Made by a program: the position numbers and the translations under genes. Positions 1 to 64,000 of a DNA stretch of 64,000 bases are shown piece by piece (positions within the stretch are counted from its first letter, which is position 1; each line of letters opens with the position of its first letter). This DNA comes from Nereocystis luetkeana (Eukaryota > Sar > Phaeophyceae > Laminariales > Laminariaceae), in NCBI GenBank assembly GCA_031213475.1, contig JARUPZ010000025.1, positions 4,909,676-4,973,675 on the forward strand, given 5' to 3'. Under the pieces are notes generated by a model. It was not told the origin of the DNA. It worked only from the letters and a program-made list of their open reading frames with translations, and ran no database searches.

Positions 1-10
1 TATGTTGCAG

Positions 11-154
11 GAGGCCGTGGCATTCCCAGAGAACGAGGGTTACGAGTTCCGTCTCATGTCCGGCCAGACGATCAGACTCGAACCCGACGGGTCATTCTTC
101 GTCGACAACCAGCGGTGCAGCGGAGAGGCGTTCATGGGGGCTGACCTGTGCTAA
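11..154 (+). CDS. vBPO: Vanadium haloperoxidase copy 0, last exon only (partial gene)
   Basis: This is the terminal exon (exon 14) of a haloperoxidase gene whose other exons lie left of the window. It follows a TTGCAG acceptor at 5-10, opens in phase 0 with a Glu codon, and encodes 47 residues before TAA at 152-154. It encodes the same residues as the last exons of genes A, B and C. The motif EFRLMSGQTIRLEPDG followed by two cysteines (residues 613 and 624 in full-length numbering) is the C-terminal strand region of algal vanadium bromoperoxidases. It shows that the array extends at least one more gene upstream. Confidence 0.92.
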   Translation, partial: EAVAFPENEGYEFRLMSGQTIRLEPDGSFFVDNQRCSGEAFMGADLC

Positions 155-3100
155 CATCTCCAACGGGGCCCCACGGGTACTGTACCACTCACGAGGACGG
201 TGTCAAACGCCTGTCGGGGTCGCACTGTACAGGCTGCATCGACGCAATTCTCCACGGGTTTCCAGTGGGAACGTTGTCAATAGTAGGGGGTTGATCCTCC
301 ATCGCGATCAGTTGTGTAGTGTTCGGCGACCGAGATCGAATACGGGGTGTAGGAACGTCAACTCTCACATCTCGGCATGGGTGACGGAACTGTAACATTT
401 ATGTAAACGCTATTAATATGACCCGATGTGTCGAAGACGATCGCTGGACTAGGTTAGCAGGTGAATTCAACACATTCGGCCTCTGACCCGCTGTCGACAT
501 TCCATGCGGGTGTGTTTCAACGAAATTGTTGAGGCTTTCGTTTCAGGATACTTCCGCGTAAGCCACTACCTTTAAGCGACGTGACGAGAAAGGTGACAGG
601 TTGTGCTTTGGAAATAAATGTGTAGCAGACAGAGTGTACTCCAGCAGTCGTTGACGTTGTTTTGGCATAAAGTGATCGATGTAAGCGCGAGGGTCAAGTA
701 CGACTGTTGGACGTTTTGAAGCTGCGACCTTCCGTATGTTTGCCACACTTGCGTTGGCCGACGTTCAACTTCAGAATCGCACATGCGTTAGAAATGAAAG
801 GCCTCTTTCTTAGAAACCGTTGGAGTTGTTCTTGAGAAATGAGCTTCTTTGGGTAAAGCTGCCCCGACCCCCCCCCACCGGGGCGTATAACGTCCTTATG
901 GCTCAATTTCCATCTGGAAAGCATGCTTATCTCCTGCAGGGATCGGATTGATGAACCAGTACACTGAATAGGTCTGTGTGGTTCAGTACCTGTAGCATTA
1001 CTCACCACGGTGTCGACAATTGTATATGTGCGGCAAAAAAGTGGGGTGTGGACATGTATATTTACTATGTACACTAGTGACTTGTGTTGTTTTCCTCAAG
1101 TAAAGGAAAATGTGGAATATATATGCGTTCAGTGCTGTATACATGGCCTGGCAAATCTTGTCAGAAAGAAGGCCACCGAACGAGCCCATCGACCTTCCTA
1201 CTAGCACGGACAATAAGGTCTCCACATTGTCCCACTCGAGGCGTACACAAGTCGTTCATTCCGCGTTTGTGGAAAGCTCACGAGCTACTCATCATGTAGA
1301 ATATGTTGGGTCATCCATGTGGATAATATCATTGTTTTTGTCGGCGCTGCATCCCACGTATTATATATAACACGTGCAACACGAAGTTGCCCTCGCAGAG
1401 GTCTGCCAAATAACTTGGAGCCATGGGCGGCGAGTGGCACGTGTGTCCGAAGTAACTGATTTCTATTAAATCGACCACGCCGTTATTTCCGTAAAAACAA
1501 GTGAAATTCTTGATCGCAGTTCGTACAAACTTCACACATACATGTTGAGTCGTGCCCACTCTTGTAAGTGTGACGAGATGGGTATGCGCAGTTTGGCGGT
1601 GTGGACTGTGGTAGTGTATGATCAAAGTGGTAAGGACACGCGCCAGGTTCTAATAATTCAATTGGTGATAGTTGTCGCCTCGGACCGAACCCGGTTAAAA
1701 TCACTGACAAGAAGATAGAAAACGTAGGATTAAGTTACTTTGCTGACCTGGTATGCCTCAGACGTTGGGCACTGTGTCGAGTTCGTTGTCAACAACTAGT
1801 CACATGTAATCCAACATGCTTCGAATATATAGATTTCCGGCCACGATGCTGCCAATTTGTGCGTTTTGCCAACAGAGCGTCAAACCGTACATCACCCGTG
1901 TCGTCGTCGGTCCAGCGCTCAGGGCCCAACTACCTACCCGCGCCGACCAGTGTTCGTCTCCCATCATGGATTCAAACGATAATATGAAATTGTGCAACAA
2001 CAGTATCCGTTTCAAGGTCCACCCCGAGCTAAGGCGCAAGTTTGTCATACATACTCATCCAGAATGGAACAAAGGCTAGGATAAGTGTGTCCCTATTATA
2101 CAAAATATATGTTCCTACTCTCGTGGCTCTTTCCACTATTGTAAGTGACTACCCAATAATAGCGTCCGAACATTTTTTGGGATTGGGAATTTTTGGTTGT
2201 ACGCTTCGGGTATAGGGATGCACTTCATCATCACATATCTCCCGAACCTGCGCATTTCCCCGGCCACTTATCGAGGTGTATTGCTTTGGCTACTTCCCGC
2301 GATATACCGCGTAAGCCCGGCATTTAACCCAAACATGTTTCCATGCATACGCCCACATATTCGTCGGACTCCTGAAAAGCCGGACGCATTGCCGACCCTC
2401 CACCGGGTGTTTTTGACGTAGAGAACATCAATGCCGACAAACTCGGTACGGCTTCCACGCTTTCCAAATACGACTCGATCGGCTGCAGTCCATGCCGTTA
2501 GTCCATGGCCAACCTGTGTTTTACACAACTGCTTACAGCTACCTCGATGTCGATGGGAATGTATGTCGACCAGTCATCCAGTGGTACTAGGAAAACTCAG
2601 AAGCGCAAGAACAGATACATGACCGGCGGAAATATCCCAATCCCTCATTGTACGAACTGAGGCGATCGTCTTTGACATGCACGTTCGCTAGATGTTCCTT
2701 CTTGAGCGGTAGAAGAGACGCTGGGAGCTGTGTGTGGCCTAAAAGTACTGCTAGGGTGTGCAATGGTAAAATGGAGAATGAAAATAATCTAGGTCGCAGA
2801 GCTTCGAAGCGTATACGCACAACAAGGTAGAAGTGGGCTCAATCGTGTTGATGCGGCCATACTACTGTTGTTGTCGTAGTCGCTGACTCTATCTCTAATG
2901 TTCGGAGCGGGAGACTTGCCTTGGTACACGCATCCCAGCCCCTCCTCTGTAGGTTGTCGAGGATTGCATGTCCTATGTGCGTTAGCTGCAGTGAAGGATC
3001 ACAATGACGCGCTCGATGTAGTGTAAGGACAACTCAGGCACATCCGGTAGTGCTGCACAGAGTTGTCCCGTACTTTTAAAATAGCGTGCCTCGCGACGTG

Positions 3101-6100
3101 AATAAGCATACCGTACTATGGTCGCACCTGCCAATCCGCAGTCAATAGGCAGCTGTCCAAGTAGAGCTTAACAGGCGAGGTGTGAGGTAGCTGCTCTCGA
3201 CTCACAAATGCAGGAGTTCTTGGCCAAGAAACCAGTTGCTAAAAAACTGAGTTGCTACAGCTGTAAAAATATACTTACATCACGTAGACTCCAAACTGTT
3301 GCCGCCGAAACCTGTTTAACCTACGGAACATTGACTGTACACACCTACTAGGTACGGTGTAACACCCGGCCTCACATGATACACATTCCACACCAGGTGC
3401 TCTTTGTCGAACGGATAAACTGGTATGTCTTTGCTGATTTCCCGACATGACATTCACTAATGCATGATGTACAGTAAGGGCCCTCCGTACAAACGTTATG
3501 AACCAGCTGGTGTACTGCAACCCCCGGTATACGCGATGTAGGTGGAATCTGGCATATCCTTCGGCCCCCTCACTGTATGAACTAACCGGTAACAATCAGA
3601 GGGCCCCATGTACCGATTTTTTCCCCTCCGGTAGAAGTAGCACGTGTGTTGCCATTGTGTCGCATAACGAGGGCAGTTACATGTTGCTGTTGGAACACTG
3701 CGTCGTTGGTTGAATCGTATCCCTGGTATACGTTTGGACTGAAGAGGCTTCCTGCGGGTGTCCCGTCAAAGACTTTCACCCAAGGTTGCAACCCCCGCGA
3801 TAATTTCCTGGCAATCAACGCAGCGCCTGGCCGAGCAGATCAGGTACCCTGGAAGAAAGAGCGCACACCAAAGCATGTCGGGTCCTCTCTTTTTGTGGGG
3901 TATCATTAATACCAATCAGAGGTCCCGGCGATCAACGGACGGTGGTCTTCCTGTTGCTTGATGTCGGCATACGCGGACGAACTACGGTATGATGGGCTCG
4001 GAACCGGCTGGGTCTACATGCTTCCATGGTGACATCCGAACACTTATACTATTTAGGCGCCTCGCAAGGGGAAACCTCTCACCACCGTGTAAAACAGCAA
4101 CCCGTCCTAAGCGGTGTTAGCAACAAACTAGACCGCATTTTGATATACTACAGTGTTGCACAATAGCCTCAACCGCTTGTTGTATCCGTCAATATTTTCG
4201 CAAATTCTCAAAACGGGTACTGTACATATATATATTGTATAGGTATACCCCACGACGGGTTCGATGCATAGTAGTGACGGATAGGAGGTGGAGGCCAAGG
4301 CGCAAAACGAATGCAAGAAATATCATAAACTATCGACCAGATTAGAACCCGCCGGACGCAATACATTCTACGGTCAAGCCTTCACAGACCTCTGTCTTCA
4401 GCCAAATACTACTGTATTTGTTTGTCACACATACATTCTCTATCCCATACACCCTTAAATTCCTAGCCGCACAGAATGCTTGGAAGGCGATAATGCAATG
4501 GACTGCGTTCGGGAGTGACGCTTCACGTCGAATATCGTCGAAAGAGGAATAGCCTGGTCCCTGTGCTAACGCATCCCAAACAGTCTCAGAAACGGCGATG
4601 ATGTGCACTCCGGGTGTTGTTGCTCGACATGTTTCTGATGTATCGTCGCGTCCACTGTACACACCGCACACACTGCGTAATCTTCCTTCCGTCCTTGTGC
4701 AATTTAAGTTGTTTGAATTACAGTACTTACTTGTATGATGCATGATTCCAGCTATAATCATGGCAATAAATTCGGGGCGTCGAGCCGCAAAGAGGACACT
4801 GGGGTTTCAGGTTTGCGATTCCGGGCGTCGAGACAGTAGGGTGAGCAAGCAATCGTTGAAAATGTGATGCGTTGTGCATTGCTCCCGTACTGCCAGATAC
4901 TTTACGATATGTATGTCACTTCAGCCACGCGAACTGGAACCAAGTGCACTACACCAATATCTACTGTAGTGGTATATAAACTGGTATAATTCATGCAAAA
5001 AAAGTGTTAGGGAAAAAAGTCTTCGAACCTTGTATTTGCAAGCTATGCGTGATACTTCGATCGGGTGTACTGCGGCTTTGGTGTGGCCTCATGCAGGATA
5101 TGCACCCCGTATATATAGAAGACGACATCTGAAGCTGCAGAACTGATGGGGCGGTTGTGTCTATGTAATACTTGTAAAAATACAATCATACGTTTCCGAG
5201 ATTGAGCGCAGGTTGACACATGGGATGGGAGAATCGTTCTTTTTGTGTGTATATTATCCCTGATACCCGGTAATACTGCTAATAATTCATATATATCTGG
5301 TATATATATACAAACAATATTTGCATATTTCCAATATAATCTATAGAGCAGTTGATCCGCTGGCCGCGTCTTCGATCAAATGGGGTGATACTAAGATTGG
5401 TGAATTTTCGTGGACTATCTAAAAATAAATACGATTTATCACCTCGCAGCATATACGAGTGTTTTCTCAAACCGCACCATCCACTTCCAAACTGGAATCC
5501 AGGAATTTAAACACTGCGTATACAAGGACCGGGACATACCCATAATGTATACTCAGGCATGCCGCTCTCCGGCGGCCGAGGGTTTTTTCTCGCGCTCTCA
5601 TCTGCGGGGCAAGCAAGGGGGCCGTGGGTACATTACGACGCATGTCTGGATCCCGGATGAGCACCGTGTCGGTGCTCGGTGCATTTGGACGTCTCTGAGT
5701 TGGCTCTGAGTAACAAGGGATTGGTTTCCGCCCCGTCGAGCTGAGTAGGTGACATGGAACACCCTACCTTTGATATATGTTTTCGCCGCCACCCTCGAAC
5801 ACTCCCCCCTGCTGTACATGGGTTTTCAACCTCAGCAGCAGGAGAAGTAGGAACAGCAGCAGCAGCAGACATACAGCGGCAAGCAAGAGCAGTACACAAC
5901 TCTCGGCTGTCGTATTTGTTGCACCACGCCCATTGACGGGTGGTGCACACCCAAAACCAAGCACCTCCTTCATGACCTCAACGGGGTCAGTCTACCCAAG
6001 GGGGAAGAATATTTAGGTACCTGGCAGCAGGAATTGGTGTCATACCTAGCTAGTCGCCCAGTCGCACGCTCTCAGCAGCAGGTAATCGCAACGGGCAAGA

Positions 6101-8018
6101 GCCATAGAGCCAGGTCCATTCTGCCTCCCGTCTCGCTGGACGGCGGTTGCCGGGCACGGCCCACACGGCCCGCGTGCGCCTGCGTGGATACTGTATTTGT
6201 ACTAAAATGCCTGTATGATACGACGGGCACTCTCAACAAAAGAAGAAATCTCCGCAGAATTGTCTTTGCGTTGAAAATGTCAACAATCTTAGGATTGTGT
6301 TAGGAGGCTTTAGATTGGGTAGGCGATTCGTTAACCTTTTACGTTTAGCCCAGCAGACGAAGACCCTAACAATTAATTGCCGTATTGTCCAGTTTTTTTT
6401 TTTTTTTATCAAAACATTCAGCATCATCAATCAGCAGTAAATACAGCAGCAGCACTAAACGTCTGTTGTTGTGGTTCATGTATGATTCACGTAGCCCTTC
6501 CTTGGAAGTACACCGTACACCTCACCCCAAGCACCTACGTGAGGACTAAATTTGCTCCCTCGGTCCGTCTACCTGGAGGAAATTGGTAGCAGGTATCTGG
6601 ATCTGCTGCATGTAAATGCAGGTACAAGGCGCTTTGTTCCGCGGGCGGCCTGCGCCGCCCGCTACGCTCGCTCAGGAAGGAAAAGTACGCCAAATATAAA
6701 TGCTAAGAAGACAGAGGCCCATCATTCAACATATCTTTCTAATGATCGATCGAACAATAGTTGCAAACTGGCGACTTGAGGGTGCCAAGAGTCCCGCCGC
6801 CATGCATCAGGAGAAAACAGCTCGGGCGCCATACAGGCTTCGCTTCGCGGACGGTTGCCGGACGTACGTGGCCCTCTAAGCACGCTCACATGCCGTACGT
6901 ACGTGCATACCCGAGGTAGGGTAATCTCTTTTTCTCTTTGGACATGCTTGCTGTATGTACTGCAGTACGGCAGACAGCCTTGTCCTCTTTTGACATGGAA
7001 AGAAAAAGCAAAGCACGGCACAGCAGCACCGCAAAAACAATGAGAATGAAACCGAAGAAAATGGAAAGAAAATGAAATCCCCGTCCCCTCATACTCTATC
7101 CAAAATCACACATGCCGAAGCACACCCAACGCTTAGCCACGGAGACGGCGACCGCGCTCCTTGCAACCCCCCCTCTCTCTACCCATCAGCAGCCGCTGAC
7201 ACCAGCAACGGCGCCGGGCTCTCGCGGCGTGCTGTGCTCGGAGTACACGTACGCACATGGAATGAAACAACAAGAGAAATAAATGCAAGAAAGGACCGAG
7301 AGTGCCAAGAGACATGGAGAAAACAAAGAACCGCAGGAAAGGTCCGGCATGTTGTTGTAAAAGGAGGGGGTTTCGAAGTGGAAGCTCTGAAAGGCCACAG
7401 TGATGTACCAACCGAGCACGCTCAGGGATTTAGATTTAAGTGAGTGGTTCAATTTACATAAAATGATACTAACCTGCCGGTCAACCCGCTTTATTAATCG
7501 AACTCGCGGCCGACTGACATGTTATAAATACCAGCCCTGCTGTAGAGATTGGTACTGTCGCTTCTCGTATTCAAATAACAGCAACACCGCACAAAAGCAT
7601 CATGCACACATACTAGGGAGTTGTTGGCAAATCTGCATGGCACACCACCTTTTTTTTCTGCTGCTGTTTTCGAGCTTTAGCTTTCACACTCTCGAAAAAC
7701 AAAGAGCTCGAGACCGCACACCAGACGCCCTCTTTTTCATGGAATATTCGAGGATAACGCGTACGTGTGGTTTGGAGTGCGACACTATGAGATGGACACA
7801 CACGTGTGTTGACAAACGCAGCAACATTGATGCTGGGAGCAGAGGGGAAAACATTAGTGCTCCGTGAGAGGTCGGTGCGTCATGGCATAATCCAGCGCCC
7901 TACGCAGCATTTACGGCATGACCATATACACATACTGTACTGCTGTATTCCAGTACATTGCCCCAAACACAGTTTTGTCGACGAGTTATTGAGAGGAACA
8001 CAGCGATTTCTCAATAAT
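155..8018. other. Spacer between copy 0 and gene A, first part (no supported gene)
   Basis: This stretch holds 7.9 kb of non-genic sequence. Open frames on both strands reach at most about 155 codons, which chance predicts, and where units differ the changes inside them are mostly amino-acid altering. I see a poly-C run near 870, AT-rich microsatellite near 5280-5320, short CAG runs near 5850-5870 and 6440, a T-run near 6391-6406, and a GC-rich hairpin at 6641-6662. The first ~1.4 kb after the gene's stop codon is nearly identical in all four units and should contain the 3' UTR. I could not fix a polyadenylation site. Confidence 0.7.
6641..6662. repeat. GC-rich perfect hairpin (9-bp stem, 4-nt loop)
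   Basis: GCGGGCGGC and its reverse complement GCCGCCCGC flank a CTGC loop, followed by TACGCTCGCTC. The counterpart in unit 2 (26954-26975) is also perfect. In unit 3 (47054-47075) one arm carries a G-to-A change. No gene adjoins it. It could be a structured RNA fragment, a terminator-like hairpin, or chance. The decay in unit 3 argues against strong constraint. Confidence 0.5.
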
Positions 8019-8420
8019 ACAGACAAATAAATCGGAAAAATGGGAACGAAGCCTAAAATGAAAACCAAGCCGTATCTCCAGAACCATGTGGTGTATCAGA
8101 TAACCAAAATGATCCTGCGAAACCCCTTGGCCAGCCCTGTGAGAGGAGCTCATCAGAACGGTCATGCTCCATCTCGTGCCTTCGGGTGGGCGCAAAAAGC
8201 GATATACGCTGGCTCTATTGTGATTTCTCTAGATGCTAGCTACCGCAGCGATGCCGAGGACTTCCAGCCTGAGCGACAGCTCATTCGAAGGCTGATGTAC
8301 AGCCCCAAAGGACTGTCAACATTTTTTCTTGGAGTTGTACACAATTGGTTTGCTTTCTAAAAAAAACGTCCGTTCTAATTTTTTGTTTCCTTCCCATTTA
8401 TTTTTCAGATTTATTTGTCT
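8019..8420 (+). mobile_element. AACAGAC-family MITE, site 1 in unit 1
   Basis: This is a non-autonomous DNA element of about 402 bases with terminal inverted repeats beginning ACAGACAAAT and ending ATTTGTCT. The site is unoccupied in unit 3 (near 48437-48447), which establishes mobility or loss. Both terminal repeats carry an extra AAAT relative to the unit 3 and unit 4 elements, so this is a distinguishable subtype. The outermost bases have diverged, so its ends are good to about five bases and I cannot state its target duplication. An internal 106-codon frame (8040-8360) starts inside the left terminal repeat. It is probably not a gene. It matches no transposase I recognise. Confidence 0.82.
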
Positions 8421-9313
8421 ATATTATATAAATTAAACATAAACATGTATCGAAACAAAAAACAGAAATGCATGCTGCATGCGGCCATGCCAAATGAGTC
8501 CCAACCGAAGCTGATTTGCGAGTACGAGGTATAGCATAAAGCATCGGGACTACTACGTGCTTGCTGCTTCTTCTTCTCAGAAAACGACGGAATAATATAT
8601 TCTCTCCTCCGTGAAAGCGCCCAAAAGCATGTATCCGAAAAGAGAAGTTTTGCATAGACTTGATGACTGCTGAACAACAGCGGAAGAAGGTGGCACAGCA
8701 GGGTTGTTTCGTTAAGGTCATTCGATAGTATAGGCCTTCAATACGTATGAGGTGACCAGGAGCCGAGCAAAGCCCAGCAACAACATCAAAAGGTGTTTCC
8801 GCAAGAGGACAACATATAATTTTTAGTTTCTGAACAGCTTGGTTTCAGGTAGTTGAAGGCATACATACCATATACCAGGGTATGTACATTTGCCTCGGAA
8901 AAAACTCGGAAACCTCTTGCGCATTATTATTCTCGAAGTGAAAAATACAGAAATTTCCCTCCGAAAAACGCATTTCAGTACGTAGATACTCACAATCCAA
9001 CAAGGGAAGATACACACAATTTTTCGTACAAACGTTCCCACAGATGGATAGTACGTCGTCTTCTATTGAATAGACCCTGGACGTCGGCGCGTGCGTTCGT
9101 CATGTTCGTGTCGAAGACCGAGCCGCGACGTCATGCTCAGTTCGCTCATTATTTGACGTAAATATTTAGTTTAAGGAGCTCCATATTTCGCGACAATCTA
9201 AAACGGCGAAAATTCAACCAAGGCACATTCAACCGCAACTCCGGTTGGGTACGCGGTCGAAATGACTCACATAATTTGGTGGAAAATTGTACGTTACTGT
9301 TCGAGCTATAAAT

Positions 9314-9402
9314 ATTTTTGAGGACTGTGCCGTCCCGTTTTGGGGAAAACACATGGAAATAGCGTGGTTTGTCCCCCAAACGGGACTGCAGTCTTCAAAG
9401 GG
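9314..9402. mobile_element. Old TTAA-type (piggyBac-like) MITE relic, unit 1
   Basis: This is an 89-base element with imperfect inverted ends. The right end reads CGGGACTGCAGTC then TTCAAAGGG, followed by TTAA at 9403-9406. The left end is TTTGAGGACTG then TGCCGTCCCG. The left CCC and TTAA have decayed. Its interior resembles the young 91-base element in unit 3 (49588-49678). The same relic lies at the same place in units 2 and 3, so it predates the amplification. Confidence 0.7.
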
Positions 9403-10168
9403 TTAACTTGGCTTCCCTCGTTTGTCCTAAGACCAGCCTGTACAGAAAAACAGCAAGCAACACAGTTACTACTGCTGATATAATAAGAATACAGAAGTTT
9501 AGTACTTGGTAGTGCGCTTCCAATTGAGAACCAAAAACGATTCATAAGGAACGACAAATGAAGTAGACGGAATACACCTCCTCCTGTTTGTGCTTCGCTG
9601 TTTTAATGCCGACCACTAGTAGTATAAAGTAGTACCGTGCTGTTGACACTAACCTATCAGCTATCAGGTTGTTAATTACACTGCTGCTGCTTTGGAAAGC
9701 AACGATTTTCGGCAAATACTCTGTGAAAGCGCTGTAATGACATGAAGCTTGCGTGATGTAGGCTTAACATGATACCTCTATTTTGTCTTTATAAATTTAC
9801 GTCAATATTATACCGACAAAACATACTCCACCCACATAGTCATATATCACATATTGGTGCGTAACGCATACCTTCATGATGCGAGTAAAAATATAAATTT
9901 ATGTTGGTACGTGTAGTTTATATCTGAAACACCACAATAACAAGTTATTGACGCGCCGACACTTGGCTCTAACTTCAGAAGTTCGCACCTCTCGTTTCGT
10001 AGCCCATACGCCCATGGCCGCCTCGAATATTCGCCGGGAAATGTGATTATCGTATAAATTCGCCCGCCTGTCGTCTTGAAGTTTCCTGTAGACGTTTTTG
10101 TTCCTGGGGTGTGTGTGTATGATCTGTATAATAAAATATCAAGAATGTGATATTGCAGCCTCATCCAG

Positions 10169-10176
10169 AATTAATT
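10169..10176. other. AATTAATT: probable MITE excision footprint
   Basis: Unit 2 has a single AATT here (30493-30496). Unit 3 has AATT on both sides of a complete 395-base MITE (50277-50280 and 50676-50679). Unit 1 has the two AATT copies abutting with nothing between them, exactly what is left when the element leaves and both target duplications stay. Simple tandem duplication of AATT is the alternative. Confidence 0.65.
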
Positions 10177-10403
10177 GCGGATCGGCAGACTCACAAACGT
10201 GGAACCTATCCGTTCACAGAATTGAACCGAACGGACCGAACTGTCGTCCCTTAATATCCCAGGAGAATATTCCTGTCCGCGAAGGTCCTGAGGATACACA
10301 CAGGTCATGATATACTGATCAACGATGCGGTACGCGCGACCGTCCTCCCCCGCACTGTTTTAGCAAACCTAAGGATCCACCAAACTGATCGAACGGACAG
10401 ACG

Positions 10404-10750
10404 ATGTGTAGATTGTCTACAAATTTATGCGCCCTATTAATAGTATACTATCGAAACGTCAGAAATTTAAATGCGGAATCACAAACCGATCTAGACTCCA
10501 AAGCGCCCCAGAGACCACCAGCAGCCCCACCTCCGGAAGCGTCAAAGAATCCGCAGAATGCCCGTACCCGGATACGGCAAACGGCATGCACCGAGAATGC
10601 CCTCGATAGAACGGCGCGGTGTCCAGCCCACCCTTATCATTCCACAGTCGCCCCCGCTCTTCTGCCTACAACACCAAATAAAGGCATCCCTACTACCACG
10701 CGAGAGGAGGACACCAATACATCTGCAACACACTTCCTCTTGTTCACAGG
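10404..10750 (+). other. Weak candidate exon or small ORF upstream of gene A
   Basis: An open frame of 116 codons, including the first ATG, recurs in all three complete spacers (also 30724-31074 and 50908-51258). It is rich in Pro, Ala and Thr and lacks any family signature I recognise. It ends at a good splice donor, CAGG|GTGAGT at 10751 (CAGC|GTGAGT in unit 3). Between units 1 and 3, its later part (from about 10490) shows about four synonymous and four amino-acid-changing differences, slightly more restrained than other spacer ORFs. It could be a 5' exon of the haloperoxidase transcript, a separate small gene, or chance. Confidence 0.2.
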
Positions 10751-11000
10751 GTGAGTGATACCCAGGGTTTAGAAAACCAAGCGAGATGAATGCTGGCCAA
10801 TATGAATACTGCATACCGATGAAGGTCGTGCGTCACGTGCCGATGAACGTTTGAGGCACGCCATTGATCTCAAGCAGGTCAGGCGAGCATCGTGATCGCG
10901 CTTGAATGTTACAAAGTGGAACGTATCGCCTGGAAGTGCAGTGAAGTACCTGTTTTCAGATGGAAGTTGATACGGACACAAGTCGACAGTAGCAAAACAA

Positions 11001-11009
11001 TACCAGGTA
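11001..11009. other. TA-CCAGG-TA insertion scar (unit 1)
   Basis: Units 1 and 2 read AACAA then TACCAGGTA then TGCG. Unit 3 (51492-51502) reads AACAA then TG then TGCG, lacking the seven bases CCAGGTA and with one further substitution. A TA target plus a CCWGG core plus a second TA is the form expected of a Tc1/mariner-type excision footprint. The unit 2 counterpart is 31321-31329. Confidence 0.55.
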
Positions 11010-11605
11010 TGCGTTAAGCCGCTGTGCGATGTTAGGTTCATATCTCATGGGCACAAGCTCGACATCTACGTTTGGGCCAGCGAGTGTACAGTTCGTGCAA
11101 CGGATCCAGACCTGACGTGCAGGTTGAATTTCCGTCGTCAATCGTGCTTCAAGGTTCTCCGCACTTCTTGTATGTATTTCCCATGGAACGTGTTTGCCAC
11201 CTACATCTATGACACAAAACTACTTGTATACCTACTATTCTTATTGTGTAGCGCCCCGAGTACACTCTACGGGTGACTTGGACTACACGTTGCTCACCAT
11301 GCCATGATTTCAGTAAATCTGATATTGTAGCAAATGCACACGTCTCACGATACTCACAGATGTTTGTCTTGCCGCGGGCTCATCGTGTCACGTCTGCCAA
11401 ACACTTTTTAGTGTAGACTACTAGTGCGAATGTACCTGAAGAACGGAAAATCTACACGTTTTTTCCCTCCTCGCCCTCTAAAGTGGTCTCTCACCTCACT
11501 CTCCGTTCATAAAACGTTGCAATACATCCCACTTCGTGTCGTTTACTGCATTCATAAAATATCAGCGGAAACAAGAACCCATCAAGGACGACATATATTC
11601 GCAGC

Positions 11606-14600
11606 ATGAAGGGGCTTGCAGGATCCGCCGGTGCTGTGGCCGTCATCGCCTTCGGCGTGTTCTCCGGAGCACGCGCGGAATCCGTGGGACAAGAGCCCGC
11701 TGACCACGGGTCAATTGTCGATGTGGATGATGCCGGGTCCCCATCGATGAATGCTGTAGACGACACTCCTTCGCGTCGTCTTCAAGCTAGTGGACGCCGC
11801 CGACGCCCACCCCCCCCGGTCGTGAACGATGATGCTCTTGATCCCACTGGCACCGTGAGTGCCGGCAATGGCTCTGTGTTCGGCGTTTTCCAGTAACCTT
11901 CGGGTATAAGGTCGGGTGGAGGGACGACCGATTATCCAGAACAATGGGCTTTGTCTGCAGTAGGAATGCATTCTTGAAAGGGATGTCTGTATAGCATGAT
12001 ACTGCCGGTACCGTCTTGATGGACGTACCATTGTACAGGTCGCCTTTTTTCGGAGAGGCTTCAACACTGTGAAGATGCAGGCGCAGCCCGGTCGAACGTC
12101 GGCGACATTCCATATTTTATTACAAGACACGTTGTGTGCCATGGTTTATAGCTGATCCACAAAGTTGACACTAGGGATTAATAGTAGCACTGCTCGCAAC
12201 CAGCCTCAACCCCCAGCGATAGCCCGATTGACCTTGCGCGTTGCAGCGGTCACAGACGGCGTGTCTTGTTAGTTACAGGCAAAACATGTCGTTTTCATGG
12301 TCATTGTGTCCCTGACGTTTCCCCTTTTTTGTTCGTATCACATTCGTTACCATGCCTTGTGATGAATAGCCTGCAGAACGAGCTGCCAGCGCGCTTACCC
12401 AGCGGACTGAGTGGGCCGAAACCGAGTTCGCTGCATCGGTCGGCACTCTCCACGAAAACAATGGGGACCTGTCATCCGCCGCCACGTTCCACAAGTCGCT
12501 GCCGCACGACAGCCTAGGACAGGTGAAACCGACTTTCAAAGTGTTTTGATTCGCCGCGTTCGACTCGAAAGGCTAACGTTATATAATGCGGTGTGGATTG
12601 AAAAATTCGTTCTAGTTTGCGCTAGTGGGGCTCCTCATATCGTTCGCGAGCATACCAGTTTGTTGAATGTAGAAGGTACTTTCCATATATTCATAGGAAG
12701 TAGTACAAGGAACTGCGAAACAGTGCCATATTAAGGGGTTCCGTTTTGACCCAAATCATGTTGGCGGAAGGGCCCACTCAACCGGTGGGGCTACCAAATA
12801 TAGTTTCATATCATATTTGTGTTTTCTTTCATGGCATACTGCCGACCCTTACAGTAACCTAGGGCAGTGTTCATTGGGCTGCGACTCCACGATGAGGTAG
12901 CTTCTGTAGTTGTTCCGAAACAAAGTGTATACCAAATATGTGCCGTTCTATTGAACTGACAGGAGAATTGCGTCTTGAAAACGACATGAATCCGCATGAA
13001 GCGGTAAGCCTATACCCCACTCAACGACAGGCATTTGTACCGATCTCCAACGATCAACGCTGCCCATGACGTTCCCCATGTTAACAGACGAAACCCATTC
13101 CGATAGCTCTGGAACAGTGCGATGCTAATACAGTGACTAAACAAGCTGACAAATGCACGTTGTCTGTGTATATCATTGGGCCCTTTTCGATCGGGGTGGT
13201 AATATGTCGAATTCAACATTGAAGTCGCGGCGGCGAGCTAAACTACCCTCTATATCGAAACGGCAGATAAAGCGATACCTCCGAGTACAATGTCGGGCTG
13301 CACATGAACCCCGAAATATTTTTAGCGCAAGGCCATGACAGATCAATTCTGGCAACCAAATATCTGTTCGAGGACAGCAGAATAGTATATCCCGGACGCT
13401 TTCCACAATTCATAACACGTGTACCAAAGCATGGCTACATCTCATTTAATGCGGAATATACCCAACTTGCCGTCGTGTTTGCTTACGTTGATCCGTTGTT
13501 TAAATGCTGCTTCGATAATCCTGCTACATTCCAGGTGGACACCGAGGCTTTTGACGCTCTTATCGAGTGCGTTGCCGAAGGAGATTTTGACACATGCGAG
13601 CAGGTGCCGGCCGGGGACGACGACGGCTTCCTGGTCAACCCCCTCGGGGGTATCGCCGTAGACATGGCAGGAGCGTCCGGGTACGTCAGTGTTCAGCAAC
13701 GTGGAGTACGCTTAATTGGTCTGTCACGATGAACGAGACGACGGGACGTTTTAGGCGATCTGTTCATATTGACACGGCCACCCTACTACTATGATCGCCG
13801 TCCATATATACAGCAGTATCGTACTCGGTCATGAAGTCAACAACACACCTATTGAGAGTGGCTATAGCTATCGTAGGGTTCGACCGCGGCCGACCACAAG
13901 TACAATATTTTCAACGCAAGCAGACCATGTTCAAAACGTCACCAGTCGACATATTACGTATGTCGTACACTTTATCGGCCCCAACAGGTTCGGCGTTGAT
14001 TGTGCAGGCCGTGAAGTATACAATGCATTCCCTGGTAGCGTTGCGGGCATTATGGTATTCCACGGCGGCATTAATCAACACTCACCGGTTACCATACCGC
14101 TTGGCACCTATACCGCCACCCTCGTGCGCTTCATTATCCCTTGTATTGTGTCCGTCCTGCACCGCGTTGGAATCTTCGCTTCAATTCCCCTGGAAAACTT
14201 CCACCGGTCGGTTCGTCCAAATATCTCCTGTGGACAATTCTCGCCCGCGCCATCGGCTTCATGCCGTGCTCGACGACGGCCACGATGTCGGCACCCTACC
14301 GCGTGTACTCCTTCAATTTGCTTCGCCTTCGTCCTTGGACCTGCGCTCATCGCCGTTCGTGAACTGCGGATGTTCCCCACAGCCCCGCTTTGACTATCCC
14401 CAGCGCGTCACTGCTCAACTCTGAAGACCTGGTAAGTCGTGGATATTTCTGATGCTAGACACCGTAGCAGTTTGATGAAGGGATACTACACAAAACGTTG
14501 CGGTAAAGGATCGTGTCGATGGTGTACCTCACCAATACCGTTGTTTCTTTCATGTCGACGTAGCGCCTTGTCAACCTTGTGTCATCTGCCTCGCACAATC

Positions 14601-17600
14601 GTGTTCCATATGAGTTGGATTGGACTACATTTGAGACACCCCCGTACCGGGTCGAAATTGTTGTGTCCATGCTACCACAGGCTGCTCAAATGGCTGAACT
14701 GTACTGGATGGCCTTGGCGAGGGACGTACCTTTCTCCCAGTATGGAGAAGACCGGATAACTGTGGAGGCAGCAGGTAACACGCACACATTCGGTTGGAGC
14801 TTGTGGTAAAATGTATCTTCATTGCACGTTGAGACGACTGTACCTCAAGATGTTGTTCCGTCTGGTTTCTCTGCTCAAAGGTATGACGTCGCGGGGGCAG
14901 AGTGATTGATGGTTGGGTGAGACCAAGAGAGATCCTTCCCCTTTACCAAGCCAGGGGTTGTGGTGTTTGGATTGTACTCCATGGTACACGTATACGTACA
15001 TTCATGTTTGCACAATCGATTTGCTGGTCTACCCCATTCGAAACAGGTTTTTATTGTAGGTAGTGCTGCAATGCGCGTGAGCGCGAGTTATAGCTCTGCA
15101 CGAATGGTAGCATGCCCTTTAACCTGCTGAGTAAATTTTGTGGTTTCTGCTGTGGGCGCTGCCACATTTGTTCACACAAGTGTTGTTAGGTGCACTATGA
15201 ACAACACAACATAACTCCACCACACTGGTGTAATGATTGGAACTACTGTCTCGACCCGCCTATACGATTTGCTCATCGGATAATCGACAGACAACTTGGC
15301 CACCATGCCGGGTTTCGCTGATATGAATATGGTGGCCGTCGGGCCGGATGGCAGAGCCGACCCACAGACACAGCTCTTCCGGTCTTCTGCACTCGGAGTC
15401 GAGACGGGACCCTTCGTTTCTCAGGTGCTGTGTGACATCTGGTTCAGCGTTTGCTGCCGTTAATGCCGTAGCTACCTGCTTTCCTGCTTCCGTATTGGGC
15501 GTTTCACGCACTTTCATCAGACACCGGTTCGTCGTTGCAGAGTGTGCCACGTGGATGATTGCACCAAGAAGCCTACAAACCCTGTATGTATGTCGGCACA
15601 CAGCTGGTTGTTTATTGCTTGCTTTCTACTTATTGACTGTGGTATCCCGTTCGCCGTTTGCCGGTAATGAGTAGTATCTATTACACGTATATTTAGGAGG
15701 GGGCCGTTGACGCGTGGAGAGTTTACCCTACTGATGAATACCGTCCCTCGACGCCGTGGTCGCTTCCTGCTGTTTGGGCTACACCAGCTACTGGTCAAGG
15801 ACTTCACCATCGACTCCATCACTGCGAAAGCTCAGCTGACGACGTTCGCACCGGGAGTAGACTACATGGCCGACTACGACGAATGGCTCTTCATACAGGT
15901 TAGCGAAGCCATCATAATGGACCGACCGCAAATATAAAAGACGCGTACGCCATGGAATACCGCTCATGAAACTTGATTAAGGCATTCATTATCGATTTCT
16001 TTATGGGTTTGCTCCTTAGAGTATTCGAAGAATGAGTCTGTGCTCCCCGCATGATATAGTTCAGAGTTGTGTAAGAAGTCCATTTATTGTACGGTATGGA
16101 TTGTAAGCATCTAGCGACGTACGATCGTTGAACCGTATTTCGATATTCGGTACTTCCGTGAAATACGCAGATCAAGGCTGACGTCTGCTTACCTGCCGGC
16201 ACTCTAAGCTTGTACATGCTTAATGGAGTACACATTGAACGCCGACAGATAGCTATTCACAGGTCGATCACCTTCTAAATTGCAGGTCGTAGGCCGCTGA
16301 CGTGCTAGCTGCGTTCGGAAATTTCGAATGCTGCGGGGGGACGATGATATGGGTAGTTACGATCTCCTTTCTGGCCATAACGTCCAACTTTTTCCTCGCC
16401 CCTTTGAAAAATCTGCAGAACGGTGGCAAGCCTGACTCGCCGGAGGAGGTAGACCCCGTGAAGCGATACATCCGGAGCGCCCGCGACCTTGCGACCACGT
16501 CAGCTACCGATACCATCAACACGTGAGAATAGCAAATATGGTTCATGTTGCATACCATAATATGAAAAATGAAGCCTTAATATAAACTATCGCGCAACCG
16601 TTTCTTCGGATGTCGCGACAGTCACAAATTTCAGCATCGCATTGCACCTGCCCACCGACGACTACTTCGAACGATGCCAACGACCACATGCCATTGCGTT
16701 CCGTCAACGTGCTGATCATCTCGCATGAAATCCAGTACCTAATGCAAAATTAATAAACTGTATTTACATTGAAACATGATTCACATCTAACCATTCGACG
16801 ACTAAACGTTGCGCTGTGCAGGGAGGCGTACCGAGCATCCTTGATTCTGATCGAAGAAGGAGCCATCAGCCGTCCTGGTTTCAACGGTCCGTACACAGAA
16901 AGCGGGCGCCAAGTCGGCTTCGTCAACTACGGCATATCCCACATTATGAGGCTTGTCGGAACCGGGGAGCTGGCTCAGAGGGCCTCATGGTACCAGAAGT
17001 GGAACGTTCACTTGTTTGCTCGTCCGGAGGTGAGGTTTGTATGCGTTGCCCACAGTGGCTGATAATATCGATCGGAATGGGAATGGATGCTACAGTAAGG
17101 TTACGCCTTGGGTTTGTTAGGACCTCCTTTATTACCTCACCGAAAACGGGATTTTGATAAAGCATGAATGTTCAAATTGCGAACCATCCGGTAGTCAAAG
17201 TATGTATCGAACACGAACGAAAATCATTCTCGGTGTTACAGCAGTATCGCGCAGATCCCCGGGCGACAACCCCCGTCGGGCAGACATTTGTTTTCGCCAG
17301 AACTAGCTACCCCTTGTCGTAGCGCGAATCTCGGCGCTTGAGTCAAGATTCACTATCATGCCGTGGCCGACCAAACGAGTATTAGGTACGAATCCACGCT
17401 GTCTTCCGGACACGCTAGGATTGTAAGCTTGAACCTGTTTGTCTGCGTGTGATCTATTCGGCTGCAACATAAAAAGTGGTTCACTCTGTCCCCCAAAACT
17501 CCTGCTTCTTCCCACTTCGTCTTGTCGTGTGTGTTGGGTCGTGGGACGCGACAGGCCGTCGGTGGAACTATCCACAACGTCCTAAACGGCGACCTCGATG

Positions 17601-20267
17601 TAGAATTCCCCGACTCGCTTCTCAACAACAGGCGGTTGCTAAGGAGGGTGGCACGACGCAACAGGGAGATCACCGGGCAGAGACGCAGGCGCCCGCGCAC
17701 GTTCCTTCTCCCCCAGGTGAGTTTCGAAATCGACCAGCATATGGCGCATTCAAACCCTGGCTGAGATTGCCTGCGTCCACATAGTGTTTCCGACGAAGTG
17801 CTTGTCGTTCGTAGCATGTTTGATGTGATCGACATGCGCTCGACTCGTGTCTCAAATGGTTCGGGACGCGAACGTCCATACATGTTCGAATAGTCTTAGC
17901 GGGCACTAAACTGTACTGGGCATTACTACTTCGTGCCACCGACGGGGTCTGCGTAAATACCCTGAAGTTCAGTATTCGAAAGGTTAGCCTTCGACGAGAT
18001 GATAGACGGCGTATACCGCAAACATTCAAACGTCGACTGAACAGACCTCTCGACTGAATATGAGTTCAATATCCGCTCGATGATGTGCTTCATATTGTTG
18101 ACCATCCCCGCCGGATGCGCTATGTTTTCACAGGCTGTTAACGAGGGGTCGCCAACTCACCCTTCGTACCCCTCTGGGCACGCTGTCCAGAACGGCGCCT
18201 TCGCCACGGTACTCAAGGTAAGCCGTTTGGTTTATGCGCACATCAAGTGGTTTGATCAACAGTGATATAGCGGCAGCTATGTATATTTCTGTGTATGTTT
18301 GTTGGGCGAGGACGCAGCAGACGGGATTGCAGCTCTAACTGAACCGCAGAAGAGGAATGACACTTTTAATTCTAGGCACTGGTTCTCAGCAGCATACCCT
18401 GAAATGATTGAAGTATAGACTATCGGGTTTGCTGTTTTTGCAATGCATTACTCATTATTATTTGCTCTTTGTTCAGTTTTCGTCTGCAATGGAAACACAT
18501 TCATAGTCTCTCCCCAGGAGGTTTGGCAAAATCGTCGATAAAACTCCACGATTGCATCGCCCACAACGGTAAAGAACGCACGCACAGTAGCCTCACAGCT
18601 TCATCAGCCAATACCAACCGGCCAGCTGTTGCTATCGACATCAAGTCTCGGCCGTCGACTGCAAAATGTGTGTTAAGGGTCCGGCTAACGTAATGCACGT
18701 ATCCTGTTCAGCACCAGGGCATATCCTATCTCGCATGCACATTTAATATCGTGCGTTGTAGTCGACATCGTAGCGGCACCAGCGATAATAGTACGAGGTC
18801 GGAATTGCGTGACATTCACGTGATCCGCCTGTGTAGTCGGCGATTTACGACGTCGCCGAGACATCGCGGTGTCGTCGTGTTTTTGAAACCGTTAAGGTTG
18901 AACCGATGCGCCAACCACTTGAAAAAACAGCAATCGTTGCAGTGTTCCGATACCACTACAGCTGCTGGCCTCGCGTCGTCACTATTCAGCCCGCCGGTGA
19001 TCAAGCTGGCAATCATGGAGCTAGCGCGAGATCAGCGTAGCTGCTCCACTCAGCGCAAAGAGAAAACAAAAGTATGTACTGAGTTCGACATTGTTCTCAT
19101 TAGTCCTGTTGCGACTTGCCCCCATATCCGGCAGGCTCTTGTCGGACTGGAGCGTGGCGCTTCGTGCTTTAGCGACCCCGTGGTCCCGGACGACGAAGGG
19201 TTGACCCTTCTGCCCTACACCGGCGACGAATGCCTGACGTACGAGGGAGAGATCAACAAATTGGCCGTCAACGTGGCATTCGGCAGGTACGAGATGAGTG
19301 GACGAGTTCAGTTCGAGCAATTGAACCCTTCCGATTCCTCTGCGTCTTTTTCAAGGCTTTCTTTCGTCAAATATTTCGTACTTCGTGTGTGGCATTATTT
19401 GCCATGAATCACATTTACCTTAACGGACGTTACTCGTGTTCTGCTTGCTCTGATATTATGCAGGCAGATGATGGGTATTCACTGGAGGATGGACGGCCAG
19501 GAAGGGTTGCTCCTCGGCGAGATGGCCGGTGTGCGGATACTGCAGCAGGTGAGAGAGCGCACGCACATAGGACGTCTACTTACAAAGAAAGGGATACCTT
19601 ACATCCTACATATATATGAACAGGCAACATGCATAAATAATCATTGCTCTGGTACAAATATTCAGTTTTGCTGGTGACTCTAGCTGCTGCTACTCATGAA
19701 CTGTTTCCCCGCTGTTCCCGTTGATCATGCTTTGCATAAGCTAGTTTGTAGTTATCCTCATTCAGGTAATGTTTGGGCATTCTACGAACGCAAGTATGTT
19801 TGGGACTTTGATCAATGTGAACTCGAGCTGGTACACACCACCAAATAGACAGGCAGAACAATTCACAGAATCATTGCGCGCGATCGTCGTCGATATGGAC
19901 CTTCGTTCGTCATGACAAGCTCAACCATAGTCGACGGGCACACAGTAGTGAAGCCCCTAACGTAGACGTTGATCTGGCGGCGCTCTATCTCTTTCTCGCA
20001 CGAGATTTACTGTTCCTCGCTAAATCACTGAACCTTCAAACATAATCGATCGACATCAAAACCATGAATAGATTAGTGTGACACTCACTCGTCTTCCACG
20101 TATTTTTCGATCTTATGTTGCAGGAGGCCGTGGCATTCCCAGAGAACGAGGGTTACGAGTTCCGTCTCATGTCCGGCCAGACGATCAGACTCGAACCCGA
20201 CGGGTCATTCTTCGTCGACAACCAGCGGTGCAGCGGAGAGGCGTTCATGGGGGCTGACCTGTGCTAA
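11606..20267 (+). CDS. vBPO: Vanadium-dependent haloperoxidase (bromoperoxidase type), gene A
   Basis: The enzyme oxidises halide with H2O2 using bound vanadate, probably in the apoplast or cell wall. The 14 exons are 11606-11854, 12370-12522, 13535-13680, 14383-14431, 14681-14774, 15291-15424, 15788-15898, 16419-16522, 16822-17029, 17555-17716, 18134-18217, 19135-19286, 19464-19548 and 20124-20267 (1875 nt, 624 residues). All introns are GT-AG and the frame is unbroken. Residues 1-24 form a signal peptide (MKGLAGSAG... to SGARA); no Phe follows the cleavage site, so plastid import is not indicated. The vanadate site has Trp403, Lys406, Arg414, His479, Ser484-Gly485-His486, Arg549 and His555, with the spacing seen in Ascophyllum bromoperoxidase. 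The exon 2 acceptor (AATAG at 12369) was chosen because it keeps phase 0; the better-looking CTGCAG seven bases on would break the frame. Bromide versus iodide preference cannot be read from sequence. Confidence 0.93.
16822..17029 (+). other. Gene A exon 9: vanadate-binding Lys/Arg exon
   Basis: This exon encodes residues 347 (its last base) to 416. It carries the vanadate-contacting Lys406 and Arg414 in SWYQKWNVHLFARPE, with Trp403 three residues before the Lys. The eight-residue Lys-to-Arg spacing equals that of Ascophyllum nodosum bromoperoxidase. It is among the more variable exons between copies: gene C has Ala353 and Arg370 where A and B have Ser353 and Pro370, both away from the active site in sequence. 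Counterparts: 37151-37358 and 57315-57522. Confidence 0.9.
18134..18217 (+). other. Gene A exon 11: SGH active-site exon
   Basis: These 28 codons (residues 471-498) include HPSYPSGHAVQNGAF, the family signature. Ser484-Gly485-His486 are the phosphatase-like vanadate ligands and His479 matches the conserved second-shell His. The exon encodes identical residues in A, B (38463-38546) and C (58632-58715), with one silent change in C. Confidence 0.93.
19135..19548 (+). other. Gene A exons 12-13: split catalytic Arg549 and axial His555
   Basis: Exon 12 (19135-19286) ends in AG and exon 13 (19464-19548) begins with G, so the Arg549 codon is assembled across a 177-base intron. Six residues later is His555, the axial vanadate ligand, in RQMMGIHWRMDG. 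The Arg-to-His spacing of six matches the family. The same split codon occurs in B (39464-39615, 39793-39877) and C (59634-59785, 59960-60044). Confidence 0.9.
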
Positions 20268-21730
20268 CATCTCCAACGGGGCCCCACGGGTACTGTACCA
20301 CTCACGAGGACGGTGTCAAACGCCTGTCGGGGTCGCACTGTACAGGCTGCATCGACGCAATTCTCCACGGGTTTCCAGTGGGAACGTTGTCAATAGTAGG
20401 GGGTTGATCCTCCATCGCGATCAGTTGTGTAGTGTTCGGCGACCGAGATCGAATACGGGGTGTAGGAACGTCAACTCTCACATCTCGGCATGGGTGACGG
20501 AACTGTAACATTTATGTAAACGCTATTAATATGACCCGATGTGTCGAAGACGATCGCTGGACTAGGTTAGCAGGTGAATTCAACACATTCGGCCTCTGAC
20601 CCGCTGTCGACATTCCATGCGGGTGTGTTTCAACGAAATTGTTGAGGCTTTCGTTTCAGGATACTTCCGCGTAAGCCACTACCTTTAAGCGACGTGACGA
20701 GAAAGGTGACAGGTTGTGCTTTGGAAATAAATGTGTAGCAGACAGAGTGTACTCCAGCAGTCGTTGACGTTGTTTTGGCATAAAGTGATCGATGTAAGCG
20801 CGAGGGTCAAGTACGACTGTTGGACGTTTTGAAGCTGCGACCTTCCGTATGTTTGCCACACTTGCGTTGGCCGACGTTCAACTTCAGAATCGCACATGCG
20901 TTAGAAATGAAAGGCCTCTTTCTTAGAAACCGTTGGAGTTGTTCTTGAGAAATGAGCTTCTTTGGGTAAAGCTGCCCCGACCCCCCCCCACCGGGGCGTA
21001 TAACGTCCTTATGGCTCAATTTCCATCTGGAAAGCATGCTTATCTCCTGCAGGGATCGGATTGATGAACCAGTACACTGAATAGGTCTGTGTGGTTCAGT
21101 ACCTGTAGCATTACTCACCACGGTGTCGACAATTGTATATGTGCGGCAAAAAAGTGGGGTGTGGACATGTATATTTACTATGTACACTAGTGACTTGTGT
21201 TGTTTTCCTCAAGTAAAGGAAAATGTGGAATATATATGCGTTCAGTGCTGTATACATGGCCTGGCAAATCTTGTCAGAAAGAAGGCCACCGAACGAGCCC
21301 ATCGACCTTCCTACTAGCACGGACAATAAGGTCTCCACATTGTCCCACTCGAGGCGTACACAAGTCGTTCATTCCGCGTTTGTGGAAAGCTCACGAGCTA
21401 CTCATCATGTAGAATATGTTGGGTCATCCATGTGGATAATATCATTGTTTTTGTCGGCGCTGCATCCCACGTATTATATATAACACGTGCAACACGAAGT
21501 TGCCCTCGCAGAGGTCTGCCAAATAACTTGGAGCCATGGGCGGCGAGTGGCACGTGTGTCCGAAGTAACTGATTTCTATTAAATCGACCACGCCGTTATT
21601 TCCGTAAAAACAAGTGAAATTCTTGATCGCAGTTCGTACAAACTTCACACATACATGTTGAGTCGTGCCCACTCTTGTAAGTGTGACGAGATGGGTATGC
21701 GCAGTTTGGCGGTGTGGACTGTGGTAGTGT

Positions 21731-21772
21731 ATGATCAAAGTGGTAAGGACAATGATCAAAGTGGTAAGGACA
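21731..21772 (+). repeat. 21-base tandem duplication private to unit 2
   Basis: The unit ATGATCAAAGTGGTAAGGAC plus one A occurs twice in direct succession (21731-21751 and 21752-21772). Units 1, 3 and 4 have it once (for example near 1619-1639). It lies in spacer with no gene. Confidence 0.9.
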
Positions 21773-22036
21773 CGCGCCAGGTTCTAATAATTCAATTGGT
21801 GATAGTTGTCGCCTCGGACAGAACCCGGTTAAAATCACTGACAAGAAGATAGACAAGGTGGGATTATGTTACTTTGCTGACCTGGTATGCCTCAGACGTT
21901 GGGCACTGTGTCGAGTTCGTTGTCAACAACTAGTCACATGTAATCCAACATGCTTCGAATCCATAGATTCCCTGCCGCGATGCTGCCAATTTGTGCGTTA
22001 TGCCAACAGAGCGTCGAACCGTACATCACCCGTGTC

Positions 22037-22197
22037 GGTCATTTTTCTCTCCCGATATTTTTGATTTTATAAACACTGGATTGAATGTAGGCTGTAGCAG
22101 ATAAAGTCCGGGTATTACATTCGTTAGTGGTCGTTTAGTCCGACTCACACAACGTAACCATTAATTATATATGACGACGGCAATTATTTATGTCTCA
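22037..22197. other. 161-base segment present only in unit 2
   Basis: Units 1, 3 and 4 read straight through CCCGTGTCGTCGTC. Unit 2 carries 161 extra bases between two TGTC copies (22033-22036 and 22198-22201). I see no inverted termini. It may be an insertion with a 4-base duplication, or ancestral sequence deleted from the other units by recombination between the TGTC repeats. Its diverged flanks slightly favour the second reading. Confidence 0.6.
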
Positions 22198-25100
22198 TGT
22201 CGTCGTCTGTCCAGCGCTCAGGGCCCAACTACTTACCCGCGCCGACCAGTGTTCGTCTCCCATCATGGATTCAACCCAAAATATGACATTGTGCAACAAC
22301 AGTATCCGTTTCAAGGTCAACCCCGAGGTAGGGCGCAAGTTTGTCCAACATACTCCTCCCCAATGAAACAAAAGCTGGGATAAGTGTATCCCGATTAGAC
22401 CAACTAATTTCCTACCGTCGTGGCCCTTTCCACTATTGTAAGTGACTACCCAATATAGTCCGAACATTATTTGGGATTGATTGTGTGTTTTTTTGGTTGT
22501 ACGCTTCGGGTATAGGGATGCACTTCATCATCACATATCTCCCGAACCTGCGCATTTCCCCGGCCACTTATCGAGGTGTATTGCTTTGGCTACTTCCCGC
22601 GATATACCGCGTAAGCCCGGCATTTAACACAAACATGTTTCCATGCATACGCCCACATAATCGTCGGACTCCTGAAAAACCGGACGCATTGCCGACCCTC
22701 CACCGGGTGTTTTTGACGTAGAGAACATCAATGCCGACAAACTCGGTACGGCTTCCACGCTTTCCAAATACGACTCGATCGTCTGCAGTCCATGCCGTTA
22801 GTCCATGGCCAACCTGTGTTTTACACAACTGCTTACAGCTACCTCGATGTGGTAATTTATGTCGACCAGTCATCCAGTGGTACTAGGAAAACTCAGATGC
22901 GCAAGAACAGATACATCACCGGCGGAAATATCCCAATCCCTCATTGTGTGCGAACTGAGGCGATCGTCTTTGACATGCACGTTCGCTAGATGTCCCTTCT
23001 TGAGCGGTAGAAGAGACGCTGGGAGCTGTGTGTGGCCTAAACGTACTGCTAGGGTGTGCAATGGTAAAATGGAGAATGAAAATAATCTAGGTCCCAGAGC
23101 TTCGAAGCGTATACGCACAACAAGGTAGAAGTGGGCTCAATCGTGTTGATGCGGCCATACTACTGTTGTTGTCGTAGTCGCTTACTCTATCTCCAATGTT
23201 AAGAGCGGGACACTTGCCTTAGTACACGCATCCCAGCCCCTCCTCTGTAGGTTGTCGAGGATTGCATGTCCTATGTGCGTTAGCTGCAGCGAAGGATCAC
23301 AATGACGCGCTCGATGTAGTGTAAGGACAACTCAGGCACATCCGGTAGTGCTGCACAGAGTTGTCCCGTACTTTTAAAATAGCGTGCCTCGCGACGTGAA
23401 TAAGCATACCGTACTATGGTCGTACCTGCCAATCCGCAGTCAATAGGCAGCTGTCCAAGTAGAACTTAACGGGCGAGGTGTGAGGTAGCTGCTCTCGACT
23501 CACAAATGAAGGAGTTCTTGACCGAGAAACCAGTTGCTAAAAAACTGAGTTGCTACAGCTGTAAAAATATACTTACATCACGTAGACTCCAAACTGTTGC
23601 CGCCGAAACCTGTTTAAACTACGGAACATTGACTGTACACACCTACTACGTACGGTGTAACACCCGGCCTCACATGATACACATTCCACACCAGGTGCTC
23701 TTTGTCGAACGGGAAAACTGGTATGCCTTTGCTGATTTCCCGACATGACATTCACTAATGCATGATGTACAGTAAGGGCCCTCCGTACAAACGTTATGAA
23801 CCAGCTGGTGTACTGCAACCCCCGGTATACGCGATGTAGGTGGAATCTGGCATATCCTTCGGCCCCCTCACTGTATGAACTAACCGGTAACAATCAGAGG
23901 GCCCCATGTAGCGATTTTTTCCCCTCCGGTAGAAGTAGCACGTGTGTTGCCATTGTGTCGCATAACGAGGGCAGTTACATGTTGCTGTTGGAACACTGCG
24001 TCGTTGGTTGAATCGTATCCCTGGTATACGTTTGGACTGAAGAGGCTTCCTGCGGGTGTCCCGTCAAAGATTTTCACCCAAGGTTGCAACCCCCGCGATA
24101 ATTTCCTGGCAATCAACGCAGCGCCTGGCCGAGCAGATCAGGTACCCTGGAAGAAAGAGCGCACACCAAAGCATGTCGGGTCCTCTCTTTTTGTGGGGTA
24201 TCATTAATACCAATCAGAGGTCCCGGCGATCAACGGACGGTGGTCTTCCTGTTGCTTGATGTCGGCATACGCGGACGAACTACGGTATGATGGGCTCGGA
24301 ACCGGCTGGGTCTACATGCTTCCATGGTGACATCCGAACACTTATACTATTTAGGCGCCTCGCAAGGGGAAACCTCTCACCACCGTGTAAAACAGCAACC
24401 CGTCCTAAGCGGTGTTAGCAACAAACTAGACCGCATTTTGATATACTACAGTGTTGCACAAAAGCCTCAACCGCTTGTTGTATCCGTCAATCTTTTCGCA
24501 AATTCTCTAAACGGGTACTGTACATATATATATTGTATAGGTATACCCCACGACGGGTTCGATGCATAGTAGTGACGGATAGGAGGTGGAGGCCAAGGCG
24601 CAAAACGAATGCAAGACATATCATAAACTATCGACCAGATTAGAACCCGCCGGACGCAATACATTATATGGTCAAGCCTTCACAGACCTCTGTCTTCAGC
24701 CAAATACTACTGTATTTGTTTGTCACACATACATTCTCTATCCCATACACCCTTAAATTCCTAGCCGCACAGAATGCTTGGAAGGCGATAATGCAATGGA
24801 CTGCGTTCGGGAGTGACGCTTCACGTCGAATATCGTCGAAAGAGGAATAGCCTGGTCCCTGTGCTAACGCATCCCAAACAGTCTCAGAAACGGCGATGAT
24901 GTGCACTCCGGGTGTTGTTGCTCGACATGTTTCTGATGTATCGTCGCGTCCACTGTACACACCACACACACTGCGTAATCTTCCTTCCGTCCTTGTGCAA
25001 TTTAAGTTGTTTGAATTACAGTACTTACTAAGTTTTGTATGATGCATGATTCCAGCTATAATCATGGCAATAAATTCGGGGCGTCGAGCCGCAAAGAGGA

Positions 25101-28100
25101 CACTGGGGTTTCAGGTTTGCGATTCCGGGCGTCGAGACAGTAGGGTGAGCAAGCAATCGTTGAAAATGTGATGCGTTGTGCATTGCTCCCGTACTGCCAG
25201 ATACTTTACGATATGTAGGTCACTTCAGCCACGCGAACTGGAACCAAGTGCACTACACCAATATCTACTGTAGGAAGTGGTTTATAAACTGGTATAATTC
25301 ATGCACAAAAAGTGTTGAGGAATAAAGTCTTCGAACCTTGTATTTGCAAGCTATGCGTGATACTTCGATCGGGTGTACTACGGCTTTTGTGTGGCCTCAT
25401 GCAGGATATACACCCCGTATATAAATAGAAGACAACATCTGAAGCTGCAGAATTAATGGGGCGGTTGTGTCTATGTAATACTTGTAAAAATACAAAATAC
25501 GTTTCCGAGATTGAGCGCATGTTGACACATGGGATGGGAGAAACGTTCTTGTTGTGTGTGTTTTATGCCTGATACCCGGTAATACTGCTTTTTATTAATA
25601 TATATATATCTACAAACAATATTTGCATATTTTCAATATAATCTATAGAGCAGTTGATCCGCTGGCCGCGTCTTCGATCAAATGGGGTGATACTGAGATT
25701 GGTGACTTTTCGTGGACTATCTAAAAATACGATTTATCAACTCGCAGCGTATACGAGTGTTTTCTCAAACCGCACCATCCACTTCCAAACTGGAATCCAG
25801 GAATTTAAACACTGCGTATACAAGGACCGGGACATACCCATAATGTATACTCAGGCATGCCGCTCTCCGGCGGCCGAGGGTTTTTTCTCGCGCTCTTATC
25901 TATCTGCGGGGCAAGCAAGGGGGCCGTGGGTACATTACGACGCATGTATGTCTGGATCCCGGATGAGAACCGTGTCGGTGCTGGGTGCATTCAACGTCGC
26001 TGAGTTGGCTCTGAAAAACAAGGGATTGGTTTCCGCCCCGTCGAGCTGAGTAGGTGACATGGAACACCCTACCTTTGATATTTGTTTTCGCCGCCACCCT
26101 CAAACACTCCCCCCTGCTGTACATACATGCGATTTCAACCTCAGCAGGAGAAGTAGGAACAGCAGCAGCAGCAGACATCCAGCGGCAGGCAAGAGCAGTA
26201 CACAACTCTCGGCTGTCGTATTTGTTGCACCACGCCCATTGACGGGTGGTGCACACCCAACACGAAGCACCTCCTTCATGACCTCAACGGGGTCAGTCTA
26301 CCCAAGGGGGAAGAATATTTAGGTACCAACCTGGCAGCAGGAATTGGTGTCATACCTAGCTAGTCGCCCAGTCGCACGCTCTCAGCAGCAGGTAATCGCA
26401 ACGGGCAAGAGCCATAGAGCCAGGTCCATTCTGCCTCCCGTCTCGCTGGACGGCGGTTGCCGGGCACGGCCCACACGGCCCGCGTGCCTGCGTGGATACT
26501 GTATTTGTACTAAAATACCTGTATGATACGACGGGCACTCTCAACAAAAGAAGAAATCTCCGCTGATTTTTCTTTGCGTTGAAAATGTCAACAATCTTAA
26601 GATTGTGTTAGGAGGCTTTAGATTGGGTAGGCGATTCGTTAACCTTTTACGTTTAGCCCAGCAGACGAAGACCCTAACAATTAATAATTAATTGCCGTAT
26701 TGTCCAGTTTTTTTTTTTGAATCAAAACATTCAGCATCATCAATCAGCAGTAAATACAGCAGCAGCACTAAACGTCTGTTGTTGTGGTTCATGTATGATT
26801 CACGTAGCCCTTCCTTGGACGTACACCGTACACCTCACCCCAAGCACCTACGTGAGGACTAAACTTGCTCCCTCGGTCCGTCTACCTGGAGGAAATTGGT
26901 AGCAGGTATCTGGATCTGCTGCATGTGAATGCAGGTACAAGGCGCTTTGTTCCGCGGGCGGCCTGCGCCGCCCGCTACGCTCGCTCAGGAAGGAAAAGTA
27001 CACCAAATTTTAATGCTAAGAGGACAGAGGTCCATCCTTCAACATAGGTTTATAATGATCGATCGAACAATAGTTAGTTGTAAACTGGCGACTTGAGAGT
27101 GCCAAGAGTCCCGCCGCCATGCATCAGGAGAAAACAGCTCGGGCGCCATATATATTATAGGCTTCGCTTCGCGATCGGTTGCCGGACGTACGTGGCCCTC
27201 TACGCACGCTCACATGCCGTACGTACGTGCATACCCGAGGTAGGGTAATCTCTTTTTCTCTTAGGACATACATGCTTGCTGTATGTACTGCAGTACGGCA
27301 GACAGCCTTGTCCTCTTTTGACATGGAAATAAAAAGTAAAGCACGGCACAGCAGCACCGCAAAAACAATGAAAATGGAACCGAAGAGAATGAAAAGAAAA
27401 AGAAATCCCCGTCCCCTCATACTCTATCCAAAATCACACATACATGCCGAAGCACACCCAACACTTAGCCACGGAGACGGCGACCGCGCTCCTTGCAACC
27501 CCCCCTCTCTCTACCCGTCAGCAGCCGCTGACACCAGCAACGGCGCCGGGCTCTCGCGGCGTGCTGTGCTCGGAGTACACGTACGCACATGGAACGAAAC
27601 AACAAGAGAAATAAATGCAAGACAGGACCGAGAGTGCCAAGAGACATGGAGAAAACAAAGAACCGCAGGAAAGGTCCGGCATGTTGTTGTAAAAGGAGTC
27701 GGTTTCGAAGTGGAAGCTCTGAAAGGCCACAGTGATGTACCAACCGAGCACGCTCAGGGATTTAGATTTAAGTGAGTGGTTCCATTTACATAAAATGATA
27801 CTAACCTGCCGGTCAACCCGCTTTATTAATCGAATTCGCGGCTGACTGACATGTTATAAATACCAGCCCTGCTGTAGAGATTGGTACCGTCTCTTCTCCT
27901 ATTCAAATAACAGCAACACCGCACAAAAGCATCATGCGCACATACTAGGGAGTTGGCAAATCTGCATGGCACACCACCTTTTTTTTCTGCTGCTGTTTTC
28001 GAGCTTTAGCTTTCACACTCTCGAAAAACGAAGAGCTCGAGACCTCACACCAGACGCCCTCTTTTCATGGAATATTCGAGGATAACGCGTACGTGTGGTT

Positions 28101-28346
28101 TGGAGTGCGTCACTATGAGATGGACACACACGTGTGTTGACAAACGCAGCAACACTGATGCTGGGAGCAGAGGGGAAAACATTAGTGCTCCGTGAGAGGT
28201 CGGTGCGTCATGGCATAATCCAGCGCCCTACGCAACATTTACGGCATGACCATATACACATACTGTACTGCTGTATTCCAGTACATTGCCCCAAACACAG
28301 TTTTGTCGACGAGTTATTGAGAGGAACACAGCGATTTCTCAATAAT

Positions 28347-28748
28347 ACAGACAAATAAATCGGAAAAATGGGAACGAAGCCTAAAATGAAAACCAAGCCG
28401 TATCTCCAGAACCATGTGGTGTATCAGATAACCAAAATGATCCTGCGAAACCCCTTGGCCAGCCCTGTGAGAGGAGCTCATCAGAACGGTCATGCTCCAT
28501 CTCGTGCCTTCGGGTGGGCGCAAAAAGCGATATACGCTGGCTCTATTGTGATTTCTCTAGATGCTAGCTACCGCGGCGATGCCGAGGACTTCCAGCCTGA
28601 GCGACAGCTCATTCGAAGGCTGCTGTACAGCCCCAAAGGACTGTCAACTTTTTTTCTTGGAGTTGTACACAATTGGTTTGCTTTCTAAAAAAAACGTCCG
28701 TTCTCATTTTTTGTTTCCTTCCCATTTATTTTTCAGATTTATTTGTCT
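28347..28748 (+). mobile_element. AACAGAC-family MITE, site 1 in unit 2
   Basis: This is the orthologue of the element at 8019-8420: same position, same length, and the same extra AAAT in both terminal repeats. It was therefore present before units 1 and 2 separated, or was copied between them by conversion. The internal 106-codon frame (28368-28688) stays open. It differs from unit 1 by two amino-acid changes. Confidence 0.82.
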
Positions 28749-31700
28749 ATATTATATAAATTAAACATAAACATGTATCGAAACAAAAAACAGAAATGCA
28801 TGCTGCATGCGGCCATGCCAAATGAGTCCCAACCGAAGCTGATTTGCGAGTACGAGGTATAGCATAAATCATCGGGACTACTACGTGCTTGCTGCTTCTT
28901 CTTCTCAGAAAACGACGGAATAATATATTCTCTCCTCCGTGAAAGCGCCCAAAAGCATGTATCCGAAAAGAGAAGTTTTGCATAGACTTGATGACTGCTG
29001 AACAACAGCGGAAGAAGGTGGCACAGCAGGGTTGTTTCGTTAAGGTCATTCGATAGTATAGGCCTTCAATACGTATGAGGTGACCAGGAGCCGAGCAAAG
29101 CCCAGCAACAACATCAAAAGGTGTTTCCGCAAGAGGACAACATATAATTTATAGTTTCTGAACAGCTTGGTTTCAGGTAGTTGAAGGCATACATACCATA
29201 TCTGTACATTTGCCTCGGAAAAAACTCGGAAACCTCTTGCGCATTATTATTCTCGAAGTGAAAAATACAGAAATTTCCCTCCGAAAAACGCATTTCAGTA
29301 CGTAGATACTCACAATCCAACAAGGGAAGATACACACAATTTTTCGTACAAACGTTCCCACAGATGGATAGTACGTCGTCTTCTATTGAATAGACCCTGG
29401 ACGTCGGCGCGTGCGTTCGTCATGTTCGTGTCGAAGACCGAGCCGCGACGTCATGCTCAGTTCGCTCGTTATTTGACGTAAATATTTAGGTTAAAGAGCT
29501 CCATATTTCGCGACAATCTAAAACGGCGAAAATTCAACCAAGGCACATTCAACCGCAACTCCGGTTGGGTACGTGGTCGAAATGACTCACATAATTTGGT
29601 GGAAAATTGTACGTTACTGTTCGAGCTATAAATATTTTTGAGGACTGTGCCGTCCCGTTTTGGGGAAAACACATGGAAATAGCGTGGTTTGTCCCCCAAA
29701 CGGGACTGCAGTCTTCAAAGGGTTAACTTGGCTTCCCTCGTTTGTCCTAAGACCAGCCTGTACAGAAAAACAGCAAGCAACACAGTTACTACAGCTGATA
29801 TAATAAGAATACAGAAGTTTAGTACTTGGTAGTGCGCTTCCAATTGAGAACCAAAAACGATTCATAAGGAACGACAAATGAAGTAGACGGAATACACCTC
29901 CTCCTGTTTGTGCTTCGCGGTTATAATGCCGACCACTAGTAGTATAAAGTAGTACCGTGCTGTTGACACTAACCTATCAGCTATCAGGTTGTTAATTACA
30001 CTGCTGCTGCTGTGGAAAGCAACGATTTTCGGCAAATACTCTGTGAAAGCGCTGTAATGACATGAAGCTTGCGTGATGTAGGCTTAACATGATACCTCTA
30101 TTTTGTCTTTATAAATTTACGTCAATATTATACCGACAAAACATACTCCACCCACATAGTCATATATCACATATTGGTGCGTAACGCATACCTTCATGAT
30201 GCGAGTGAAAATATAAATTTATGTTGGTACGTGTAGTTTATATCTGAAACACCACAATAACAAGTTATTGACGCGCCGACACTTGGCTCTAACTTCAGAA
30301 GTTCACACCTCTCGTTTCGTAGCCCATACGCCCATGGCCGCCTCGAATATTCGCCGGGAAATAAATGTGATTATCGTATAAATTCGCCCGCCTGTCGTCT
30401 TGAAGTTTCCTGTAGACGTTTTTGTTCCTGGGGTGTGTGTGTATGATCTGTAAAATAAAATATCAAGAATGTGATATTGCAGCCTCATCCAGAATTGCGG
30501 ATCGGCAGACTCACAAACGTGGAACCTATCCGTTCACAGAATTGAACCGAACGGACCGAACTGTCGTCCCTTAATATCCCAGGAGAATATTCCTGTCCGC
30601 GAAGGTCCTGAGGATACACACAGGTCATGATATACTGATCAACGATGCGGTACGCGCGACCGTCCTCCCCCGCACTGTTTTAGCAAACCTAAGGATCCAC
30701 CAAACTGATCGAACGGACAGACGATGTGTAGATTGTCTACAAAATTATGCGCCCTATTAATAGTATACTATCGAAACGTCAGAAATAAAAATGCGGAATC
30801 ACAAACCGATCTAGACTCCAAAGCGCCCCAGAGACCACCAGCAGCCCCACCTCCGGAAGCGTCAAAGAATCCGCAGAATGCCCGTACCCGGATACGGCAA
30901 ACGGCATGCACCGAGAATGCCCTCGATAGAACGGCGCGGTGTCCAGCCCACCCTTATCATTCCACAGTCGCCCCCGCTCTTCTGCCTACAACACCAAAAA
31001 AAGGCATCCCTACTACCACGCGAGAGGAGGACACCAATCCATCTGCAACACACTTCCTCTTGTTCACAGGGTGAGTGATACCCAGGGTTTAAAAAACCAA
31101 GCAAGATGAATGCTGGCCAATATGAATACTGCATACCGATGGAGGTCGTGCGTCACGTGCCGATGAACGTTTGAGGCACGCCATTGATCTCAAGCAGGTC
31201 AGGCGAGCATAGTGATCGCGATTGAATGTTACAAAGTGGAACGTATCGCCTGGAAGTGCAGTGAAGTACCTGTTTTCAGATGGAAGTTGATACGGACACA
31301 AGTCGACAGTAGCAAAACAATACCAGGTATGCGTTAAGCCGCTGTGCGATGTTAGGTTCATATCTCATGGGCACAAGCTCGACATCTACGTTTGGGCCAG
31401 CGAGTGTACAGTTCGTGCAACGGATCCAGACCTGACGTGCAGGTTGAATTTCCGTCGTCAATCGTGCTTCAAGGTTCTCCGCACTTCTTGTATGTATTTC
31501 CCATGGAACGTGTTTGCCACCTACATCTATGACACAAAACTACTTGTATACCTACTATTCTTATTGTGTAGCGCCCCGAGTACACTCTACGGGTGACTTG
31601 GACTACACGTTGCTCACCATGCCATGATTTCAGTAAATCTGATATTGTAGCAAATGCACACGTCTCACGATACTCACAGATGTTTGTCTTGCCGCGGGCT

Positions 31701-31925
31701 CATCGTGTCACGTCTGCCAAACACTTTTTAGTGTAGACTTCTAGTGCGAATGTACCTGAAGAACGGAAAATCTACACGTTTTTTCCCTCCTCGCCCTCTA
31801 AAGTGGTCTCTCACCTCACTCTCCGTTCACAAAACGTTGCAATACATCCCACTTCGTGTCGTTTACTGCATTCATCAAATAACAGCGGAAACAAGAACCC
31901 ATCAAGGACGACATCTATTCGCAGC
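28749..31925. other. Spacer 5' of gene B
   Basis: This is collinear with 8421-11605 and nearly identical to it. It contains the old TTAA-type MITE (29634-29722), an AAATAAAT duplication (30359-30366) that is single in unit 1 (10039-10042), the single AATT that I take as the virgin MITE site (30493-30496), the weak candidate exon (30724-31070), and a TA-CCAGG-TA scar (31321-31329). No firm gene. Confidence 0.6.
29634..29722. mobile_element. Old TTAA-type (piggyBac-like) MITE relic, unit 2
   Basis: This is the unit 2 orthologue of the relic at 9314-9402, 89 bases, with TTAA on the right (29723-29726) and a decayed left end. Position and sequence match unit 1, so it is inherited and not a new insertion. 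Confidence 0.7.
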
Positions 31926-34900
31926 ATGAAGGGGCTTGCAGGATCCGCCGGTGCTGTGGCCGTCATCGCCTTCGGCGTGTTCTCCGGAGCACGCGCGGAA
32001 TCCGTGGGACAAGAGCCCGCTGACCACGGGTCAATTGTCGATGTGGATGATGCCGGGTCCCCATCGATGAATGCTGTAGACGACACTCCTTCGCGTCGTC
32101 TTCAAGCTAGTGGACGCCGCCGACGCCCACCCCCCCCGGTCGTGAACGATGATGCTCTTGATCCCACTGGCACCGTGAGTGCCGGCAATGGCTATGTGTG
32201 CGGCGTTTTGCAGTAACCTTCGGGTATAAGGTCGGGTGGAGGGACGACCGATTATCCAGAACAATGGGCTTTGTCTGCAGTAGGAATGCATTCTTGAAAG
32301 GGATGTCTGTATAATAGCAGGATACTGCCGGTACTGTCTCGATGGACGTACCAAGTGCAGGTAGCTTTTTTTTCGGAGAGGCTTCAATACTGTGAAGCTG
32401 CGGGCGCAGCCCGGTCGAACGTCGGCGACATTCCAAATTACATTGCAAGACACGTTGTGTGCCATGGTTTATAGCTGATCCCCAAAGTTGACACTAGGGG
32501 TTAATAGTAGCATTGCTCGCAACCAGCCTCAACCCCCAGCGATAGCCCGATTGACCTTGCGCGTTGCGGCGGTCACAGACGGCGTCTCTTGTTTGTTACA
32601 TTACAGGCAAAACATGTCGTTTTCATGGTCAGTGTGTCCCTGACGTTTCCCCTTTTTTGTTCGTATCACATTCGTTACCATGCCTTGTGATGAATAGCCT
32701 GCAGAACGAGCTGCCAGCGCGCTTACCCAGCGGACTGAGTGGGCCGAAACCGAGTTCGCTGCATCGGTCGGCACTCTCCACGAAAACAATGGGGACCTGT
32801 CATCCGCCGCCACGTTCCACAAGTCGCTGCCGCACGACAGCCTAGGACAGGTGAAACCGACTTTTAAAGTGTTTTGATTCGCCGCGTTCGACTCGAAAGG
32901 CTAACGTTATATAATGCGGTGTGGATTGAAAAATTCGTTCTAGTTTGCGCTAGTGGGGCTCCTCATATCGTTCGCGAGCATACCAGTTTGTTGAATGTAG
33001 AAGGTACTTTCCATATATTCATAGGAAGTAGTACAAGGAACTGCGAAACAGTGCCATATTAAGGGGTTCCGTGTTGACCCAAATCATGTTGGCGGAAGGG
33101 CCCACTCAACCGGTGGGGCTACCAAATATAGTTTCATATCATATTTGTGTTTTCTTTCATGGCATACTGCTGACCCTTACAGTAACCTAGGGCAGTGTTC
33201 ATTGGGCTGCGACTCCACGATGAGGTAGCTTCTGTAGTTGTTCCGAAACAAAGTGTATACCAAATATGTGCCGTTCTATTGAACTGACAGGAGAATCGCG
33301 TCTTGAAAACGACATGAATCCGCATGAAGCGGTAAGCCTATACCCCACTCAACGACAGGCATTTGTACCGATCTCCAACGATCAACGCTGCCCATGACGT
33401 TCCCCATGTTAACAGACGAAACCCATTCTGATAGCTCTGGAACAGGGCGATGCTAATACAGTGACTAAACAAGCTGACAAATGCACGTTGTCTGTGTATA
33501 TCATTGGGCCCTTTTGGATCGGGGTGGTAATATTATGTCGAATTCAACATTGAAGTAGCGGCGGCGAGCTAAACTACCCTCTATATCGAAACGGCAGATA
33601 AAGCGATACCTCCGAGTACAATGTCGGGCTGCACATGAACCCCGAAATGTTTTTAGCGCAAGGCCATGACAGATCAATTCTGGCAACCAAATATCTGTTC
33701 GAGGACAGCAGAATAGTATATCCCGGACGCTTTCCACAATTCATAACACGTGTACCAAAGCATGGCTACATCTCATTTAATGCGGAATATACCCAACTTG
33801 CCGTCGTGTTTGCTTACGTTGATCCGTTGTTTAAATGCTGCTTCGATAATCCTGCTACATTCCAGGTGGACACCGAGGCTTTTGACGCTCTTATCGAGTG
33901 CGTTGCCGAAGGAGATTTTGACACATGCGAGCAGGTGCCGGCCGGGGACGACGACGGCTTCCTGGTCAACCCCCTCGGGGGTATCGCCGTAGACATGGCC
34001 GGAGCGTCCGGGTACGTCAGTGTTCAGCAACGTGGAGTACGCTTAATTCGTCTGTCACGCTGAACGAGACGACAGAATGTTTTAGGCGATCTGTTCATAT
34101 TGACACGGACAACCTACTACTATGATCGCCGACCACATATACAGCAGTATCGTACTCGGTCATGAAGTCAACAACACACCTATTGAGAGTGGCTATAACT
34201 ATCGTAGGGTTCGACCACGGCCGACCACAAGTACAATATTTGCAACCCAAGCAGACGATGTTTCAAAAGTCACCAGTCGACATGTTACGTATATCGTACA
34301 CTTTATAGACCCCAACAGGTTCAGCGTTGATTGTGCAGGCCGTGAAGTATACAATGCTTTCCCTGTTAGCGTTGCGGGCAATTTGGTATTCCACGGCGGC
34401 ATTAATCAACACTAACCGGTTACCATACCGCTTGGCACCTTTACCGCCACCCTCGTGCGCTTCATTATCCCTTGTTTTGTGTCCGTCCTGCACCGCGTTG
34501 GAATCTTCGCTTCAATTCCCCTGGAAAAATTCCACCGGTCGGTTCGTCCAAATATCTCCTGTGGACAATTCTCGCCCGCGCCATCGGCTTCATGCCGTGC
34601 TCGACGACGGCCACGATGTCGGCACCTTACCTCGTGTACTGCTTCAATTTGCTTCGCCTTCGTCCTTGGACCTGCGCTCATCGCCGCTCGTGAACTGCGG
34701 ATGTTCCCCACAGCCCCGCTTTGACTATCCCCAGCGCGTCACTGCTCAACTCTGAGGACCTGGTAAGTCGTAGATATTTATGATGCTAGACACCGTAGAA
34801 GCTTGATGAAGGGATATTACGCAAAACGTTGCGGTAAAGGATCGTGTCGATGGTGTACCTCACCAATACCGTTGTTTCTTTCATGTCGACGTAGCGCCTT

Positions 34901-37900
34901 GTCAACCTTGTGTCATCTGCCTCGCACAATCGTGTTCCATATGCGTTGGATTGGACTACATTTGAGACACCCCCGTACCGGGTCGAACTTGTTGTGTCCA
35001 TGCTACCACAGGCTGCTCAAATGGCTGAACTGTACTGGATGGCCTTGGCGAGGGACGTACCTTTCTCCCAGTATGGAGAAGACCGGATAACTGTGGAGGC
35101 AGCAGGTAACACGCACACATTCGGTTGGAGCTTGTGGTAAAATGTATCTTCATTGCACGTTGAGACGACTGTACCTCAAGATGTTGTTCCGTCTGGTTTC
35201 TCTGCTCAAAGGTATGACGTCGCGGGGGCAGAGTGATTGATGGTTGGGTGAGACCAAGAGAGATCCTTCCCCTTTACCAAGCCAGGGGTTGTGGTGTTTG
35301 GATTGTACTCCATGGTACACGTATACGTACATTCATGTTTGCACAATCGATTTGCTGGTCTACCCCATTCGAAACAGGTTTTTATTGTAGGTAGTGCTGC
35401 AATGCGCGCGAGCGCGAGTTATAGCTCTGCACGAATGGTAGCATGCCCTTTAACCTGCTGAGTAAATTTTGTGGTTTCTGCTGTGGGCGCTGCCACATTT
35501 GTTCACACAAGTGTTGTTAGGTGCACTATGAACAACACAACATAACTCCACCACACTGGTCTAATGATTGGAACTACTGTCTCTACCCGCCTATACGATT
35601 TGCTCATCGGATAATCGACAGACAACTTGGCCACCATGCCGGGTTTCGCTGATATGAATATGGTGGCCGTCGGGCCGGATGGCAGAGCCGACCCACAGAC
35701 ACAGCTCTTCCGGTCTTCTGCACTCGGAGTCGAGACGGGACCCTTCGTTTCTCAGGTGCTGTGTGACATCTGGTTCAGCGTTTGCTGCCGTTAATGCCGT
35801 AGCTACCTGCTTTCCTGCTTCCGTATTGGGCGTTTCACGCACTTTCATCAGACACCGGTTCGTCGTTGCAGAGTGTGCCACGTGGATGATTGCACCAAGA
35901 AGCCTACAAACCCTGTATGTATGTCGGCACACAGCTGGTTGTTTTTTGCTTGCTTTCTACTTATTGACTGTGGTATCCCGTTCGCCGTTTGCCGGTAATG
36001 AGTAGTATCTATTACACGTATATTTAGGAGGGGGCCGTTGACGCGTGGAGAGTTTACCCTACTGATGAATACCGTCCCTCGACGCCGTGGTCGCTTCCTG
36101 CTGTTTGGGCTACACCAGCTACTGGTCAAGGACTTCACCATCGACTCCATCACTGCGAAAGCTCAGCTGACGACGTTCGCACCGGGAGTAGACTACATGG
36201 CCGACTACGACGAATGGCTCTTCATACAGGTTAGCGAAGCCATCATAATGGACCGACCGCAAATATAAAAGACGCGTACGCCATGGAATACCGCTCATGA
36301 AACTTGATTAAGGCATTCATTATCGATTTCTTTATGGGTTTGCTCCTTAGAGTATTCGAAGAATGAGTCTGCTCCCCGCATGATATAATTCAGAGTTGTG
36401 TAAGAAGTCCATTTATTGTACGGTATGGATTGTAAGCATCTAGCGACGTACGATCGTTGAACCGTATTTCGATATTCGGTACTTCCGTGAAATACGCAGA
36501 TCAAGGCTGACGTCTGCTTACCTGCCGGCACTCTAAGCTTGTACATGCTTAATGGAGTACACATTGAACGCCGACAGATAGCTATTCACAGGTCGATCAC
36601 CTTCTAAATTGCAGGTCGTAGGCCGCTGACGTGCTAGATGCGTTCGGAAATTTCGAATGCTGCGGGGGGACGATGATATGGGTAGTTACGATCTCCTTTC
36701 TGGCCATAACGTCCAACTTTTTCCTCGCCCCTTTGAAAAATCTGCAGAACGGTGGCAAGCCTGACTCGCCGGAGGAGGTAGACCCCGTGAAGCGATACAT
36801 CCGGAACGCCCGCGACCTTGCGACCACGTCAGCTACCGATACCATCAACACGTGAGAATAGCAAATATGGTTCATGTTGCATACCATAATATGAAAAATG
36901 AAGCCTTAATATAAACTATCGCGCAACCGTTTCTTCGGATGTCGCGACAGTCACAAATTTCAGCATCGCATTGCACCTGCCCACCGACGACTACTTCGAA
37001 CGATGCCAACGACCACATGCCATTGCGTTCCGTCAACGTGCTGATCATCTCGCATGAAATCCAGTACCTAATGCAAAATTAATAAACTGTATTTACATTG
37101 AAACATGATTCACATCTAACCATTCGACGACTAAACGTTGCGCTGTGCAGGGAGGCGTACCGAGCATCCTTGATTCTGATCGAAGAAGGAGCCATCAGCC
37201 GTCCTGGTTTCAACGGTCCGTACACAGAAAGCGGGCGCCAAGTCGGCTTCGTCAACTACGGCATATCCCACATTATGAGGCTTGTCGGAACCGGGGAGCT
37301 GGCTCAGAGGGCCTCATGGTACCAGAAGTGGAACGTTCACTTGTTTGCTCGTCCGGAGGTGAGGTTTGTATGCGTTGCCCACAGTGGCTGATAATATCGA
37401 TCGGAATGGGAATGGATGCTACAGTAAGGTTACGCCTTGGGTTTGTTAGGACCTCCTTTATTACCTCACCGAAAACGGGATTTTGATAAAGCATGAATGT
37501 TCAAATTGCGAACCATCCGGTAGTCAAAGTATGTATCGAACACGAACGAAAATCATTCTCGGTGTTACAGCAGTATCGCGCAGATCCCCGGGCGACAACC
37601 CCCGTCGGGCAGACATTTGTTTTCGCCAGAACTAGCTACCCCTTGTCGTAGCGCGAACCTCGGCGCTTGAGTCAAGATTCACTATCATGCCGTGGCCGAC
37701 CAAACGAGTATTAGGTACGAATCCACGCTGTCTTCCGGACACGCTAGGATTGTAAGCTTGAACCTGTTTGTCTGCGTGTGATCTATTCGGCTGCAACATA
37801 AAAAGTGGTTCACTCTGTCCCCCAAAACTCCTGCTCCTTCCCACTTCGTCTTGTCGTGTGTGTTGGGTTGTCGGATGCGACAGGCCGTCGGCGGAACTAT

Positions 37901-40596
37901 CCACAACGTCCTAAACGGCGACCTCGATGTAGAATTCCCCGACTCGCTTCTCAACAACAGGCGGTTGCTAAGGAGGGTGGCACGACGCAACAGGGAGATC
38001 ACCGGGCAGAGACGCAGGCGCCCGCGCACGTTCCTTCTCCCCCAGGTGAGTTTCGAAATCGACCAGCATATGGCGCATTCAAACCCTGGCTGAGATTGCC
38101 TGCGTCCACATAGTGTTTCCGACGAAGTGCTTGTCGTTCGTAGCATGTTTGATGTGATCGACATGCGCTCGACTCGTGTCTCAAATGGTTCGGGACGCGA
38201 ACGTCCATACATGTTCGAATAGTCTTAGCGGGCACTAAACTGTACTGGGCATTACTACTTCGTGCCACCGACGGGGTCTGCGTAAATACCCTGAAGTTCA
38301 GTATTCGAAAGGTTAGCCTTCGACGAGATGATAGACGGCGTATACCGCAAACATTCAAACGTCGACTGAACAGACCTCTCGACTGAATATGAGTTCAATA
38401 TCCGCTCGATGATGTGCTTCATATTGTTGACCATCCCCGCCGGATGCGCTATGTTTTCACAGGCTGTTAACGAGGGGTCGCCAACTCACCCTTCGTACCC
38501 CTCTGGGCACGCTGTCCAGAACGGCGCCTTCGCCACGGTACTCAAGGTAAGCCGTTTGGTTTATGCGCACATCAAGTGGTTTGATCAACAGTGATATAGC
38601 GGCAGCTATGTATATTTCTGTGTATGTTTGTTGGGCGAGGACGCAGCAGACGGGATTGCAGCTCTAACTGAACCGCAGAAGAGGAATGACACTTTTAATT
38701 CTAGGCACTGGTTCTCAGCAGCATACCCTGAAATGATTGAAGTATAGACTATCGGGTTTGCTGTTTTTGCAATGCATTACTCATTATTATTTGCTCTTTG
38801 TTCAGTTTTCGTCTGCAATGGAAACACATTCATAGTCTCTCCCCAGGAGGTTTGGCAAAATCGTCGATAAAACTCCACGATTGCATCGCCCACAACGGTA
38901 AAGAACGCACGCACAGTAGCCTCACAGCTTCATCAGCCAATACCAACCGGCCAGCTGTTGCTATCGACATCAAGTCTCGGCCGTCGACTGCAAAATGTGT
39001 GTTAAGGGTCCGGCTAACGTAATGCACGTATCCTGTTCAGCACCAGGGCATATCCTATCTCGCATGCACATTTAATATCGTGCGTTGTAGTCGACATCGT
39101 AGCGGCACCAGCGATAATAGTACGAGGTCGGAATTGCGTGACATTCACGTGATCCGCCTGTGTAGTCGGCGATTTACGACGTCGCCGAGACATCGCGGTG
39201 TCGTCGTGTTTTTGAAACCGTTAAGGTTGAACCGATGCGCCAACCACTTGAAAAAACAGCAATCGTTGCAGTGTTCCGATACCACTACAGCTGCTGGCCT
39301 CGCGTCGTCACTATTCAGCCCGCCGGTGATCAAGCTGGCAATCATGGAGCTAGCGCGAGATCAGCGTAGCTGCTCCACTCAGCGCAAAGAGAAAACAAAA
39401 GTATGTACTGAGTTCGACATTGTTCTCATTAGTCCTGTTGCGACTTGCCCCCATATCCGGCAGGCTCTTGTCGGACTGGAGCGTGGCGCTTCGTGCTTTA
39501 GCGACCCCGTGGTCCCGGACGACGAAGGGTTGACCCTTCTGCCCTACACCGGCGACGAATGCCTGACGTACGAGGGAGAGATCAACAAATTGGCCGTCAA
39601 CGTGGCATTCGGCAGGTACGAGATGAGTGGACGAGTTCAGTTCGAGCAATTGAACCCTTCCGATTCCTCTGCGTCTTTTTCAAGGCTTTCTTTCGTCAAA
39701 TATTTCGTACTTCGTGTGTGGCATTATTTGCCATGAATCACATTTACCTTAACGGACGTTACTCGTGTTCTGCTTGCTCTGATATTATGCAGGCAGATGA
39801 TGGGTATTCACTGGAGGATGGACGGCCAGGAAGGGTTGCTCCTCGGCGAGATGGCCGGTGTGCGGATACTGCAGCAGGTGAGAGAGCGCACGCACATAGG
39901 ACGTCTACTTACAAAGAAAGGGATACCTTACATCCTACATATATATGAACAGGCAACATGCATAAATAATCATTGCTCTGGTACAAATATTCAGTTTTGC
40001 TGGTGACTCTAGCTGCTGCTACTCATGAACTGTTTCCCCGCTGTTCCCGTTGATCATGCTTTGCATAAGCTAGTTTGTAGTTATCCTCATTCAGGTATTG
40101 TTTGGGCATTCTACGAACGCAAGTATGTTTGGGACTTTGATCAATGTGAACTCGAGCTGGTACACACCACCAAATAGACAGGCAGAACAATTCACAGAAT
40201 CATTGCGCGCGATCGTCGTCGATATGGACCTTCGTTCGTCATGACAAGCTCAACCATAGTCGACGGGCACACAGTAGTGAAGCCCCTAACGTAGACGTTG
40301 ATCTGGCGGCGCTCTATCTCTTTCTCGCACGAGATTTACTGTTCCTCGCTAAATCACTGAACCTTCAAACATAATCGATCGACATCAAAACCATGAATAG
40401 ATTAGTGTGACACTCACTCGTCTTCCACGTATTTTTCGATCTTATGTTGCAGGAGGCCGTGGCATTCCCAGAGAACGAGGGTTACGAGTTCCGTCTCATG
40501 TCCGGCCAGACGATCAGACTCGAACCCGACGGGTCATTCTTCGTCGACAACCAGCGGTGCAGCGGAGAGGCGTTCATGGGGGCTGACCTGTGCTAA
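31926..40596 (+). CDS. vBPO: Vanadium-dependent haloperoxidase (bromoperoxidase type), gene B
   Basis: This is an intact 14-exon paralogue of gene A with identical exon lengths and phases. Exons are 31926-32174, 32698-32850, 33866-34011, 34714-34762, 35012-35105, 35622-35755, 36119-36229, 36748-36851, 37151-37358, 37884-38045, 38463-38546, 39464-39615, 39793-39877 and 40453-40596, giving 624 residues. I find one residue difference from A, Asn332 for Ser332, in the KRYIR(S/N)ARDLA segment of exon 8, and about three silent differences. The signal peptide and all vanadate-site residues are unchanged. The frame is open upstream of the chosen Met through at least 31803, but in A it is not open that far, and the Met at 31926 starts a clean signal peptide. 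Introns are also nearly identical to A, so the A-B duplication or conversion is recent. Confidence 0.93.
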
Positions 40597-43500
40597 CATC
40601 TCCAACGGGGCCCCACGGGTACTGTACCACTCACGAGGACGGTGTCAAACGCCTGTCGGGGTCGCACTGTACAGGCTGCATCGACGCAATTCTCCACGGG
40701 TTTCCAGTGGGAACGTTGTCAATAGTAGGGGGTTGATCCTCCATCGCGATCAGTTGTGTAGTGTTCGGCGACCGAGATCGAATACGGGGTGTAGGAACGT
40801 CAACTCTCACATCTCGGCATGGGTGACGGAACTGTAACATTTATGTAAACGCTATTAATATGACCCGATGTGTCGAAGACGATCGCTGGACTAGGTTAGC
40901 AGGTGAATTCAACACATTCGGCCTCTGACCCGCTGTCGACATTCCATGCGGGTGTGTTTCAACGAAATTGTTGAGGCTTTCGTTTCAGGATACTTCCGCG
41001 TAAGCCACTACCTTTAAGCGACGTGACGAGAAAGGTGACAGGTTGTGCTTTGGAAATAAATGTGTAGCAGACAGAGTGTACTCCAGCAGTCGTTGACGTT
41101 GTTTTGGCATAAAGTGATCGATGTAAGCGCGAGGGTCAAGTACGACTGTTGGACGTTTTGAAGCTGCGACCTTCCGTATGTTTGCCACACTTGCGTTGGC
41201 CGACGTTCAACTTCAGAATCGCACATGCGTTAGAAATGAAAGGCCTCTTTCTTAGAAACCGTTGGAGTTGTTCTTGAGAAATGAGCTTCTTTGGGTAAAG
41301 CTGCCCCGACCCCCCCCCACCGGGGCGTATAACGTCCTTATGGCTCAATTTTCATCTGGAAAGCATGCTTATCTCCTGCAGGGATCGGATTGATGAACCA
41401 GTACACTGAATAGGTCTGTGTGGTTCAGTACCTGTAGCATTACTCACCACGGTGTCGACAATTGTATATGTGCGGCAAAAAAGTGGGGTGTGGACATGTA
41501 TATTTACTATGTACACTAGTGACTTGTGTTGTTTTCCTCAAGTAAAGGAAAATGTGGAATATATATGCGTTCAGTGCTGTATACATGGCCTGGCAAATCT
41601 TGTCAGAAAGAAGGCCACCGAACGAGCCCATCGACCTTCCTACTAGCACGGACAATAAGGTCTCCACATTGTCCCACTCGAGGCGTACACAAGTCGTTCA
41701 TTCCGCGTTTGTGGAAAGCTCACGAGCTACTCATCATGTAGAATATGTTGGGTCATCCATGTGGATAATATCATTGTTTTTGTCGGCGCTGCATCCCACG
41801 TATTATATATAACACGTGCAACACGAAGTTGCCCTCGCAGAGGTCTGCCAAATAACTTGGAGCCATGGGCGGCGAGTGGCACGTGTGTCCGAAGTAACTG
41901 ATTTCTATTAAATCGACCACGCCGTTATTTCCGTAAAAACAAGTGAAATTCTTGATCGCAGTTCGTACAAACTTCACACATACATGTTGAGTCGTGCCCA
42001 CTCTTGTAAGTGTGACGAGATGGGTATGCGCAGTTTGGCGGTGTGGACTGTGGTAGTGTATGATCAAAGTGGTAAGGACACGCGCCAGGTTCTAATAATT
42101 CAATTGGTGATAGTTGTCGCCTCGGACCGAACCCGGTTAAAATCACTGACAAGAAGATAGAAAACGTAGGATTAAGTTACTTTGCTGACCTGGTATGCCT
42201 CAGACGTTGGGCACTGTGTCGAGTTCGTTGTCAACAACTAGTCACATGTAATCCAACATGCTTCGAATCTATAGATTTCCGGCCACGATGCTGCCAATTT
42301 GTGCGTTTTGCCAACAGAGCGTCAAACCGTACATCACCCGTGTCGTCGTCGGTCCAGCGCTCAGGGCCCAACTACCTACCCGCGCCGACCAGTGTTCGTC
42401 TCCCATCATGGATTCAAACGATAATATGAAATTGTGCAACAACAGTATCCGTTTCAAGGTCCACCCCGAGCTAAGGCGCAAGTTTGTCATACATACTCAT
42501 CCAGAATGGAACAAAGGCTAGGATAAGTGTGTCCCTATTATACAAAATATATGTTCCTACTCTCGTGGCTCTTTCCACTATTGTAAGTGACTACCCAATA
42601 ATAGCGTCCGAACATTTTTTGGGATTGGGAATTTTTGGTTGTACGCTTCGGGTATAGGGATGCACTTCATCATCACATATCTCCCGAACCTGCGCATTTC
42701 CCCGGCCACTTATCGAGGTGTATTGCTTTGGCTACTTCCCGCGATATACCGCGTAAGCCCGGCATTTAACCCAAACATGTTTCCATGCATACGCCCACAT
42801 ATTCGTCGGACTCCTGAAAAGCCGGACGCATTGCCGACCCTCCACCGGGTGTTTTTGACGTAGAGAACATCAATGCCGACAAACTCGGTACGGCTTCCAC
42901 GCTTTCCAAATACGACTCGATCGTCTGCAGTCCATGCCGTTAGTCCATGGCCAACCTGTGTTTTACACAACTGCTTACAGCTACCTCGATGTGGGAATTT
43001 ATGTCGACCAGTCATCCAGTGGTACTAGGAAAACTCAGATGCGGAAATATCCCAATCCCTCGTTGTGTGCGAACTGAGGCGATCGTCTTTGACATGCACG
43101 TTCGCTAGATGTCCCTTCTTGAGCGGTAGAAGAGACGCTGGGAGCTGTGTGTGGAATAAAAGTACTGCTAGGGTGTGCAATGGTAAAATGGAGAATGAAA
43201 ATAATCTAGGTCGCAGAGCTTCGAAGCGTATACGCACAACAAGGTAGAAGTGGGCTCAATCGTGTTGATGCGGCCATACTACTGTTGTTGTCGTAGTCGC
43301 TTACTCTATATCCAATGTTCGGAGCGGGAGACTTGCCTTGGTACACGCATCCCAGCCCCTCCTCTGTAGGTTGTCGAGGATTGCATGTCCTATGTGCGTT
43401 AGCTGCGGTGAAGGATCACAATGACGCGCTCGATGTAGTGTAAGGACAACTCAGGCACATCCGGTAGTGCTGCACAGAGTTGTCCCGTACTTTTAAAATA

Positions 43501-46500
43501 GCGTGCCTCGCGACGTGAATAAGCATACCGTACTATGGTCGCACCTGCCAATCCGCAGTCAATAGGCAGCTGTCCAAGTAGAGCTAAACGGGCGAGGTGT
43601 GAGGTAGCTGCTCTCGACTCACAAATGCAGGAGTTCTTGACCAAGAAACCAGTTAGTTGCTAAAAAACTGAGTTGCTACAGCTGTAAAAATATACTTACA
43701 TCACGTAGACTCCAAACTGTTGCCGCCGAAACCTGTTTAAACTACGGAACATTGACTGTACACACCTACTAGGTACGATGTAGCACCCGGCCTCACATGA
43801 TACACATTCCACACCAGGTGCTCTTTGTCGAACGGGTAAACTGGTATGCCTTTGCTGATTTCCCGACATGACATTAAGTACAGTAAGGGCCCTCCGTACA
43901 AACGTTATGAACCAGCTGGTGTACTGCAACCCCCGGTATACGCGATGTAGGTGGAATCTGGCATATCCTTCGGCCCCCTCACTGTATGAACTAACCGGTA
44001 ACAATCAGAGGGCCCCATGTACCGATTTTTTCCCCTCCGGTAGAAGTAGCACGTGTGTTGCCATTGTGTCGCATAACGAGGGCAGTTACATGTTGCTGTT
44101 GGAACACTGCGTCGTTGGTTGAATCGTATCCCTGGTATACGTTTGGACTGAAGAGGCTTCCTGCGGGTGTCCCGTCAAAGACTTTCACCCAAGGTTGCAA
44201 CCCCCGCGATAATTTCCTGGCAATCAACGCAGCGCCTGGCCGAGCAGATCAGGTACCCTGGAAGAAAGAGCGCACACCAAATCATGTCGGGTCCTCTCTT
44301 TTTGTGGGGTATCATTCATAACAATCAGAGGTCCCGGCGATCGACGGACGGTGGGCTTCCTGTCGCTTGATGTCGGCATACGCGGACGAACTACGGTAGG
44401 ATGGGCTCGGAACCGGCTGGGTCTATATGCTTCCATGGTGACATCCGAACACTCATACTATTTAGGCGCCTCGCAAGGGGAAACCTCTCACCACCGTGTA
44501 AAACAGCAACCCGTCATAAGCGGTGTTAGCAATAAACTAGACAGCATTTTGATATACAGTGTTGCACAATAGCCTCAACCGTTTGTTGTATCCGTCAATC
44601 TTTTCGCAAATTATCAAAACGGGTACACTACTGTACATATATATATATATATATTGTACAGGTATACTCCACGACGGGTTCGATGCATAGTGACGGATAG
44701 TAGGTGGAGGCCAAGGCGCAAAACGAATGCAAGAAATATCATAAACTATCGACCAGATTAGAACCCGCCGGACGCAATACATTCTACGGTCAAGCCTTCA
44801 CAGACCTCTGTCTTCAGCCAAATACTACTGTATTTGTTTGTCACACATACATTCTCTTTCCCATACACCCTTAAATTCCTAGCCGCACAGAATGCTTGGA
44901 AGGCGATAATGCAATAGACTGCGTTCGGGAATGACGCGTCACGGCGAATATCTTTGAAAGAGGAATAGCCTAGTCCTTGTGCTAACGCATCCCAAGCAGT
45001 CTCAGAAACGGCGATGATGTGCACTCCGGGTGTTGTTGCTCGACATGTTTCTGATGTATCGTCGCGTCCACTGTCCACACCGCACACACTGCGTAATCTT
45101 CCTTCCGTACTTGTGCAATTTAAGTTGTTTGAATTACAGTACTTACTTGTATGATGCATGATTCCAGCTATAATCATGGCAATAAATTCGGGGCGTCGAG
45201 CCGCAAAGAGGACACTGGGGTTTCAGGTTTGCGCTTCCGGGCGTCGAGACAGTAGGGTGAGCAATCGTTGAAAATGTGATGGGTTGTGCATTGCTCCCGT
45301 ACTGCCAGATACTTTACGATATTTATGTCACTTCAGCCACGCGAACTGGAACCAAGTGCACTACACCAGTATCTACTGTAGTGGTATATAAACTGGTATA
45401 ATTCATGCACAAAAAGTGTTAGGGAAAAAAGTCTTCGAACCTTGTATTTGCAAGCTATGCGTGATACTTCGATCGGGTGTACTGCGGCTTTGGTGTGGCC
45501 TCATGCAGGATATGCACCCCGTAAATATATATAGAAGACGACATCTGAAGCTGCAGAACTGATGGGGCGGTTGTGTCTATGTAATACTTGTAAAAATACA
45601 ATCATACGTTTCCGAGATTGAGCGCAGGTTGACACGAGGGATGGGAGAAACGTTCTTCTTGTGTGTATATTATCCCTGATACCCGGTAATACTGCTAATA
45701 ATTCATATATATCTGGTATATACAAACAATATTTGCATATTTCCAATATAATCTATAGATCAGTTGATCCGCTGGCCGCGTCTTCGATGAAATGGGGTGA
45801 TACTAAGATTGGTGAATTTTCGTGGACTATCTAAAAAAACAATTTATCACCTCGCAGCGTATACGAGTGTTTTCTCAAACCGCACCATCCACTTCCAAAC
45901 TGGAATCCAGGAATTTAAACACTGCGTATACAAGGACCGGGACATACCCATAATGTATACTCAGGCATGCCGCTCTCCGGCGGCCGAGGGTTTTTTCTCG
46001 CGCTCTCATCTGCGGGGCAAGCAAGGGGGCCGTGTGTACATTACGACGCATGTCTGGATCCTGGATGAGCACCGTGTCGGTGCTCGGTGCATTTGGACGT
46101 CTCTGAGTTGGCTCTGAAAAAGAAGGGATTGGTTTCCGCCCCGTCGAGCTGAGTAGGTGACATGGAACACCATACCTTTGATATTTGTTTTCGCCGCCAC
46201 CCTCAAACACTCCCCCCTGCCGTACATACATGCGATTTCAACCTCAGCAGGAGAAGTAGGAACAGCAGCAGCAGCAGACATCCAGCGGCAAGCAAGAGCA
46301 GTACACAACTCTCGGCTGTCGTATTTGTTGCACCACGCCCATTGACGGGTGGTGCACACCCAACACGAAGCACCTCCTTCATGACCTCAACGGGGTCAGT
46401 CTACCCAAGGGGGAAGAATATTTAGGTACCAACCTGGCAGCAGGAATTGGTGTCATACCTAGCTAGTCGCCCAGTCGCACGCTCTCAGCAGCAGGTAATC

Positions 46501-49297
46501 GCAACGGGCAAGAGCCATAGAGCCAGGTCCATTCTGCCTCCCGTCTCGCTGGACTGCCGGTACCGGGCACGGCCTACACGGCCCGCGTGCCTGCGTGGAT
46601 ACTGTATTTGTACTAAAATACCTGTATGATACGACGGGCACTCTCAACAAAAGAAGAAATCACCGCTGATTTGTCTTTGCGTTGAAAATGTCAACAATCT
46701 TAGGATTGTGTTAGGAGGCTTTAGATTGGGTAGGCGATTCGTTAACCTTTTACGTTTAGCCCAGCAGCAGACGAAGACCCTAACAATTAATTGCCGTATT
46801 GTCCAGTTTTTTTTTTTTTTATCAAAACATTCAGCATCATCAATCAGCAGTAAATACAGCAGCAGCACTAAGCGTCTGTTGTTGTGGTTCATGTATGATT
46901 CACGTAGCCCTTCCTTGGACGTACACCGTACACCTCACCCCAAGCACCTACGTGAGGACTAAACTTGCTCCCTCGGTCCGTCTACCTGGAGGAAATTGGT
47001 AGCAGGTATCTGGATCTGCTGCATGTGAATGCAGGTACAAGGCGCTTTGTTCCGCGGGCGACCTGCGCCGCCCGCTACGCTCGCTCAGGAAGGAAAAGTA
47101 CACCAAATTTAAATGCTAAGAGGACAGAGGTCCATCCTTCAACATAGGTTTCTAATGATCGATCGAACAATAGTTAGTTGTAAACTGGCGACTTGAGAGT
47201 GCCAAGAGTCCCGCCGCCATGCATCAGGAGAAAACAGCTCGGGCGCCATATATATTATAGGCTTCGCTTCGCGGACGGTTGCCGGACGTACGTGGCCCTC
47301 TACGCACGCTCACATGCCGTACGTACGTGCATACCCGAGGTAGGGTAATCTCTTTTTCTCTTTGGACATGCTTGCTGTATGTACTGCAGTACGGCAGACA
47401 GCCTTGTCCTCTTTTGACATGGAAAGAAAAAGTAAAGCACGGCACAGCAGCACCGCAAAAACAATGAAAATGAAACCGAAGAGAATGAAAAGAAAAAGAA
47501 ATCCCCGTCCCCTCATACTCTATCCAAAATCACACATACATGCCGAAGCACACCCAACACTTAGCCACGGAGACGGCGACCGCGCTCCTTGCAACCCCCC
47601 CTCTCTCTACCCGTCAGCAGCCGCTGACACCAGCAACGGCGCCGGGCTCTCGCGGCGTGCTGTGCTCGGAGTACACGTACGCACATGGAATGAAACAACA
47701 AGAGAAATAAATGCAAGAAAGGACCGAGAGTGCCAAGAGACATGGAGAAAACAAAGAACCGCAGGAAAGGTCCGGCATGTTGTTGTAAAAGGAGGGGGTT
47801 TCGAAGTGGAAGCTCTGAAAGGCCAGGGATGTGCCAACCGAGCACGCTCAGGGATTTAGATTTAAGTGAGTGGTTCCATTTACATAAAATATTACTAATC
47901 TGCCGGTCAACCCGCTTTATTAATCGAACTCGCGGCCGACTGACATGTTATAAATACCAGCCCTGCTGTAGAGATTGGTACTGTCGCTTCTCGTATTCAA
48001 ATAACAGCAACACCGCACAAAAGCATCATGCACACATACTAGGGAGTTGGCAAATCTGCATGGCACACCACCTTTTTTTTCTGCTGCTGTTTTCGAGCTT
48101 TAGCTTTCACACTCTCGAACAACAAAGAGCTCGAGACCTCACACCAGACGCCCTCTTTTCATGGAATATTCGAGGATAACGCGTACGTGTGGTTTGGAGT
48201 GCGACACTATGAGATGGACACACACGTGTGTTGACAAACGCAGCAACATTAATGCTGGGAGCAGAGGGGAAAACATTAGTGCTCCGTGAGAGATCGGTGC
48301 GTCATGGCATAATACAGCGCCCTACGCAAAATTTACGGCATGACCATATTATACACATACTGTACTGCTGTATTCCAGTACATTGCCCCAAACACAGTTT
48401 TGTCGACGAGTTATTGAGAGGAACACAGCGTTTTCTCAATATAAGTTAAACATAAACATGTATAACAAAAAACAGAAATAAATGCATGCTGCATGCGGCC
48501 ATGCCAAATGAGTCCCAACCGAGGCTGATTTGCGAGCACGAGGTATAGCAGAAAGCATCGGGACGACGTGCTTGCTGCTTCTCAGGAAACGACGGAATAT
48601 AATACTCTCTCCTCCTCCGTGAAAGCGCCCAAAAGCATGTATGTATATACTATCTGAAAAGAGAAGTTTTGCATAGACTTGATGAGTGCTGAACAACGGA
48701 AGAAGGTGGCACAGCAGGGTTGTTTCGTTGAGGGCATTCGATAGTATAGGCCTTCGATACGTATGAGGTGACCAGGAGCCGAGCAAAACCCAGCAACAAC
48801 ATCGCAAGAGAACAACAGACAATTTATAGTTTCTGAACAGCTCGGTTTCAGGTAGTTGAAGGCATGAATACCATATATATACATTTGCCTCGGAAAAAAC
48901 TCGGAAACCTCTCTTGCGCATTCTCGAAGTGAAAAATACAGAAATTTTCCTCCGAAAACTCATTTATTTCAGATCGTAGATACTCACAATCCAACACATT
49001 TTTTCGTACAAACGTCCCCACAGATGCATACGTCGTCTTCTATTGAATAGACCCTAGACTTCGGCACGTGCGTTCGTCATGTTCGTGTCGAAGACCGAGC
49101 CGCGACGTCATGCTCAGTTCGCTCATTATTTGACGAAACTATTTAGTTTAAGGAGCTCCAAATTTTGCGACAACAATCTAAAATGGCGAAAATTCGACCG
49201 AAGCACGTTCAACCACAACTAACTCCGGTTGGGTACGCGGTCGAAATGACTCACATAATTTTGTGGAAAATTATACGTTACTGTTCGAGCCATAAAT

Positions 49298-49386
49298 ATT
49301 TTTTAGGACTGTGCCGTCCCGTTTTGGGGAAAACACATGGAAATAGCGTGGTTTGTCCCCCAAACGGGACTGCAGTCATCAAAGGG
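49298..49386. mobile_element. Old TTAA-type MITE relic, unit 3
   Basis: This is the unit 3 orthologue of 9314-9402. It has the same 89-base length and position, with TTAA following at 49387-49390. It has extra substitutions relative to units 1 and 2, in line with the greater divergence of this stretch. Confidence 0.68.
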
Positions 49387-49587
49387 TTAACTTGGCTTCC
49401 CTCGTTTGTCCTAAGACCAGCCCGTACCGAAAAACAGCAAGCAACACAGTTACTGCTGATACAATGAGAGCACAGCAGTTTAGTACTTGATAGTGCGCTT
49501 CCAATTGAGAACCAAAAACGATTCATAAGGAACGACAAGTGAAGTAGACGGAACACACCTACCTCTGTCTGTGTTTCGCGGTTTTAA

Positions 49588-49678
49588 CCCTTTTAGAACC
49601 CCAGTCCCTTCTTGGGGACAAACCAGTCAAATTTTAAAAATAGTTCGTTCCCAATACGGGACTGCGGCTCTAAAGGGG
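49588..49678. mobile_element. Young TTAA-flanked (piggyBac-like) MITE, private to unit 3
   Basis: This is a 91-base insertion with TTAA on both sides (49584-49587 and 49679-49682). The empty site in unit 1 reads GTTTTAATGCCGACC with one TTAA. The termini begin CCCTTTTAGA and end TCTAAAGGGG; over 21 bases the inverted ends match at 18. A TTAA target with CCCTTT-type ends is typical of the piggyBac superfamily. The element is far too short to encode a transposase. It shares interior sequence with the old 89-base relic 200 bases away. Confidence 0.88.
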
Positions 49679-49730
49679 TTAATGCCGACCAGTAGTAGAA
49701 TAAAGTAGTATCGTGCTGTTGACACTAACC

Positions 49731-49739
49731 TACCTGGTA
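49731..49739. other. TA-CCTGG-TA insertion scar (unit 3)
   Basis: Unit 3 reads AACC then TACCTGGTA then TCAG. Units 1 (9655-9656) and 2 (29975-29976) read AACC then TA then TCAG. The difference is exactly seven bases: a CCTGG core plus a repeated TA. This is the mirror orientation of the CCAGG scars. Confidence 0.65.
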
Positions 49740-50280
49740 TCAGATTTCAGGTTGTTAATTACACTGCTGATTGATGCTGTGGACAGCAACGATTTTCGGC
49801 AAATACTTTGTGAAATCGTTGTAATGACATGAAGCTTGCGTGATGTAGGCTTATTAACGGGATACCTCTATTTTGTCTTTATAAATTTACGTCAAGAATA
49901 TACCGACGAAACATATTCCACCCACATAGTCATATATCACATATTGGTACGTAACGCATACCTTCATGATCCGCGTTGAAAAAATTCAATTTATGTTGTT
50001 ACGTGTAGTTTATATATATATATATCCGAAACACCACAATAACAAGTTATTGACGCGCCGACACTTGGCTCCAACTTCAGAAGTTCGCACCTCTCGTTTC
50101 GTAGCCCATACGCCCATGGCCTCCTGCCGCCTCGAATGTGTGCCGGAAAATTTGGTTATCGTATAAATTCGCCCGCCTGTCGTCTTGAAGTTTCCTGTAG
50201 ACGTTTTTGTTCCTGGGGTGTGTGTGTATGATCTGTAAAAAAAATTTCAACAATGTGATATTGCAGCCTCATCCAGAATT

Positions 50281-50675
50281 AACAGACAAATCGGAAAAAT
50301 GGGAACGAAGCCTAAAATGAGAACCAAGCCGTATCTCCAGAACCATGTGGTGTATCAGATAACCAAAATGATCCTGCGAAACCCCTTGGCCAGCCCTGTG
50401 AGAGGAGCTCGTCAAAACGGTCATGCTCCATCTCGTGCCTTCGGGTGGGCGCAAAAAGCGATATACGCTGGCTCTATTGTGATTTCTCTAGATGCTGGCT
50501 ACCGCGGCGATGCCGAGGACTTCCAGCCTGGGCGACAGCTCATTCGAAGGCTGCTGTACAGCCCCACAGGACTGTCAACTTTTTTTCTTGAAGTTGTACA
50601 CAATTGGTTTGCTTTCTAAAAAAAAACGTCCGTTCTCATTTTTTGTTTCGTTCCTATTTTTCAGATTTGTCTGTT
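50281..50675 (+). mobile_element. AACAGAC-family MITE, site 2 (unit 3)
   Basis: This is a 395-base element flanked by AATT duplications (50277-50280, 50676-50679); unit 2 keeps the empty site with one AATT. The terminal inverted repeats run about 44 bases with five mismatches and begin AACAGACAAATC. The internal 106-codon frame (50299-50619) is open but shows six amino-acid-changing differences against one silent difference from unit 2's element, so it does not behave like a conserved gene. Ends and the 4-base target size do not let me name a superfamily. Its transposase must come from elsewhere. Confidence 0.9.
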
Positions 50676-52082
50676 AATTGCGGATCGGCAGACACACAAA
50701 CAAACGTACCTATCCGCTCACAGAATTGAACCGAACGAACCGAATTGTCGTCCCTTAATATCCCAGGAGAATAATCCTGTCCGCGAAGGTCCTGAGGATA
50801 CATACAGGTCATGATATATTGATCAACGATGCGGTACGCGCGACCGTCCTCCCCCGCACTGTCTTAGCAAACCTGAGGATCCACGCAACTGATCGAACGG
50901 ACAGACGATGTGCAGATTATCTACAGAAGTATGCGCCCTATTAATAGTATACTATCGAAACGTCAGAAATTTGAATGCGGAATCACAAACCGATCTAGAC
51001 TCCAAAGCGCCCCAGAGACCACCAGCAGCCCCACCTCCGGAAGCGTCAAAGAATCCGCAGAACGCCCGTACCCGGATACGGCAAACGGCATGCACCGAGA
51101 ATGCTCTCGATAGATCGGCGCGGTGTCCAGCCCACCCTTATCATTCCACAGTCGCCCCCGCTCTTCTGCCTACAACACCAAATAAAGGCATCCCTACCAC
51201 CACGCGAGAGGAGGACACCAATCCATCTGCTACACACTTCTTCTTGTTCACAGCGTGAGTGATACCCAGGGTTTAAAAAACCAAGCAAGATGAATGCTGG
51301 CCCATGTGAATACTGCATACCGATGTAGTTCGTTCCTCACGCGCGTTTGAGGCACGATATTGAACTCAAGCAGGTCAGGCGAGCATAGTGATCGCGTTTG
51401 AATGCTACAAAGGGGAACGTATCGCCTGGAAGTGCAGTGAAGTACCTGTTTTCAGCTGGAAGTTTATGCGGACACAAGTCGACAGTAGCAAAACAATGTG
51501 CGTTAAGTCTCTGTGCGATGTTAGGTTCATATTTTATGGGCACAAGCTCGACATCTACGTTTGGGCGTGCGAGTATACAGTTCGTGCAACGAATCCAGAC
51601 CTGACGGGCAGCTTGAATTTCCGTCGTCAATCGTGTTTCACGGTTCTTCGCACTTGTGTGTATTTCCCATGGAACGTGTTTGCCACCTACATCTATGACA
51701 CAAAACTACTTGTGTACCTACTATTCTTATTGTGTAGCGCCCCGAGTACACTCTACGGGTGACTTGGACTACACGTTGCTCACCATGCCATGGTCTCAGT
51801 AAATCTGATCTTGTAGCCAATACACACGTCTCACGTTACTCACAGATGTTTTGTTTGCCGCGGGCTCATCGTGTCACGTCTGCCAAACACTTTTTAGTTT
51901 TGTGCGAATGTACCTGAAGAACGGAAACTCAACCTGTTTTTTTCTCTTAGCCCTCTGAAGTTGTCTCTCACGTCACTCTCCATTCACAAAACGTTCCAAT
52001 ACATTCCACTTCGTGTCGTTTCCTGCTTTCATCAAATAACAGCGGAAACAAGAACCCATCAAGGACGACATCTACTCGCAGC
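50676..52082. other. Spacer 5' of gene C
   Basis: This is collinear with the last 1.4 kb before gene A. It holds the weak candidate exon (50908-51254). An open frame at 51388-51762 encodes 124 codons in this unit only; units 1 and 2 break it with the seven-base CCAGG scar. The pyrimidine-rich tract before the start codon persists despite many substitutions. No firm gene. Confidence 0.55.
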
Positions 52083-55000
52083 ATGAAGGGGCTTGCAGGA
52101 TCCGCCGGTGCTGTGGCCGTCATCGCCTTCGGCGTGTTCTCCGGAGCTCGCGCAGAATCGGTGGGACAAGAGCCCGCTGACCACGGATCAATTGTCGGTG
52201 TGGATGATGCTGGGTCCCCATCGATGAACGCTGTAGACGACACTCCTTCGCGTCGTCTTCAAGCTAGTGGACGCCGCCGACGCCCGCCCCCCCAAGTCGT
52301 GAATGATGATGCTCTTGATCCCACTGGCACCGTGAGTGCCGGCAATGGCTATGTGTGCGGCGTTTTCCAGTAACCTTCGGGTATAGGGTCGGGTGGAGAG
52401 ACGACCGCTTATTCAGAACAATGGGCTTTGTCTGCAGTAGGAATGCATTCTTGAAAGGGATGTCTGTATAGCATGATACTGCCGGTACCGTCTTGATGGA
52501 CGTACCATTGTACAGGTCGCCTTTTTTCGGAGAGGCTTCAACACTGTGAAGATGCAGGCGCAGCCCGGTCGAACGTCGGCGACATTCCATATTTTATTAC
52601 AAGACACGTTGTGTGCCATGGTTAATAGCTGATCCACAAAGTTGACACTAGGGATTAATAGTAGCACTGCTCGCAACCAGCCCCAACCCCCAGCGATAGC
52701 CCGATTGACCTTGCGCGTTGCAGCGGTCACAGACGGCGTCTCTTGTTAGTTACAGGCAAAACATGTCGTTTTCATGATCATTGTGTCCCTGACCTTTCCC
52801 CTTTCCGTTGGTATCACATTCGTTACCATGCCTTGTGATGAATAGCCTGCAGAACGAGCTGCCAGCGCGCTTACCCAGCGGACTGAGTGGGCCGAAACCG
52901 AGTTCGCAGCATCGGTAGGCACTCTCCATGAAAACAATGGGGACCTGTCATCCGCCGCCACGTTCCACAAGTCGCTGCCGCACGACAGCCTAGGACAGGT
53001 GAAACCGACTTTAAAGGTGTTTTCGTTCGCCGCGTTCGACTCGAAAGACTAACGGTGTATAATGTGGTGTGGATTGAAGAAATCGTTCCAGTTTGGGCTG
53101 GTGGGGCTCCACATATCGTTTGCGAGCATACCAGTTTGTTGAATGTAGAAGGTACTCTCCATATATACATACCAGGTAGGAAGTAGTACAAGGAACTGCG
53201 AAACAGTGCCATATTAATGTGTTCCGTTTTGACCCAAATCATGTTGGAGGAAGGTCCCACTCAACCGGTGGGGCTACCAAATATAGTTTCATATCATGTT
53301 TGTGTTTTCCTTTATGGCATACTGCCGACCCTTACAGTAACCTATGTCAGTGTTCTTTGGGCTGCGACTCTACGATGAGGTAGCTTCTGTAGTTGTTCCG
53401 AAACAAATTGTATCTCAAATATGTGCCGTTCTATTGCACTAACAGGAGAATCTCGTCTTGAAAACGACATGAATCCGCATGAAGCGGTAAGCCTATACCC
53501 CACTCAACGACAGGCATTTGTACCGATCTCCAACGATCAACGATGCCCGTGACGTTCCCCATGTGAACAGACGAAACCCATTCCGATAGCTCTGGAACAG
53601 GGCGATGCTAATACAGTGACTACACAAGCTGACAAATGCACGTTGTCTGTGTATATCATCGGGCCCTTTTCGATCGGGGTGGTATTATGTCGAATTCAAC
53701 ATTGAAGTAACGGCGGCGAGCTGAAATACCCTGTATATCGAAACGGCAGATAAAGCGATACTTCCGAGCGCAATGTCGGGCTGCACATGAACCCAGAAAT
53801 GTTTTTAGCGTAAGGCCATGACAGATCAATTCGGGCAACCTAGTATCTGTTCGAGGACAGCAGAATAGTATATCCCAGACGCTTTCCACAATTCATAACA
53901 TTTGTACCACGGCATGGCTGAATTCCCTTTAATGAGGAATGGTACCAACTTACCCCCTGTGTTAGCTTACTTACGCGTGATCCGTCGTTTAAATGCTGCT
54001 TCGATAATTCTGCTACATTTCAGGTGGACACCGAGGCTTTTGACGCTCTTATCGAGTGCGTTGCCGAAGGAGATTTTGACACATGCGAGCAGGTGCCGGC
54101 CGGGGACGACGACGGCTTCCTGGTCAACCCCCTCGGGGGTATCGCCGTAGACATGGCAGGAGCGTCCGGGTACGTCAGTGTTCAGCAACGTGGAGTACGC
54201 TTAATTGGTCTGTCACGATGAACGAGACGACGGAACGTTTTAGGCGATCTGTTCATATTGACACGGCCAACCTACTACTATGATCGCCGTCCATATATAC
54301 AGCAGTATCGTACTCGGTCATGAAGTCAACAACACACCTATTGAGAGTGGCTATAACAATCGTAGGGTTCGACCGCGGCCGACCACAAGTACAATATTTT
54401 CAACGCAAGCAGACCATGTTCAAAACGTCACCAGTCGACATATTACGTATGTCGTACACTTTATCGGCCCCAACAGGTTCATTGTTGATTGTGCAGGCCG
54501 TGAAGTATACAATGCACTCCCTGGTAGCGTTGCGGGCATTATGGTATTCCACGGCGGCATTAATCAACACTCACCGGTTACCATACCGCTTGGCACCTAT
54601 ACCGCCACCCTCGTGCGCTTCATTATCCCTTGTATTGTGTCCGTCCTGCACTGCGTTGGAATCTTCGCTTCAATTCCCCTGCAAACATTCCACCGGTCGG
54701 TTCATCCAAATATCTCCTGTGGACAATTCTCGCCCGCGCCATCGGCTTCATGCCGTGCTCGACGACGGCCACGATGTCGGCACCCTACCTCGTGTACTGC
54801 TTCAATTTGCTTCGCCTTCGTCCTTGGACCTGCGCTCATCGCCGTTCGTGAACTGCGGATGTTCCCCACAGCCCCGCTTTGACTATCCCCAGCGCGTCAC
54901 TGCTCAACTCTGAGGACCTGGTAAGTCGTGGATATTTATGATGCTAGACACCGTAGAAGTTTGATGAAGGGATATTACGCAACTCGTTGCGGTAAAGGAT

Positions 55001-58000
55001 CGTGTCCATGGTGTACCTCACCAATACCGTTGTTTCTTTCATGTCGACGTAGCGCCTTGTCAACCTTGTGTCATCTGCCTCGCACAATCGTGTTCCATAT
55101 GAGTTGGATTGGACTACATTTGAGACACCCCCGTACCGGGTCGAACTTGTTGTGACCATGCTACCACAGGCTGCTCAAATGGCTGAACTGTACTGGATGG
55201 CCTTGGCGAGGGACGTACCTTTCTCCCAGTATGGAGAAGACCGGATAACTGTGGAGGCAGCAGGTAACACGCACACATTCGGTTGGAGCTTGTGGTAGGA
55301 TGTATCTTCCATGCACGTTGAGACGACTGTACCTCAAGATGTTGTTCCGTCTGGTTTCTCTGCTCAAAGGTATGACGTCGCGGGGGCAGAGTGATTGATG
55401 GTTGGGTGAGACCAAGAGAGATCCTTCCCCTTTACCAAGCCAGGGGTTGTGGTGTTTGGATTGTACTCCATGGTACACGTATACGTGCATTCATGTTTGC
55501 ACAATCGATTTGCTGGTCTACCACATTCGAAACAGGTTTTTATTGTAGGTAGTGCTGCACTGCGCGGGAGCGCGAGTTATAGCTCTGCACGAATGGAAGC
55601 ATGCCCCTTAACTTGCTGAGTATTTTTTGTGGTTTTTGCTGTGGGCGCTGCCACATTTGTTCACACAAGTGTTGTTAGGTGCAATATTAACCAAACAACA
55701 CAACTCCACCACTCTGGTCTCATGATTTGAACTACTGTCTCTACCCGCCTATACGATTTGCTCATCGTCTAACCGACAGACAACTTGGCCACCATGCCGG
55801 GTTTCGCTGATATGAATATGGTGGCCGTCGGGCCGGATGGCAGGGCCGACCCACAGACACAGCTCTTCCGGTCTTCTGCACTCGGAGTCGAGACGGGACC
55901 CTTCGTTTCTCAGGTGCTGTGTGACATCTGGTTCAGCGTTTGCTGCCGTTAATGCCGTAGCTACCAGCTTTCCTGCTTCCGTATTGGGCGTTTCACGCAC
56001 TTTCATCAGACACCGGTTCGTCGTTGCAGAGTGTGCCACGTGGATGATTGCACCAAGAAGCCTACAAACCCTGTATGTATGTCGGCACACAGCTGGTTGT
56101 TTATTGCTTGCTTGTGATGTATTGACTGTGGTATCCCGTTCGCCGTTCCCCTGTGCTGAGTAGTTTCTACTTGATATGTCAAAAGGAGGACGCCTTTGAC
56201 GCGTGGAGAGTTTACCCTACTGATCAATACCGTCCTTCGACGCCGTGGTCGCTTCCTGCTGTTTGGGCTACACCAGCTACTGGTCAAGGACTTCACCATC
56301 GACTCCATCACTGCGAAAGCTCAGCTGACGACGTTCGCACCGGGAGTAGACTACATGGCCGACTACGACGAATGGCTCTTCATACAGGTTAGCGAAGCCA
56401 ACATAATGTAACGACCGCAAATATAAAAGACGCGTACGCCATGGAATACCGCTCATAAGACTTCATTAAGGCATTCATTATCGATTTTTTTATGGGTTTG
56501 CTCCTTAGAGTATTCCAAGAAAGAGTCTGTGCACCCCGCATGATATAATTCAGAGTTGTGTAAGAAGTCCATTTATTGTACGGTATGGATTGTAAGCATC
56601 TAGCGACGTACGATCGTTGAACCGTATTTCGATATTCGGTACTTCCGTGAAATACGCAGATCAAGGCTGACGTCTGCTTACCTGCCGGCACTCTAAGCTT
56701 GTACATGCTTAATGGAGTACACATTGAACGCCGACAGATAGCTATTCACAGGTCCATGACCTTCTAAATTGCAGGTCGTAGGCCGCTGACGTGCTAGATG
56801 CGTTCGGAAATTTCGAATGCTGCGGGGGGACGATGATATGGGTAGTTACGATCTCCTTTCTGGCCATAACGTCCAACTCTTTCCTCGCCCCTTTGAAAAA
56901 TCTGCAGAACGGTGGCAAGCCTGACTCGCCGGAGGAGGTAGACCCCGTGAAGCGATACATCCGGAGCGCCCGCGACCTTGCGACCACGTCAGCTACCGAT
57001 ACCATCAACACGTGAGAATAGCAAATATGGTTCATGTTGCATACCAAAATATATATGAAAAATGAAGCGTTAGGATAAACTATCGCGCAACCGTTTCTTC
57101 GGATGTCGCGACAGTCACAGATTTCAGCATCGCATTGCACCTGCCCACCGACAACTACTTTGAACGATGTCAACGACCACATGCCCTGGCGTTTCGTCAA
57201 CGTGCTGATCATCTCGCATGAAATCCTGTACCTAATGCAAATTTGACAAGCTGTATTTACATTGAAACAGGATTCACATGTAACCATTCGACGACTAAAC
57301 GTTGCGCTGTGCAGGGAGGCGTACCGAGCTGCACTGATTCTTATCGAAGAAGGAGCCATCAGCCGTCCTGGTTTCAACGGTCGGTACACGGAAAGCGGCC
57401 GCCAAGTCGGCTTCGTCAACTACGGCATCTCCCACATTATGAGGCTTGTCGGAACCGGGGAGCTGGCTCAGAGGGCCTCATGGTACCAGAAGTGGAACGT
57501 TCACTTGTTTGCTCGTCCGGAGGTGAGGTTTGAATGCGTTGCCCACAGTGGCTGATAATATCGATCGGAATTGGAATGGATGCTACAGTATGGTCACGCC
57601 TTGGGTTTGTTAGGCCCTCCTTTATAGCCTCACCGAAAACGGGATTTTAATAAAACATGAATGTTCAAATTGCGAATCACCCTGTAGCCAAAGTACGTAT
57701 CGAAAACGAACGTAAATCATTCTCGGTGTTACAGAAGTATCGCGCAGATCCCCTGGCGACAACCCCCGTAGGGCAGACATTTGTTTTTGCCAGAACTAGC
57801 TACCCCTTGTCGTAGCGCGAACCACGGCGCTTGAGTCAAGATTCACTATCATGCCGTTGCCGACCAAACGAGTATTATGTACCAACCTACGCTGTCTTCC
57901 GGACACGCTAGGATTGTAAGCTTGAACCTGTTTGTCTGCGTGTGATGCATTCGGCTGCAACGTAAATAGTGGTTCACTCTGTCCCCAAAAACACCTGCTC

Positions 58001-60763
58001 CTTCCCACTTCGTCTTGTCGTGTGTGTTGGGTTGTCGGATGCGACAGGCCGTCGGCGGAACGATCCACAATGTCCTAAACGGCGACCTCGATGTAGAATT
58101 CCCCGATTCGCTTCTCAACAACAGGCGGTTGCTAAGGAGGGTGGCTCGACGCAACAGGGAGATCACCGGGCAGAGACGCAGGCGCCCGCGCACGTTCCTT
58201 CTCCCCCAAGTGAGTTTCGAATTCGACCAGCGTATATATGGCGCATACAAACTCTGGCTGAGATTGCCTGCGTTCACATAGTGTTTCCGACGAAGTGCTT
58301 GTCGTTCGTAGCATGTTTGATGTGATCGACATGCGCTCGACTCGTGTCTCAAATGGTTCGGGACGCGAACGTCCATACATGTTCGAATAGTTCTAGCGGG
58401 CACTAAACTGTACTGGGCATTACTACTTCGTGCCACCGACGGGCTCTGCGTAAATACCCTGAAGTTCAGTATTCGAAAGGTTAGCCTTCGACGAGATGAT
58501 AGACGGCGTATACCGCAAAACATTCAAACGTCGACTGAACAGACCTCTCGACTGAATATGAGTTCAATATCCGCTCGATGATGTGCTTCATACTGTTGAC
58601 CATCCCCGCCGGATGCGCTATGTTTTCACAGGCCGTTAACGAGGGGTCGCCAACTCACCCTTCGTACCCCTCTGGGCACGCTGTCCAGAACGGCGCCTTC
58701 GCCACGGTACTCAAGGTAAGCCGTTTGGTTTATGCGCACATCAAGTGGTTTGATCAACAGTGATATAGCGGCAGCTATGTATATTTCTGTGTATGCTTGT
58801 TGGGCGAGGACGCAGCAGACGGGATTGCAGCTCTAACTGAACCGCAGAAGAGGAATGACACTTTTAATTCTAGGCACTGGTTCTCAGCAGCATACCCTGA
58901 AATGATTGAAGTATAGACTATCGGGTTTGCTGTTTTTGCCATGCATTACATATTATTCTTTGCTCTTTTTGCATTTTTCGTCTGCAATGGAAACACATTC
59001 ATAGTCTCTCCCCAGGAGGTTTGGCAAATTCGTAGATAAATACTTCCCGATTGCATCGGCCACAACGGTAAAGAACGCACGCACAGTAGCCTCACAGCTT
59101 CGTCAGCCAGTACCAACCGGCCAGCTGTTGCTATCGACAACAAGTCTCGGCCGTCGACTGCAAAATGTGTGTTAAGGGTTCGGCTAACGTAATGCAAGTA
59201 TCCTGTTCAGCACCAGGGCATATCCTATCTCGCATGCACATTTAATATCGTGCGTTGTAGTCGACATCGTAGCGGCACCAGCGTTAATAGTACGAGGTCG
59301 GAATTGCGTGACAATCACGTGATCCGCCTGTGTAGTTGGCGATTTACGACGTCGCCGAGACATCGCGGTGTCGTCGTGTGTTTGAAACCGTTAAGGTTGA
59401 ACCGATGCGCCAACCACTTGAAAAAACAGCAATCGTTGCAGTGTTCCGATACCACTACAGCTGCTGGCCTCGCGTCGTCACTATTCAGCCCGCCGGTGAT
59501 CAAGCTGGAAATCATGGAGCTAGCGCGAGATCAACCTAGCTGCTCCACTCAGCGCCAAGAGAAAACAAAAGTATGTACTGAGTTCGACATTGTTCTCATT
59601 ATTCCTGTTGCGACTTGCCCCCATATCCGGCAGGCTCTTGTCGGACTGGAGCGTGGCGCTTCGTGCTTTAGCGACCCCGTGGTCCCGGACGACGAAGGGT
59701 TGACCCTTCTGCCCTACACCGGCGACGAATGCCTGACGTACGAGGGAGAGATCAACAAATTGGCCGTCAACGTCGCATTCGGCAGGTACGAGAGGAGTGG
59801 ACGAGTTCAGTTCGAGCAATTGAACCCTTCCGATTCCTCTGCGTCTTTTTCAAGGCTTTCTCTCGTCAAATATTTCGTACTTCGTGTGTGGCATTATGTG
59901 CCATGAATCGAATTTACCTTAACGGACGTTACTCGTGTTCTGCTTGCTCTGATATGCAGGCAGATGATGGGTATTCACTGGAGGATGGACGGCCAGGAAG
60001 GGTTGCTCCTCGGCGAGATGGCCGGTGTGCGGATTCTGCAGCAGGTGAGAGAGCGCACGCACATAGGACGTCTACTCACAAAGAAAGGGATACCTTACAT
60101 CCTACATATATATGAACAGGCAACATGCATAAATAATCATTGCTCTGGTACAAATATTCAGTTTTGCTGGTGACTCTAGCTGCTGCTACTCATGAACTGT
60201 TTCCCCGCTGTTCCCGTTGATCATGCTTTGCATAAGCTAGTTTGTAGTTATCCTCATTCAGGTATTGTTTGGGCATTCTACGAACGCAAGTATGTTTGGG
60301 ACTTTGATCAATGTGAACTCGAGCTGGTACACACCACCAAATAGACAGGCAGAACAATTCACAGAATCATTGCGCGCGATCGTCGTCGATATGGACCTTC
60401 GTTCGTCATGACAAGCTCAACCATAGTCGACGGGCACACAGTAGTGAAGCCCCTAACGTAGACGTTGATCTGGCGGCGCTCTATCTCTTTCTCGCACGAG
60501 ATTTACTGTTCCTCGCTAAATCACTGAACCTTCAAACATAATCGATCGACATCAAAACCATGAATAGATTAGTGTGACACTCACTCGTCTTCCACGTATT
60601 TTTCGATCTTATGTTGCAGGAGGCCGTGGCATTCCCAGAGAACGAGGGTTACGAGTTCCGTCTCATGTCCGGCCAGACGATCAGACTCGAACCCGACGGG
60701 TCATTCTTCGTCGACAACCAGCGGTGCAGCGGAGAGGCGTTCATGGGGGCTGACCTGTGCTAA
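52083..60763 (+). CDS. vBPO: Vanadium-dependent haloperoxidase (bromoperoxidase type), gene C
   Basis: This is an intact 14-exon paralogue. Exons are 52083-52331, 52846-52998, 54024-54169, 54872-54920, 55170-55263, 55780-55913, 56277-56387, 56908-57011, 57315-57522, 58048-58209, 58632-58715, 59634-59785, 59960-60044 and 60620-60763, giving 624 residues. Against gene A I count four residue changes (Asp39Gly, Pro71Gln, Ser353Ala, Pro370Arg) and about 28 silent codon changes, a clear sign of purifying selection. All vanadate ligands and the signal peptide are kept. Differences concentrate in exons 1, 2, 9 and 10, while exons 3-8 and 11-14 are almost identical to A, suggesting patchwork conversion. 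Exon 10 ends CAA|GTGAG where A and B have CAG|GTGAG: a silent change that weakens the donor slightly. Intron 2 (52999-54023) is much diverged near its 3' end. Confidence 0.93.
53170..53178. other. TA-CCAGG-TA insertion scar in gene C intron 2
   Basis: Unit 3 reads CA then TACCAGGTA then GGAAG. Units 1 (12694-12695) and 2 (33022-33023) read CA then TA then GGAAG. The seven-base difference is the same CCAGG-plus-TA signature seen at 11001-11009. It lies within the second intron, away from the splice sites. Confidence 0.65.
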
Positions 60764-61877
60764 CATCTCCAACGGGGCCCCACGGGTACTGTACCACTCA
60801 CGAGGACGGTGTCAAACGCCTGTCGGGGTCGCACTGTACAGGCTGCATCGACGCAATTCTCCACGGGTTTCCAGTGGGAACGTTGTCAATAGTAGGGGGT
60901 TGATCCTCCATCGCGATCAGTTGTGTAGTGTTCGGCGACCGAGATCGAATACGGGGTGTAGGAACGTCAACTCTCACATCTCGGCATGGGTGACGGAACT
61001 GTAACATTTATGTAAACGCTATTAATATGACCCGATGTGTCGAAGACGATCGCTGGACTAGGTTAGCAGGTGAATTCAACACATTCGGCCTCTGACCCGC
61101 TGTCGACATTCCATGCGGGTGTGTTTCAACGAAATTGTTGAGGCTTTCGTTTCAGGATACTTCCGCGTAAGCCACTACCTTTAAGCGACGTGACGAGAAA
61201 GGTGACAGGTTGTGCTTTGGAAATAAATGTGTAGCAGACAGAGTGTACTCCAGCAGTCGTTGACGTTGTTTTGGCATAAAGTGATCGATGTAAGCGCGAG
61301 GGTCAAGTACGACTGTTGGACGTTTTGAAGCTGCGACCTTCCGTATGTTTGCCACACTTGCGTTGGCCGACGTTCAACTTCAGAATCGCAAATGCGTTAG
61401 AAATGAAAGGCCTCTTTCTTAGAAACCGTTGGAGTTGTTCTTGAGAAATGAGCTTCTTTGGGTAAAGCTGCCCCGACCCCCCCCCACCGGGGCGTATAAC
61501 GTCCTTATGGCTCAATTTTCATCTGGAAAGCATGCTTATCTCCTGCAGGGATCGGATTGATGAACCAGTACACTGAATAGGTCTGTGTGGTTCAGTACCT
61601 GTAGCATTACTCACCACGGTGTCGACAATTGTATATGTGCGGCAAAAAAGTGGGGTGTGGACATGTATATTTACTATGTACACTAGTGACTTGTGTTGTT
61701 TTCCTCAAGTAAAGGAAAATGTGGAATATATATGCGTTCAGTGCTGTATACATGGCCTGGCAAATCTTGTCAGAAAGAAGGCCACCGAACGAGCCCATCG
61801 ACCTTCCTACTAGCACGGACAATAAGGTCTCCACATTGTCCCACTCGAGGCGTACACAAGTCGTTCATTCAGCGTTT
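60764..61877. other. Spacer downstream of gene C, before the MITE
   Basis: This is nearly identical to 155-1267 of unit 1. It should contain the 3' UTR of gene C. No other feature is supported. It ends with GTTT (61874-61877), the left target duplication of the inserted MITE. Confidence 0.7.
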
Positions 61878-62271
61878 AACAGACAAAACGGAAAAATGGG
61901 AACGAAACAAAAAATGGGAACGGACGTTTTTTTTAGAAAGCAAACCAATTGTGTACAAATCCAAGAAAAAAAGTTGACAGTCCTGTGGGGCTGTACAGCA
62001 GCCTTCGAATGAGCTGTCGCTCAGGCTGGAAGTCCTCGGCATCGCCGCGGTAGCCAGCATCTAGAGAAATCACAATAGAGCCAGCGTATATCGCTTTTTG
62101 CGCCCACCCGAAGGCACGAGATGGAGCATGACCGTTCTGACGAGCTCCTCTCACAGGGCTGGCCAAGGGGTTTCGCAGGATCATTTTGGTTCTCTGATAC
62201 ACCACATGGTTCTGGAGATACGGCTTGGTTCTCATTTTAGGCTTCGTTCCCATTTTTCCGATTTGTCTGTT
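61878..62271 (-). mobile_element. AACAGAC-family MITE, site 3 (unit 4), inverted
   Basis: This is a 394-base element in reverse orientation. It is flanked by GTTT duplications (61874-61877, 62272-62275); the empty site in units 1-3 reads GCGTTTGTGG with one GTTT. The ends are AACAGACAAA and TTTGTCTGTT. The insertion sits in otherwise nearly identical sequence, so it is recent. The internal frame (61933-62253, minus strand) is again open at 106 codons with further amino-acid changes, including Ile to Arg near its start. Confidence 0.92.
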
Positions 62272-64000
62272 GTTTGTGGAAAGCTCACGAGCTACTCATC
62301 ATGTAGAATATGTTGGGTCATCCATGTGGATAATATCATTGTTTTTGTCGGCGCTGCATCCCACGTATTATATATAACACGTGCAACACGAAGTTGCCCT
62401 CGCAGAGGTCTGCCAAATAACTTGGAGCCATGGGCGGCGAGTGGCACGTGTGTCCGAAGTAACTGATTTCTATTAAATCGACCACGCCGTTATTTCCGTA
62501 AAAACAAGTGAAATTCTTGATCGCAGTTCGTACAAACTTCACACATACATGTTGAGTCGTGCCCACTCTTGTAAGTGTGACGAGATGGGTATGCGCAGTT
62601 TGGCGGTGTGGACTGTGGTAGTGTATGATCAAAGTGGTAAGGACACGCGCCAGGTTCTAATAATTCAATTGGTGATAGTTGTCGCCTCGGACCGAACCCG
62701 GTTAAAATCACTGACAAGAAGATAGAAAACGTAGGATTAAGTTACTTTGCTGACCTGGTATGCCTCAGACGTTGGGCACTGTGTCGAGTTCGTTGTCAAC
62801 AACTAGTCACATGTAATCCAACATGCTTCGAATCTATAGATTTCCGGCCACGATGCTGCCAATTTGTGCGTTTTGCCAACAGAGCGTCAAACCGTACATC
62901 ACCCGTGTCGTCGTCGGTCCAGCGCTCAGGGCCCAACTACCTACCCGCGCCGACCAGTGTTCGTCTCCCATCATGGATTCAAACGATAATATGAAATTGT
63001 GCAACAACAGTATCCGTTTCAAGGTCCACCCCGAGCTAAGGCGCAAGTTTGTCATACATACTCATCCAGAATGGAACAAAGGCTAGGATAAGTGTGTCCC
63101 TATTATACAAAATATATGTTCCTACTCTCGTGGCTCTTTCCACTATTGTAAGTGACTACCCAATAATAGCGTCCGAACATTTTTTGGGATTGGGAATTTT
63201 TGGTTGTACGCTTCGGGTATAGGGATGCACTTCATCATCACATATCTCCCGAACCTGCGCATTTCCCCGGCCACTTATCGAGGTGTATTGCTTTGGCTAC
63301 TTCCCGCGATATACCGCGTAAGCCCGGCATTTAACCCAAACATGTTTCCATGCATACGCCCACATATTCGTCGGAGTCCTGAAAAGCCGGACGCATTGCC
63401 GACCCTCCACCGGGTGTTTTTGACGTAGAGAACATCAATGCCGACAAACTCGGTACGGCTTCCACGCTTTCCAAATACGACTCGATCGCCTGCAGTCCAT
63501 GCCGTTAGTCCATGGCCAACCTGTGTTTTACACAACTGCTTACAGCTACCTCGATGTGGGAATTTATGTCGACCAGTCATCCAGTGGTACTAGGAAAACT
63601 CAGAAGCGCAAGAACAGATACATCACCGGCGGAAATATCCTAATCCCTCATTGTGTACGAACTGAGGCGATCGTCTTTGACATGCACGTTCCCTAGATGT
63701 TCCTTCTTGAGCGGTAGAAGAGACGCTGGGAGCTGTGTGTGGAATAAAAGTACTGCTAGGGTGTGCAATGGTAAAATGGAGAATGAAAATAATCTAGGTC
63801 GCAGAGCTTCGAAGCGTATACGCACAACAAGGTAGAAGTGGGCTCAATGGTGTTGATGCGGCCATACTACTGTTGTTGTCGTAGTCGCTTACTCTATCTC
63901 CAATGTTCGGAGCGGGAGACTTGCCTTGGTACACGCATCCCAGCCCCTCCTCTGTAGGTTGTCGAGGATTGCATGTCCTATGTGCGTTAGCTGCAGTGAA
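62272..64000. other. Spacer of unit 4 to the window edge
   Basis: This is collinear with about 1268-2997 of unit 1 and most like unit 3, with few substitutions. It lacks the 161-base segment and the 21-base duplication of unit 2, and keeps the 24 bases missing in unit 3 near 43040. No gene or RNA is supported. Confidence 0.65.

Follow-up and report, generated by a model that had tools for sequence, protein, structure and literature searches.

Predicted vanadium haloperoxidase genes in mosaic tandem units within a large cluster of the Nereocystis luetkeana genome

We find that the 64,000-nucleotide stretch of Nereocystis luetkeana DNA analysed here (the window; C25:4909676-4973675) is, with a probability of about 90%, an interior slice of a large haloperoxidase cluster that arose by segmental tandem duplication, has been reshuffled by exchange and encodes a protein under purifying selection. 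Contig C25 measures 9.65 Mb, and the genome searched comprises 465 Mb in 1,987 contigs. Self-BLAST of the window reveals a head-to-tail repeat with a unit of ~20 kb that is mostly 95-99% identical, as in the alignments of 1899-22037 with 22198-42345 (97.8%), of 30493-41710 with 50676-61877 (95.5%) and of 1-8016 with 40443-48441 (96.9%), with single units offset by 19.7-20.6 kb. These results uphold the head-to-tail array of ~20.2-kb units that an earlier note had read from the letters, and the self-alignment that it proposed, which we ran, gives per-segment identities mostly within this range, falling to 86.9-88.6% in ~1.8 kb of spacer. A chance repeat is ruled out by alignments of 8-20 kb at 95-98%. 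Introns of the window units differ by 1-5% from one unit to another. In the second unit, positions 22038-22198 hold a 161-bp stretch of 36% GC that is missing at the matching place in the units before and after.

The window contains three complete genes and the end of a fourth:

11..154, + strand: exon 14 (last coding exon) of upstream copy A; matches exon 14 of the next copy at 144/144 bases, the rest of A lying outside the window
11606..20267, + strand: gene B, predicted vanadium haloperoxidase, 14 coding exons, 624 aa, intact
31926..40596, + strand: gene C, predicted vanadium haloperoxidase, 14 coding exons, 624 aa, intact
52083..60763, + strand: gene D, predicted vanadium haloperoxidase, 14 coding exons, 624 aa, intact

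The gene models were built from exon blocks matching PDB 1qi9, after which splice sites were enumerated and the three units aligned. B, C and D each comprise 1,875 coding bases (624 codons and a stop); every one of their 13 introns has GT-AG boundaries, and none of the three reading frames is interrupted by a stop. Exon 4 measures only 49 bases. The three complete 14-exon genes and one partial gene described previously are thus confirmed, the partial gene being the last exon of copy A. The accompanying count of at least four genes holds yet is too low, since six units of the window type and many relatives are present.

Read-through frames of one unit match 1qi9 (Ascophyllum nodosum vanadium bromoperoxidase 1) in all three forward frames. 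The spliced protein matches the same structure with an E-value of 6.9e-204 over residues 74-624 of 624, and 315 of the 546 aligned residues of the gene B protein are identical (57.7%). The second match is PDB 5aa6 (Ascophyllum nodosum vanadium bromoperoxidase 2; E 1.2e-125), and every one of the 10 distinct solved sequences matched is named haloperoxidase or bromoperoxidase. Gene B is identical to 1qi9 at nine of nine positions that we take to be vanadate-site and catalytic residues (Trp338, Lys341, Arg349, His411, Ser416, Gly417, His418, Arg480 and His486); it differs at the tenth position compared, 395, which is not known to have an active-site role. Pfam PAP2 (PF01569) scores 25.0 bits (E 1.8e-5), under its cut-off of 27.2. 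Judged by this homology, the window genes are predicted to encode a vanadium-dependent haloperoxidase of the brown-algal bromoperoxidase-1 type. The N terminus reads as a signal peptide and the protein is probably secreted; the enzyme would hold vanadate in the conserved site and oxidise halide using hydrogen peroxide. Exon-9 identity to 1qi9 (45/70 in the window type, 39-45/69 in three more distant copies) does not distinguish vBPO from vIPO.

Between the genes lie long spacers, of which one was taken as the following feature:

20268..30791, no strand: spacer between genes B and C, without a Pfam family

Scans of one 11.7-kb spacer returned no Pfam family in six read-through frames, no Rfam match at gathering score and no tRNA. 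A control, in which one frame of the haloperoxidase gene went through the same kind of Pfam scan, also returned no family, so an intron-rich gene in the spacer could escape such a scan. The statement that the array holds no other supported gene therefore agrees with the empty spacer scans but is weakened by the equally empty control. As a dispersed repeat, the spacer was rejected: a 1-kb piece finds five places at 95-100%, including the query, all inside the array, and elsewhere only matches of ~90-200 bases, one at 71% and others at 64-77%, many of them on other contigs.

Reading 204 contiguous kb, we identified ten gene copies. Three of them, x1-x3, lie in units of ~17 kb; six, A-F, belong to the window type; the tenth is G. 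Compared with window-type exons, those of x1-x3 and G show 71-97% identity, and B-F, x1 and x3 are intact by the exon model. In x2, GG replaces GT after exon 5, and in A the intron after exon 3 begins with GC. Copy A also carries, at C25:4897911-4908484 outside the window, a tandem duplication with an offset of 5,286 bp that begins within exon 3, extends as far as intron 11 and shows 2 mismatches over 5,288 bases. This ~5.3-kb duplication is either a recent event or an assembly error, and from the exon lengths we calculate that joining exon 11 to the second exon 4 in the transcript would cause a frameshift. Copy G (C25:5026254-5034706) is frameshifted, has two stops, and has lost the AG before exon 7 and the GT at the upstream block described below; it looks like a pseudogene. 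Since A and G are visibly damaged and x2 is without one GT donor, not every one of the ten copies need be active.

An exon-9 peptide search of the genome yielded at least 94 matches (96 candidates, all scored). At 60% identity or more there are at least 51 places: 46 on C25, 4 on C4 and 1 on C17. The 46 on C25, a lower bound that leaves out three weaker matches (48-56%, two of them partial), spread over 1.61 Mb and include the six window-type units. At 86% or more there are 33 places, all on C25, one being the second exon 9 within copy A. The 43 weaker matches comprise 13 on C22, 12 on C11 and 15 on small contigs (39-47% identity) together with the three on C25. We also note three minus-strand places, C25:5053387, 5075866 and 5098341, which are 22,479 and 22,475 bases apart and form a regular sub-array in opposite orientation. 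More distant haloperoxidase clusters lie at C22:2.54-3.13 Mb and C11:7.35-7.62 Mb, with the 15 further places on small contigs. For one C22 exon the best match is A. nodosum VBPO2 (E 4.1e-27, vs 1.2e-14 for 1qi9), and a C11 exon is identical to the C22 exon at 48/57 residues; the genome therefore appears to contain two types of haloperoxidase, each in its own clusters.

Four elements of ~400 bp with inverted ends occur in the 204 kb read, all within the window:

8023..8418, + strand: MITE-like element in the spacer after gene A
28351..28746, + strand: MITE-like element at the corresponding position of the spacer after gene B; the gene C unit has none at this site
50272..50684, + strand: MITE-like element in the spacer after gene C only
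61876..62280, - strand: MITE-like element after gene D only

Genome-wide, at least 42 near-full-length places were found at 97-100%, query included (40 of 1,269 first-look candidates scored). Comparison by eye of filled and empty sites suggests 4-bp target duplications, AATT and GTTT. At the site of the 50272 element, unit 1 (10165-10180) reads AATTAATT and unit 2 (30490-30500) reads AATT; the doubled target at 10165-10180 could be an excision footprint or slippage. We rejected the idea that these elements caused the duplication, since they lie within units at differing sites and thus look like later insertions.

The copies are under purifying selection. Among A-F (15 non-independent pairs; G left out), dS by the NG86 method is 0.007-0.068 and dN/dS is 0.04-0.14. 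Among x1-x3, dS is 0.022-0.055, with 0, 1 and 1 amino-acid changes, and between A-F and x1-x3 it reaches 0.47-0.50. The relative youth claimed for the array thus stands, given units that are mostly 95-99% identical and the low dS among A-F.

Identity along the unit is not uniform. B and C are 98.9% identical in the gene and 93.7% in the last part of the spacer, while C and D are 96.0% identical in the gene and 99.7% in the last spacer part; identities of BLAST pieces with A, E and F likewise vary along the unit, and the spacer of unit F aligns only in part, at ~73% to most others. Gene and spacer therefore have different nearest neighbours, a mark of unequal crossing-over or gene conversion, both of which fit. 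The unequal exchange invoked by the earlier note is supported indirectly, by this mosaic and by the internal tandem duplication in neighbouring copy A.

Two other accounts of the array have to be weighed against duplication followed by exchange. We regard it as extremely improbable that simple duplication was followed by divergence of entire units, with no exchange between them afterwards. In favour of whole-block divergence, 243 of the 353 informative sites in units B-E back the single grouping BC|DE, against 72 for BE|CD and 38 for BD|CE. The discordant sites are clustered, however, with 40 switches along the unit vs 167 (sd 6.7; minimum 145) in 2,000 shuffles; in one-kb bins, BC|DE is ahead in 8/9 of the first and BE|CD in 4/4 of the last, the middle bins being mixed. 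Whole-block divergence also conflicts with the change of closest pair from B-C in the gene to C-D in the last spacer part, and with the 8023-type MITE site, which is filled after A and B and empty after C, D and E, contradicting the gene grouping. The other account, that the repeat is partly an assembly artefact, produced by multiplying one or two real units or by stringing two haplotypes together, would fit the near-identity of the duplication in copy A and the 15 places of the distant C22/C11 type on small contigs, which indicate that the assembly had trouble with such repeats. It is nevertheless very unlikely: the window units differ by 1-5% in introns, in the 161-bp stretch and in MITE filling at several sites, and the differing MITE filling speaks against assembler copies of one sequence; moreover, none of the 51 exon-9 places at 60% identity or more is on a small contig.

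Comparison by BLAST of the window type with x1-x3 and G reveals that the alignable parts are the exons, parts of the introns, ~30-40 bases directly ahead of the ATG and 170-360 bases after the stop, together with one block located 0.5-1.1 kb upstream of the gene (68-71%). The remaining spacer gives no alignment except in the upstream region of A and in one 196-base piece, in which window 47036-47229 matches downstream of G at 75.5%. In the window this block, whose 5' limit is the start of conservation and not a mapped start site, occurs three times:

10472..10750, + strand: upstream block of gene B, a predicted first exon without coding sequence; GTGAGT donor at 10751
30792..31070, + strand: upstream block of gene C; donor at 31071
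50976..51254, + strand: upstream block of gene D; donor at 51255

We read the block as a non-coding first exon, followed by a predicted first intron of ~0.8 kb in B, C and D; after this intron the transcripts would resume at 11566, 31886 and 52043, respectively. Its 3' end is closed by GTGAGT in nine of the ten copies, the exception being TTGAGT in the damaged copy G. On the acceptor side, A-F have an AG at 42-41 bases before the ATG, where conservation resumes, whereas x1-x3 have CAG ~10 bases further up and G has TAG there. Both features favour a transcribed first exon over a promoter or enhancer. Its non-coding character, judged by indels, and its distance of 0.5-1.1 kb from the gene are compatible with such a control element, and we consider that reading possible, though clearly the less favoured. 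A structured RNA in the block is not supported (z -0.85), 35 of 200 shuffles folding at least equally well.

Across the genome the block is found at 32 or more places, all on C25 among the matches listed. Thirty of the 32 listed places have a partner on the same strand within 15 kb among the 33 exon-9 places at 86% or more, 29 of which are paired in this way; the distance is 5.7-7.7 kb in 29 pairs and 10.2 kb in one. The two unpaired places, C25:4326244 (a partial match) and C25:5227693, have no exon 9 within 15 kb downstream and are possible lost-gene remnants. The four gene places without a listed block are the duplicate inside A, copy G (in which BLAST does find the block), 5258423 and 4313460.

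In sum, each ~20-kb unit consists of one whole gene together with the region upstream of it and ~10 kb of spacer in which no gene could be recognised. Such units would have been born by segmental tandem duplication, with later reshuffling through gene conversion or unequal crossing-over. Under purifying selection the protein changes very little, while introns and spacers drift, a pattern that fits retention for a putative role in dosage. We tentatively propose, at slightly less than even odds, that the non-coding first exon and intron shared by the subfamily are a control module copied with the gene and conserved while most of the spacer diverged, so that the cluster would be a co-regulated dosage block renewed by unequal exchange.

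By title or abstract start, we found no literature on a first exon or promoter of these genes, nor any on their gene conversion or copy-number variation, in a search that covered subscription journals thinly. For Saccharina japonica, the accessible parts of the published reports give 88 V-HPOs, with tandem groups of 58 on LG3, 13 on LG4 and 9 on LG21 and transposable elements around them (PMC11765636), 17 vBPO and 59 vIPO in tandem clusters (PMC4421812), and 89 vHPOs (PMC6507550); in S. latissima, eight vHPOs were detected by mass spectrometry, according to the available part of that report (PMC13198595). Since tandem V-HPO clusters are already published for kelps, the kind is known, and the locus is a well-preserved example of it, of which the upstream block and the mosaic pattern are most worth following. 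A base-level map of a cluster with intact, constrained and mosaic units eases tests of copy number and expression between individuals, and the upstream block is a well-delimited candidate for a control element that the genes have in common.

Among characterized enzymes, A. nodosum vanadium bromoperoxidase 1 (1qi9) is the best solved match, with all nine active-site positions identical and 57.7% overall identity to gene B, and represents a single solved enzyme without array information; A. nodosum vanadium bromoperoxidase 2 (5aa6) belongs to the same family and is more distant from the window type. The vBPO and vIPO families of Laminaria digitata, named in PMC4421812 and PMC13198595, would be expected to be near relatives. 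As far as the accessible parts of the three S. japonica reports go, the clusters in that kelp are the closest counterpart, with the same family in tens of tandem copies on few chromosomes. The present locus shares with kelp V-HPO clusters many tandem copies on one contig (at least 46 over 1.61 Mb of C25) and mobile elements within; the likeness to the S. japonica clusters, as described in those parts, rests on family and copy number, while unit anatomy, mosaic pattern and upstream block are features described here.
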